Below, piece after piece: positions 1 to 64,000 of a stretch of 64,000 bases of DNA. A model generated the notes under the pieces. That model did no database searches, was not told where the DNA came from, and worked only from the letters and a program-made list of their open reading frames with translations. Every line of letters begins with the position of its first letter. Position 1 is the stretch's first letter. The stretch spans positions 1,149,501-1,213,500 of the forward strand of contig JASPKZ010002337.1 in assembly GCA_030220185.1 (NCBI GenBank), given 5' to 3'. A program made the translations under genes and the position numbers. The DNA is from Diploptera punctata. Taxonomy: Eukaryota > Arthropoda > Insecta > Blattodea > Blaberidae.

Positions 1-262
1 TGGTCTCGAAGTAGCGTGCTGCCTTGTTACGCAGCGGGCCCTGGTACGATTCCCGGTCGGGACAGGCTCCTGGGTGAAGTTTTTTCCGGGGTTTTTCCTC
101 ACCTGTAAGACAAATGGCAGATAAAGTTAAGGCCCAAAAAGGTCCTCGATGGCCATCATCATCATCTTTCACCGATGTGGAAAGCAACGGGAAGCTACCA
201 CAAACCAAAATTCCCTTATAAAGCTGGAAAGCATAGCCCTAGACCAGAACACTGTAGAATAA
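1..262 (+). repeat. SINE1 (tRNA-derived), cut by window edge
   Basis: The head has B-box-like ggtacgattcc and the family's fixed sequence gctgccttg.tacgcagcggg. The body holds the ctcacctgtaagacaaatg block, ATC repeats and the cggcaacgggaagctaccaca-type block. The same insertion occurs at 42824-43112. Confidence 0.75.
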
Positions 263-304
263 AATAATAACGCTCAAGCGAACGCAATTTTTGTTTAATC
301 AAAA

Positions 305-314
305 CCAAACTTGG

Positions 315-350
<36 letters not shown>
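305..350. repeat. (TA)n microsatellite
   Basis: A run of about 20 AT units. The paralogous tract near 43533 is much shorter. Confidence 0.8.
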
Positions 351-352
<2 letters not shown>

Positions 353-359
353 TATTGAA

Positions 360-620
360 AACAAGTAAGCTCGAGTTCCTTAACCGACAAAATCGGACGA
401 TTAGGTGTAAATTTTCACCTGAAACGAAAATTTTAAAATCGCCCTGGCGGTCACAGTTTTCGATGTTTCACAACAAAACTCAATATATGTTATTAAAATA
501 AACCGTGGGAGGTATTAAAAAAATCAGCGACATCCGACAGTTTGAAACGGGGATTTATCTCAAACCCGAAAGTAAAATTCGACTAGCAACCACCATGCTT
601 GTATCGTCATAATGTACAGT
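360..620 (+). repeat. 275-bp repeat family, single unit
   Basis: Markers are caccgac-like aaaatcggacgattagg, cacctgaaacgaaaatt, cacaacaaaactcaatatat and aaaataaaccgtggg. Related units occur at 24760-25080, 33900-34110 and 43560-43800 (same strand), and three in tandem on the other strand at 62807-63470. Confidence 0.65.
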
Positions 621-737
621 ATACTATACAACTTAATTGAACCTTAAAGTAGTAATATAACCTACAGGTTACATTAGTTTAATTTTTAATTCTTGTAAGC
701 CCTTGTTTCCCTCAACGAGATTAGGCGCTCTCCCCCT

Positions 738-822
738 ATAGGGAATAAATTTAACCATACGAATTTTAGATGTCATTGGAGTGATAAATTTAACCATACG
801 AATTTTAGATGTCATTGGAGTG
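738..822. repeat. Direct duplication, 2 x 39 bp
   Basis: The stretch ataaatttaaccatacgaat through tcattggagtg occurs twice back to back. The paralogous block B has one copy near 44585-44650 with an extra insert. Confidence 0.7.
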
Positions 823-831
823 GCCCGTGGC

Positions 832-1104
832 CAGCGTTCCGCCTCATACTGGCATGTAGGAAAGCAAGGTAGTACTAGGATGGGAAAATTCGGTAAATTT
901 TGCTTAGAGACTTTATTCAGGCTTAAGGATCTTTTACGAGCCTAAAAATCTTCATATTCGGGACCCACGGCTTAAAGTCTCTCACGGAGGACTTGCTCCT
1001 TGGATTTTTCCATTCTAAAAATTCAACGACTCCCCCCGGGTTTGAACCCGCGACTCTCGGGACCAGAGGCAAGGAGCATAACCACTAGTCCACCGCGGCC
1101 GATT
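832..1104 (-). repeat. SINE4 (tRNA-derived)
   Basis: Read on the minus strand, it begins cggccgcggtggactagtgg and contains the B box gggttcaaaccc. A shared copy lies at 44648-44936, so it predates the duplication. Confidence 0.7.
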
Positions 1105-1247
1105 TATACTTTTAATAAACTGATGGAAAAAATTAATGAGTGGATATTATTTAAACTGGTGTAAAATTATACAACAAAACTAAAATAGGTAATTACTAGA
1201 GTCTGCATTTTTGTGTGCTAAAAGTTAAGATTTGTAACATTACTATA

Positions 1248-1560
1248 ATGAGAAGTTAGAGTTATGGCTGTCTTTTGTTTTTGTTTCACATACAAACAGT
1301 TGAGTAGTCTAATGAGAAGTAAGACTTCTGACTGTTTTTTATCTTGGTTTCACTTACAAACAGTTGAATAGTATAATGAGAAGTAAGACTTCTGTCTTTT
1401 GTCTTGGTTTCACTTACAAACAGTTGAATAGTATAAAGCGAAGTAAGACTTCTGACTGTTTTTTATCTTGGTTTCACTTACAAATAGTTGAATAGTATAA
1501 TGATATGTAAGGCTTCTGTCTTTTAACTTGGTTTCACACACAAAAAGTCGAACTATATTT
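1248..1560. repeat. Tandem repeat, about 66-bp unit, about 5 copies
   Basis: Units share agaagtaagacttctg, ttggtttcacttacaaacag and ttgaatagtataa. Only about two units remain at 45060-45200 in block B. Confidence 0.75.
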
Positions 1561-2084
1561 ATACTAACTGTATTGAATTCTTAACTTTTATTACATAAAA
1601 ATCCTGACTCTAGTAGAAACTTACGGTTATGCATGATTTGTTTTCACTGCGATCCAACACTTTTAAATAGCTGGTATCAGAAATTGAGTTTCCCCAATTT
1701 AACAAAAGAAATATATATTCCGTAAACCAGCAAAATGGGAACATAAATTCGACTTGTTGAGAAATTCGCTTAGTTCACGCAGTTCCTGTGCGATGAACTG
1801 TTCACTTATTCAACAAAGTGTAGATTAAATAAAACGAGGCCATTTAGAAGGTTTCCAAATGTTTCAAAACTATTAGATCATTGTTAGGTGGGAATCATTA
1901 TGCTTTCCACATATGGATTACGTATGCAAATATGGATAGCAGAAACAAATATCTCCCACGATCGTTATAACTCAGAACTGAGTTAGCTTCTTCAGTCATT
2001 TTTGACCATGGGATGCAGATCTTGATGGACATAACATTTATCAGTAATCAAAACTTAAAGAAAGAGAGGAAATAAATATAGGCT
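1561..2084. other. Unannotated AT-rich intron DNA
   Basis: No gene, RNA or named repeat is visible. It is shared with 45200-45780 of block B. Confidence 0.5.
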
Positions 2085-2625
2085 CAATTGTGGAAGTGCA
2101 TGCTATTATGCATTACAGGAACTCATGTCGTTCCAACTTCTCTCAAAAAAGATTAAACTGAAAATATATAAAACTGTTATTCCTCCAGTTATATGGATGC
2201 AAAACTTGGACATTTATTTTAAGAGAGGAAAATTGATTACGAGTATATGAGAATAAATTCAGAAGAAAAATGGACCAAATAGAGGTGGAGAGTTGAATGG
2301 GGAAGACTACATAACAGTGCGCTACATGATCTTCATTGGAAACCAGATATAATAGGAAGAGTTAAGTCTCTTAGACTGCGATAGGTAGGACATTTGGCAC
2401 GAATGGGGAATGAAAGAGGTGCATGGAAACCTTTTGTAGGAAAACCAGAGGGAAAGCGTCCAATAGGCAGGACAAGAATGAGGTGGGAAAATAATATTAA
2501 CCAAGATTTGAGTGAAGTAGATTATACAGGCGATATTGGAAAACATTAGCTCAGGGTAGGGATCTATGGAGAGACTATGTCCGTTCGGGCATGAACCTAG
2601 GGTTTCCATAGTCCAGTGAGTGATT
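2085..2625 (+). pseudogene. RTE-like LINE, degenerate 3' end
   Basis: Broken frames still show the C-terminal tract of the 332-residue ORF at 10932-11930 (motifs [19 protein letters not shown] and DLREVDYTG). It ends in the family's tail sequence catgaacctagggtttc..agtccagtgagtga. The paralogous copy is at 45760-46270. Confidence 0.7.
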
Positions 2626-2789
2626 TAGTTATATAAATGTAAAGTGTTCATTATCTAGAGTTTAGATTAAAACAGAGATATAAAACAGCACCTATGAAAT
2701 TGCTTTTGGATATTAGACTTAAGAATGGGTGAATTTATAGAATAGAAAAAATAGGGATTACAGATAAATTATAATAGAACATAATATTT

Positions 2790-3425
2790 TTATTGGATAC
2801 AACAGATGAGCTAAAATGTAATTCAGGAAGAATATGTAATGTTAAAAATTTTAAATTTTAGGATCTATTTTAGATAAACTACAGAAATTGAAAGAATAAT
2901 AACTGATGGAAGAAGAATCATTGGTATGTTGAACTCAGTGATTTGGAATAGAAATATAAAATAAAGATCGAAGAAAACTATATTTCAAGTTCTGTTACAA
3001 ATCATTTCATTATATGGGTCCGAAACCTGGAGAGTAAGTAGAAAACAAGCCAACAAGCTGTTAGTAGTAGAAATGGATTTTTGGATGCGATCGACAAGAG
3101 TTTGAAGAAGGGATAAGTTTAGAAACAGCACAATAAGAGAAATTATACAAGTTGAAAAAAAAAAAAGATATCGGGAAAAATAGAAGAAAAACGTTTGAAA
3201 TGGTATGGACACCTCATAAGAATGGAAGAAGAGAGTAAACCAAAGAAGAAGCTAATGTTAAAAGTGAAAGAGGCAGGCCTAGAGAACGATGGATGGATGG
3301 ATTGAAGAGAAGTATGGAAGCTAAAGATTTGGGGGAAGAAGATGCTTTAGACAAATCACTTTGGGTTGAAGGAGAAACACTGTATTGTGGAATATTTCTA
3401 AATGAAACAAAAATCAATGGATGTA
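2790..3425 (+). pseudogene. Second LINE family, degenerate RT C-terminus
   Basis: Broken frames show [16 protein letters not shown] and later RGRPRERWMDGLKRSMEAKD, the RT/post-RT tail common in jockey/CR1-type LINEs. The paralogous copy at 46450-47080 shows [14 protein letters not shown]. Confidence 0.6.
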
Positions 3426-3469
3426 TATTGTTAATTATATATAACGTTATATCTGAGATATCAAAACTA

Positions 3470-3995
3470 AAGTGAGTTATAGAATCAGAATAATTAAGTT
3501 CTAAAAACGTAATGAATACAGTAATGAGGAGTATAATGCTATACGGTGCAGAAATAAGGGAATTGATATCTAGAACATTAACTGTATCACATTCTGCTAA
3601 ACAATTCATTATTAGAAACGTCCAAACTGATTTTATGGTAGTTATAAAATAAAAATCAATGCAATTAAATAAAATACGAACGTTAAATTTCAATTCCGGA
3701 TTCCTAATTAAAATTTTATGGTTACATAAAAAGAATGACAGAAAAATACTATAATGTGGAACGTGGATTGATAGTGTCGTAAACTTCTGCATCCTGATGA
3801 AAATTTTAACAATATATATGCTGATTTTTGTTTATTTATTAAATAAATGTATCATAATTGTATTTATTTTATAAATATTTATTTTAATCAATATTCATGA
3901 CAGCTGTTTCGACACTGTATCGTCTTCATGTGCATGCCATAAATTATCTATATATAATAATAGGTATTATTGCAGCCAATGGCCATGTAGAAAGA
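3470..3995. other. Unannotated AT-rich intron DNA
   Basis: Nothing recognised. Partly shared with 47150-47620. Confidence 0.4.
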
Positions 3996-3999
3996 ACTG

Positions 4000-4310
4000 T
4001 TTTCATGTCTTACAAAAGTCTGTTATCGATATTCCTATGTTTTTACACTGTAATAGGTGATATCGGTCGCAGTGCGACCCACATAATTTGCACTTGCACT
4101 TTTCTTCTGGGTTATGGCGCTTCACTGTTGTGCATATCCTGTGGTGGAAACCATGGACCATGACTCTCGTCACGGTGTGTCTGAGGTCATATCTGGCTGC
4201 TGTCCATTCCCTGTAGATCATCGCATCCGTTGCGTAGAACTCAGGCCATATCTGTTCTCTCTTCTCGTTGAGTTCCCACAGCAGTTCTTTGTAGGCATAT
4301 GTTGCCTATC
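4000..4310 (-). repeat. Unclassified interspersed repeat D
   Basis: About 300 bp is shared with 30250-30560, including cacataatttgcacttgcac and gatcatcgcatccg. Read on the minus strand, both could encode a Cys-rich CKCKLC...RYHL fragment, but each frame is broken outside it. It is absent from the paralogous point in block B. Confidence 0.5.
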
Positions 4311-4319
4311 TATATATTA

Positions 4320-5610
4320 ATACGCGAAGAAAAAAACTTTGTACCCCTTTTTAAACACATTGCGTGCACGGAGGAGTGTGATATTTGGCATAATTAAAGT
4401 TCATATAGAGAAGGGGTGAAGAAAAATAAAATGTATGTATGAGTTATAAATAAATTGATTTAAACACAATAAAATAAATTGTATCTAAGGAATTTATCTG
4501 TATTATTCATTCATTTGTTTATGTTCATACTGAAAATGCATTGTTGCAAAAAAAAATTGTGCAGCAGCAATTTGAAATGACTTACTCTCGCGTATTTATT
4601 ATTAGTGGTTTAAAAAATGGGGGTACATTTTATTATTTAAATTTAAATTAAACCCTGTCTAATCTCGGTTTCAGCAATTTCATTACATTTTTTTAATATT
4701 TAGATATTCGCACCTACTTCCATTATGCCTTGACATAGAATATTGACGGGTCAGAGTGAGAGACAAAGAAGGGATATATATTCCCGTACACATAATAATA
4801 AACCAAATGCAAATTTAAATAGTATGCAAATGTCAAATGACGCGTGATTGTTTTTTTTATTATGACTTAGCCAAGCTATACAACATATTTCCTAATCGTA
4901 TTTTTAAAATAAATTGAAAACTAATGCATAATGACGTATTTGTGACAAACTTAAAGTTTAATGAATTGTGGTCGAATTCGACCGCTGGACGACCACTAGT
5001 TAAAATAAATATTTGATAGTTTTATTTAATAACTAAATAATGTGGATTTTCATCAAATAAACGCCAGATTAATTGATTACTCATTTTGTGTAACGGATTT
5101 CTAGGGAGCCAAATATATATATATATATATATATATATTCGGTTTCAAATAATTTGGGGTGACTTTTATGCAGGTCTTGAACTGATATTTTGTGAATTAT
5201 ATATTTTTTCACGTTTAATGGGTTCATGTGGATCAGAATAATAAATTTTCAAGAAACAAAAAATATTTAGGGGTTATTTTAAGAGGGTTTTATATAAGTT
5301 ATGATACCACTCATTAATAAAACAATAATAATAAGAAGATGCGCGCGCACATATATAACCGTTGAGTTTATTATTAATTTTTTTTTAAATTGTGCCTGTG
5401 ATGGCAAGTCGTCCTGAATAAATAAAATACTGTTTGAAATATTCAGCTAGGTCTTATGGAAATAGTTGCATCTTCAAAACTGTATTCAACAGAACAACTT
5501 TGAAAATGGAATAAGTTCCGAAAGACATAGCTGAATATTTTTAACTATATTTTATTTGTTGAGGACGACTGTCATCACAGTTACGATTTTTGTTTTAAAT
5601 ATGTTGTCAT
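4320..5610. other. Unannotated AT-rich DNA with (TA)n at 5116-5138
   Basis: No genes are seen. 5000-5465 is shared with 48040-48470, and 4320-4980 is not. Confidence 0.4.
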
Positions 5611-5621
5611 ATATGATATCT

Positions 5622-5955
5622 GTCCACCGCTGTGGTCTCGGGGTAGCGTGCTGCCTTGTCACGCAGCGAGCCCGGGTTCGATCCCCGGTCGGGGCAGTTT
5701 TCTGGGTGAGGTTTTTATAGGGGTTTTTCTCACCTGTAAGACAAATGTCAGGAAAACTTTAAGACCCAAACGGTCCCCGAAATCATATGGCCATCATCAT
5801 CCTTATCATCATCATCATCATCATCTTCACCGGTATGGAAAGCAACGGGAAGCTACCACACCTACAATTTCCTAGTAAAGCTGCAAGAATAGCATGAAAA
5901 TGCTATGATTGCAGTGAAGGACCTGCCTTCGGGCAGAATTACTATGGCTGGATGG
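5622..5955 (+). repeat. SINE1, full length, 11-bp target duplication
   Basis: The 334-bp element starts gtccaccgctgtggtctcgg and has the perfect B-box ggttcgatcccc. It is flanked by atatgatatct at 5611-5621 and 5956-5966. This copy defines the family ends. Confidence 0.85.
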
Positions 5956-6114
5956 ATATGATATCTTTGATATCAACCAGGTTTTTGCCATTTAATTGAT
6001 GCTGCCATTTTACACTGCAGTTAAAAAAAACAAAATAAGAGCTTGAAGCTCAGAAAAAATTTAACGCCAAAAGTATCACATATGATATCTAAGGATGCAC
6101 AGGGTTGCGGCATG

Positions 6115-6535
6115 AGGAAAAAAAAAGGATTGGGCTTTGGAGATTGGAATGACGGAGGAATTTGGAGGAGAATGACAGTAGATTAATGGGGAGGAAGAAT
6201 ATGTTAAAACAACATAAACTCTGCTAAATAAATAAATATTATATATTTAAGTCGGAGATGAGGTTCCTGAGACAAGAGTAAAGGATGTACAAAACTTGAT
6301 AGAATTACAAATGAAGATATAAGACAAGAATTAAAAGTGCAGCCTTTATTGAATTATGTCACGAATTAAGTAGATTGATCACATGAATGTGATGAGTGAG
6401 GAGAGATATCCACTGTCAGTAAGAATAATTTCAAGCAAGAGGAAGACGTGATGTTGGAAGACCTAAAAAAATTTGGGATGATGCATTATGAAGTCGGAAC
6501 GGGTAATTGCCTAATCCTTGATGTGGTGATGATGA
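6115..6535 (+). pseudogene. LINE 3'-end fragments
   Basis: 6115-6230 matches, inverted, part of 60720-60950 (ggagattggaatgac, agtagattaat). 6270-6530 shows a broken frame with KRKRDVGRPKK, the GRP-rich tail typical of LINE RT C-termini, and ends gatgtggtgatgatgat. Confidence 0.45.
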
Positions 6536-6566
6536 TTATATATTATCAGTTGTTAATTAATAGTTA

Positions 6567-7083
6567 TCCCGCACCGTAGGCGAGCGATTAAAGGCATCAT
6601 GCCTTGGTGGAAAGCTATGGAACGCTGGTTCGAGTCACCATGAACGAACATGTAATTTCGGGCAACACGTGACCGGTGCCCACGCAGCATCTTGAGGAAT
6701 TAGGCTGGCTTCAATGGCCTGTGATTTCAAATTCAGAAAACCAGCTACAACGGCTGGGGAAATCGACATGCTGACTAGATGTCGCCACTATACTGGATAT
6801 ATAATCGTCCAGTTCTATATAATTGTAGGCTTTCACGGCCGGCGTCTTGATCCATATTTGGTTTGTCTTCCGGGCTTATAGGCCGTGGTCTGGTTGTCTT
6901 CTTACTCGACGTTTCGTCTACTGCTGCGGTAGACGAAACGTCGAGTAAGAAGACAACCAGACCACGGCCTATAAGCCCGGAAGACGAACCAAATATGGGT
7001 CCAGTTCTATGTTTAACACACATAGATAAGACCAGTAGCCAGCTAGAAGGGCAAAGAACTTTTAGGGCTGTTGCACCATGGAG
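6567..7083 (+). repeat. SINE3 (tRNA-derived), split by palindrome P1
   Basis: It starts atcccgcaccgtaggcgagc and has the family middle block caaaatt..aaaaccagctacaacggctg. It is interrupted at 6819 by P1 and resumes at 6999. Confidence 0.75.
6819..6998. mobile_element. P1: palindromic element with hammerhead-like stem II, 12-bp TSD
   Basis: Inverted arms 6852-6921 and 6929-6998 (70 bp, one mismatch) surround a 7-nt loop. There is a 33-nt one-sided extension at 6819-6851 containing aggctttcacggccgg. Each arm reads gtagac-gaaac-gtc, the stem II/GAAAC end of a hammerhead ribozyme; the inversion point falls in its loop. Direct repeats gtccagttctat flank it (6807-6818, 6999-7010). It is likely derived from a Penelope-like element 3' end. 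Confidence 0.75.
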
Positions 7084-7450
7084 ACTTTTTTGTGTGTGTG
7101 ATTATTCATAAAAGACTAAAATAAGACACGATGTTTTTTTATAAAGTAATTAGTTTAAGCAGTACAGTCATTAAATGTTAAATTCCTGAAAAATGCTAAC
7201 TACAAAATGTTTCCTTATTTCTCACAAATCCAAATATGTATACTAACACATAAACGGTGTCATTTTAAAATATATTTTGAAAAAAATCCTGACAAGAAGT
7301 TAAAGTACTCATTCTTCCTTTTTTTGACATTAAATTCCCTCCAGACTCAAAACAGCTAAAAAAAAAAAGAAGTTCAGTATTTTTTTTACACAATAGGCCT
7401 ACAGTATATTGAACTTTTATAGGAAAAAATCTCTATAAGCTTTAATTTAA
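7084..7450. other. Unannotated AT-rich DNA
   Basis: Poly-T and poly-A tracts only. Absent from block B. Confidence 0.4.
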
Positions 7451-7560
7451 TATTAATTAAAATAGTTCATACCTCACCTCATATCCAGTCTTCTAATTAT
7501 ACTGCAGTTTCAAAGTCTTGGCAGCTCATCTTCAGTAATATCTCGTCGAGTCATGTTATG

Positions 7561-7880
7561 CCTCCGCGCTGTAACCGAGTGGTTAAGGCAGAGCTTACGG
7601 GACTTGAGCTGGTTCGAGTCTCCATGGGGGAATAACTTTTCTCATGGAATTTCGGCCAGTATGGGACCGGTACCCACTCAGCATCGTGAGACATTTGGGT
7701 AGCTGCAATAAGTAGCAGGTCCAGGTTGAGAAAACCAGCTACAACGGCTGGGGGACCAGACATACTGACCGTATGTCACCCCTACATGGGCTTGATATCG
7801 TCTACATCTGTGATTAACACATGTGGATGTGAGGCCAGCAGCCGGATGGTAGGTCAAGGGCCTTCTAGACCCTTCTAGAG
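7561..7880 (+). repeat. SINE3, full length, inserted in P2
   Basis: 320 bp flanked by atgttatg (7553-7560, 7881-7888). The head gctgtaaccgagtggttaag is tRNA-like. The right junction is identical at 48809, so the insertion predates the duplication. Confidence 0.8.
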
Positions 7881-8379
7881 ATGTTATGTCGATCAGAAGA
7901 ACTACTTCTTCTTCCCTCTATTGGTGGACGGTAAACCTCCGGATCCAATAAGAATCCGCGGGAATTTCGAAGTTCATAAGTTTTTCATTCTTGTTTTTTT
8001 AATGTGGATTTTTTCCCAAAGCATGAGTTCTTTTTGTTTTTCTATTTGTTTAATTAGACTGGCTTTTGATTCAATTAGATTTTTTCAGACAATGCATGAG
8101 CAGCTACTGCTGATTTTTCCACTTCAACATTTTTGAAATTTCTAAGATGTACTTTCAGCCTTGTTTTCAAATTTCTGTTTGTTTTTCATGTGTAAATTTT
8201 GTCACAATCCCTGGATCTGATGTGATAAATTCCTGATTTGTTTTCTTCTTCAATTAATTTATCAAACAGGAATTTATCAGATGAAATGCAGGGATTGTAA
8301 CAAAGTTTACATAGGAAAAACGAAAAGAAATTTGAAAACAAGGGTGAAATAACATCTTAGAAATATCAAAAATGGTGAA

Positions 8380-8573
8380 GTGGAAAAGTCAGTAGTAGCT
8401 GTTCATGCTTTTTCTGAAATAAAACATCTAATTGAATCAAAATCCAATCTAATTAAACAAATACAAAACAAAAAGAACTCACGGTTTGGGAAAAAAATCC
8501 ACATTAAGAAAAAAACAAGAAAGAAAAACTTACGAACTTCGAAATTCCCGCGGATTCTGATTGGATCCGGAGG
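8380..8573 (+). pseudogene. GIY-YIG domain C-terminal part, P2 right arm
   Basis: The open stretch KSVVAVHAFSEIKHLIESKS and KKIHIKKKTRKKN follows the GIY-YIG core at 8268-8377, from which it is separated by a TAA near 8349. Only the endonuclease end of a Penelope-like protein is present, with no RT. Confidence 0.65.
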
Positions 8574-8798
8574 TTCATCGGTCCAACAACAGAGGGAAGA
8601 AGAAGTAGTTCTTCTGATCGACATAACATCAGTCGATGAGATATTACTGAAGATGAAGCTGCCAAGGCTTTGAAACTGCAGAATAATTATAAGACTGGAT
8701 ATGAGGTGAGGTATGAAGTATTTTAACTAATCTTAATATGGTATATAACCAAGTTCTAGTATATTTTTCTTTATTATTCTTTTATACTTTATTTTCAG

Positions 8799-8944
8799 TT
8801 CCTCACAGTTTCTACCAGTGGAACTACTATGTAACTAACTTGTTTCACTATGGAAGTTTCTATCCACCTGAATACGACCTCAAATCTATTGAAACGCCAA
8901 TAACTCTCATGTACTGCGATAATGATCCTCTTGCAGATCCTACG
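8799..8944 (+). CDS. Upstream lipase paralogue, exon 7 (gene continues before window)
   Basis: 146 nt with the same acceptor, donor and phases as 49982-50127. It reads [20 protein letters not shown] and YCDNDPLADPT, so the catalytic Asp is kept. Differences from the other copy include S for G, LF for FV, E for G and A for G. The open frame and intact splice sites suggest the upstream paralogue may be functional at least here. Its exons 1-6 lie beyond the left edge. Confidence 0.9.
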
Positions 8945-8989
8945 GTAAGTAGCTATTATTTTAGTTTTTACTTTTGAAGAGAAAATTAT

Positions 8990-9364
8990 GCGCCTAGACT
9001 GGAGTTCGAATTCAGGATAACTAGCGTTATACGCTAATGCTCTAACCGTCTCAGCTATCGTAGGCCTCCAAATTAAACACATTTTTTTCTCTTATACATT
9101 TTGATTCCCGAAAGTCAATTGTTATGAACCGATGTATCGACACACAAATGACAGCTTCTTATTTAAGAAGATATTTAATGGAAATTTAACATTACTTTAT
9201 GAGGCTAGTAGAGCTTCTTTCAATGTTTTTATTATAAATATAACATTTTTCACTGAAAGACAAATTATATTTGAGGAGACAAATATACGCCTAGACTAGA
9301 ATTCGATCCCAGGATCTTTAACTTTATACGCTAATGCTCAATCGTCTGAGCTGTCCTAGGCCTC
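8990..9364 (-). repeat. SINE5 pair (tRNA-derived), tandem
   Basis: Two tRNA-like heads on the minus strand (8990-9069 and 9288-9364), each with B-box-like gttcgaactcc or gatcgaattc and head ggaggcctacgatagctgag, about 298 bp apart. The same pair follows exon 7 in block B at 50170-50550. Confidence 0.7.
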
Positions 9365-9424
9365 CAATATAAACGCAAAATTGTCTCGTATTCTATTATT
9401 TCTTTATTCGGATTGGGGCAGACT

Positions 9425-9496
9425 GCTCTTAGCTCTGAATATATCTATCGCGCAGACTGCTCTTAGCTCTGAATATATCTATCGCGCTATCCCAGT
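9425..9496. repeat. Tandem duplication, 2 x about 36 bp
   Basis: gcagactgctcttagctctg plus aatatatctatcgc is repeated twice. Block B has one copy near 50605-50645. Confidence 0.7.
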
Positions 9497-9505
9497 AAAT
9501 TACAT

Positions 9506-9800
9506 TACACTACTGCCATTGGATCTCCAGCTCTGAGGTTTAGGTTATACGAGAGGTAAAGGGAGAAACTCGCCCTCTACTGCCAATAAGGAAATGGTTG
9601 ATGTAGGAGTGCACCACTACCACAACCAATCACTGCTCTTGACGCAGCTATAGCGCGCTAGTAAGGTTTGAAATTGCTGAGATGTTGTTAACTGTATGTC
9701 TGCTAACCGCATATATAAAGTTTACTCTCCCACTGAATATCCATATCGGCAACACTGTTTTGAAAACATCAGGGCCGGAGAATCAGCGGCTGGGGTATAC
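9506..9800. mobile_element. MITE family M1 with TIRs
   Basis: About 290 bp matches the better preserved copy at 49531-49792. The ends are degenerate inverted repeats (agccactg/cagcggct type). The interior contains ctctactgccaataaggaaa and ccactgaatatccatatcgg. Confidence 0.6.
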
Positions 9801-10892
9801 TAAAGAGGATCTTTTTGGTGATAAAATTCTATTATACATAGTCAATAAAATCCCAAATTATTTTTTTTGTCATTGATCCTACTATAGTAATCCTCTTTAT
9901 TTAAAACAACGACCCTATTTCCTTTACCAGCCTTCGTAAAGAAGCAATCCTTTCTTCTCAAACGCTTAATAACTTTTCTATTTTGAATATAATTGCATTT
10001 TAATGTTTTTAATGACTACGTCGTAATCCAGTATATTATGTTTCAATAATCTACTCTAAAATGTCAGGCCTATATGAGTTGCAGGCCTTCTTTCGAATCC
10101 GGTACACCCAATTCTTCTCTCATGACCCTAACCGCCATTTTTGGGATGCGCCGTTTGCTGCGAGGAGGGACTACAATCCTCCCGTAGGCCCTTCTGTCCC
10201 TTTTTGTTTTATTGAACAGGCTCGGAGTCATGAGCCAGTGGGTACTCATATGATCTCCCCACTAGAACCATATTTTAACACTTATGGACGCCAAACAAAC
10301 TATTTTATGTAAAATAATATGAATTAAAGGTTGAAATAAAATGAATAATGAGAAATTAAAAGCAGAGTACAGAGAGGGAATAAAATACATAATCAAGACA
10401 AGTCACTTTTCCCTTGAATCAAAGAATGTGTATTTTTAGATGTAACATCCACACTTCCTTACCAGCATGCCTAACTTTGGAGTCAATTCATTTAAAATTC
10501 ACCGTTGAGGTACACCCAATGTAAAAAGATAAAATATTAAAATTAGTACCTGAACTATCAGCCGTCCTCAACAAATTGAAAATCATTAAAATAGTGAAGG
10601 CCTTTCAGAAGTTCTTATTCTATCCTCAGCAATAAACCCATGACAAATTGTATTTTATCTGCTTCACGTTTCTAAAATGATAGTGCTCTCCACGGAGAAT
10701 CTAATTACACCTCAAAGAATATATAGGGAAAAAAAGTTACTTACATGGTTGTTTCAATGCACCCTTGAAATTAAATGAAGTGGAGAGAAAAGAGATAGGA
10801 GAGTGATGTGAGATGTAATTAGGAAACGGAAGAATCCCGGGAAAAACTCGATAAATCTCGGTATGGCCCGCCACCGATACCCCTCTAGAACC
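9801..10892. other. Intron DNA shared with block B, no gene
   Basis: It matches 51434-52530. It includes an unclassified repeat-like stretch (10060-10310) with a short open frame that is broken in the paralogue. Confidence 0.45.
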
Positions 10893-10909
10893 AGCAGTAA
10901 TCGTAATTA

Positions 10910-13039
10910 CTTACTTACTTACTCACTGGCACTATCGAACCCGTAGGTTCATGGCCGCACGGACACAAGCTCTCCATACATCCCTATCCTGAGCCAATGC
11001 TTTCCAATCATTCCCTGTATAATCTACTTCCCTCAAATCATAGTTAATGTTGTTCTCCCACCTCATTCTTGGTCTACCAACTGGGCGTTTTCCTTCTGGC
11101 TTTCCTACAGGAAGTTTCCATGCACGTCTTTCATTCCCCATACGCGCAACATGTCCTGCCCATCGCAGTCTACGGGACTTAACTGTTCTTATTATATCTG
11201 GCTTCCTATAAAGACCATGTAGTTCATTGTTATGTAGTCTTCTCCATTCACCTGTCTGTTCATCTCTCTTTGGTCCAAAAATTTTCCTAAGAACTTTATT
11301 CTCAAATACTCGTAATCTCCTTTCCTCCCTTAAAGTAAGAGTCCATGTTTCGCACCCATATAATATAACTGGTAGAATAATAGTTTTATATATTTTCAGC
11401 TTAACGTTTTTTGAAAGGAGTTGGGACATCAAAAGTCTCTGCAATGCATAATAGCATGCATTTCCAGAATTGAGCCTATGTTTAATTTCTTGGTGCATCT
11501 CATTCCTATTTGTGATTATTGTTCCTAGGTATTTGTATTCAGCCAATTCCTCAAAATTTCCCTCATTTGTCATTAGCTGTCCATTTCCATTATATAATGT
11601 ATTTCTACGTGTGACCATATATTTAGTTTTACTGATATTTACTTCCAGTCCTAATTTCTTAGTGTTACTCAATAGTGTGTGCGTGTTGGCCTTTAGTATC
11701 TCCTCGCTATCGGCCAGTAGTACTACATCATCAGCATAAACTAACAGCTTATTAATACCATTCAGTTGTAAGCCTTCCTCATTCTCTAAAGATTTAATGG
11801 CATGCTCTAGTACAAAATTAAATAGTAGAGGAGATAGTGCATCTCCTTGCTTCAACCCATTCTGGATTTCAAAAGTGTCTGAAAACTGTTTGCCTACACG
11901 CACCCTACTCGTTGAGCCATTTAGACACATTCGTATAAGTCTAACTAACTTTTTAGGAATTCCGAACTCCAGCAGGATACTATATAACTTCTCCCTCTTA
12001 ATTGAATCATATGCTTTTTGGAAGTCTACGTATAGTTGATGTACAGTACCATTATATTCCCATTTCTTTTCTAAAATCTGTCTTATACTAAAAATCTGAT
12101 CTGTTGTAGACCTGTTTCTTCTAAATGCACATTGATGATCTCCTAGAATGTCATCAATATAGGGAGTAAGTCTGCTTACTAATATATTTGTTAGAATTTT
12201 GTACGAAGTTGAAAGTATGAGATGCCCCTATAGTTGTTGCAATCAGTTTATCTCCTTTCTTATAAATTGGTTACGATAATTGATTTCTTCCATTCATCTG
12301 GAAGAGCTTCTTTTTCCCAAATCATACTAAGCAACCAGCTTATCTTGTCCATCAATTTTTCTCCCCCTGATTTTATCAGTTCTGCTGGGATCTCATCTGA
12401 ACCTGATGCTTTATACATCTTCAATTTTTCAATTGCCATTTCAACCTCTAATGCACTTGGCTCTCTGCGACTAGCATTTCTGCTGTCTGTAACTTATCCT
12501 CCTCAATGTCCTGTTCTGTATGTACATTTAATAGCTGATTAAAATAACTTTTCCATCTATTTAATATACTCTTGGAATCTGCAATCATATCCCCATTTTC
12601 ATTCCGAATTATGTTTGTTCTAGCCTGAAACCCTTTCTTCTCTATACTAATTCCCTGATATAATTCTCTAATGTTCCTATTTTTTGCATTCATTTCAAGA
12701 TCATTAATCTTCTCTCTCAAATATTCCCTCTTTTTACTCTTTAGTAACTTGGTGGTTTCCCGTCTAACACTACCCAATTGCTCTAAATTTACCTCATTTG
12801 GCTCGTGTAACCATTTAATTTTTGCTAGCTTTCTTTTCTTTACAATGTCGGCACATTCCTCATCAAACCATTTCTTGTTTTGCCTCTTTTTTAAACAACC
12901 AATGCTTTCTGATGCTGACAATTTAATAGTATCTCTTATAGCCTCCCATTCTTTTATTTATATCAGTTTCTTCTTCGTTTGCCACAATTGTCATCTGAAG
13001 ATTCCAGTACTTCAAATCTATTAGCAATTTTGATTTGGT
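10910..13039 (-). mobile_element. RTE-like non-LTR retrotransposon, 5'-truncated, 17-bp TSD
   Basis: 2130 bp on the minus strand with a tail of (GTAA)n, flanked by agcagtaatcgtaatta (10893-10909, 13040-13056). Block B has the empty site at about 52529-52544. Coding remnants in order: an upstream region with [14 protein letters not shown] (12448-12921), [15 protein letters not shown], then the RT ORF 10932-11930. Frameshifts lie between 11930 and 12448. The endonuclease half is missing. Confidence 0.9.
10932..11930 (-). CDS. LINE reverse transcriptase, C-terminal 332 residues
   Basis: This is the open part of the LINE above. It contains [20 protein letters not shown] (RT motif with LSPLLF), the catalytic YADD in [13 protein letters not shown] and LGLEVNISKTKYM. 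The C-terminal tail contains ILYGCETWTL and [20 protein letters not shown]. Those features fit the RTE/Jockey-like group; the clade is not settled here. There is no start of its own, because the upstream protein is broken. This is the least damaged of the copies at 23070, 26905, 37695 and 42185. Confidence 0.8.
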   Translation of the reverse strand: MCLNGSTSRVRVGKQFSDTFEIQNGLKQGDALSPLLFNFVLEHAIKSLENEEGLQLNGINKLLVYADDVVLLADSEEILKANTHTLLSNTKKLGLEVNISKTKYMVTRRNTLYNGNGQLMTNEGNFEELAEYKYLGTIITNRNEMHQEIKHRLNSGNACYYALQRLLMSQLLSKNVKLKIYKTIILPVILYGCETWTLTLREERRLRVFENKVLRKIFGPKRDEQTGEWRRLHNNELHGLYRKPDIIRTVKSRRLRWAGHVARMGNERRAWKLPVGKPEGKRPVGRPRMRWENNINYDLREVDYTGNDWKALAQDRDVWRACVRAAMNLRVR

Positions 13040-13208
13040 AGCAGTAATCGTAATTATTAATATCAATTAACAATTGAGTTAAGAGGACTCGGTTCTGAGG
13101 AGGAATAAAAAAGTAGTTCGTAATTAAATAGTTCTATTTATCGTACTGTTTACCTGACATTATAACAAGTGTTTGTTAATGAAGGGTTTGTTTAGCATTA
13201 AAATATAC

Positions 13209-13881
13209 AGAGTGTTTCAGAATAAGTGTTACAGACTTCTAGGGGTTGCAGAGGGGACTTAGTGTAAACATTTTTGATAAGAAACCCATGTCCGCAAACG
13301 TACCATTTCGATGTAAAATAAGTTTCAAGATCGAATCACAGTGGGCTAATATCGTGTGTCTTGTGTTTTAGAATAAGTATTACAGACTTCTAGGAGTTGT
13401 AGAGGGGACTTAGTATATACATATTTGAGAAGGAACCCATGTCCGGAAATGTACCATTTCGATGTAAAATAAGTTTGAAGTTAGAAAAAAATGGGCTGAT
13501 ATCGCGTATTTATGTTTCAGAAAAAGTATTATAGACTTCTAGGGGTTGTACTACACCTGTTGAGTCGGAGGAAAATCTTCTTGCACGAATTCTGGCGGCA
13601 GCACACACCAGGTCTTGTGGGGCGTGTGTATGAAAACATGGGTCGCAGGTACACTTTGTGCAACAAACAACAGGGTCGTCACATAGAACCACATTTGTAG
13701 TACGACCCCTAGAAATCTGTAATACATATTCTGTAACAGAAGACACACGATATCAGCCCATGTGTTAGGATATTCAAACCTATCTTACATCGAAATGGTA
13801 CGTTTCCGGACATGGGTTCTTTATCCAAACTTTATCTACTAAATCCCCTCTACAACCCCTATAAGTCTGTAATACTTTTTG
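13209..13881 (+). mobile_element. Tc1/mariner-like relic with multiplied terminal units
   Basis: The left end has three tandem units of about 150 bp (13209, 13366, 13513), each starting with a cagaataagtgttacagact-type sequence. The right end carries the inverse, ending near 13881. Between them are remnants of the transposase C-terminus (ENLLARILAAAH, then frame change, GLVGRVYENM and GRHIEPHL). No intact transposase. Block B keeps only the left units (53037-53420). Confidence 0.65.
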
Positions 13882-14049
13882 TTTTTTTATTGCATCCCAC
13901 CCCACTAACTTACAAAGGAACTGTCAATTTGTGCATGCCGAAACCTACTGCTTAACTAATGAAAACTAACAAATGTACAAAAAGAAATTACCTAAGTTCA
14001 TAACATAGAATAAATATTTGCCTATAAATAAATAAATAAATAAATAACC

Positions 14050-14265
14050 CTTTCATGGTATTTTTACGTTGTCCCGGTGAAATAGCTTGCATTCTTAAAT
14101 GACCCCGAGACCTATTCCGGCGGTAGCATTGCTGCTGAAAGGGTTACACTTGCCGGATAGGTCGAAGGCGATAAGACAAATGAAAAAATACGTTGGTCGA
14201 AAGAGCGTCGATCTTTCACTGTAAAGTACAACTATCAAGAAACGCGGACATGAGTAAAAGTATTC
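14050..14265. other. Unclassified repeat-like stretch
   Basis: Shared with 53425-53635. Contains ttgccggataggtcgaagg. No coding capacity seen. Confidence 0.35.
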
Positions 14266-14269
14266 GACA

Positions 14270-14580
14270 TTATTTCAGGATAGGTATGTGTGGATAGCTT
14301 ATGTCTATGCGGCCATGAACCTATGGGTTCGATAGTGTTGGTGAGTTAGTTAGCTTTTTAGTTTAGTTAGTTAATTAACTGGCGCTACTGAACACATAGG
14401 CTCATGGCCACGCGGACATAAGCTCTCTATACATCTCTATCCTGTGCTAATATCTTTTCCAATCATCCCCTGTATAATCTACTTTCATCCAATCATGATT
14501 AATGCTATTCTCACACCTCATTATTGTCCTGCCTACTGGACGCATTCCCTCTGGTTTTCCAATAAGGAGCTCACATGTCC
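14270..14580. repeat. Two RTE-like LINE tails facing tail-to-tail
   Basis: 14275-14352 (+) and 14372-14580 (-) are short 3' ends of the RTE-like family, meeting at their tail repeats (gagttagttag / gttagttaatta). Shared with 53637-53945. Confidence 0.6.
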
Positions 14581-14917
14581 ATATTTAATTCCTAATTCAT
14601 TTTAAAAGTATTGAACATGTTTAATTTTTAAAAAGCCCCACGAATCGTGACGCGCATGAATGTATTAACGATGTTACTTCTGTCCTTAACAATCTATTGT
14701 TTATGCTGATGATTGACAACATTCTGAAAGGCCTACACAAATTAAAAGATAATTGAAGACTACTATTATTTCAGGTATGTTTGAAAAATTAAACTTAAAT
14801 ACGTCGTGGTAACTGCAATAGGTCGTATGTCACCAAAAAATCAGAATTGCCTTTTATTGCATCATCGTGTACAGCATTCATATTTGTACAAGCTGCAAAT
14901 GGTCCTATGTCATCCAG
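14581..14917. other. Unannotated intron DNA
   Basis: Shared with 53946-54280. No gene seen. Confidence 0.4.
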
Positions 14918-14928
14918 GAATAATATAT

Positions 14929-15268
14929 CCATCCATCCATCCACAGTAATTCTGTCCGAGGGCAGGCCTTTCACTGCAATAATTTTCATGCTATGCTTTG
15001 CAGCTTTACTAGGGGATTGTAGGTGTGGTAGCTTCCCGTTGCTTTCCACACCGGTGAAGGATGATGATGATAATGATAAGGATGATGATGATGATGGCCA
15101 TATGAATTTGGGGACCGTTTGGGCCTTAAAGTTTCCCTGAAATTTGTCTTACAGGTGAGGAAAAATCCCGATAAAAACCTCACCCAGAAAAACTGCCCCG
15201 ACCGGGGATCGAACCCGGGCCCGCTGCGTGACAAGGCAGCACGCTACCACGAGACCACAGCGATCGAC
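14929..15268 (-). repeat. SINE1, full length, 11-bp target duplication
   Basis: 340 bp flanked by gaataatatat (14918-14928, 15269-15279). It contains the intact B-box gggttcgatccc-type sequence on the minus strand. The empty site in block B is near 54283-54292. Confidence 0.85.
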
Positions 15269-15448
15269 GAATAATATATAATATTGTAATTTTAATAATC
15301 ACCTTAAATATATTACTAATATTTGTAGAGATAATCGGTTTTTTAAGCATACTCAAAAGTAAAAAAGAAAAAAAAAATGACATACAACCTTTTGCAGTCA
15401 CCACGACGAATGCAACTGGTTGTAATAAGAAGTATTGATATTTTTCAG

Positions 15449-15601
15449 GATGTTTTTGAGCTGAGTGGTGTGCTGCCTAATGTTAAGGAGGTGTATGAAG
15501 TTGCTCTTAAGACGTGCAATCATCAAGATTTCTTGTGGGCAAAAGACGTAAAATTCCTGGTCAACGATAAAGTCGTTAGAACATTAAGGGCTAACAAATA
15601 A
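15449..15601 (+). CDS. Upstream lipase paralogue, exon 8 (terminal)
   Basis: 153 nt, acceptor tttttcag, stop TAA at 15599-15601. It reads [34 protein letters not shown] and TLRANK, differing from 57392-57544 by a very few residues (for example VVR against VMR). The catalytic His is present. Intron 7 (8945-15448, 6.5 kb) carries a full LINE insertion that is absent from the paralogous intron. Confidence 0.9.
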   Translation, partial: DVFELSGVLPNVKEVYEVALKTCNHQDFLWAKDVKFLVNDKVVRTLRANK

Positions 15602-15699
15602 TTGTATTACTTGACTTTACATATCGATTTGGAAAAATACAAGTTTTACACATATAAAATGAACATTTTTAATTTATTCATATACAGTTTATGAATGTT

Positions 15700-16155
15700 T
15701 ACACATCTTATGTGCCTAAAGTTTTATTTTTCTTCTCCACTCGTCTCTATCCATTCACTCCATGTCCTCCAGTCCTCTTGTTCTCATTCCAGTTCTGATT
15801 TCGTGCATCCACGAGTTTCGAGGTCTTCCTTCCTTTCTTCTTCCAGGTGGATACCATTCCAAAGTTTTTTTGGGTAACTTTTCTTCTTAAATTCGTCGTA
15901 CGTGTCCATACCAATTTAATTGCTTATATCTTATATAATTTACTATTGAATATCTAACATTCTATTTTTCTCGTATGACAGTATTTATTTACTTTTTCTA
16001 ATTTTGAAGACCTTGCTGCTCTCCTCAATAAATCCATTTCCATTGACAAAAGATTTTTGTTCTATGTTTTTGTTGAATTTCCAAACTTCAGCTCCATATG
16101 TGACAGTACTTCTCACTATTGAATTATATATCTGTAACTTATTTTATCCGGTTAT
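15700..16155 (-). pseudogene. LINE RT C-terminal tail
   Basis: Broken minus-strand frame with a WYG.V.RM block, PPGRRRKGRPRNSWM-type residues and GLEDMEW. Same element as 57640-58590, where it extends further upstream into RT sequence. Confidence 0.55.
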
Positions 16156-16220
16156 ACAGTATGTAACAATTATATTTGTACAGATGGATGGTTAATAAAA
16201 TGTAGCAGGATTTAGAGGCG

Positions 16221-17087
16221 ATGGAAAGAAATAGGAAACAGGATTTAATTGCGTTGAAAGAAACATTAAGGGATGAGATGAGAAAAAATAGAGAGATGTT
16301 AGAAGCAAAAATAAATGAATCATTAGCGTATGTAGAAATAAAAGATAATAAAGGTGAAATATCAAGTTCATTCAGTAATAGAATGCGGGAAAATACTGCA
16401 AAGTCGCTAGTAGAATTAGAAGTGAGCATAGAAAAATTCCCTAATTCAATCGAAAATAAGGTAGATGGTTCAGAAAATCAGTCATCCTCTGTCGACGCAG
16501 AAGTATTTAATAATGATCGCGTGTTAAATAATAGTAATAAGTTCATGCTGCAGACTGGGGAAGCTGAAACAGTAGAACGAATGTCAATAAAGAATGATTC
16601 AGCTACTCCGTCTGAAGATAAAAATATGCAAACTGGAAATGGTAAGGTCCGAAAGTGTGTGAGTCGCAGAGGAGACCAAGAAGGTTTTAGGCCAGAGAAA
16701 ACGCTTCAAAGAAGCGATATGGTGGCACAATCATTCTCAAATGAAAGCAATAGTTCAATAAATCAAAATCGCGAATATGTAGGTTATGGGAAAAATGGTG
16801 GAAAATATGGGAAAATGATAGAAGGTAGACCTCGAAAGAATAAAAGAAAGATATGTAGGCTCATGAGCAGAAGCCGAGTACGTAGGGTTTATAAACGCCT
16901 CAGGGAAAATGGGTATGTCCCCTATGCTTCTCGCGATCGCCGGAATAGGAGAAGATATAATATGAAAGGGTCACAATACAAATATCGTGAATTCACGAAT
17001 CGACCTAAAGAGCGTCACTTTGAACCCCGGGCAGATATTTTTATCGACGCCGAAAATTGTGGGAAAAATAAAAATTGTAGCCTATAA
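16221..17087 (+). CDS. Unrecognised 288-codon ORF, basic C-terminus
   Basis: The longest uninterrupted ORF outside the RT. The N-terminal 65 residues are rich in E/K/R with heptad-like spacing (KETLRDEMRKNREMLEAKI), suggesting a coiled coil. The middle is polar and low in hydrophobics. The last 110 residues are strongly basic (RPRKNKRKICRLMSRSRVRR, RDRRNRRRYN) and end near EPRADIFIDAEN. No signal peptide, membrane segment or catalytic motif is seen. Coiled-coil start plus nucleic-acid-like basic tail would suit a gag-like retroelement protein or a fusion left by deletion, but no RT, LTR or nucleocapsid CCHC is visible next to it. A host gene exon is possible. It lies between the upstream lipase paralogue and the orphan exon. 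Confidence 0.5.
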   Translation: MERNRKQDLIALKETLRDEMRKNREMLEAKINESLAYVEIKDNKGEISSSFSNRMRENTAKSLVELEVSIEKFPNSIENKVDGSENQSSSVDAEVFNNDRVLNNSNKFMLQTGEAETVERMSIKNDSATPSEDKNMQTGNGKVRKCVSRRGDQEGFRPEKTLQRSDMVAQSFSNESNSSINQNREYVGYGKNGGKYGKMIEGRPRKNKRKICRLMSRSRVRRVYKRLRENGYVPYASRDRRNRRRYNMKGSQYKYREFTNRPKERHFEPRADIFIDAENCGKNKNCSL

Positions 17088-18317
17088 CAAAGAATGAATT
17101 CCATTTAAAATAGAATAATCATGTGTCAGTAATGGTAAATGATAGGCGGTACGCGAACTACCTGAGCAATAATTGTTGCTCGGAGATCGATGGAAAATAA
17201 AATATCTGCCAGGGTTATGGAGATGCAAAATTAGGTTAAATATAGGCTAGAATTTAAGATAAGTTTTCCATTTTGCATATAAGGGCAAATTATATAATTA
17301 TACAAATAAATAATTGTTAATAATATGCAATATGCATGAGACAACAGGGTTTATTTAAGTCTAAATGGTATTCATTGCCTTGAAATAGATAATTAAGAAG
17401 AAAATAAAAGATTTTTGTAAAAAAAAGTCTAACAGCTGATCATAACAAATATTTAAAGACACTTTGAACTTGCAACTTGAAACGACAGGAGATAAGAATC
17501 TCTGTCTGATAATAATCTCGAAATGTTTCTAAAAGGAAAATAACGTACGAGCGAGGTAGAATATACACACCCTCACAGGTAGACGAGTAAACTGCTTAAA
17601 CTAAGGTTTTAAATGTCATTTCTTTAAAAAAATACGAAATAACCATGTGCTATTATGACTGTATAAGCAATTTAATAAAGATGCAAATATAAATATGCAC
17701 TTTTCTACGATAATAAAATACATGTTCTTAAAAATCCAATATTGTTCTTGAAGAGTATAATTGAAACATACAAACATGCTGGAATTTAAGAGAGAGGTTA
17801 AGGTATTATCCCTTGAATATTTTAAGATTGGTGACAAAGGAATGAATGTAATTATTTGCATAGACAAAGTGAATTAAATAAATATATATAATACAGAATC
17901 AAAGCCCAGAGGATGCATTTATATTTTTTTTTTAAATGAGAAACGTTCCCTCACATGGTAGCGAGAATTTTTTATGGGTAGGTAGGGCCCCGTCATTTTG
18001 ATTCGACCGGAGATGTCGATTTGTTGTTATTAATGAGATATAATCGTCGTCTGTAATGAAATGGACGAGTTATGAACTACGACGAGATAATTCTCTATAC
18101 GTGCGACAGATCTACGCTTATGATATTGTTAATTACGTTACCGACTAACATATAACAGATCACCTTCAACCTTAATTGATCGAATAAAAATAGTATGCTA
18201 AAAATGATTAAATAATTTCTATAAAGAAAATTAGATTCTTAAATATACATATATAAAGATCAAATGAACGTCAGTGATATTAAATTTCGACAGCTAAGGG
18301 AACACTTATTTATTTCA
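17088..18317. other. Unannotated AT-rich DNA
   Basis: No recognised gene or repeat. A candidate LTR-like start (tgtcagtaatgg at about 17124) has no second copy here. Confidence 0.35.
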
Positions 18318-18955
18318 AATGACTACTTAACTCACGTCGCAAATGGTAGTCAATGACCAATCACGTTTCAATTAATTCTGTTTTATACCAATGACAGTCG
18401 TGTTTCAACTCGCTCTTTATCGATTTCTCTTTATCAGCTCCTGCTTTTGTGATAAAGAAAGCTCCTCCTTTTTTAATATTCTGGACAGGTTAGACCATTA
18501 TTTTTCTCCAACAAACACATTGAATACAGCAAATAATGAACAGATTCAGTGATTTTACTGAGTTGTTTATTTAAAATATAAATGATTAACATATAATGTT
18601 GATTATAATAGTTTGATGTGTTTCATTATTTCTCCACTAAAGTGCATTCTAATATTGCGATCCTATTTGTCAATAAATAATATGATCGAGTTGCAGTGAA
18701 TATACATAACCTCACATTTCTAATTTGTTTTCAAACATCGCCGTTTACATTAACAATATAAATATTTTAAAACACCGGTAACTATATTCAAATAATTATT
18801 TTTTAGTAAAGAGCTTAATTTTATTCGTTAAATAGTCCTAACAAATGCCACTCCTGATTTCCAAATTCTCTAGATAAATTCACTCCTCACTTCTTGAGTC
18901 GTGAATTTATCGATACTATGGAAATCACTCGTGGCATTACTTATGATAAATAATA
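18318..18955 (+). repeat. Repeat C, copy 1
   Basis: It starts actacttaactc...agtcaatgaccaatcacg and ends ctcgtggcattactta. An inner hairpin pairs gataaattcac with gtgaatttatc about 60 bp from the right end. Other copies are at 50660-51435 (+) and 54316-57252 (-). Confidence 0.65.
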
Positions 18956-20850
18956 AACATAAAAATGAAGCCGATATAAAGAAATTGTGAGAGCCTAAAT
19001 TGCTGTATATAGGCCTATACAAGTAGTAAATAATAATTTAAATATCAAATAGTTACATGTAATTGATGTTATCCTTGAATATTAAACAAGAAAACTTATT
19101 TACGTGAACATATCACACAAAAATTAATGATGCAAGGCAAAGAAAACAAAAGGCTTATTAGTGTATATATATATATATCAAATAAAATATACATTAGATA
19201 GTAAGATAATATAATTAAGTTACAAAAAAAGAGAGCGGTAAATTCCAAATTACAAGCAAGATAAGAGCGGATAATAATTATAGAATAAAACTGTGTTCGT
19301 GAGTGACGAAGAATAGTGAAAAATTTTTTGAAATAAAGTGAATAAAATCACATGTTAAACGTTCATTGGACCAAATGTCATCAAAGTTTAAATTAAATTG
19401 CGTGTGACTAACAAGCAAAACTAAATAATCAACGTGAAATATAAACTGCATAAAGTGTTATATTAAAACATTTGTGAAAAAAAGTGGTTCAATATATTAA
19501 ATGGGCAATATTTTTATATATAAATTATGTCTCTTTGGAAGAGAAAGAAGAGTGAATATATTATGGCTAATTAATACTATATGTCATGTGTGGTATGGAT
19601 GTTTATCGTAAATAAATGAATCCCTAAATGCACGACCTAAACGGAACTCAATAGTTAAAACACTTGTTTTTAATGTCGAGAGGTTAGCAATCAAGAAGCG
19701 ATAATATTGCCCATAAAAATTTATCAGTAAAGTTTATTTACTAAATTGTTATTATGAGTCAATAGAGGCATATGAAACGATTATTGATGCCTCATTATAT
19801 ATTTAATTATTATTTAATAATAGGGATAAGCATAATAATTTTAGGTAGAATATACATTTATATTAAGTTCTGTAGCACAACAAACAAAATTTGGTTCACA
19901 TGAGAACAGAAATTCAAAACAGCACCTGAAATGTTACAAGGGGCAGATTAGTTGCAGTTTCTATTCAAAGGAACACGTAGAAGCAATAAAAATTAAAGTA
20001 GCGAAATAAAGGGAAGAAACTTGAGAATAGCCCGCACTTATAAAGTTTATGGTCTTATGGAAAACCATATATAAAGGGTGCCAAAGCTTCCAATGTCTCT
20101 TGCCGCCCTAATGAGGTAAACAAGGTCCTGAGAAAGGAACAAACAAGCTCAAGCGTATGAATGTTGTCACGATGTCAAATTTGTAGACGTGAATGATGTA
20201 GCCAATGAGTATATGATATTCAGATGAATAATGTGTAAATCAGTTGAATTTGTGCTAGAAATAAAAAGTTACCGCCCTACAGATTCTCGGAAATGGCGCG
20301 GGTAGGACCCTAAGTCAAAATTATTAGAACAGTATCGCTCTTGCCAGTCGGTGAGATAGAATTCGCCTTCTTTCCTGTAGGCGAAATTATATAGTCGCGA
20401 TCTTGCTTTTGGTAAGATATATATTTCTTCTTCCAAGTTATTTATTGATTTTCTACATGTTTTGCCTAAGAGTAGGCGAGTTATATTACAACTTGATCTA
20501 AACGGCAAGATATTTTACAATTCTATCCCAAATAAGTGAGAATAGTAGAGACCACTTAGTCATTATAAATAAATTACGAAGAATAAATTCAATTCCCGTT
20601 CGAAATCAAGTTTGTGCAACTTATACGGTTGAGTGCTAGGGATCGTGAAACTTAAAGATCGCTCCAGGTTATAGATTTATTCCATGAATCAATCTCAAGG
20701 GCGTTATTTAAAAGTGAACATATAATCTACGAGTGTGTACCTGTCAATTATATAATTATAAAATAAAATTCAACAAGTAACTGTATTTGTGTTTTCCAAG
20801 TTATTATATAGCCTACTATCGTAGTTGCCTTCAGGTTAATAGTGATTGTC
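18956..20850. other. Unannotated AT-rich DNA
   Basis: No gene recognised. Contains a short (TA)n near 19167. A 79-codon minus-strand open frame at 20269-20508 has no recognisable features. Confidence 0.35.
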
Positions 20851-21172
20851 CCCTGAGAATTCATAGCTCTACCGACATCCCAGTTAGACCCGTTGTAACC
20901 TATAGGTTTATACGCTAATGTTGTAACCGTCTCAGCTATCGTAGGTCTGCAATCTGAATGCACATTCTTCTCTCATACATTTTAATTCCGAGCGCCAATT
21001 GACCCAAACTGTTGAACCAACGCGCAAATGCCGGTTATATTATTTAAGAAGACTTTAGAAGGGAATTTAAACATCGTTTTATAAAGACAGTAGAGCTTCT
21101 TTTGATTTTTTATTATATATTTAACATTTTTCACTGAAACTCAAATTATATTTGAAGAGAAATATAAAAATA

Positions 21173-22002
21173 CAGGGTGAGTTTAAATTCCCCTTACAGA
21201 GTTTGAGGACTTGTAGAAGGCACCAAGACAATTAAGTTTAGCATAGAAACTCGTGTCCGGAAACGTACCGATTACCCGCTACACGTAAATCACCTCACCT
21301 CACACGAATTTTCGGCGCCACTCATTAGGATATTCTTCAATAGGGTAGTACATACATCATTCCCCGCTCACCTCATGTTCCATGTCCTCTGGAAGTTTGT
21401 TTACGTGCTATTCGGATGAGTTTGTGATCTGCCCAGAGACGTTTTCACCTGCACAGTACAGTAGTAATCCTTGACGACAGTAAAAGGTGTACGTACTTCT
21501 TTGATACTGTGTTACTGTTATCCATGGCATACACACAGACATGATGCTGTTCTACGGCAAAGCCCGGTGCAAAGGCAGGTTCGATCGGTTGGTCTGTACA
21601 TTCTCCCGACATGCACCCGATAGACCACTACGGGTTTTCTTGAGTGGTCACAAGAAAACCTTAATTTACGATATCCCTGTAGAATCCGTGGAATACCTAC
21701 TAGCACGAGTTATGGCTGCCGCGGATGTTGGAGGACCAGGGATTGGTGATCGTGTGTACGAGAACATCGTACCGATGTACCGCATCTGTATTGAAGTTGG
21801 TGGTCGTCACACCGAGCTCTTCTTGTAAGTGGTTCCAGACGACAGGCAGCAGGAGTCGGAGAGAGTTACGTCTGTTGTAGTGATATTTTGAGTGCAACTG
21901 AAAAAAGTACATTTTCGGACATGGATTCCTATGTTAAATTTAATTACCTTGGTTCCCTCTATAATTCCTCTAAATCTATACGGGGAATTTAGACTCACTC
22001 TG
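21173..22002 (+). mobile_element. Nested Tc1/mariner-like deletion derivative, TA target site
   Basis: 830 bp with terminal inverted repeats (cagggtgagtttaaattccc at the left; its complement at the right with 2 mismatches), flanked by TA (21171-21172, 22003-22004). Internal plus-strand frame 21541-21828 retains the C-terminus of a DDE transposase. Confidence 0.75.
21541..21828 (+). pseudogene. Mariner-type transposase C-terminal remnant
   Basis: The frame contains GHKKTLIYDIPVESVEYLLA, RVYENIVPMYRICIEVGG and RHTELFL. This fits the C-terminal pattern of insect mariner-like transposases (...GHLK..VY..PV.....L..RI...., then R.....C.E..G.HFE..L). The catalytic N-terminal two thirds are missing, and the first 22 residues are not clearly transposase. 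Confidence 0.65.
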
Positions 22003-22164
22003 TACTGTATATGGAGTTCGAACCCTGATCCTTGATATGCTAATACTCTAACCGTCTAAACTATCCGGAGCCTCCAATCTAAAGGCATTTTGTTCTCTTA
22101 TTCTGCTAGATCTTCAATGATACCGTGTCAATCTGACATTCTGGCATTTATTCCTGGCAAGGCG

Positions 22165-22470
22165 TTATTATAAACCACTTATGAGGTTGGGGCGCCTGGA
22201 AAGCGGATTCAAATTGGGTCGATGATATATGATAGGTGAAGAAGAAGATGATGGTATTTATGTGCCAGGGAAGAGCTAAATCCTAAACTTAATGAATATG
22301 TTAATGAAGGTCAGATGATGCTCGGGGACCATTTGGGCCTAAACGTTTCCTGACATTTGTCTTACAACTGAGGAAATACCATGAAAAAATCCATCACCGA
22401 GGAAAATTGTCGGAACGGGCCCGCTGCGTGACAAGGCAGCACGCTACCTCCAGACCATAGCGATGGACAT
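22165..22470 (-). repeat. SINE1b: SINE1 head with an alternative body
   Basis: SINE1 head at 22313-22470 followed (minus strand) by the body seen at 47820-48010, including tttccaggcgccccaacctc. Its head has internal losses in the B-box. Confidence 0.65.
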
Positions 22471-22520
22471 AAAAACTGAACATGCAACTGGTTGTAATAA
22501 TGTGTAATTATTATTTTCAG

Positions 22521-22673
22521 GATGTTCTTGAGCTGAGTGGTGTGCTGCCTAATGTTACTGAGGTGTATGAAGTGGCTCTTAAGACATGCAGTCATCAGGA
22601 TTTCTTGTGGGCAAAAGACGTCAAGGTCCTGCTCAACGATGAAGTCATTAGAATATTAATTGCTAACAATTAA
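22521..22673 (+). CDS. Orphan third lipase terminal exon
   Basis: 153 nt with acceptor attttcag and stop TAA at 22671-22673. It reads [34 protein letters not shown] and ends RILIANN. His is retained, but Asn before it is Ser. It is more diverged than the other two copies. No matching exon 7 lies between 15601 and 22521. It could be an alternative last exon of the upstream gene, a remnant of a third lipase gene, or a dispersed duplicate. A SINE is inserted 8 bp past the stop. Confidence 0.8.
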   Translation, partial: DVLELSGVLPNVTEVYEVALKTCSHQDFLWAKDVKVLLNDEVIRILIANN

Positions 22674-22681
22674 CTGTATGA

Positions 22682-22982
22682 TGGGGCACGCCGTAGCGTA
22701 GTGGTTAAGGCACTGAGCTACAAGCCGGAGGGTCGAGGGTTTAAGTCCCGTTGGGGTCAGGATTTTTAAAACTGACCCAAACCCTCTGGCGGCACTATGG
22801 CCCTGGAGTCGACTCAGCCTCTAACGGAAATGAGTACCAGACGCTTGTCAGGGGGTAAAGGCGGCCGTCACGCAGGGCTGACAACCCGGCTGACATAAAG
22901 TGCCGATTGTCTAGAAAAGTGGGAGCCTTAACCTCCTACTACCCGAAGGGCCTCCGGGCCTGTTGTGGGATCACTTAAAAAA
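22682..22982 (+). repeat. SINE2 (tRNA-derived) in the 3' UTR of the orphan lipase exon
   Basis: 301 bp flanked by the 17-bp duplication aacaattaactgtatga (22665-22681, 22983-22999), which includes the TAA stop of the exon. The head reads gccgtagcgtagtggttaag, followed by the B-box region gggtttaagtccc and a poly(A) end. Confidence 0.85.
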
Positions 22983-23069
22983 AACAATTAACTGTATGAC
23001 ATGACCTTACATATCGGTTCGAAAATATACACATTTTAAACAAATGAAATTAAAAAATATTAGTATTTT

Positions 23070-23751
23070 TTAAAAGTATTTATATGATCTCCTTCCCTTA
23101 AATCAAAGTTAATGTTATTCTCTCACCTCATCCTTAGTGTACCAACTAGGGATTTTCCCTCTGGTTTTCCTACAAGAAAACTCTTGCCTCTCTTTCAATC
23201 TCCATTCGTGTCACATGTCCTGACCCTCCCAGCCCAAGATACTTAAATCTTCTTTGTTATATCTGGCTTCCCATGAAAATCATGTAGCTCACTGTTATGT
23301 AATCTTCTACATTCGCCTGTCTGTTATTCTCTCATTGGTCCAAAAATTGTCCTTAGAATTTTTTTCCCAAATACTGGTAATCTTTTCTCCTCCCTTATAG
23401 TAAGAGTTTCGCATCCATATAATGGAACTGCGAGAATAACCGTTTTATTTTTTTTTTAAGTTTAACATTTTATTGAGAAGTTGGGGCGAAAAGAGTCCCT
23501 GTAATGCATAAAAGCATCCATTTGCATAATTGAGCCTATGTTTAATTTCTTTGTGCATCTCATTCCTATTTGTAATTATTGATTCTAGGCATTTAAATTC
23601 AGCTACTTGTTCAATATTTCCCTCATTTGTCATTAACTGACCATTTACATTATATAATATGTTTCTAAAGAGAACATATTTTTAGTTTCATTGATGTTTA
23701 CTTCCAGTCCCAATTTCTTAGTGTTACTCAATAGAGTGTGCGTGTTAGCCC

Positions 23752-23829
<78 letters not shown>

Positions 23830-24170
23830 ATAGTCAGCGTAAACTAACAGCTTATTAAATATGTACTGACGTATTAAATACCTTCTTCATCCTCTAAAGA
23901 TTTAATAGCATGATCCAGCACAAAATTGAATACTAGGGGATATAGTGCATCTCCTTACTCTAACCCATTTTGAATTTCAAAAGTATCCGAAAACAATTTA
24001 CCTACACTAATCTATTCTTTGTGCCTTTTAGACACATTCGAATAAGTCTAACTTTTTGGAATCTAACTTTAGCAGGATACTATATAACTTTTCTCATTTA
24101 ATTGAATCGCATGCCTTTTTGAGGTCTACATGTAGTTGGTGCACAGTGCATGTTACTTTCCCATTTCTTG
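23070..24170 (-). pseudogene. RTE-like LINE, degenerate, with (TAA)n expansion
   Basis: Minus-strand remnants match the RT C-terminal half at 10932-11930. An expanded (TAA)n run (23752-23829) replaces or separates the region of the YADD motif. Confidence 0.7.
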
Positions 24171-24484
24171 GAAAATATTCTATTTTAGATGAGCAAAAGA
24201 ATGAAAGTGTCCAATTAGTCATTGATTTACTCGCCTTCAATATACAGATTAGGATGTGTGTACATTGTATAATTAATGATAATTTTTCTAGTAACATGGA
24301 AAAGGAACTTGCCTATTTTTTCCCAATGTGTCCTTCATAATAAGATAAAATGAAATAATTAAAATGCATAAAATATTTCTTTCCTGGGTTATAATTTCAT
24401 TAAAGTATGAAATCAATATTTTAATGACAATGAAAGATCATAGCTGCTTAGATTACATATACGTGACAATATAACTTCTCAAGG

Positions 24485-24492
24485 ATATATAT
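24485..24492 (+). promoter_or_regulatory. Possible TATA-like element upstream of lipase ATG
   Basis: An atatatat run lies about 75 nt before the lipase ATG, with tcaagag about 10 nt before it as a possible initiator. The whole region is AT-rich, so such runs occur often by chance. This is only a candidate. Confidence 0.15.
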
Positions 24493-24563
24493 CTACTGCT
24501 TTACAAACTAACTACTGTACGTGAAAATATTTTAAACAATACTTGTTTGTTTCATCAAGAGTC

Positions 24564-24647
24564 ATGATTTGGCTCTCTCTTCTGACACTGTCTTGTCTCT
24601 TAATAACCGGAATCACAGCAGATCTCAAAGATGAAAACCTAACTACG
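24564..24647 (+). CDS. Lipase exon 1: start codon and signal peptide
   Basis: The exon has 28 codons and ends in phase 0 at donor ACG|gtaagt. The translation opens [19 protein letters not shown] and then DLKDENLTT, a typical secretory signal peptide with a short n-region, a leucine-rich core and a small residue (A19) at the likely cleavage site. The ATG is chosen because it gives this leader directly in frame with exon 2. The upstream context (gagtcATG) is a poor Kozak match. A further non-coding 5' exon cannot be excluded. No upstream copy of this exon was seen elsewhere in the window. Confidence 0.75.
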
Positions 24648-27600
24648 GTAAGTTATTAACACGGCTAGGACTTAGCTTTCATCATCATCATCATCATCAT
24701 GAAGTTATCTTCATATATAAAAATTCAACCTGCTCATGTTTGTGTCTGACTTCAAAATCTCTTAACCGAAAATTATGAAAACGCGTACATACATATTTTC
24801 AAGTACGCCGAGTGTTTAGCCGCTATTTATTATGTTCTAAAACCATTAGATGTAGGAGTTTACCTGAAACGAAAATTAAATATTCGCTCTAGCCGGTGTA
24901 ATTTTCGATTTTTCACAACGAAACTCAGTATATGTTATTAAAATCAACGAAGGTAGGTATTATTCAAACCTCAGCGTAATCAGACCATTAGAAGTGGGGG
25001 TTTGGCTGAAATACAAAATTATAAATTGACTCTAGCAACTGCTATGTTTGTTTGTAGCAATGTAAACCATACAATATTTAAATTTAAATTTATAATCACT
25101 TTTCATTATCATCAAGGAAAACATGTTGGGATATTTCGATTAAAAAATCCTCATGCCGTCTATTTAAAGGCCAACCAATATTTCTTATCCCCTTTGAACT
25201 GTAATATAAAAGAGTTCTTGCCATCCTGGTGTTTGACATTTGTAGGACATGGTCTCTCAAATTTATTCTATATTTGTCTATTTATGTTGTGATTGGTTCT
25301 ATAGTAAATTCCTTTCCGATATTAGTACTTATTTTGTGATCCAATAATGCGTTTACAGTTACTAAGCGAAGTTATTTAATTTCTGAAACTTCGATTGTCT
25401 TACTTGAACATAGGTAAGTGTTCAACTTTCACATCCATAGTATAAGAGTGGCAATGCAACCACTCCATTTAATTTTATCTATAATTATTTTTCTTTTGGG
25501 TCATTCCATGTCAAGTCACAAAATCATCTTTTTGGTATCACCTTGGATCTTGATGAAATTTGGTGTTAATGTAGAACAAATCTTCAAGTGGTGTGCAAAA
25601 ATCTAAGTTTCACTAGTAGTATAGGGGAGGTGCCAGGGACTCTTGGAAAAAGGTCACCTGTGCAATGCATCTGTGCGTGTACATAGATTGTGAAGTTTCA
25701 AGTGCTACTGTTGTGAAACCGTAGCAGGTAGCTTATTGAAAAATTGGAACTAGGGACAACGTTGTGTGCTCTACATGAAGGTTTGCTGTTCCAGTGTTTA
25801 TAAAATTTTACTTGTATTGCTGTTATCTCACAAATTCGACCAAATAATCAGTCACGTCAATTTGAGGCAGATTTTTCATGCTTATAACTTTGAAACAAGA
25901 CGTTCAACAAACGTATGCGTTGGTAAGCTAACTAAACCCATTACTGATTTTACGCTGCCAACGTGTCAGCTATCAAGCTCACTTTGCTGTCAAGATAATA
26001 TATGCTATTCAATATGAGGTTCAAATGTTATGCATCAAATTTTGCGAATTTTCAAACCTAAATAGTATAAAACACCTTTTGCTGCAATTAAGTAATTAAG
26101 TAATTGTTGTTACCATTGGAAAGACAGACTTGTTTATTTTAGGGTCATCTTATTTCACTTTTGAGTCTCATCATTTAAGGTCAGGCAAATTACTATGAAA
26201 ATTGCACTTATTTAATTACGGATCGTGACATATATATACGAATATACAAACAATCTGCAGCAAGTTGATTGTCAATCATACTGGAATTACTATACTTTTG
26301 ATTTTAGGGTCAATTTTTATGGCTTTATGCACATTACAATCATATTATAATTCAGTTTATTTAAAAATAGAACATTACCTCTGTGATTGACACATGTGGA
26401 TGTGAAGGGCCAGCAGCCGGCTGGTAAAAGGGCAACCGCTGAAAAGTGGAAAGACCCTCAATCGGAATCGGAACATTAAATATTGAGAAAATTATTGTAC
26501 AATTACTAACTTGATTTTATCTTTCGAAGATTGTTTTTATCTTATTTTGAATGTTCTTTTTATCACAAATTTCACTAATGTGTCGGAAACATATATCAGA
26601 ATTTTCAATAATTGTTTTGTAAATAAGCAAATCTGAAGAGCGGAAAATTAGTCATTTTAATGGATTTTGCCGAAAAGATTCATTTATTGTACAAGATGCA
26701 GTGCAAGGTTTTTTTTGGGAGAACAATCAAGCTACGCTACACCCCTTCGTAGTGTACCACAGCAATGCCAACCAGATGCAAAGTCTCAGTTTTTGTGTAA
26801 TCAGTGACTGCCTACTGCATGACAAAATTGCAGTGCATGCTTTTTTGATCAAGCTAATCGAATATATGAAGAATACTGTGGAAGAAATAACACACATCTA
26901 CTACTAACTAACTCACTGGCACTATCAAACTCGTAGGTTCATGGCAGCGCGGACATAAGCTCTCCATAAATCCCTTTCCTGAGCTAATGTATTCCAATCA
27001 TTCCCTGTATAATCTACTTCCCTCAAGTCATAGTTAATGCTATTCTCCCACCTCCTTTTTGGTCTACCAACGGGGCGTTTACCTTCTCGTTTTGCAAAAA
27101 GAAACTTTCCTGCACGTCTTTCATTTCTCATTCGTGCCACATATCCTACCCATCGCAGTCTCCGAGACTTAACTGTTCTTATTGTATCTGATTTCCTATA
27201 AAGATCATGTAGTTCACTGTTATGTAGTCTTTTCCAATCACCTGTCTGTTCATCTCATTTTATCAACTTGTGCCGTCACAAAATATATTTTAATTGCAGC
27301 GCAGAGTAGATTTTTTTTTGGAAAAAGCCATGGAAAATCACAAGTGACGGCATTGGTGGAACTGTGAGATGCCTAACAGCTCGTGCCAGTCTTCAATGCC
27401 CAGTTACTGATCAAATTTTAACATCAAAGAATTTGTTTGATTATTTTAATCAACAGATAAATGGAATTCAATTAGTTTTCATTTCTAAACAAGAAATTGA
27501 TAGAGTCGGAATCAGTGAAGAAGAAAGATTCAAAGACGGCCGTACAGTGGCAAGTACAAGAGAAAGTAACCATTTTGTGTCCATTAATGAAGTTCAAGTT

Positions 27601-29798
27601 CGTGTTAGCAGGGTTTCCAAAGATGCAGAATCATCATTTGTTGCTTCTTTAAACACATTTGCTACAATCAGTTCCCCATCGCTATCAGTTGCCAATATTC
27701 TGCCAGGCCAATACATTGCCTGCATTTAGGACAACAATTGGTGGATTGGCAACATTTGTGAAATTTCAATTGATCAGCATGATGCCCTGGTCAATTTTAT
27801 GCATCCACATGGAATAGCTCACTAATTTTATTGGCTCTCTAGAAAAGACACCTGTTGGATACCAGAAGAGCATAGGCCTATCATAGCCAACATTCCAGCC
27901 CCAATAGCTACAGTAATGGAAGGCAGTACAGTTTAGAAGAAGGCTTCGTGATGGATATTGATAATAAATTCCAATCAATTATGAAACAATGAAGCAACGT
28001 TTCAATCTATAGTTTTATTTATTGAACAATGAGGTATCACTTCGGATTTGGATCCACGAAGAAACCCTCCCTTTGCTTGGGATCCTTGATGAGAAACCCT
28101 CAACGTTGTGCTTGGGATCCTTTGTAAGAAACCCTCAACGTCGGGCTTGGAATCCTTGGTAAGAAATCCTCAACGTCAGGCATGGGATCCTTGAAAAGAA
28201 ACCAACGACAAGCTTGGGATCCTTGGTAAGAAATCCACACCCGAGACTGGCCTTGCCAGGCTTCGTCCCTGGGTGATGGAGTTACCAATTTATGCCTTGA
28301 ATGAAATGACGTATACATATGCATTCATTTAAAACATGAAATTGATAGTGGCTCAGCCACCACGGACCAACGCAAGGATTTTTGATTTTACAATGCACAT
28401 ACAACCTTCCTATAGAATTAATGTTATTTGATGAGATTCACATATTGCATAACAATAAATAAAAACCACTTGGTTCACTTTAAGCATCATTAACACTAAT
28501 AGTTTGAATGAACCTGTACAAATCATTTCCTTTCATCACATTCGTACAGTATGTCATGTTATTTAAATGAGTGCAATTTTTAAAGTAAGTTTTGTGGCCT
28601 TTAGTGATTACTTTAAAAATAAAATAAGATGCCTCTAACGAATTGAATCCTGCTCTTTCCAATGGTAACAAAAGGAACTTGATTGGAGCAAAAGAGGTTT
28701 TGCCATTTGAAAATTTACAAAATTCGACACGTAAAATTTGAAACACCTGTTTAATAGTGTATATACTGACAACTATGTGTGTTTGATAGCTGATGATTTG
28801 GCTGCTTACAAGAAGTAATAGGTTTGGTTAGTTCACCAAAGCATACGTTTCTAGAAGTTCTTGTTGCAAAGTTGTAAACAATGAAAAATCTGCCACAAAT
28901 TGATGTGACAGATTATTTGAGCAAGTTTGTGAGATACAGCAATACAACTAAAACTTTTTAAATGTTGAAATTGCAACCATCATGTAGAGCATACACAGTT
29001 GTCTATGATTGCCATATTTCAGGAAGCTAGCTGCTACAGTTCCACAATAGTAGTACTTGAAACTTTGCCAAGTTTGTTAGAACGTGCATCAGTGGCGCAT
29101 GAGTGACCTTTATGCTGGAGACCCGACGAACCCCACTACACTACTTATGAAATAATTTTTTTTACGCAGCATCGTCTCAGACACATGTCTGTAGCTGCAG
29201 AAAATTTCAGCAATATTGGAGATGGTGACTAAAACTTTTAATGTTTAATTTGGTCACTTGACACGGATTGATGCTATTTACTTATTCAACTAAAAAATAC
29301 CGATATTTAATTTATTTTGGCGTAGCAGTGCACGCACTGGGCGTATTATTTCGTATGAAATAAAATTCATTAAAAATTGAATAAATCATAGATTAATAAT
29401 ATTTCAGCCTCAACTAATAGAGAAGTATGGGTATCCTGCAGAGATCCACACAGTGGATACTGAAGATGGCTACATATTGCAAATGCACAGGATTCCATAC
29501 AGCTCAAAATCTCCTAAAGCTGATAATAAATCTGTAGTTTTTCTGCAACATGGACTCTTCGCATCTTCGGCTGATTGGATCATTTTGGGACCTGGCGTTT
29601 CTTTAGGTAATTAAATTACAGATATAAAATTTTAGCAATTTTACTCTATATAATACTCAAAATTATGCGATATGCTGACCACATGTCACTCTTGTACTGA
29701 CTATTTTATCTTTCAACTCTATAATTAACACATGAGAATGTCAGGCCAGCAACCAGATTGTAGGCTAAGAGTCCTCTAGGCCTGTCGTGCCATAGAGT

Positions 29799-29861
<63 letters not shown>

Positions 29862-30142
29862 GTTGTAAGGGGTAATGACGTGTGTATAACCTCTCCTACC
29901 CAATTCTCATCCTCACCTTCTCGTGGTACAACCCGTTTTCACAAGCGAGGCTCTGAGGAGCGAGTCACGGCGGTATAACCGTTCCATCGGGTACTGAGTA
30001 AATGCAGTATCCTAATGTCTGTCCAGAGACTAAAAGGTAGCAGTCCTACCACTGGACTACTTAGCGTTGGGCCAGTAACCTGTCCTAAGGAACTTCAAAA
30101 CTACTTTCAAGTCTCAACACGAAAAAATCCAGAAGGAATTGA

Positions 30143-30216
<74 letters not shown>

Positions 30217-33200
30217 TATAATAAGGACAATATCGCACAATCTGCAATGTTTCTTGTTCACTTCAAGTTTTACACACCTCTGTGAGTGAGTTTACTTTAT
30301 TTTTGCACAACATTAAATGATATCGGCCGCAGTTTGGCCCACATAGTTTGCACTTGCACTTTCTTCCGGCTCGTTGTATTGTCTCTCTGGCAAATCCAGG
30401 GATGGAAGCTATGTACTGCAAATCTCGACATGGAGTGTTGCAAGTCATATCCGGCTTGTGTCCACTCACTAGATAATCGCATCCGAGGAGAAGAAATCCG
30501 GCCGTATTTCTTATTTCTTCTTGTTAAGTTCTTACAGTAATTTCTTGTAAGCTTCTATGTATGGTAGAAGCTGGTATTAACGTATTCTGCTATGATGAAT
30601 TGCTCCTTTGCCAATACATATACGAGAGTTATTGGAGTATGCTTGGTTAGTTTTAGTGATTTCTGGAGGAAGTTGGCTTTAAATATTCTATGTTTTCCAG
30701 GTTTTTGTTTTTTAGGTATTCCCAAATAATCTCTAAACCATTGATTATGACTGATGCGAGTTTTAGACGGAAAAAAAGTATTGGCTCCACTCTGTGATTG
30801 GAGTTTAAAATTCTTAAGTATATTTATGTTTGACGCAGGATATTTGCTGGCTGACGCTGGATACGACGTGTGGATGGGGAATGCACGTGGTAACACATAT
30901 TCCAGGAATCATCTTACGTTAAGTACTTCCAGCGTAAAGTTTTGGGATTTCAGGTAATGAACACTTGAATAAAAAATTAATATATTTTTTAACTTTTTTG
31001 CAGAGAATAATTTTAAAATCCGGTCGATCAGTGTATTTGTATATATATTAAATACAGAAACATTTTCAGGTCACGTTCGTAGGATATGTATCAGGATATA
31101 GAGTTTTAAATTAGACCCTTCTTAAACTAAAAAAACATCCTAGAAGAAACAGGAATAAAATTTGGTATAAAAATAAAATGGCTATAAAAATAGCACATGT
31201 GCCATTTTTACCAATGTCACTAAATTGTTTTTATAACATTGCCATAAAAATAACACATGTGCCATTTTTACCAATGTCACCAAATTGTTTTTGTGACATT
31301 TATGATATGTTCTCCTGGCACTGGTGGAATATAAATGTTACCATTGCATGATGCATTGGTCTATAAATTTATGGGATCCTTGATTTTAAATTGCATTAAT
31401 AACTCTTTTTTTTAACTTAATTTATGATTAATGTATCCTGTTATTTTGATTAGAAGATTAAATTATCTTGGGGATAACCCTAACTCACTTCTTAAGTTGT
31501 AGCGTCTGGAAGGCAGAGTTACGTTACCCGATGAAACGATTGGTGATTAATGATAATGAAGCAACAGGGGAGTCCTTAAACCTAAATATAAATCACGGGA
31601 TGCCATAAAAATAATTATCTTTAAAAAAACCTATGGTCTGATTGTGAAAGTTAATAAGATAATTTATATTTCAGTTGGCATGAAATGGGTATCTACGATT
31701 TACCAGCTGAAATAGACTACATACTGGGTTGAAACAGGACAATCAGATCTATTTTATGTAGGACATTCCATGGGAACTACTATGTTTTATGTCCTACAAT
31801 CCGAAAGGCCACAATACAGCAACAAAATACGCCATATGATCAGTTTAGCTCCAATTGCTTACATGGGACACGTTACAAACCTTATGCTGATATCGGCGCT
31901 TACTCCCCGGTGGTCAAGTATGTATGTTACTATTTTATTATTATTATTATAGGAGGAGAGAGGAGAGGAGAGGAGAGGAGAGGTAGGGAGGAGGGAGGAG
32001 GAGAGGGAGAGGAGAGGAGAGGAGAGAGAGGAGAGGAGAGGAGAGGAGAGGAGAGGAGAGGAGAGGAGAGGAGAGGAGAGGAGAGGAGAGGGAGAGGAGA
32101 GGAGAGGAGAGGAGAGGAGAGGAGAGGAGAGGAGGGAGAGGAGAGGAGAGGAGAGGAGAGGAGAGGGAGGAGAGGAGAGGAGAGGAGAGGGAGAGGAGAG
32201 GAGAGGAGAGAGGAGAGAGGAGAGGAGAGAGGAGAGAGGAGAGGAGAGAGGAGAGGAGAGAGGAGAGGAGAGAGGAGAGGAGAGAGGAGAGGAGAAGGAG
32301 AGGAGAAAGGAGAGGAGACAGGAGAGGAGAAAGGAGAGGAGACAGGAGAGGAGACAGGAGAGGAGACAGGAGAGGAGACAAGGAGGAGACAGGAGAGGAG
32401 ACAGGAGAGGAGACAGGAGAGGAGACAGGAGAGGAGACAGGAGAGGAGACAGGAGAGGAGAACAGGAGAGGAGACAGGAGAGGAGACAGGAGAGGAGAAA
32501 GAGAGAGGAGACAGGAGAGGAGAAGAGAGGAGAGGAGAGAGAGGAGAGAGAGGAGAGAGGAGAGGGAGAGGAGAGGAGAGGAGAGGAGAGGATAGGAGAG
32601 GTAGATGATATTAGAGTATAGTAGAGGATATTAGATAATTATATTATATTATATGATATTATATTATAGTTATATTATGTATATTTCTATTGATATTATA
32701 TTATATTATATTATATTATATTATATTATATTATATTATATTATATTATATTATATTATATTCTATTATATTATATTATATTATATTATTATATTATATT
32801 ATATTATATTATATTATATTATATTATATTATATTATCATATATATATTTATTATATTATATTATATTATATTATATTATGGGGGCCACGCCGTAGCGTA
32901 GTGGCTAAGGCACTGAGCTACAAGCCGGAGGGTCCAGGTTTCAAGTCCCGTTGGGGTCAGGATTTTTAAACTGACCCAAACCCTCTGGCGGCACTATGGC
33001 CCTGGGGTCGACTCAGCCTCTAACGGAAATGAGTACCAGACGCTTGTTCTGGGGGGTAAAGGCGGCCGTCACGCAGGGCTGACAACCCGGCTGACATAAA
33101 GTGCCGATTGTCTAGAAAAAGTGGGAGCCTTAACCTCCTACTACCCCAAGGGCCTCCGGGTCTGTTGTGGGATCACTTTACTTTACTTTACTTACTTTAT

Positions 33201-36200
33201 ATTATATTATATTATATTATATTATATTATATTATATTATTATGATTATTATTATTATTAATTATTATTATTGCTATTAAGAAATCTGAGCCAATAACTC
33301 TAGCTGAAGGTTGAATTATTTATAATAATAATAATAATAATACTTTATTTATTCTGGCAGAGTTAAGGCCATAAGGCCCTCTCTTCCACTCATAATTTAC
33401 ATTAAGTTGGTTAGAACCCTGAAGGTTTTTATACAAGTTAAAATTTGAATTTTATACATCAGATAGCACTGTTTGTATCCTAGGACCAGTTTCATAAATC
33501 TATCAGCCTGATAAGTAGTGTAGACTGATAATTTAGACTGTTAAAGAATGAAACCTGTTTAAAATAAACAGCAGTGTAAAATAATAGTTAGCAGTGTAGG
33601 ATTCATATTTAGGAGTATTATTTAGTAGTGTAAATACAATGCTCTTTCATATGATATGAGCACTACTAATTTATACTCCTAATAAGCTGTATATTTTATA
33701 GATTAAGAGAGATACATAAAGTAGTTAGCAGTGTATACAACTTGAAAATAATGTTCTAAATTTTTCCATTAAGTTTTCTTGCTTATTGAATATGTTTTGT
33801 TCTATTATCAATGATTTACACATTTTGTAAACATCGTAAATTACAATTACTGTTTTCAGATGAATAATTCATCGGAGCTAATGTTTTCGCGGAACATTTT
33901 ATGCCGACATTAAAATTCATGGACAAATTTACCTGAGTTGGCACTTATAGGGTTCGCAATTTTCGATTTTTCAGAACGAAATCCAGTATATGCTATTAAA
34001 ATAAACCGAGGTAGATCAGCGAAATCCAGTCACTACAAATGTGCGTTTACCCGAATCCGAAATTATAAATTGAATCTAGCAACCGCCATGTTTATTTCGT
34101 GTAGCATACATTTAATTAACCTGTAATTTCCTTTCAACATATTCAACCAAAAATAAAAACACATATTTCATTATTTAGGCATAGCATCGCAAGTCGGGTA
34201 TTCGCTAATTTGTAATGTAAGTACAAATCCTGAATAATCAATGATAAATAGTATAGAAAAACATTACTAATCCCAGTGGTCAATGGATTGCAACCAACGA
34301 ACAACTAGTTCACAAATACCTAAAGGACTCTATCCATTTTGTTAATAACTACGGCTGAAAAAAGCTATCGGCATCAAGGTAGTAACTAATTTCTATATAC
34401 ATTGTTTACAAAATGCGTGTCTTTGTCGAGCGTCTCAACTGCCTGCTCGGAGCGGAGAGTGTGTATGTTCGACTCTCCTCAGTACTAGACCTGTTTACGT
34501 GACGTGCGGTTGTATCAGAATACCGAAACAAAATTGTGCAAAGATGAGTCCATTCTTACACTAAGCGGATTGTACTAGAAGTCTGTCCCGAGTAGCGGCG
34601 TGTCAAACGTGTAGTTTGTAAACATAGAGGTCTAAGTATGATGCAGCCTATCCTGTAACCCATATTCTTTTCAGCCCAATTACTGTCAAATTCAACCCAG
34701 GAAGTTACTATGTGTTTGGAATAGGGAACTGGGTTGCGATTTTAACAGTATTTTCTTGAGAGAAATCCTTATACAAAAGTTAAATATGCAACACAGCAGG
34801 TACAGATTTATAATTTGTAGCCGTCCTAACCACCCCCTCTTAAAGAAAAAAAAAACAATTGCCACTTGTCACTGAGCTCGTGCGGACCTGTACTATCCTG
34901 TGTGAAAATGTCGACTCTCATATTTACTATAAAACTAGTTTGCATGCCATAAAAGAAAAACTATGTATTTTTAATGTATAGTGTACATAGATTTGGAAAA
35001 CGTACTGCTAACCTTGCCCCTCCACCCTCCCTAAACAAACAAATATCGTTATTACGAGTTTGGCAACATCTACCCCCTGTACGTAGGGGGACACTGGCTT
35101 AGCTCGTAAGGTCTGTAGTAAATTCCTGGGTTGAAATAGAGTATAATAGCATATACTTGGAGGAATTGTATATTAGCCTTGGATAATTAGTTGAAATAAA
35201 ACTGAATAGAATAGACACTTCTCTGGTACAACACAGCGAACATTTGAATACAACGTAAGACGATGAACACTACAATAAACTACAATATGGAAAACTCAAC
35301 AGATAAATCTGAAGTCATGGCTTTCCTAGGAAAAGACCCAGTTCGCAGTAAAATTATTAACTAATTATAAAATATTACAACAAACTAACACTTTTAACTA
35401 CCTCGGATACCAAATTGCGTACGAAGAAAGAAAATATTTTAGTCAAACAATTATAAGATTTAACAGAGCAACAGGAATTATAAATCATATTTTCAAGCCA
35501 AACACGGTACAGCAACACACACGAACTAGAATTTATAAAACACTGGCCAGACCACATTATGTTACGGCAGTGAGGCCTGGATAATTCGCAGGGTAGATGA
35601 ATAAAGACTAACTGCGGCAGAAAGAAATATATGAGACGTACCGCAGGTTATTCAAGGACAGATCATAAAAGGAATTCTGAGATTCTCAAAGAATTACTAA
35701 CAGAATCAATCACGGAATATGTATAAAAATATAGAAACAACTGGAAATCTCACATAGGAAGAATGGGCCGAACAAGAATACCAAGTCAAATTTTAAATTA
35801 CCAGCCACCAGGCAAGAGATCCTTGGGCAGACCCTTCAAATGTTGGATTGAGACCGTAACAAACTCCTAGGTCTATCACATGAAAAGAAAAAAGACGAGA
35901 AACACTAGTAAAAACTATATAGAGTGGTTGCGTTTCCAATTTTATTATACGGATGTGAAAGTTGGACACTTATCTTTGATAAAATAAGACAAATCGAAGT
36001 TTTAGAATTGAAATTTATTTGCTTTGTAACTGGAAATACATTATTGGATCACAAAAGTACTGATACCAGAAATGAATTTGTAGCTAGAATTAATAGACTC
36101 TAAATACTAAAATATAATTATACGATTAATAGTAATAACTGGAAGGCGCACAAACGTACACATGAGTCTATTACCAACATAGGAACCCCAAACGAATGGT

Positions 36201-39200
36201 ACCTACCCCTCTAAGGTATAGTGAATAACATGTGCATTTGGAGTGGGGTAAATGACTTTATGGGAGGAGTCATCGCCCTTATAAGGCAAGGACACGTGAC
36301 AAAACGCTCTCACATACACTCACACTCATACGCTCTACAAGAAATAAGTCCTACAGCAACCGTCCGCGACCTTTAGTAAATTTTAAAATCTCAAGTATTT
36401 TAAAATCCAAGATATAATTAGTAACTCAGAATTTACGTGAACGTAAATAAAATCATCAACTCCACTCCGAATATTAGTGAGATATAAAAGATTTTAATTC
36501 TATGTAGTGCAAAATTATTCAATAAACTGGAGTAATAAATTTACATTTATTTATAATTACATAAATAATATAAACATCCCTGAGTTATCATATTCTACCC
36601 TGAGCGAACCGGCACAAATTAAACATAGAACCTATCACAATACTAATAGAAAAATGTAGAATAAATTGGAGAATGCCGTATACTACAGGATGGCAAGAAC
36701 TGTTTTATGTTATAATCGGAGAGGAACAAGAAATATAGGTCGACCTTTGAAGAATCCCGCGTCATAGCCGAATGGTTAAGGCCTGATTCTTTTGCCGCAG
36801 AGCTACGAGACTTGCGCAAAAACGAGTCCTCTTGGGGGAATAAATTTTCTCATGGAATTTCTGCATCTTGAAAAATTTGAATATCTAAAATAAGTAACGG
36901 CTCCAGGTTGATAAAACCAGCTATAAAGGCTAGGGGAACCGATATTCTGACCACGTTTCACTCCTGCACTAGCTGGAGATGATCATCTACAGGCCTGTCG
37001 CCATGGAGTTAGTATTTTTGAAGAGATGGCGTTATAAATTTTGAGTCGCAACAGGCCAATAGGTCCAATCGTTTAAAGACGATTATGATTATGTTATTGA
37101 TGATAGCGTGTAATGTTTCTCAGTGAGGTGGAGCATGCTAATGAAATGAGACCTAGAAAAAATAATTTAAATACTTATTGAGAAAAGTCAACAATAGCGT
37201 GATATTTTCCACTTTTTGTCATATGGTAATGTTATAAAATGAATAATGAGATTTATGTTATTACAGGATAGTGGTGGGCGGTTTGGAATGGCTTGGCGTA
37301 GGAGAATTGTTTGCCTCCAATGCTTTTACCACCTGGGTGATGGACTTGGCTTGCAAAGATGGAAGTATTACACAAGGAATGTGCATGAACGCGATGTTTG
37401 CTTTCATAGGATACGATCCGGTGGAAGTCAACAAGGTAATACACATACAGAATACCTCTTGTTCAACTGTTGATCCTAGACATATAGTCTGTTGGGCAGT
37501 GAGTTTTCCATCTTAGTTGTGGCATTGTTGGAATCTCCTGCCAATTGCAATATAATGTTTCTTAACCCATTAATTGCCATTATCGAAAATAATTCATAAC
37601 CACACCTTTTTTTTTATTTTTTCACTAACATATCAAAAGCTAATAATAAAAAAATTAAAAATCAACTTCCAGGATAAATGGCGCAGGTCTAGTTTTAATA
37701 CAACATAATAAGGCAAAACAAGAAATGGTTTGATGAGGAATGTGCCGACATTGTAAAGAAAAGAAAGCTAGCAAAAATGAAATTGTTACACGAGCCAAAT
37801 GAAGTAAATTTAGAGCACTTGGATAGTGTTAGACGGGAAACCACCAAGTTACTAAAGAGTAAAAAGAGGGAATTTTTGAGAGAGAAGATTAATGATCTTG
37901 AAATGAATGCAAAAAATAGGAACATTAGAGAATTATATCAGGGAATTAGTACAGAGAAGAAAGGGTTTCAGGCTAGAACAAACATAATTCGGAATGAAAA
38001 TGGGGATATGATTGCAGATTCTAGGAGTATATTAAATATATGGAAATGTTACTTTAATCATCTATTAAATGTACATACAGAACAGGACATTGAGGAGGAT
38101 AATTTACAGACAGCAGAAATGCTAGTCGCAGAGCCAAGTGAATTAGAGGTTGAAATGGCAATTCAAAAATTAAAGATGTATAAAGCATCAGGTTCAGATG
38201 AGATCCCAGCAGAACTGATAAAATCAGGGGGAGAAAAATTGATGGACAAGATACGCTGGTTGCTTAGTATGATTTGGGAAAAGAAGCTCTTCCAGATGAA
38301 TGGAAGGAATCAATTATCGTACCAATTTATAAGAAAGGAGATAAAATTGATTGCAACAACTACAGGGGCATCTCATTACTTTCAACTTCGTACAAAATTC
38401 TAACAAATATATTAGTAAGCAGACTTACTCCCTATATTGATGACATTCTAGGAATCATCAATATGCATTTAGAAGAAACAGGTCTACAACAGATCAGATT
38501 TTTAGTATAAGACAGATTTTAGAAAAGAAATGGGAATATAATCGTACTGTACATCAACTATATGTAGACTTCAAAAAAGCATATGATTCAATTAAGAGGG
38601 AGAAGTTATATAGTATCCTGCTGGAGTTCGGAATTCCTAAAAAGTTAGTTAGACTTATACGAATGTGTCTAAATGGCTCAAAGAGTAGGGTGCGTGTAGG
38701 CAAACAGTTTTCAGACACTTTTGAAATCCAGAATGGGTTGAAGCAAGGAGATGCACTATCTCCTCTACTATTTAATTTTGTACTAGAGCATGCCATTAAA
38801 TCTTTAGAGAATGAGGAAGGCTTACAACTGAATTGTATTAATAAGCTGTTAGTTTATGCTGATGATGTAGTACTACTGGCCGATAGCGAGGAGATACTAA
38901 AGGCCAACACGCACACACTATTGAGTAACACTAAGAAATTAGGACTGGAAGTAAATATCAATAAAACTAAATATATGGCCACACGTAGAAATTCTGTATA
39001 TAATGGAAATGGACAGCTAATGACTAATGAGGGAAATTTTGAGGAAGTGGCTGAATTCAAATACCTAGGAACAATAATCACAAATAGGAATGAGATGCAC
39101 AAAGAAATTAAACATAGGTTCAATTCTGGTAATGCGTGCTATTATGCATTGCAGAGACTTTTGATGTCCCAACTCCTTTCAAAAAACGTTAAGCTGAAAA

Positions 39201-42200
39201 TATATAAAACTATTATTCTACCAGTTATATTATATGGGTGCTAAACATGGACTCTTACTTTAAGGGAGGAAAGGAGATTACGAGTATTTGAGAATAAAGT
39301 TCTTAGGAAAATTTTTGGACCAAAGAGAGATGCACAGACAGGTGAATGGAGAAGACTTCATAACAATGAACTACATGGTCTTTACAGGAAGCCAGATATA
39401 ATAAGAACAATTAAGTCTCGTAGACTGCGATGGGAAGGACATGTTGCGCATAGGGGGAATGAAAGACGTGCATGGAAACTTCTTGTAGGAAAGCCAGAAG
39501 GGAAACGCCCAGTTGGTAGACCAAGAATGAGGTGGGAGAACAATATTAACTATGATTTGAGGGAAGTAGATTATACAGGGAATGATTGGAAAGCATTAGC
39601 TGAGGATAGGGATGTATGGAGAGCTTATGTCCGCGCGGCCATGAACCTACGGGTTCGATAGTGCCAGTGAGTAAGTAAGTAAGTAATGTTTCGTATACTG
39701 CTGCTGAACATCGTCAGGACACTGTGTTCGAATTCTGTAGAAAGGCGGAATTTTAACTTCTTACTATCCCAAGAACCTGCTAAAGCTCGTGATAGGATCA
39801 TTTTATGTAACATATCTGTCTCACATTTATTTTTGTAGGTCATTATTTTATTTAGCTGAGGATAGGGATGTATGGAGAGCTTATGTCCGCGCGGCCATGA
39901 ACTTAAGGGTTCGATAGTGCCAGTGAGTAAGTAAGTAAGGTAATTATTTTATGATACTGAACTTAGGAATAGAACATCAAATCCTACTAACAAACGTGTT
40001 TCCTCAAAATACTTTTTTTACTTTTTTTAATGCCGGTATTGAAATAAAAATTTGCTAACAACTTCAGGCATGTTATCCATAGAAAACTTCAAAATTTCAC
40101 TTATAAATGCTTTCAATTAAAAAATCAAGGATAAGTAAAACAAGTTTTTATAAAGATTATGACAAAATGTTTGCATATATTGTGGATCTACCAATGCTAA
40201 AAATTCTAAATATTCAAGTTAATATTAATAAGCTATCTAAAAAATAATTGTGACTGAATTTTCTATACTGTGGTAGTAAACCTAGTCCCTACCGCCCACT
40301 AGCGGGCGTTTCAGGATTTTTGGTGGGCGGTAGAGGTTCAAAAACATTTTCATAAAATTCCCCGTGACAATTTAAATTTTAAAAAATATACTATAAATGT
40401 AATTTCATCAGATTTTTTTCTTTTGTGTATGCGAAGTATAAATAAGAAGATAGATTTAACTGCAGTAAGTTTATTTTATAAAGTTCTAATCTGCCAAATG
40501 TAGCGAAAGTCCGATATAAAATATGTATAAAGTACTAATTAATATATGCTTAACTTGCTTTAATTCTGCTTTATAGGCCAACATTTTATAATAGTAGTAG
40601 GTAATAAGTAACGTTCATACAATGTTATTTACAAATATGGACCGCAGGGGCAGCAAGCCGTACGTGCTGTTGACAGTCCGTATTTATCAGAAAAAAGTAA
40701 TTGATTACCGATACATTACAATTACATTAGAAATTAATTAAGTTAGGTATATTCATTAAATATTAATAATTTTACATTTTGCTTACTCATTTATTTATTC
40801 ACGAATAAGTGTTGTTCTTACCTTCCGCGTCTCGTCCAGAAATTTACCGACGGTTTATCCAATATTCTGGGATTACCATTAATTCATAGAATGCCAATCT
40901 ATCACGATTTGAATTTAGAAAGATTTCCAGCAATACCTGACGCCAAAAACATACCAAAAACATTAAATGTTCCTTATATATGTATTACGCTTCAAAGATC
41001 GTGCACATTGGACATAATCGCATATTGTGATCGTTCGTTATTTTTGTAAATTTCCTTGCCCTCGACCTAAGCCAAGCGAGCCCTAATCTCTCTTTAAATC
41101 CAGAACTATATATATATATATTATATATATATATATATATAACTCTTCTTAAGCATAGTGAATTTGTTCCCGTACAATGAGTGAAAATACATTGTTGGTT
41201 ATACACACCAATACATGCTATAATGTTTACCTCTCTCTACATTACATATTATCACTATTATACAAAATTTAGAATAGATACCAAATAAATTTATAAATGC
41301 ATTATTCGAAGCACGATAACATACGGTACAGAAACTTGACAGTTGAATACAAATTTGAGTTTAATGCTTATGTCTATTGAAATGGATTGTTTTAGTCGTT
41401 CAACTAGACATTGTAAACTGGGAAAAAAAATCAGAAATATAATCATCAGACAACATATAAAAGTCCATTATCCAATATTAGATTTTGTGAGATACAGACA
41501 ACTAGAACGGTATGTTCATATACGTCGAATGCCAGAGAAAAGATTACCGAGACAAATTTTGGAATGGATTCCACCTGGGAAAGGAAAGAGCTAGATTTAA
41601 ATGGATGGATGATGTAAGAAGAGGTATGAGGGAAGTAGGTCTGGAAGAATTGGAATGGGAAGATGGAGAACAATGGAGAAAGAAGATAAAAATTTAAAAA
41701 GCTTTGGGTACAGGAAGATGTTTTATTACATTGTAAACCTGTTTATAAATAAATAAATAGAAAATTTAACTACTAACAGAAATACAAAACTGAGCGATGG
41801 GTTTAGAGGTTGTCTATCCTGATCTCTATTGTAATTCCAAGTGCAACGTCCTTGGTCATGCTAGGATGTTCCTGATTACATTTTTCCAATGTTTACAAAT
41901 GTTCTCCCTTCCAGTTTTGTATTTATTATTTCTTTATGACACATTTCATGAAAGGATTTACAGATTGGTAGGATATTTCCCTTTCTAATGTCTTGGTTCT
42001 ATTAACCTCTTGGCTTAAAGCTAAATATAAATAAATGTTTTAATAATTACAGACAATGTTACCAGTGATACTTGCTCACACTCCAGCCGGTGCCTCGACC
42101 AAAAGTGTTCTTCACTACGCTCAAGAAATAAGCACAAGTAAGATTTTATTACCGCTACTTTGTGTTAGAAAACTAATCATTCTAACTAACTCACTGGCAC

Positions 42201-45200
42201 TATAGAACCTATAAATTCATGGCCGCGCGGACATAAGCTCTCCACACACCCCTACCCTGAACTAATGTTGTCCAATCATCCCCTGTATAATATATTTCCC
42301 TCAAATCATGGTTAATGATATTCTCCCATTTCATTCTTGGTCTACCAACTGGGTGTTTGCCTCTGGTTTTCGTACAAAGAAGTTTCCATGCCACCCTTTC
42401 ACTTCCCTTTGTGCCAGATGTCCTGCGCATTGCAGTCTACGAGACTTACCTGTTCTTATTATATCTGATTTCCAATAAAGGTCGTGTTGTTCCCTGTTAT
42501 GTATTTCGATTGAATATATCTATCATATCTAGTATACCGAAAATAAAGTGGCCAATATATATATACAATTATATTATTTTTGGTCTGGACATCTTACCTC
42601 AATATTAATGTTGATTTGTTCTTGGACATGTTTCAAAACAATTCTGTTTTATCGTCAGCTTTCCCAGACTGTCTGGGAAAGCTGACGATAAAACAATTGT
42701 TTTGAAACATGTCCAAGAACAAATCAACATTAATATTGAAGTAAGATGTCCAGACCAAAAATAATATAATTAAAATAACCTCAAAATATAACTTCGTTAA
42801 ATTAAATATATATATATATACAAGTTCACCACTGTGGTCTCGAGGTAGCGTGCTGCCTTGTTACGCAATGGGCCCTGGTACGAATCCCGGTCGAGACAAG
42901 CTTCCTGGGTGAGGTATTTTCGGGGGTTTTTCCTCACCTGTAAGACAAATGGCAGATAACTTTAATGACCCAAAAAGTCCCCGAACATGGTCTGGCCATC
43001 ATTATCATTATTATCCTTCACCGGTGTGGGAAGCAACGGGAAGCTACCACACCTATAATTCCCTAATGAAGCTGGATAGCATAGCCCTAGAAGAGAACAC
43101 TATAGAATGGAATATACACCGCGCCCTCAAATATAGTATCATACTTTAAATTACTACTACGCCGCTTTGGATAATCGTGTCTAAATGAAATTGATGACAA
43201 TCAAAAGAGGAACTCAAAAAGTTGTTTCTATACCTCATAAGACATCGCTGTCTGCTAAATATCCAACAATTAACCCATATCGACCACAAAAAAATGATTA
43301 AATTTAGTTTAGTTTCTGTATTGTTGTCCATTATTCTCCATTGTTGACATTGTTAACAAGCACAACACTTTTTGGGTTTCTCTTTTGAGTGTCAGCAATT
43401 TCATTTAGATACGATTATCCAAAGCGACGTAGTAGTAGTTTAAAGTATGATACTATATTTGTGGACGCGGTGTATATGAAAGTCCCTTAACACTTAAGTG
43501 GCCGCAATTTTTATTTAATCAAAACCAAACTTATATATATAGTAATTATTGAAAACAAGTAAGGTCGAGTTCGTTAACCAACAAAATCGGACGGTTAGGT
43601 GCAGGATTTCGCCCGAAACGAAATTTTAAAAATCGCCTTAGCGGTCACAGTTTTCGATTTTTCACAACAAATCTCAACATACGGTATTAAAATAAACCGT
43701 GGAAGGTATTATTGAAAAATCAGCGATATCCGACTATTAGAAGTGGAGGTTTATCTTAAACCCGAAATTAAACATTGACTAGCAACCGTCATAATGTACA
43801 GTATACCATACTATTTCTATTTTCTACAGTTTTTAAGCTACATACTTGATTGTTTGTACACACATTCATGCTATAATAGGTACTATTATATTAACGTTTC
43901 ATCCTTCTAGGCTCAAATGTTTTTGAGTTATTGAAGAAAATCCATTCAAAAATTTGGATATTTAATTTTTAATAAGTCCCATAATTTTTTTAGTACTTTT
44001 TAAATTTTTTTCTACACGACCACTGACTTATTTAGAATAATACTATGGATTAACTTTTCTATATCATTATAATAAAGGAAAAAAATATATATACATCCTC
44101 TGTATATGATTTTTTAAATTACTACACATATTTCACTTTTATTTTAAAAACTATCAACGTTGTTTCAAAATCCATTATTATCCATAGTGTGTGGGACACG
44201 CAGTTAAAATTTCGTGCTTCTATCATTAAATTTGTCAATGCTATTTTGATTTGAATGTATTGAAATGCAATGAAAATAAAAGTGCGGAAAAGCCAATTTG
44301 AAAGTTTGCATGCAGTTAAATTAAAATGTAGCATACGTGCCCTCCTACAGTCATTAGGGAGACTCACAAGCGCCATAGGATGCTGAAACGTCGCCAACTT
44401 ATACTTTAAGGTACGTAGTATTTTTTATTACAAAAAACAGAAGAATGCTAAATTTGACCGCAAATGTCGAAAATTTCACCCATCACCCCCCTTAAATTAG
44501 CAATATATTCTATAGGATACATTAGTTTAATTTTTAATTCTTGTATGCCCTTGTTTCCCTCAACGATTTAGGTGCTCTCCCCCTACAGGGAAGAAATTGA
44601 ACCATACTAATTTTAGTTACATTTGTTTTCGTATACATGTCATTGGAGTGGCCCGTGATCAGCGTTCCGCCTCATACTGACATCTAGGAAACCAAGGTAG
44701 TACTAGGATGGAAAAAATTCGGTAAACTTTGCTTAGAGACCTTTTTATTAAGGTTTAAGGATATTTTACGACCCTGAAAATCTTCAGACTCGGGCCCGAC
44801 GGATTAAAGTCCCTCCCGGTGGACTTGCTCCTTGGATTTTTTCCATCCTAAAAAATCCATCGACCCTGGCTGGGTTTGAACCCGCGATCCTCGGGACCAG
44901 AGGCAAGGAGCATAATCACTAATCCACCGCAGCCGATTTATACTTTTAATAAACTAATGAAAAAAATTGAGTGGATATTATTGAAATTGGTGTCAAATTG
45001 TACAATAAAATACAAATAGGTAATTACTACAGTCTGGATTTTTATATGTTAAAAGTTAAGATTTGTAACAAATTATAACGAGACGTTAGAGTTATGGCCG
45101 TCTTTTGTTTTAGTTTCAGATACAAACAGTTGAATAACATAATGAGAAGAAAGACTTATGACTGTATTTTATCTTGTTTCGCACACAAACAGTTTAATAT

Positions 45201-45696
45201 ATACTAACTATATCGTATTTTTATATTTCATTACAAAAACTCCTGACTCTAGTAGAAAATTAGGTTATGAATGATTTATTTTCTCTGCAGTCCGACACTT
45301 TTAAATAGCTGGAATCAGAAATTTAGTTTCACCAATTTCACAAAAGAAATATATATTCCGTAAACCAGCGAAATGGGAACATAAGTTCGACTTGTTGAGA
45401 AATTCGCTTAGTTTACGCAGTTCCTGTGCGATGAACTGTTCACTTATTCAACAGATCGTAAATTAAATAAAACGAGGACGTTTAGAAGGTTTCCAAATGT
45501 TTCAAAACTATTAGATCATTGTTAGTTGGGAATCATCATGCTTTCCACATATGGATTACGTATGCACATATGGATAGCAGAAACAAGTATCTCCCACGAT
45601 CGTTAATAACTCAGACCTCAATTAGCTTCTTCGGTCATTTTTGGCCATGGGCTGCAGATTTTGATAGACAAAATGTATATCAGTTATCAAAACTTA

Positions 45697-45736
<40 letters not shown>

Positions 45737-48700
45737 AATGAAATGAACATAGCCTGGAAATGCATGCTATTATGCATTACAGGGACTCTTGTCCCAACTT
45801 CTCTAATAAAATGATTAAACTGAAAATATATAAACCTATTATTGCCCCAGTTATATTACATGGATGCAAAACATGAACATTTATTTTAAGGAAGGAGAAT
45901 TAATTACGAGTAAATGAAAATAAATTTCGAAAAAATGGACCAAAGAGAGGTCGAAAGGTGAATGGGGAAGACCACATAAAAGTGAGCTACATGATCTTCA
46001 TTGGAAACCAGATATAAGAGGAAAAGTTAAGTCTCTTAGACTGCGATAGGTAGGACATTGGCAAAGGGGAATGAAAGAGGTGCATGGAAACTTTTTGTAG
46101 GAAAACCAGAGGAAAAGCGTCCGATAGGCAGGACAACAATGAGGTGGGAAAACAATATTAACCAAGATTTGAGGTAAGTAGATTATAAAGGGGATGATTG
46201 GAAAACATTAGCTCAGGGTAGGGACGTATTGGGAGATTATGTATATTCGGGCATGAACCTAGGGTTTCGATTAGTTATCAAAATTTAAAGTGTTCATCAT
46301 CTAGAGTTTAGACTAAAACAGGGATATTAAACATTACCTATGAGAATGATTTTGGATATTAGACTTAATTGAATGGGTGAATTTGTAGAATACAAAAAAA
46401 TGGGGATTACAGATAAATTATAATAGAACAGAATATATTTCATTGGATACAACAGACGAGCTAAAATGTAATTCAGGAAGAAAAGAACACGTAATGTTAA
46501 AAATTTTAAATATTTAGGATCTATTTTAGATAAAAGTGAGAATTCAACTACAGAAATTGAAAGAAGAATAATTGATGGAAGAAGAATCATTGGTATGTTG
46601 AACTCAATGCTTTGGAATAAAAATATAATATACAGAATGAAGAAAATAATATTTCAAGTTCTGGTTACAAATCATTTTATTATATGGGTCCGAAACCTGG
46701 ACAGTAAGTAGAAAACAAACCAACAAGCTGTTAACAATAGAAACAGATTTTTGGAGGCGATCGACAAGAATTTCAAGAAGGGATAAGGTTAGAAACAGCA
46801 CAATAACGGAAATTATGTAAGTTGAAAAAACATATTACGAAAAATAGAAGAAAAACGTTTGAAATGGTATGGACACCTCATAAAAAAGGAAGAAGAAATA
46901 ATACCAAAGAAGATCCTTAATTGGAAAGCTAATGAAAAAAGTTGAAGAAGCAGACTTATAGAACGATGGATGGATGGAGAGAAGAGAAGTATGGAAGCTA
47001 GAGATTTGAGGGAAGAAGATGCTTTAGATAAGAACCTCTGGCGACATATCACTTTGGGTTGAAGGAGAAACACTGTATTGTGGAATATTCCTAAATGAAA
47101 CAATAATTAATGGATGTAGGCTATATTGTTAATTATAAAGAACGTTAAATATAAGATATCACAACTAAAGTGAGTTATGAATCAGAATAATTAAGTTCTT
47201 AAAACGTATCACATTATGCTCAGAAATGCATTATTAAAAGCGCCCAAGCGTATTTTATGGTAGATATAAAATAAAAATCATTGCAATTAAATAAAAGACG
47301 AATGTTAAATTTCAATTCCGGATTCCAAATTAAAATTTATGGTCACATAAAATGAATCATAGAAAAATAATCCCAAGAATAACACTTTAATGGGTACCAA
47401 AAGGAACGTGGGTTGATGGTGCCGTTAACTTCTGCAACCTGAAGAAAATTTTAACAATACATATATATACACTAATTTTTATTTATTTATTAAATACCAC
47501 GTAAAACTATCAAAATTTTATTGATTTTGATAAAATTTATTTTAATAAATATCCATGACACATGTTTCGATACACTGTACCTTCTTCATATGTACGCCAC
47601 AAATTATTAAAATAAATATTTATGAAAGTGTCCACCGCTGTGGTCTCGGGATAGTGTGCTGCCTTGTCACGCAGCGGGCCCGGGTTCGATCCCCGGTCGG
47701 GACAGTTTTTCTGGGTGAGGTTTTTATCGGGGTTTTTCCTCACCTGTAAGACAAATGTCAGGAAAACTTTAAGGCCTAAACGGTCCCCGAAATCATATGG
47801 CCATCGCAATTATCATCATTCATATTCATCTTCGGTTTTAAGCTTAGGATTAGGGACTCTCCTGGCACACCATTATCATCGTCATCACCTATAATATCAT
47901 CGGGGCAACGTAACCCCGCCTTCCAGGCACCCCAACCTCAGAAGTGGGTTACAAGTACGCCATGCCAGGAGAGAACCCAGGAATGTCGAAAGACAACCTG
48001 GGGAATTTGGAAAAAAAAAACAATTATGAAAGTGAATAAAACTTTCATAGTTTTATTTAATAAATGAAGAATACGGATTTTCATCAAATAAACGCTAGAT
48101 CAATTGATTACTCATTAATGGGTTTCTAGGGAGACAAATATAGTTTTTTTCGGGTTCAAAATAATTGGGGTGACTTCTATGTGGGTCTTAGATTTAGATT
48201 TTAGTCAATTATATATTTTTTCACGTTTAATGAGTTCATGTGGATCACAATAACAAATTTTGAAGAAACTAAAAAATAATTGATTTTATAGGTGGATATT
48301 TAAGAGATTTTTATGCAAGTTATCATACCAATCATTTGAAAACGATATATAATAATAGGAAGATGGGCGCACATATATAACCGTTGAGATTATGGTTAAT
48401 TATTTTAAAAATTGTCCTGAATAAATAAAATATTCTTTTTTGAAATATCCAGCTAGGTACTTTGGAACTGGTCCCGCGCCGTAGCCGAGTGGTTAAGGCA
48501 AGAAGCTTTGGTGCAGAGCTACAGGACTTGCGCTGTTTCGAGTCTCCATAGGGAAAGAAATTTTCCTCATGGAATTTCGGCCATTATGGGACCGGTGCCC
48601 ACCTAGCATCTTGAGGCATTTGGGTACCTACAATAAGTAGCGGCTCCAGGTTGAGAAGACCAGCTATAACGGCTGGGGGACCCGACATGCTAACCAAATG

Positions 48701-51700
48701 TCACCCCTAGACTAGATATCGTCTACCTCTGATTAACACATGTAGATGTGAGGCCAGCAGCCGGCTGTAAGGCCAAGGGCCTTCTATCTAGACCTGTCGC
48801 GCACGGAGATGTTATGTCGATCAGAAACTACTTCTTCCCTCTATTGGTGGACCGATAAACTTCCGGATCCAATAAGAACCCGCGGGAATTTCGAAGTTCA
48901 TAAGATTCTGTTTCTGTTTTTTTTTTTTTTAATGTGGATGATTTCCCTAACCGTGAATTGTTTTTGTTTTTCTATTTGTTTAATAAGACTGGCGTTTGAT
49001 TCAATTAGAATTTTTTTTTTCAGACAAAGCATGAGCTGCTACTGCTGACTTTCCCACTTCACCATTTTCGACATTTCTAAGATGTTCTTTCATCCTTGTT
49101 TTCAAATTCCTTTTTGTTTTTCCTATGTAAATTTTGTCACAATCCCTGGATCTGATCTGATAAATTCCTGATTTTTCTTCTTCAATTAATTTATCAAACA
49201 GGAATTTATCAGATGAAATGCAGGGATTGTAACAAAATGTATATAGGAAAAACAAAAAGAAATGTTAAAACAAGGGTGAAAGAACTTCTTAGAAATGTCA
49301 AAAATGGTGAAATGGAAAAGTCGGTAGTAGCAGATCATGCTTGTTCTAAAAAAACATTAATTCAATCAAAATCAAATCTAATTAAACATGTAAAAGAAAA
49401 AAAAACTCACGGTTTGGGAAAAAAAATCCACATTAAAAAAAACAAGAAAGAAAAATGTATGAACTTCAAAATTCCCGCGGATTCTGATTGTATCCTGATG
49501 TTTATCGGTCCACGAACAGTGGGAAGAAGATATACACCACAGCCACTGTATCTCCGGCTCTGAAGTTTATGTTATACGAGGGGTAAAGGGAGAAACTCAC
49601 CCTCTACTGCCAATAAGGAAATGGTTGACGTAGGCCACAACCAATCACTGTTCTTGACACTGCTATAGCGCGCTAGTAAGGTTTCAAATTGTTGTCAGCT
49701 GTATGTCTGCTAACCGCATACATGAAGTGGCCACTCCCACTGAATATCCATATCGGCAACGTCAAGGCCGCAAAATCAGTGGCTGCTGTATAGTTCTTCT
49801 GATCAACAGAACATCAGTCGATGAGATATTACTGAAGATGAAGCTGCCAAGGCTTTGAAACTGCAGTATAATTAGAAGACTGGATATGAGGTCAGGTATG
49901 AAGTATTTTAATTAATCTTAATATAGTATATAACCAAGTTCTAGAATATTTTTTTATTATTATTTTATACTTTATTTTCAGTTCCTCACGGTTTCTACCA
50001 GTGGAACTACTATGTAACTAACTTCGTTCACTATGGAAGTTTCTATCCACCTGAATACGACCTCAAATCTATTGGAACGCCAATAACTCTCATGTACTGC
50101 GATAACGATCCTCTTGGAGATCCTACGGTAAGTAGCTATTATTTTAGTTTTTTATATTTGAAGAAAAAAATATGCGCCTAGACTGAAGTTCGAATTCAGG
50201 ACAACTAGCTTCATACGCTAATGCTCTAACCGTCTCAGCTATCGTAGGCCTCCAATTTCAACACATTTTTTTTCTCTTATACATTTTAATTCCCGAGCGC
50301 CAATTGTTATGAACTGTTGTATCGACACATAAATGACAGCTTCTTATATAAGAAGATTTTAATGGATATTTAACATTACTTTATAAGGCTAGTAGAACTT
50401 CTTTCAATGTTCTTTATTATAAATTTAACATTTTTTTTCACTAAAAGACAAATTATATTTGAGGAGACAAAATATACGCCTAGAGTGAGGTTCGATCCCA
50501 GGATCTTTAACTTTCTTACGCTAGTGCCCAATCGTCTGAGCTACCCTAGGCCTCCAATATTAATGCAAAATTTTCCCTGATTCTATTATTCCTTTATCCG
50601 GATTGGGATAGAGTACTTTTAGCTCTGAATATATGTGCTATCCCAGTATATTACATTAATAAATGGGATCTTCTTGGTTACTATTTAACTCATACTCCAA
50701 ATGGGAGTCAATGACCAATCACATTTCAGTGAATTTTGATTTACAATCAATCACGATTTTTTTACCTCGATTTTATCAATTTAATTTTCTCACTTTAAAA
50801 TCAAGCTCCTCCTTTTTAACATGCTCAATAGGTCCGAGCATTATTTTACATTGACTGACTCTCTAAGTTATACGTTGAATATATCAATTTATATATTAAG
50901 ATGTAAAAATTTTAGAATGTATGTGGCTTACCAGATTGTATATATAGTGCACCAATGTAACCAGATAGTGCTTGCGGGAGATAAATATAAAAAAATTGTA
51001 GCAATAGATTATACCACAAAAAAATAATCCACTGTTTGTACTTTCTTAAGTATTATTTTCCAGGAATTAACGTTGCAGAAAAATATAATTGACATATTTA
51101 CTTCATAGGATATCAGATACTAATTAATAACCTATAATGTTGGTTATAAATTTCTCCACTAGGGTGCATTCTTACAATATTGCGATCCTTTGGCAACAAA
51201 TAATATGATCTAGCTGCAGTGATCAACAAATGAAGTTTAACAATCGTTTCTCATTTGTTTTCAAACATCGCCGTTTACATTAAATATATAAATATTTTAA
51301 AATAACTATATTTAAATAATGATTTGTGAGTAAACCAGCTTAATTTTATTCGTTAAATAGTCCTAACTAATGTCACTCTTGATTTCCAAATTCTCTAGAT
51401 AAATTCGGAAATCACTCGTGGCATTACTTACGATAAAACTCTATTACACATAGTCAATAAAATCCTAAATCAATTTTTGTTGTGTCATTGACTATATTAC
51501 AGTAGTCCTCTTTATCTAAAACAACGACCTTATTTCCTTCATCAGCCTTCGTATAGAAGCAATTCATTCTTCGAAAACGCTTAATGACTTTTCTATTTTG
51601 AATATCATTGCATTTTAATATGGGTTTTATTGACTACGTGTAATCCAGTATCTTATATTTCAATCATCTATTCTAAAATGTCAGGCTATATGGGTTGCAG

Positions 51701-54700
51701 ATCGTCTTTCGAGTCCGGTATACCCAATTCTTCTCTCATGACCCCAACTGCCATTTTTGGGATATGCCCGTGGCCACGAGAAGGGACTACAATCCTCCCA
51801 TAAGTCCTTCTGTCCATTTTCTTTTATTTTTATTGAACAGCCTCAGAGTCATGAGGCAGCACCCATATATGCTCCCCACTAAAGCCATATTTTAACACCT
51901 ATGGACGCCAAACAAACTATTTTATGTAAAATAATATGAATTAAAGGGCAACATAAAATGAATAATGAGAAATTAAATGTAGGGTACAGGGAGGGGAAAA
52001 AAATAAATAATCAACGTAAGTCACTTTTCTCTTAAAACACAGAAAGTGTATTTTTAGCTGTAACATCCACATTTCCTAACCAGTATGCCTAACTTTGGAA
52101 TCAATACATTTAAAATTCATTTTGAACCACCGTTGAGGTTGTTATGTAAAAAGTTAAAATATTAAAATTAGTACCTGAACTATCAGCCGTCCTCAACAAA
52201 TTGAAAATCATTAAAATAGTGAAGGCCTTTGAAAACATCTTATTCCATCCTCAGCACTGGGTCGGAATATAAATCCATGACTAATTGTATATTTTTTTGC
52301 TTCATGTTTCTAAATGATATTACTTTCCACGCAGAATCTAATGACACCTAAAACAATATTTAGAGAAAAAAGTGACTTACGTGGATGTTTATATGCATCC
52401 TTGAAATTAAATGAAATGGCGAGAAAAGAGATAGGACAGTGATGTGGCATGTAATTAGCAAACGGGAGAATCCCGAGAAAAACTCGATAAATCTCGGTAT
52501 GGGTCACCACCGATACCCCTCTAGAGGCTGCAGGAATCGTAATTATTAATATCACAATTAACAATTTTGTTAAGAGGCCTCGGTTCAGAGGAGGAATAAA
52601 AAAATAGTCCGAAATTAAACAGTTCTGTTTATCAGTTGAATGCAGGCTTTCACGGCCGGTCATCATAATGTTGAGTGATTCCGGGTTATGTGGCCGTGGT
52701 CCATAGTTGGTGTTAATACCAGACGTTTCGCCCTCAACTGCGGAGGGCATCTTCAGTGGCGAGTGCTTCTAGGCGTGTTTCCTGATCGGAAGATCTACTT
52801 AGAGTGAGCGCTGTGGACGTTGTATACTATCTTCCGATCAGGAAACACGCCTAGAAGCACTCGCCACTGAAGATGCCCTCCGCAGTTGAGGGCGAAACGT
52901 CTGGTATTAACACCAACTATGGACCACGGCCACATAACCCGGAATCACTCAACATTATAGTTCTGTTTATCGTACTGTTTACCTGACACTATAACAAGTG
53001 TTTGTTAATGAAGGGTTTGTTTAGCATTAAAATATACAGGGTGATTCAGAATAAGTGTTACTGACTTCTAGGGGTTGCAGAGGGGACTTAGTAAATACAT
53101 TTTTGATAAGGAACTCATGTCCGCAAACGTACCATTTCGATCTGAAATAAGTTTGAAAATCGAATCACAGTGGGCTAATATCGCGTGTCTTGTGTTTCAG
53201 AATAAGTATTACAGACTTCTGACGGTTGTAGATGGGACATAGTAGATAAAGTTTTCATACGGAACCCATGTCCAGAAACGTACCATTTCGATGTAAAATA
53301 AGTTTTGAAGTTCGAAACACAATGTGCTGATATCGTGTGTTTATGTTTAAAAAAAGTATTACAGACTTCTAGGGGTTGTACTACACCTGTCGAGTCGGAG
53401 GAAAATCTTCTTGCACGTTGTCGTGGTGGAAAGTCTTGCATTCTTAAATGATCCCGAGAGCTATTGCGGCGGTAGCATTGCTGCCGACAGGGTTACCCTT
53501 GCCGGATAGGTCGAAGGCGATAAGACAAATGAAAGAAAATACGTTTGTCGAAAGAGCGTCGATCTTTCACTGTAAATTACAACTATCAAGAAACGCGGAC
53601 ATGGTTTCCAGTGGGGTAAATTATCCGCTATTATTTCAGGATAGGTATGTGTGGAAAGCTTATGTATATGCGGCCCGGCCATGAACCGATGGGTTCGATA
53701 GTGTCAGTGAGTTAGTTTGCTTTTTAGTTTATTTACTTATCTAACTAGCTCTACCGAACACGTAGGTTCATGGCCACGCGGACATAAGCTCTCCATACAT
53801 CTCTATCCTGTGTTAATATGTTTTTCCAATCATCCCCTGTGTAATCTACTTCCATCAAATCATGATTAATGCTATTCTCACACCTCATTATTGTCCTGCT
53901 TACTGGACGCCTTCCCTCTGGTTTTCCAGTAAGGAGCTCCCATGTCCATATTTCATTCCTAATTCATTTTAAAACATGTTCAATGTTTAAAAAGCCCCAC
54001 AATTTGTGACGCGTATTAATGTATTAACGATGTTACTTCTGTCCTTAACAATCAATTGTTTATGCTGATGATTGACAACAGCCCGAAAAGTCTACACAAA
54101 TTAAAACGATAATAGAAGACTACTATTATTTCAGGTATGTTTGAACAATTAAACTTAAATATCGTCGTGGTGACTGCAATAGGTCGTATGTCACCAAAAA
54201 TCAGAATTGTGTTTTATTGCATAATCATAACCAGCATTCATCTTTCCATAAGCTGCAAATGGTCCTATGTCATCCAGGAACAAATATAATATTATAATAT
54301 AATTTTAATAATCATAAGTAATGCCACGAGTGATTTCCAAATTATCGATAAATTCACGACTCACGAAGAGAGGAGTGAATTTATCTAGAGAATTTGGAAA
54401 TCAAAAGTGGCAATTTTTAGGACTATTTAACAAATAAAATTAAGCTGTAAACTCACAAATCATTATTTAACTATAGTTAAAATTAATTAAAAACAATGTC
54501 GCCGCTGAAATCATATCTCTAATTGCTACAAGAATGCTAGTTTCAGGAATTGTGTCACCAGTATTACAGAAAGCTCGAACTGTATTAATTCATAAGAGCG
54601 GCGATAAAAACGAACTTTCAAACTGGCGTCCTATAACCATTTGTTCAGTAGTTCGGAGAGTAATCGAGAGAGCCCTTAATAAACGCCTGTGTAATTACAT

Positions 54701-57544
54701 AACCTTCAATGAACACCAGAGAGGTTTCATAAATTCTCCAGGCACACACATTAATACATCTATCCTAAATAGCATCTTACAATCAGCAAAACAAAAGAAA
54801 GAGTCTGCATGGACATAAGTAAAGCCTGTGATAATATAGGACATAATAATCTTAAGAACACATTACAAACTGTCGATGTGCCAAAACAATTATCAAAATT
54901 ATTATTAAATCTCCAGGAAGGAAACACGACTCAGATTGAAACCCATCAAAATAAAATTAAACCAATTACTATCAATCGAGGAGTTCTACAAGGTTCTCCG
55001 TTATCACCATCTTTATATAACATTGGAACTAATCATATTCTCGATGAACTCTCAGAAAAATCAATAAAAAGTCAATATGGTTATCTACTACTTCCGGATC
55101 AACCTCATCTAACTATACGTGATTATAGGGAAAGATGTAGCAGCTGCCAGTGAACTGACAAGAATTGTTCTACAGAGGTTTCAGGAAATAGGCCTTCAAA
55201 TTAATGTTTCTAAATCAGCAGTGCTTTCAATCGAGAAAGGTAGACTATGTAAAAAAGATCTCCAATTTGATGGACATGCTATTCGTTACTTAGGTGTCAG
55301 CTTTTCAGATCACATAACTTTGATTCTAAGCAAACCCTTACTAAATTACGGGATAATATTGAAAATCTCATTGCTTGACCGCTGTTACAGCCTGATCAAA
55401 AATTTACAGTTTTAAATTGTTCCATATCTCCAACTCTAATCTACCCGTTTCAAACAGTACCACCAAATCAAATACCAAAAACATTTTCAGTGAATTGTGA
55501 TAAACTTTTGAGAAGTGGACTTAAAGAAATTTTACATCTTCCGATGGATGTACCTGATCACATGTTATATACTGAACGTCGGAATAAAGGACTTGGTTTA
55601 TTTTTGTGCAACGTGGGAAACAAAATTACAGCACATAAACATTTGCCACATTCTTCACCAAGACAATAATACATACATTACTACTCTCCGAAACCTAAAT
55701 GAGGAAAGTTTACAATGTGTGAGAGACCTTAACATTGAACCTAGTGACATCAACATTAACACTCGAAGTCTTCTACCAGATGCAAGGAAACTCAGGAAAC
55801 AACTAAGAGACAAAGAAGCAGTTCTCTGGAGTCAACTTCCTCATAAAGGAAAAGGCGTTGTTCTCTGCAATGAATGTACACAGGCAAATCAATGGATTCG
55901 TGACCATCAGGGATTGTCTTGTTCCGAATGGAGAGAAGCGATTAAAATGCAAGCCAATGTATCGACGGTGCGTTCTTTGCCGGGCAGGTCTAGGGACGAT
56001 ACCCTCTGTAGGCGTTGACGCAGGGAGCACGAAACCCTTGCACACGTCCTTGGGGCCTGTCCATTTGGAGGATCACTGAGAAATATTCGGCACCACACTA
56101 TTCGAAATATGATTGCAGAAGCCTTGCGAGATTTTGGATACACAGTTTATGAGGAAGTACATGGTGTGGCCACTAATGGGAGTAACAGACGAATAGATAT
56201 TATTGCATTTAGACCATCCTCTAAAATTGGTATGATATCAGATCCCACAATTCGTTTTGAGACTCATAGTGGCCAACCTGAGGAAGTTGACTCTGAAAAG
56301 AAAGCCATATATGAGCCAACAATTGACTATTACAAAGATAAATACCAACTAGATAGTATAACTGTCACAGGATTGATGATCGGGGCAAGAGGTACTATGC
56401 CAGGATTCTTAGCCAAATTTTGGAATTCCTTAGATTTGGACAGGGTGTATCTTTCTAGAATTGCCATCGCTGCCATTAGAGGATCAATTTCAATTTTAAA
56501 AAACCATATTTACAAAATTACTTTATAGTATGTATACTTCAATTAGGCCTACAAGTTGAATTTTTTAAAATATATTTACAGAATGTATTTCATCAATTAC
56601 AAAAATTAATTGTCTGTATCACTTTGTCCTTGAGGCAATCCTCTAATGAGGAAAGTTTTATATAATAAAAATAAAAATGTTTATATATTTAATGTAAACG
56701 GCTATGTTTGAAAACAAGTGAGAAACAATTGGTACGCTTCATTTGCTTCTTTTGTTCATCACTGCAACCAGATCATAATATTATTTATTGCCAAAAGATC
56801 GCAATGTTGTAAGAATGCACCCTAGTGAAGAAATTTATAATCAACGTTATAAGGTTTCTGATGCCCTGTGATGTAAATATGTCAATTATATTTTTCTGCG
56901 TCATTTCCTGGAACATAATTCGTTTAAGAAAGTGCAAACAGTGTTTTCTTTCTTTTGTGGTATAATCAATTATTACAAATGTTTTTATAGGCTATTATCT
57001 ATCGCATGCGCTTTCTGCTGACATTCATGCACTATATATACAATCTGGTAGCCGTATTTCTCACAGTGTCGGTCAATGAAAAATAATGATATGACCTATT
57101 CAGAATGTTAAAAAGGAGGTGCTGTCTACATTATGATAAACTTTAGTTGGTAAATTTTAGGCGAAACACGACTGTGATTGGTTGTAAATAAAAAATAATT
57201 GATAAATGATTGGTCATTGACTCCCATTTGGGGGCATGAGTTAAATAGTCAACTTAAATATATTACTAATATTTGTAGAGATAATCGGTTTTTTAAGCAT
57301 ACTGAAAAATTAAAAAAAAATACATACAACCTTTTGCAGTCACCACGACGAACGCAACTGGTTGTAATAAAAAGTGCTGATATTTTTTCAGGATGTTTTT
57401 GAGCTGAGTGGTGTGCTGCCTAATGTTAAGGAGGTGTATGAAGTGGCTCTTAAGACATGCAATCATCAAGATTTCTTGTGGGCAAAAGACGTTAAATTCC
57501 TGGTCAACGATAAAGTCATGAGAACATTAAGGGCTAACAAATAA
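24564..57544 (+). CDS. Acid (gastric/lysosomal-type) lipase gene, 8 exons
   Basis: Secreted alpha/beta-hydrolase of the acid lipase family, expected to hydrolyse triglyceride or cholesteryl esters. Exons: 24564-24647, 29408-29606, 30839-30953, 31675-31917, 37267-37435, 42053-42137, 49982-50127, 57392-57544. All junctions are AG/GT and all phases agree (0,1,2,2,0,1,0). The exons sum to 1194 nt, about 397 codons, the usual family length of about 400. Visible landmarks in order are a signal peptide, the N-terminal segment with oxyanion motif QHG, nucleophile motif GHSMG (31761-31775), the catalytic Asp of YCDND (exon 7) and the catalytic His of NHQDFLW (exon 8). Exon 4 contains a TGA and two compensating frame changes, so as written the gene is broken there; this may be an assembly error. 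Introns run from 0.7 to 7.8 kb and are packed with repeats. It is a tandem paralogue of the gene ending at 15601. No function beyond family membership can be read. Confidence 0.85.
24760..25080 (+). repeat. 275-bp repeat family, single unit
   Basis: Contains cgatttttcacaacgaaactcagtatatg, split here as cacaacgaaactcag and ttattaaaatcaacgaagg. In intron 1 of the lipase gene. Confidence 0.6.
26690..27945 (+). pseudogene. Transposon-encoded protein of unknown function, broken
   Basis: Pieces in order: [20 protein letters not shown] and [20 protein letters not shown] before the inserted LINE, then FGKSHGKS, a frame change, [27 protein letters not shown], stop, [20 protein letters not shown] and [10 protein letters not shown] recall the same run of blocks (QG.FWN..QCTLHP.V.Y; HGKSPCDGIGGTVKR; WW.G.......V.FMHPHGP) from uncharacterised arthropod and cnidarian proteins. 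I cannot assign a transposase superfamily. At least one frameshift, two stops and a LINE insertion disable it. Confidence 0.6.
26905..27262 (-). repeat. RTE-like LINE 3' end, truncated
   Basis: It encodes (minus) [20 protein letters not shown] and [12 protein letters not shown], then the tail ctaactaactcactggcact. It inserted into the transposon coding region. Confidence 0.75.
28035..28240. repeat. Minisatellite, about 40-bp unit
   Basis: Repeated cttgggatccttggtaagaa and accctcaacgtcggg in about five diverged units, inside the DNA transposon. Confidence 0.75.
29408..29606 (+). CDS. Lipase exon 2: N-terminal lipase region with oxyanion HG
   Basis: The exon has 66 codons plus 1 nt (phase 1 end, TTTAG|gtaatt). 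It begins [20 protein letters not shown], the classic start of mature acid lipases (family pattern I..YGYP.E.H.V.T.DGYIL). It then reads [13 protein letters not shown] and [19 protein letters not shown] is the oxyanion-hole strand and loop, matching LQHGL in gastric lipase. Reading frame is open throughout. Intron 1 upstream (4.8 kb) contains the long-TIR transposon. Confidence 0.9.
29718..30215. repeat. SINE3 tail fragment, two (TAA)n tracts and an unclassified stretch
   Basis: 29718-29799 is a SINE3 3' fragment (gtcaggccagcaaccagatt). (TAA)n fills 29800-29859 and 30143-30212. Between them lies a unique-looking 280 bp (ctcgtggtacaacccgtttt) resembling a repeat 3' region. Confidence 0.5.
30250..30560 (-). 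repeat. Unclassified repeat D, second copy
   Basis: Matches 4000-4310 (cacatagtttgcacttgcac, gataatcgcatccg). Lies in lipase intron 2, 280 bp before exon 3. Confidence 0.5.
30839..30953 (+). CDS. Lipase exon 3
   Basis: The exon has 2 + 111 + 2 nt, with acceptor cgcag|ga and donor TTTCAG|gtaatg. It reads [20 protein letters not shown] followed by SRNHLTL and KFWDF. '[20 protein letters not shown]' is a hallmark block of acid lipases. The frame is open, and the phase joins exon 2 (G|GA) and exon 4 (AG|T). Confidence 0.9.
31185..31300. repeat. Direct repeat, 2 x about 62 bp
   Basis: cacatgtgccatttttacca and atgtcac.aaattgttttt occur twice in tandem in intron 3. Confidence 0.7.
31455..31590 (-). 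repeat. SINE1b body fragment
   Basis: Minus-strand similarity to 47820-47960 (taactctgccttccagacgc). No head is attached. Confidence 0.5.
31675..31917 (+). CDS. Lipase exon 4: nucleophile GHSMG, with two compensating frame changes
   Basis: The exon opens in frame as [17 protein letters not shown] and then meets TGA at 31730-31732, just after a GGG run (31726-31728). Shifting one base restores [15 protein letters not shown] and then [13 protein letters not shown] (31761-31775) holds the catalytic serine, about residue 164. Near 31891-31898 the original frame must be resumed to give AYSPVVK, whose last codon is completed by exon 5 (AA|G). The net length change is zero. As given, the exon therefore carries +1 and -1 indels bracketing the active-site segment. 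Either two base-level errors or true inactivating mutations would explain this. Donor AA|gtatgt is good, and the GGAGA array starts only about 33 nt downstream. Confidence 0.8.
31951..32602. repeat. (GGAGA)n microsatellite, about 650 bp
   Basis: Nearly pure purine array beginning about 33 nt after the exon 4 donor. Internal variant blocks are GGAGAGA (32210-32290) and GGAGACA (about 32310-32520). The long frames it creates on both strands are artefacts. Confidence 0.95.
32640..33250. repeat. (ATATT)n array interrupted by SINE2
   Basis: The pentanucleotide array covers 32640-32880 and resumes at about 33197-33242. SINE2 sits between. Confidence 0.85.
32881..33199 (+). repeat. SINE2, full length, inside the ATATT array
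   Basis: The head gccgtagcgtagtggctaag and the middle ccctctggcggcactatggc match 22682-22982. The 3' tail is (TTTAC)n rather than poly(A). Confidence 0.85.
33330..33900. repeat. Interspersed-repeat 3' end and unannotated DNA
   Basis: 33330-33410 (tactttatttattctggcag, aaggccataaggccctctct) has the look of a LINE 3' end with a (TAA)n tail read on the minus strand. The rest is AT-rich and unrecognised. Confidence 0.4.
33900..34110 (+). repeat. 275-bp repeat family, single unit
   Basis: Contains cgatttttcagaacgaaatc and aaaataaaccgaggtag. Confidence 0.6.
34150..35265. other. Unannotated intron 4 DNA
   Basis: No gene, RNA or known repeat seen. Confidence 0.4.
35270..36130 (+). pseudogene. LINE RT C-terminal remnants
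   Basis: Broken frames: [38 protein letters not shown] and later [13 protein letters not shown]. This is the post-RT connector pattern (L.Y.A.....LLYG.E.W) of non-LTR elements. Confidence 0.55.
36754..37012 (+). repeat. SINE3
   Basis: Starts atcccgcgtcatagccgaat and ends near gtcgccatggag. Lies 250 bp before exon 5. Confidence 0.7.
37267..37435 (+). CDS. Lipase exon 5: cap/lid region
   Basis: Phase 2 entry (G completes Lys) and phase 0 exit (AAG|gtaata). The translation includes [17 protein letters not shown], then [11 protein letters not shown] and GYDPVEVNK. This corresponds to the cap domain of acid lipases (LLG..EFLPSN, C.....C, GFD...LN). The frame is open. Introns 4 and 5 either side are 5.3 and 4.6 kb. 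Confidence 0.88.
37695..39682 (+). mobile_element. RTE-like LINE, 5'-truncated, second long copy
   Basis: Sense orientation in intron 5. Coding pieces: [28 protein letters not shown] (ORF 37777-38403), frameshift near 38300, [20 protein letters not shown] (38274-38510), [15 protein letters not shown] and [13 protein letters not shown] (38663-39244), and a TAA where the 10932 copy has Glu in YGCETW. Tail (GTAA)n. Very similar to 10910-13039, hence recent, but dead. Confidence 0.88.
39857..39942 (+). repeat. 86-bp LINE tail micro-insertion
   Basis: Only the final tail of the RTE-like LINE (gatagggatgtatggagagc, catgaacttaagggttcgat) plus (GTAA)n. Possible duplicated flank attattttat on each side. 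Confidence 0.65.
39943..41279. other. Unannotated intron 5 DNA with (TA)n
   Basis: 40286-40335 holds an 11-bp inverted repeat (taccgcccac/gtgggcggta). (TA)n at 41109-41141. No genes seen. Confidence 0.4.
41280..41697 (+). pseudogene. LINE RT C-terminal tail
   Basis: Shows [29 protein letters not shown] and [20 protein letters not shown]. Same family as the tail at 15700-16155. Partial frames only. Confidence 0.6.
42053..42137 (+). CDS. Lipase exon 6
   Basis: The exon has 28 codons plus 1 nt: [20 protein letters not shown] then HYAQEIST. '[13 protein letters not shown]...HYAQEI' is among the most conserved blocks of the family. Acceptor attacag|aca and donor ACAA|gtaaga. The paralogous exon 6 of the upstream gene should lie about 0.7 kb before base 1 of this window. 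Confidence 0.92.
42185..42495 (-). repeat. RTE-like LINE 3' end
   Basis: Minus frame contains [20 protein letters not shown] and the tail ctaactaactcactggcact. It begins about 48 bp after the exon 6 donor. Confidence 0.7.
42567..42771. mobile_element. P3: palindrome with hammerhead-like cores
   Basis: Arms 42567-42669 and 42671-42771 differ by a 2-nt indel and one substitution around a 1-nt centre. The right arm holds CTGACGA (42682-42688), stem II aaaaca/tgtttt and GAAAC (42704-42708). No GIY-YIG part. No clear target duplication. Confidence 0.7.
42824..43112 (+). repeat. SINE1 (shared with copy at window start)
   Basis: Paralogue of 1-262, with the same tail gaacactatagaat. Confidence 0.75.
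43117..43472. mobile_element. MITE M2 with about 80-bp TIRs
   Basis: 356 bp. TIRs start caccgcg and include aaatatagtatcatacttta and ggataatcgt, with about 6 mismatches over 80 bp. Flanked by TATA (43113-43116, 43473-43476). No coding capacity. Absent from block A. Confidence 0.8.
43560..43800 (+). repeat. 275-bp repeat family (shared with 360-620)
   Basis: Same order of blocks as copy A, with point differences. Confidence 0.6.
43815..44505. other. Insert present only in block B, unclassified
   Basis: About 690 bp without a counterpart at about 620 of block A. Contains a 91-codon minus-strand open frame (44122-44397) without recognisable features. Confidence 0.4.
44648..44936 (-). repeat. 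SINE4 (shared)
   Basis: Paralogue of 832-1104. B-box gggtttgaacccg on the plus strand reads as a complement. Confidence 0.7.
45695..45738. repeat. (GAAA)n microsatellite
   Basis: About 11 units. The paralogous site in block A near 2060 has only aaagaaagag. Confidence 0.85.
45760..46270 (+). pseudogene. RTE-like LINE tail (shared)
   Basis: Paralogue of 2085-2625 with independent frame-breaking changes. Confidence 0.65.
46450..47080 (+). pseudogene. Second LINE family tail (shared)
   Basis: Paralogue of 2790-3425. Shows [18 protein letters not shown] and [20 protein letters not shown]. Confidence 0.6.
47631..48023 (+). repeat. SINE1b, full length, 11-bp target duplication
   Basis: SINE1 head with intact B-box (gggttcgatcccc) joined near 47818 to a different body (ttaagcttaggattaggg, cgccttccaggcaccccaac) and poly(A). 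Flanked by ttatgaaagtg (47620-47630, 48024-48034). Confidence 0.8.
48472..48808 (+). repeat. SINE3 (shared with 7561-7880)
   Basis: The head gtcccgcgccgtagccgagt is a close match to a tRNA 5' half. The right junction is the same as in P2. The left flank is lost by deletion. Confidence 0.8.
49213..49500 (+). pseudogene. GIY-YIG endonuclease domain fragment, P4 right arm
   Basis: Open frame with the GIY (GIYQ, 49202 on) and YIG (MYIGKTKRN) elements, a conserved Arg in TRVKEL, and a Lys-rich tail. Penelope-like elements end with this domain. The RT is absent, so it cannot be autonomous. Confidence 0.7.
49531..49792. mobile_element. MITE M1, well-preserved copy
   Basis: 262 bp with ends tatacaccacagccactg / cagtggctgctgtata, a TA-flanked imperfect TIR. 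Inserted in P4. Confidence 0.7.
49982..50127 (+). CDS. Lipase exon 7: catalytic Asp
   Basis: The exon has 146 nt, phase 1 entry and phase 0 exit (ACG|gtaagt). It reads [20 protein letters not shown], then PPEYDL and [15 protein letters not shown]. The last Asp of YCDND (50107-50109) aligns with the charge-relay Asp of gastric lipase (GND/GKD motif). It is a close paralogue of 8799-8944. The palindromic GIY-YIG unit sits directly upstream and a SINE pair begins about 35 nt downstream in both copies. Confidence 0.92.
50170..50550 (-). repeat. SINE5 pair (shared with 8990-9364)
   Basis: Heads at about 50170-50250 and 50475-50553. Confidence 0.7.
50660..51435 (+). repeat. Repeat C, copy 2
   Basis: Same ends as at 18318-18955 (tactatttaactc ... 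gtggcattactta). The corresponding block A site (about 9812-9825) lacks it. Confidence 0.7.
52634..52958. mobile_element. P5: perfect palindrome with hammerhead-like cores, 13-bp TSD
   Basis: Arms 52665-52794 and 52829-52958 are identical over 130 bp, with a 34-nt spacer. The one-sided 31-nt extension at 52634-52664 contains gcaggctttcacggccgg. The right arm has CTGAAGA (52867-52873), stem II gccctc/gagggc, then GAAAC-GTC (52894-52901). Flanked by agttctgtttatc (52621-52633, 52959-52971). The empty site in block A is near 13124-13140. Confidence 0.85.
53037..53420 (+). mobile_element. Mariner-like relic, terminal units only
   Basis: Three tandem units as at 13209-13560. The transposase remnant and right end are deleted. 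Confidence 0.6.
53637..53945. repeat. Tail-to-tail RTE-like LINE ends (shared)
   Basis: Paralogue of 14270-14580. Confidence 0.6.
54490..56680 (+). mobile_element. R2-like LINE with restriction-like endonuclease, 5'-truncated and dead
   Basis: It encodes the RT start ([20 protein letters not shown], 54534-54818), [20 protein letters not shown] (54809-55153) and [20 protein letters not shown] (55119-55415). A connector (55515-56018), a CCHC finger whose second Cys is now TGA (56016-56018), and an endonuclease-domain ORF (56109-56528) follow. The FADD catalytic box is not recognisable. Order RT, zinc finger, endonuclease marks the R2/NeSL-type group. Confidence 0.75.
56109..56528 (+). pseudogene. 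R2-type restriction-like endonuclease domain
   Basis: Open 139-codon frame with NRRIDIIAF (PD-D/E-type Asp), ISDPTIRFE, a Lys/Glu helix with [20 protein letters not shown], and GARGTMPGF. It follows the CCHC finger. Intact as a domain, but separated from the rest of the protein by stops, so part of a dead element. Confidence 0.7.
57392..57544 (+). CDS. Lipase exon 8: catalytic His and stop
   Basis: The exon has 51 codons including TAA at 57542-57544. It reads [20 protein letters not shown], then [20 protein letters not shown] and ends TLRANK. The His of NHQDF (57464-57466) matches the catalytic His of the family pattern NH.DF.WG.D. No canonical AATAAA lies close after the stop; an A/T-rich stretch with several AATAAA runs lies near 58000 inside repeat DNA, so the poly(A) site is unresolved. 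Confidence 0.92.
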   Translation, partial: DVFELSGVLPNVKEVYEVALKTCNHQDFLWAKDVKFLVNDKVMRTLRANK

Positions 57545-57639
57545 TTGTATTACTTGACTTTACAAGTCGATTTGGAAAAATACAAGTTTTGTACATATGA
57601 AATGAAAAATTTTATTTTATTTATATACAGATTTTTAAT

Positions 57640-58590
57640 GTTTACACATCTTTCTGTGCCTAAAGTTTTATTTTTCTTCTACACTCGTCTCTATCCATCC
57701 ACTCCATCTCCTCCAGTCCTCTTGTTCTCATTCCAGTTCTTATTTCTTGCATCCACGAGTTTCGAGGTCTTCCTTTCCTTCTTCTTCCAGTTGGACACCA
57801 TTCCAATGTTTTCGTGGAAAACCTTTCTTCTTGCATTCGTCGTACTTGCTCATACCAATTTAATTGCTTATATCTTATATAATATACTACTCAATATCTA
57901 ATATTCATTTTTTCTCTTATGTTGATTGTTATATTCTGATGTAATATAGGCTTATGTTTATCCTGATGATTTGAAGAGAAGGCCACATGCCAGGCTAAAT
58001 AAATAAAATAAAATAAAATAAATAATTTTTTTTTAAATTTTGAACATCTTGCTGCTCTCCTCAAGAAATCCATTTCCATCGAAGTAAGTTTTTGTTCAAA
58101 GTTTTTGTCGAATTTCCAAACTTCAGCTTCATATGTGACAGTAAAGTAAAGTGATCCCACAACAGTCCCGGAGGCCCTTGGGGTAGTGGGAGGTTAAGGC
58201 TCCCACTTTTTCTAGACAATCGGCACTTTATGTCAGCCGGTTTGTCAGCACTTCGTGACGGCCACCTTTACCCCCAGAACAAGCGACAGTACTTCTTACT
58301 ATTGAATTATATATTTGTAACTTATTTTTCTGGTTATATGTCTGTTCCATAAGACTACATTCATCATTGCTTTGATTGCTCTACTCTTATTTATGCTGTT
58401 CTTAATATAACTTTCTCGTATATGCTCTTTATCCACTTTTACTCCCAGATACTCAAATTCTTCACATCCTCTAATATTTCCCTTTTGATCTTATAATATT
58501 AAATCTTCGGTTTTGGTTCGGCATCCCATATAATATGTATTTTCTAAATTGATTTTCAAACCGTACTTATCGTATTCGTCCAATAACATT
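57640..58590 (-). pseudogene. LINE RT C-terminal half, interrupted by SINE2
   Basis: Minus frame: a GLKINLENT..MGCRTKTE block (RT palm end), EFEYLGVKVDKEHIRESYIK, then the C-terminal tail as at 15700. Part upstream of 58345 is absent from block A. Confidence 0.6.
58144..58284 (-). repeat. SINE2, 5'-truncated, 7-bp target duplication
   Basis: Flanked by gacagta (58137-58143, 58285-58291). Empty in block A near 16103. Confidence 0.75.
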
Positions 58591-58920
58591 GAGCAACAAA
58601 AAATAAACATTTTTGAGTCTCAGAAAGAAAAATATGTGATTCTGATAGTATTTTTACTCATGAATTCAAATATGATATCGGCTTTTCTCCATCGCGCAAG
58701 GTTTCCGAGAGACAGGAATTTATAATTTCAAACACTTTAATATTTTCTACATTCGTAACTACACAATATTCGAACAATCGGACTCACCTAGAAAGTAAGA
58801 AATAACTTTCTGCTATATTTCGCCTGTGGAACATCCCTCTTGATGGTCCAACAATAATCGGCCAGCATATTAGGATTCCATTTGCCTTGATACCGTTTTT
58901 CCATAGCTGAATCAATTTGA
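58591..58920. other. Unannotated DNA
   Basis: Nothing recognised. Confidence 0.35.
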
Positions 58921-58929
58921 GTTAGCTCA

Positions 58930-59270
58930 TTTGGTTTTATTTTACAGTGGACAAAGATTGGAAGCAGCCGAAATGCGATTTTTAAGAAATATAGGATATA
59001 CTCTGCTGGATAAGAAATAAATGAAGATATCAGAAACGAACTAAATATTTTCAAACTTACAGACCGAATAATTAAATATAGGAACGACTGGAAAGAACAT
59101 ATTGATATAATGCCAGAATGAAGATTTCCAAAATTATAGCTAAGATATAAACCGCACGGAAGGAGAAATGTTGGTCGCCCACATAGAAGATGGTCTGACA
59201 ATTTTAACAATTCTAGCTTTCATGAAACCTGAACGAGCCAACAGGCTTAATCCCTGGATGATGATGATGA
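58930..59270 (+). pseudogene. LINE RT C-terminal tail, ATG-repeat end
   Basis: Broken frame: RLEAAEMRFLRNIGYTLLDK, later a RRNVGRP-type block and ANRLNPWMMM, ending in (GAT)n. This ending is common in insect non-LTR elements. Confidence 0.55.
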
Positions 59271-59430
59271 TGATGGACAAATGGACGAAAAAACGTTTAT
59301 TAAAAAATAATTACTTAAATTCATTAATTGAAATTAAAATAAAAAATGTGGGTGATGGAGAAATTCCGAATACATATTTGAAAACACGATACAAAACTGC
59401 ATTAAATACACTATTAGTATTGTTTTATTT

Positions 59431-60564
59431 TTTATTATTTCACTCACCTCATACTTCATAAATCATAGCAGACCCTGGGTTTCTTCACGTAATTTGTGAC
59501 ATTGTCAATGCTGCGTCACGTTCACAACTGACGTCCAACGGCCTTTCTATCCTGCAGACTGACCTCCGCGCCATCTGGTGGCCGACCGAAGAATTTCCAA
59601 ATCAGTCCCTCTTTCTTTATAACCGGGTATTTCAAAATTCATAGTTGTATTTTCATTCTTGCATATGTATTTTTTTTCCCAAATTGTGAGTTCCTTCGGT
59701 TTTTCCAATTGTTTTAAGTAATTTGTTTTGGTTTCTATTCTATGTTTTTCTGACCAGGCATGTGCAGCTATTGCAGATTTTTCGGTTTCTTCCATTTTTA
59801 ACATTTCTGAGGTGTTTCTTTTAATCTTGTATTTAGATTCCTTTTTGTTTTTCCTATGTATATCTTTCACAATCTTTACAATTAATTTGATAAATTCCCG
59901 ATTTTTTGCAGTCTTCAATTTTTTTCATTTTTGTTGGTTTTTATTAAATTACCTAAGCTGTAATCATTTTTCGGTGCTAATTTAATGTTGAATTTGTTGA
60001 AATTTTTTTGAAACTTAGCACCGAAAAATGATTACAGCTTAGGTAATTTAATAAAAACCAACAAAAATGAAAAAATTGAAGACTGCAAAAAATCGGGAAT
60101 TTATCAAATAATTGTAAAGATTGTGAAAAGATATACATAGGAAAAACAAAAGGAATCTAAATACAAGATTAAAAGAACACCTCAGAAATGTTAAAAATGG
60201 AGAAACCGAAAAATCTGCAATAGCTGCACATGCCTGGTCAGAAAAACATAGAATAGAAACCAAAACAAAATTACTTAAACAATTGGAAAAACCGAAGGAA
60301 CTCACAATGTGGGAAAAAATTTACATATGCAAGAATGAAAATACAACTATGAATTTTGAAATACCCGTTATAAAGAAAGAGGACTGATTTGGAAATTCTT
60401 CGTCGGCCACCAGATGGCGCGGAGGTCAGTCTGCAGGATAGAAGGCCGTTGGACGTCAGTTGTGAACGTGACGCAGCATTGACAATGTCACAAATTACGT
60501 GAAGAAACCCAGGGTCTACTATGATTTATGAAGTATGAGGTGAGTGAAATAATAAAAAATAAAC
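59431..60564. mobile_element. P6: 1.1-kb palindromic Penelope-like unit with GIY-YIG
   Basis: Arms of about 550 bp meet at 59980/60015 around a 34-nt spacer. The left arm (minus, 59547-59918) encodes SEMLKMEETEKSAIAAHAWS and ends TMNFEIPGY. The right arm has the same with stops, plus [10 protein letters not shown]. Outer ends carry a degenerate hammerhead-like core: TTGACAA (60479-60485), stem tcac/gtga, GAAAC (60504-60508). A family distinct from P2/P4. Confidence 0.7.
59547..59918 (-). pseudogene. GIY-YIG domain fragment, P6 left arm
   Basis: 123-codon open frame covering the C-terminal half of the Penelope-type endonuclease domain (KSAIAAHAWSEKHRIETKTN, LTIWEKKYICKNENTTMNFE). The N-terminal GIY part is degraded. 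Confidence 0.6.
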
Positions 60565-61300
60565 AATATTAAAGAACCTCATAGTGTTATTTCCTATCTA
60601 CATAACTTAACAACTATTAGTACTCGATGAGACCAAGATCATGTTGGCCAGTTTAATTTTCTGAAGGTCAACATCGGTGTCTTTATATTCGTATACTAGT
60701 CTGTTTTGTCTACAATATAGGTCCTATTATAAAACAAAAACTGGGAATACTCGCGTTGGCGCAACGTATTTGCCCCCACTGCAGTTTTTTGAAGCACTCC
60801 ACCTACAGCCCTTCATACTAACAGTTTTAGATTTATTGTCTCTTCAGGTTTCACCAACATCTGCCTGCGCCCAATTAATCTACTGCACAACTCTCTGTCA
60901 TTCCAATCTCAATAGTCCAGCCTTTTCCCCTCGTGCTGCTTAAAACACCATCAATGCACGTTATTTTGACCATCCTCGTCTTCTTACCAAGTGACACCCA
61001 TTCTAGTTTTATTCTTGGGAATCTGTCTTATATCATTCTTTTCATATGACCACGACATTTGAATTGTATGTTTTTATGAAATCCACAATAGAAGTCTGAA
61101 CATTCATCTCATGTTTAATTACACTCTTTCTTATTTTATCTCTTCCAGAAATTCCAGCTGAATTCTTCCAAAAATCAATTGTGCACAATTGAATTTACTT
61201 ACCCTTGTTGTTCTTCTTCATTTTTCCAATATAGGTTTAAAACTGTTAAATTTATATATTAAATTTGGGAATTTTTAACATTATGAGGGTCTATTCATAG
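60565..61300. pseudogene. LINE fragments on the minus strand
   Basis: 60720-60950 is related (inverted) to 6115-6230. 61000-61160 in minus frame shows FKCRGHMKRM and RIKLEWVSLGKK, a weak RT tail. Confidence 0.35.
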
Positions 61301-61901
61301 GAATTAAATGAATCGTGATTCCTTCTTTCCTCATATTTCTATGTTTTTTTAAACACAGCACTGAAGTATCAGCGACCCATATTGTCACCATCATCAGCTG
61401 TTTTGACGACTGTCATTTTTTTTCTTTTCCCGGTAATTATTCAAACTGCCATCTGGTGTTCTTTTGGAGGAATAATTTTCTATACTGACATCTGTTGTAT
61501 TTTTGAAGAAATTTCTAATCAAGCTCGATTCGTCTGGAATCTCGAAGTTCACGGTTCTAGTAAGTTTTTTTTAATATTTATTTTTTTCAAAACCTTTGGA
61601 TTTAACAGTTTGAAAAAAAACATATATTCAAAAAAACCACACTAGAACCATGAACTTTGAGATTCCAGACGAACCGAGCTTGATCACAAAGTTCTTCAAA
61701 AATACAACAGATGGCAGTTTAGAAAATGATTCCTTCAAAAGAACACCAGATGGCAGTTTGGATAATTACCGGCAAAAGAAAAAATTGACAGTCGTCAAAA
61801 CAGCTGATGTGGTGACAATATGGGTCGCTGATACTGCAGTGCTGTGTTTAAAAAAAAACATAGAAGTATGAGGTAAGAAGGAATCACGATTCATTTAATT
61901 C
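61301..61901. mobile_element. P7: palindromic Penelope-like unit, degenerate hammerhead
   Basis: Arms 61301-61561 and 61641-61901 are collinear (261 bp each) with substitutions, around a 79-nt spacer. Both encode MNFEIPDEPSLITKF-like endings typical of the Penelope GIY-YIG C-terminus. The core is CTGATGA-stem-GATAC on the left arm (61366-61397 minus) and CTGATGT...GATAC on the right (61804-61834), so GAAA has become GATA. Confidence 0.6.
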
Positions 61902-62275
61902 TTATTAAAACTGTTATTTCTCCAATTCTTGTTACATCAACTTAGGTTATCATACCACCGCTCTTTGGGACGTCCCTGTTGACCCCTGCCCCTAGGCAGA
62001 TTATCCCTTTGCATTCCTGACAAATCGATTGATGTCCATCCTACTTAGATGCGATCCATTCTTGTTTTCTCCTATATACCCATTTCTTAATATCTTCGAC
62101 TGCATATGTTTCTCTGATACTTTCAGGCTAGTAACCTACTTGGAGATGTAAAAACTCACTTACTCAGAGCACCAGTTCTACTAAGCCTCGGTTCAGGACA
62201 GATCATACTTTAACTTATTGTTATAGATTTTACTTCTCATTCTGCATTATGTTTATTTATATTTATTTAACTAGC
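61902..62275. other. Unannotated DNA
   Basis: Nothing recognised. Confidence 0.35.
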
Positions 62276-62548
62276 GGACTCGGCGTCACCATGGAGGAAA
62301 TTTGTTCATGGTATTTCGGAACCGGTGCCCACTCAGCATTGTGAGGCATTTGACTAGCTACAATAAGTAGCGGTTCCAGGTTGAGAAAACCAGCTATAAC
62401 GACTGGGGACTCGACATGCTGACCACATATCACCCCTACACACGTTAGATTGTCATCTACCTCTGTGATTGACACATGTGGATGTGAGGCCAGCAGCCGG
62501 ATGGTAGGCTAAGGGCCTTCTAGGCCTGTCGCGCCATGGAAAAAAAAA
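62276..62548 (+). repeat. SINE3, head missing
   Basis: It starts within the body (ggaaccggtgcccactcagc) and ends gtcgcgccatggaaaaaaaa. Confidence 0.7.
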
Positions 62549-62806
62549 GTAGACTCGGCAGACGTTGTCCTGCTCGAACGTTCAATTCTCGTGTCATGGA
62601 TGTACCATAAAAATATAAGTTACTTTTTTTTTACCATGAAATTCACTAATTAAAAGTTCGCAAGAAACTTCCTCACTGCATATGTTGTGGCTCAAGAAGC
62701 ATGCATTATGACATCACATTGTTGTCGCGCAGAATATGTCGGTAATGCAGATGACTACACGTGTGACATAAAATAGCTATAACTCAATCGCAGCGCCACT
62801 TACGTG

Positions 62807-63470
62807 GTCCAATTGTGAATCCAAACTACCTAGGGGTCCACTCAAACACACACAAAACATTTCATCAAAATCGGTCCAATTTTTTAGGCAGTTTTTAATT
62901 TCGGATTTCAAATAAACCTCTAATTCTAATTGTCAGACTTCGCTCATTTTTGGATAATACCTACCTCGGTTTAATTTAATACAATATACTGAGTTTCGTT
63001 GTGAAACATCGAAAATTGAGACAGCTAGAGTGATTTTTAAATTTTAACTTCAGTTGAATTCCTCACCTAATGGATGTAGAGGGTCCAATTGTGAATCTAA
63101 ATCGTCCACAGACAGACTCAAATACAAAATAAATCATGAAAACCGGTGCAGTCGTTTAGGCAGTTTTTAATTTTGGGTTTCAAGTAAACCTCCACTTCTA
63201 ATTGTCAGATTTCGCTCATTTTTGGATAATACCTACCTCGGTTTATTTTAATAGGATGTACTATGAGTTTTGATGTGAAACATAAAACACTGAGACCGCT
63301 AGAGTGATTTTTAAATGTTCACTTCAGATGAACTTCTATATGTAATTGTTTTAGAGGGTCCAATTGTAAATCTACAACATCGAGGGTCCCAATATGACAC
63401 ACAAACAAAATTTCATCAAAATCGGTCCAGTCGTTTAGGAGGAGTTGCGAGATAAACGCACGGCAATTGA
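62807..63470 (-). repeat. 275-bp repeat family, 2.4 tandem units
   Basis: Units start gtccaattgtgaatc at 62807, 63082 and 63358 and share aaatcggtccag, aggcagtttttaattt and tttggataatacctacctcg. The last unit is cut and continues into ggcaattgatttatatata. Confidence 0.75.
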
Positions 63471-63512
63471 TTTATATATACATACATATATTAGCCTGGA
63501 GTAGTTAAATCC

Positions 63513-63625
63513 ATGTGGCATTCTCTTCCACTCACAAAACTCTTAGTTGATAAAACAAATTCAATGTGTCTCTGAAAGATGTTATAGTCTGTAACATAGG
63601 GTGGAAGAGAATGCCATGTTCTAGT
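63513..63625. repeat. Short inverted repeat
   Basis: catgtggcattctcttccac and gtggaagagaatgccatg are complementary, about 65 bp apart. Confidence 0.6.
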
Positions 63626-64000
63626 AAGAGAACTATAAAATAGAGTAAGTAACAGGTAGTGTGATGGGGAGGGATATAATTGACAACGTGCTGATGGAAT
63701 CGAGTGTCTAATTTAGGTGTATCAGAGAGTATAACGAAGCAATGTTTAAAATAATTTGGTGATATTAAAGAGATATTTTCAATAATTCCCTGCTTAATTC
63801 ACCTTCCTGTAGTTGCTACGTGAAATTCTGTTTTGACTCAAAGTGCTGTCACGTAATCTTATTCTTCCCCCCAATTTTAGTTTAACCTCTCACCACACAG
63901 ATACATTTGTATGTTACACACCGCGTAAGATCGAGCCTGGCTGACGGTGGGATGGGTGACCACTATTAACGCCGCATATTGAATATCACACCATAACTTA
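63626..64000. other. Unannotated DNA with a weak 5S-like stretch
   Basis: Near 63925-63965 the sequence gggatgggtgaccactatta resembles the internal control region of 5S rRNA. The rest of a 5S gene is not present. Confidence 0.25.

Follow-up and report, generated by a model that had tools for sequence, protein, structure and literature searches.

Within 64,000 nucleotides of Diploptera punctata DNA (the whole stretch that was analysed, hereafter the window), seven palindromes, P1 to P7, had been described as inverted dimers, which raises the question of what these elements are and how their two arms came to face each other. An inverted-repeat search found all seven, within a few bases of the coordinates in the original prediction (Table 1). 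The palindromes are real insertions: each consists of two 5'-truncated copies of a Penelope-like element (PLE) that face each other head to head, and the earlier reading of them as such dimers of Penelope-like ends with minimal hammerheads was right. No arm extends as far as the reverse transcriptase, and the enzyme of these families is for this reason not seen. The copied segment, which was thought to end at GAAAC, continues tens of bases past it. The question of single versus dimeric copies was addressed within the window, where no single (non-dimer) copy came up with arm DNA, endonuclease protein or motif pattern as query.

P4 is an incomplete segmental duplicate of P2, therefore six independent events remain. 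Duplication of this pair, also foreseen, is confirmed by a SINE common to both left arms and by a right flank that continues to match, at ~93%, for about 570 bp past the palindrome, as far as the comparison extended. The outer part of the P4 left arm, including its ribozyme, is absent from the window. Transposition of palindromic RNA had been offered as one explanation; it is unsupported, since P2/P4, the sole dimer present twice, was duplicated along with its right flank.

Table 1. Positions of the palindromes and associated features in the window (IRS, arm match and centre from the inverted-repeat search).
Feature	Position	Strand	Remarks
P1, whole	6807..7010	.	inverted repeat, target-site duplication and SINE alignment, Anolis PLE alignment
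P1 dimer	6819-6998		arms 79 nt at 95%, centre 1 nt (IRS)
P1 left arm	6819-6924	-
P1 right arm	6926-6998	+
P1 left-arm tail	6819-6851		33 nt
P1 direct repeats	6807-6818 and 6999-7010		12 bp, GTCCAGTTCTAT
P2 dimer	7447..8736		arms 159 nt at 86% plus outer blocks, centre 25 (IRS)
P2 left arm	7447-8238	-
P2 right arm	8264-8736	+
SINE interrupting P2 left arm	~7561-7878
Hammerhead core, P2 left arm	7507-7535	-	4/5 stem II pairs
Hammerhead core, P2 right arm	8647..8676	+	5/5 stem II pairs
P3 dimer	42567..42771		arms 82 nt at 96% plus inner 25 nt at 100%, centre 1 nt (IRS)
P3 left arm	42567-42669	-
P3 right arm	42671-42771	+
Hammerhead core, P3 right arm	42682..42708	+	partner 42630-42658 on -
P4, incomplete duplicate of P2	48808..49924	.	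sequence comparison; arms 159 nt at 87%, centre 22 (IRS)
Repeat interrupting P4 right arm	~49531-49788		related to 9506-9753
Hammerhead core, P4	49832-49861	+	motif search
P5, whole	52621..52971	.	inverted repeat, Anolis PLE alignment, target-site duplication alignment
P5 dimer	52634-52958		arms 130 nt at 100% (0/130 differences), centre 34 nt
P5 left arm	52634-52794	-
P5 right arm	52829-52958	+
P5 left-arm tail	52634-52664		31 nt
P5 direct repeats	52621-52633 and 52959-52971		13 bp, AGTTCTGTTTATC
Hammerhead core, P5 left arm	52725..52756	-	partner 52867-52898 on +
P5 empty site	13041..13368	+	target repeat copy without insertion; blast and alignment
P6 dimer	59424..60563		GIY-YIG region; arm blocks of 175, 122 and 64 nt at 94-99%, centre 28 nt (IRS)
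P6 left arm	59424-59983	-
P6 right arm	60012-60563	+
Variant hammerhead core, P6 left arm	59479-59508	-	4/5 stem II pairs
Variant hammerhead core, P6 right arm	60479..60508	+	TTGACAA (C3U with G8A); 4/5 stem II pairs
P7 dimer	61294..61908		arms 170 nt at 87%, centre 27 nt (IRS)
P7 left arm	61294-61587	-
P7 right arm	61615-61908	+
Altered P7 hammerheads	within 61344-61390 and 61810-61856		GATAC replaces GAAAC, both arms

Endonuclease and hammerhead sequence in the arms

Some of the palindromes carry sequence of a GIY-YIG endonuclease domain, of the kind that marks Penelope-like elements. Its C-terminal part had been assigned to P2, P4, P6 and P7, and this stands for P2/P4 and P6; in P7, tblastn detected no more of the endonuclease ORF than its C-terminal end. 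The region is present in both arms of P2, of which the right arm scored 29.3 bits (E 1.1e-6) against the Pfam GIY-YIG model; the right arm of P4 scored 22.4 bits, just below the cut-off of 22.6, and the P6 region was similar by tblastn. P1, P3 and P5 showed no GIY-YIG region, and no endonuclease copies were found outside the palindromes within the window.

A hammerhead-like core, or a decayed form of it, had been proposed for every palindrome. P2, P3, P4 and P5 do have a canonical core with 4-5 of 5 stem II pairs, whereas P1 has only half of one and those of P6 and P7 are altered. With the conserved core and stems I and II of type I hammerheads, P2 to P5 are predicted to encode ribozymes; the adjacent stem I has four pairs in the P2 left arm, P4 and P5, and one pair only in P3. 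The arms of P1 begin inside stem II and thus hold just the second half of the ribozyme, at the start of the ORF, and in P5 the ORF start overlaps the core. The motif CTGANGA..GAAAC, taken from the original prediction, occurs eight times in the window, seven of them in P2, P3, P4 and P5, and stem II has at least 4 pairs in six of the eight, all within P2-P5. Forty shuffles gave a mean of 1.1 motifs (maximum 5), or 0.05 with such a stem II (maximum 1). A second motif, with a U following the core and T-A accepted as the 3-8 pair, was set after the palindromes had been read and gave 12 hammerhead-like matches; nine had at least 4/5 stem II pairs, all in P2-P6, against an average of 0.03 in 60 shuffles, and no such core lies outside the palindromes in the window. 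The suggested check with Rfam hammerhead covariance models returned no match in the window at E up to 10.

In both arms of P6 TTGACAA takes the place of CTGANGA, a double change that preserves the 3-8 pair, and the adjacent stem I has 4/4 pairs in the left arm and 3/4 in the right. P7 has a G at the cleavage position, where G is not known to be tolerated in hammerheads. According to reviews, as far as they treat the point, minimal type I hammerheads of PLEs may cleave as dimers (PMC6155905, PMC7761336). Like these, the cores described here have no helix III of their own, and the palindromes that follow GAAA (ACGT, ACATGT, found in P3, and ACTGCAGT) could pair between two copies; unlike these, P6 has C3U with G8A and P7 combines GATAC with the G.

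Tails, target-site duplications and an empty site

Inverted terminal segments, a tail on one arm only and a target-site duplication occur together in P1 and P5. The direct repeats of both are perfect, whereas among 150 random position pairs the best score was 11, once, and 12 was never reached. P1 sits in a tRNA-type SINE by alignment. The flanks of P5 match 13041-13142 and 13128-13368 in the window by blast, and this empty site holds the duplicated 13 bp just once, with a single-base difference. Direct repeats in P2, P3, P6 and P7 scored 6-8 at best, within chance, and both arms of each end at about the same outer position. P6 looks comparatively young yet has no direct repeat above chance; Penelope copies without a target-site duplication have been described, this being an optional feature in the cases given (PMC3846280).

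Assembly or library artefacts from chimeric inverted reads are another conceivable origin. Between the arms of P6 there are 10 substitutions and 10 length differences of one base, which resembles poor polishing, but the duplications of P1 and P5, the P5 empty site, the SINE in one P2 arm, an arm divergence in P4 that reaches ~18% and 13 left/right differences common to P2 and P4 make this explanation scarcely credible. Transposase-mobilised, MITE-like fold-back DNA transposons have long terminal inverted repeats, and similar-looking palindromes lie elsewhere in the window (e.g. 43112-43477). This origin is nonetheless highly improbable for dimers whose arms contain endonuclease coding sequence and hammerheads and, in P1 and P5, have unequal outer ends. 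A duplication, of 12-13 bp, was detected in two of the dimers and none in the other four, which also speaks against it.

The start of the ORF in P1 and P5 aligns at the DNA level with the published template of PAc, Poseidon of Anolis carolinensis, and the P5 protein has a weak match to it (46% over 26 aa, E 0.012). In vitro, PAc cleaves and extends both strands; the most frequent reverse-transcription starts are at 111-118, and a second start site lies next to the first, the sequence between them being equal to the tail of 30-40 bp; the main text prints no position for the second (PMC11167929). Counted on the DNA alignment, the tailed arms of P1 and P5 end by Anolis ORF position 115-117 and the untailed arms at ~82-87, ~30 nt upstream. 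On this alignment the tailed arm ends by the main PLE start reported and the other where the known tail would predict. P1 and P5 thus resemble PAc in a hammerhead overlapping the ORF start (the ribozyme of P1 being half only), an alignable ORF start and arm ends by the start-site region, features that place them in the Penelope/Poseidon clade (PMC11167929). The alignment with PAc covered P1 and P5; P2, P3, P6 and P7 look like other families.

The arrangement had been presented as a whole class of its own. A 2013 study of rotifer Penelopes in Adineta vaga, in the sections concerned, already reports inverted pLTRs, for which head to head is the commonest orientation, accompanied by target-site duplications and a tail on one side; in Pen2a and others the duplications are 8-10 bp in the cases seen, and a 31-bp tail is optional on one inverted pLTR (PMC3846280). 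Inverted terminal segments, junction palindromes and a preference for AT-rich targets are shared with P1-P7. As described there, Adineta vaga copies include ORF sequence or captured host DNA, whereas every event in the window is a dimer, close to symmetric, with arms that end short of the reverse transcriptase (PMC3846280). Published PLEs thus already include repeats placed head to head, tails on one side, duplications and minimal hammerheads, which makes the locus a further example of a type already described, and P1 and P5 retain unusually clear traces of copying started from both sides of a cut.

Probable priming from both strands of the target

A specific integration process, as the original prediction suggested, is likely. 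We consider it probable, at roughly two chances in three, that each palindrome is one PLE insertion composed of two head-to-head 3' copies, reverse transcription having been primed from both cut strands. The endonuclease of the element would have cut the two target strands in a staggered manner, and each freed 3' end would have served as primer for reverse transcription of the PLE RNA, beginning at an internal start site. A template jump or end joining would have linked both minus-strand cDNAs at the centre. The PAc study read cleavage and start sites and, in the parts bearing on this, left the steps that complete insertion open (PMC11167929). Two initiations are favoured by P1 and P5, where the outer ends lie ~30 nt from each other; this trace is limited to two of the six dimers because the outer ends of P2, P3, P6 and P7 are level. 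The dimers carry PLE and hammerhead sequence, and endonuclease sequence too in P2/P4, P6 and P7; the copied segment extends across the pLTR-ORF junction and so brings the ribozymes with it, and they need not have acted in insertion.

The main rival is self-priming, in which one cDNA folds back and copies its own sequence, so that the second arm is a copy and the centre a loop. It has been proposed, with an antisense template, for head-to-head Penelope repeats in the 2013 paper's account of them (PMC3846280), and it accounts for near-equal arm lengths and for the 22-34 nt centres of P2, P4, P5, P6 and P7. Identical arms in P5 and nearly identical ones in P3, which differ by one substitution and one 2-nt gap, are as expected of a copied arm and count against priming from two strands. 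(The single 6-nt gap in the P1 arm comparison reflects the left arm, which was taken with 6 outer bases more than the right.) Self-priming does not predict that the second arm of P1 and P5 should end ~30 nt short, at the expected second start site, nor direct duplications on both sides, and a centre of 1 nt, as in P1 and P3, leaves no room for a fold-back loop unless it was trimmed later. We regard it as unlikely, though a serious contender.

The two arms of a dimer agree in length more closely than independent truncations would allow. Only 3 of 10,395 pairings were as close, the observed one included, with P4 (a duplicate) and 5387-5589 (uncertain) left out and the SINE length deducted from P2; assigning the centres of P1, P3 and P5 to either arm left this figure unchanged. 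Matched lengths make the two syntheses look coupled. A possible form of priming from both strands, which we hold to be quite doubtful, is that two reverse transcriptases of one PLE dimer, each at one cut end, copy one RNA in convoy. In P1 and P5 their starts would be neighbouring internal sites separated by ~30 nt, and in the level-ended P2, P3, P6 and P7 both would have to begin at the same site in succession; travelling about one enzyme length apart, they would often halt 22-34 nt apart once the leader reached the end. If so, the one-sided tail, near-equal arms, small centres and identical P5 arms would be explained jointly, and the 34-nt centre of P5 would be part of its untailed right arm, giving arms of 161 and 164 nt. 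For the origin of inverted PLE ends, self-priming was proposed in 2013, and the 2024 biochemistry showed both target strands being extended; these small dimers are compact natural products of the step that makes such ends.

Relatives and other palindromes

Pattern scans for relatives outside the window gave 25, 13 and 97 stretches in viral contigs and at least 118 in genome contigs. Among 240 loci examined by script, 15 hammerhead-like motifs had a full stem II, and none had an inverted partner within 3 kb, where the best agreement was 18/25 bases. A protein search with the P4 endonuclease piece gave no match at E 0.001. In the window, the distant-arm pairs 1194/1615, 21171/22004, 25763/28995 and 51303/54479 have arms with neither endonuclease nor a hammerhead match of at least 4 pairs.

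Several other palindromes were set aside on alignment: 43112-43477 is MITE-like and 13221-13880 DNA transposon-like, 14276-14444 and 53629-53818 are LINE 3' ends placed tail to tail, 39852-42265 consists of inverted LINE 3' ends, and 18836-18946, 31185-31300 and 54304-54430 are short palindromes. The inverted repeat at 5387-5589 may be an older, decayed dimer and was left out of the count.

Palindromes of the window and the number of independent events

A gap-tolerant inverted-repeat search of the whole window recovered all seven inverted repeats of the original prediction (7/7), together with additional palindromes and one possible older dimer. A dimer here is a pair of head-to-head, 5'-truncated copies (arms) of a Penelope-like element (PLE), the left arm on the minus strand and the right arm on the plus strand, around an unpaired centre. 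The presumed duplication relating P2 and P4 was borne out, as the SINE of P2 is present in the left arm of P4 and about 570 bp of right flank are common to both at ~93%. Among 354 comparable columns of their inner arms, left and right arms are separated in both by 13, versus a single column dividing P2 from P4 and one more of a third kind; therefore the dimer is older than the duplication. Since P4 is not independent of P2, six independent events are left: P1, P2, P3, P5, P6 and P7.

Palindromes and other features, in window coordinates
Feature	Position	Strand	Centre (nt)
P1	6807-7010 (flanking direct repeats included)		1
P2	7447-8736		25
P3	42567-42771		1
P4	48808-49924		22
P5	52621-52971 (flanking direct repeats included)		34
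P6	59424-60563		28
P7	61294-61908		27
Possible older dimer	5387-5589
P1 left-arm tail (33 nt)	6819-6851	-
P5 left-arm tail (31 nt)	52634-52664	-
P6 core TTGACAA, left arm	59479-59508	-
P6 core TTGACAA, right arm	60479-60508	+
Unbroken copy of the repeat split by P5	13041-13368
Inverted LINE 3' ends, first	14276-14444
Inverted LINE 3' ends, second	53629-53818
Inverted LINE 3' ends, third	39852-42265
G/A-rich repeat	31733-32638

The possible older dimer spans 203 bp as a palindrome of 75% identity, and its right arm contains TTGAAAAT..TTCCGAAAG; it may be a decayed dimer of the same kind as P1-P7. The ten one-base length differences between the arms of P6 resemble unpolished long-read sequence within a palindrome. 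Three other places hold inverted 3' ends, apparently of one LINE; in the first and second these ends abut centrally in a tail-to-tail arrangement. By reading of ORFs, the window also encodes LINE-type reverse transcriptases, which cockroaches and other insects commonly carry. On both strands, several frames are open through a long low-complexity repeat rich in G and A.

Element identity and hammerhead-like cores

PAc is a Poseidon-type PLE of Anolis carolinensis, and P1 and P5 can be aligned to the pLTR-ORF junction in its published template RNA (PMC11167929). All three share CGAAACGTC, then a ACCACGGCC-like stretch, and the GGCCGTGAAAGCC tail; when the start of the P5 ORF was set against MPAIDVGETSGENASGTWPHSPKDIQQPCDPGHESL of PAc, the formal protein match was weak, with 46% identity across 26 aa (E 0.012). 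Matches to the Anolis N-terminal protein elsewhere in the window (E 0.37-0.94) were treated as chance. The C-terminal part of a GIY-YIG protein had been claimed for four palindromes. The GIY-YIG endonuclease region was found in P2 and P4 (Pfam E 1.1e-6 in the right arm of P2; 22.4 bits in P4, where the cut-off is 22.6) and, by tblastn similarity to these two, in P6; P7 retains the C-terminal end only. In P2, P4, P6 and P7 the coding direction points outward from the centre, thus the truncated 5' ends meet centrally, head to head. P3 gave no coding match; its hammerhead and its design place it among the PLE dimers, and this is the weakest of the six assignments.

The predicted hammerhead motif (CTGANGA..GAAAC) has eight matches in the window, seven of which lie inside palindromes. 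A second motif, with its register picked after the fact (core, U, stem II, GAAAC, with positions 3 and 8 pairing as C-G or U-A), gave 12 matches, and the nine with at least 4/5 stem II pairs all fall in P2, P3, P4, P5 and P6; the remaining three (27958, 28707, 39688) have 1-3 pairs. In 60 shuffles the mean was 0.9 matches (maximum 3), and 0.03 with at least 4/5 stem II pairs (maximum 1). The sequence of stem II varies among families while its pairing is kept. GAAA is followed by the palindromes ACGT in P5, ACATGT in P3, ACTGCAGT in P2 left and P4, and ACCCAGGGT around a central base in P6; no palindrome follows it in P2 right. The adjacent stem I has four pairs in P2 left, P4, P5 and P6 left, three of four in P6 right and one in P3. 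According to reviews (PMC6155905, PMC7761336), minimal PLE hammerheads lack helix III and possibly act as dimers; the stems and GAAA palindromes of P2-P6 fit this type. The covariance-model check proposed with the original prediction turned out negative, as the Rfam hammerhead models detect none of these cores in the window.

The second-motif scan located a variant core in both arms of P6, in which positions 3 and 8 are both altered (U, A) with pairing still possible, stem II has 4/5 pairs and a C occupies the cleavage position. The C3G/G8C double change restores cleavage in part in the Anolis element (PMC11167929). The P6 core may be a natural covariant core; given a single element, loss of function followed by a chance second change is equally possible. 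In vitro insertion is unaffected by ribozyme mutants (PMC11167929). At the viral_contigs loci L186, L191, L192, L196, L199 and L221, hammerhead-like CTGANGATGGC..GCCGAAACGTCC with a full stem II occurs without an inverted partner.

Insertion signatures and formation of the dimers

Perfect direct repeats flank P1 (12 bp) and P5 (13 bp); in a control of 150 random position pairs the top score was 11, reached once. By this comparison, any direct repeats around P2, P3, P6 and P7 are within what chance would give. P1 sits inside a SINE, whose other copies match the left flank by blastn and the right flank only when the joined flanks are aligned. P5 splits a repeat of which a second copy is unbroken and contains the 13 bp a single time, altered at one base.

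The left arms of P1 and P5 extend further outward than the right arms by a tail. Aligned with PAc, the longer ends lie at positions 115 and 117 of the ORF, the shorter ones at ~82 and ~87. PAc most commonly starts at 111-118, has two adjacent start sites with the sequence between them forming a 30-40 bp tail, and has both target strands cut and extended (PMC11167929, whose main text and methods print no position for the second site). In the rotifer elements of Arkhipova et al. 2013 (PMC3846280), one inverted pLTR may or may not carry a 31-bp tail. Therefore the ends of P1 and P5 repeat a known observation, twice in minimal form.

We give about two chances in three to a mechanism in which reverse transcription would be primed from both strands of the target cut. 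It is favoured because P1 and P5 show two initiations, with unlike outer ends and duplications on both sides, and the 2024 biochemistry on PAc allows it (PMC11167929). Self-priming, an idea of 2013 (PMC3846280), would instead give both arms a single template history, as some features favour. The centres are small, and arm lengths are coupled, being much closer within a dimer than between dimers: of the 10,395 possible pairings of the twelve arms, only 3 match this well, counting the observed one, although near-equal dimers are what a palindrome-seeking reader finds. The arms are also alike in P5 (0/130 differences), P3 (one substitution and a 2-nt gap) and P1 (two substitutions), but those of P6 differ by 10 substitutions and 10 one-base gaps and those of P7 by 28 substitutions. 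Against a bias towards near-equal dimers, the inverted-repeat matches of the window, four distant pairs of which were not viewed singly, showed no recognisable PLE dimer with unequal arms, and searches with arm DNA, pattern and endonuclease found no single copy in the window, where families absent from the arms would escape them. Frame reading assigned three of the centres, placing those of P2 and P6 in the left arm and that of P7 in the right. The boldest form of both-strand priming is a convoy, two reverse transcriptases following each other on one RNA, which needs level starts in the four tail-less dimers and gives a clear prediction for the centre of P5.

The literature already describes PLE repeats placed head to head, tails on one side only, duplications and minimal hammerheads (PMC11167929, PMC3846280, PMC6155905 and PMC7761336). 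In the open-access literature and the few subscription journals covered, we noticed no paper on near-symmetric minimal dimers as the prevailing form or on a test of arm-length coupling.

A splice-donor-like GAGGTRAG lies ~24-28 nt inside the outer end in at least one arm of the P2, P3, P6 and P7 families and is followed by AT-rich sequence at these ends; one-base variants of it occur in P3 right, P4 right and P7 left.
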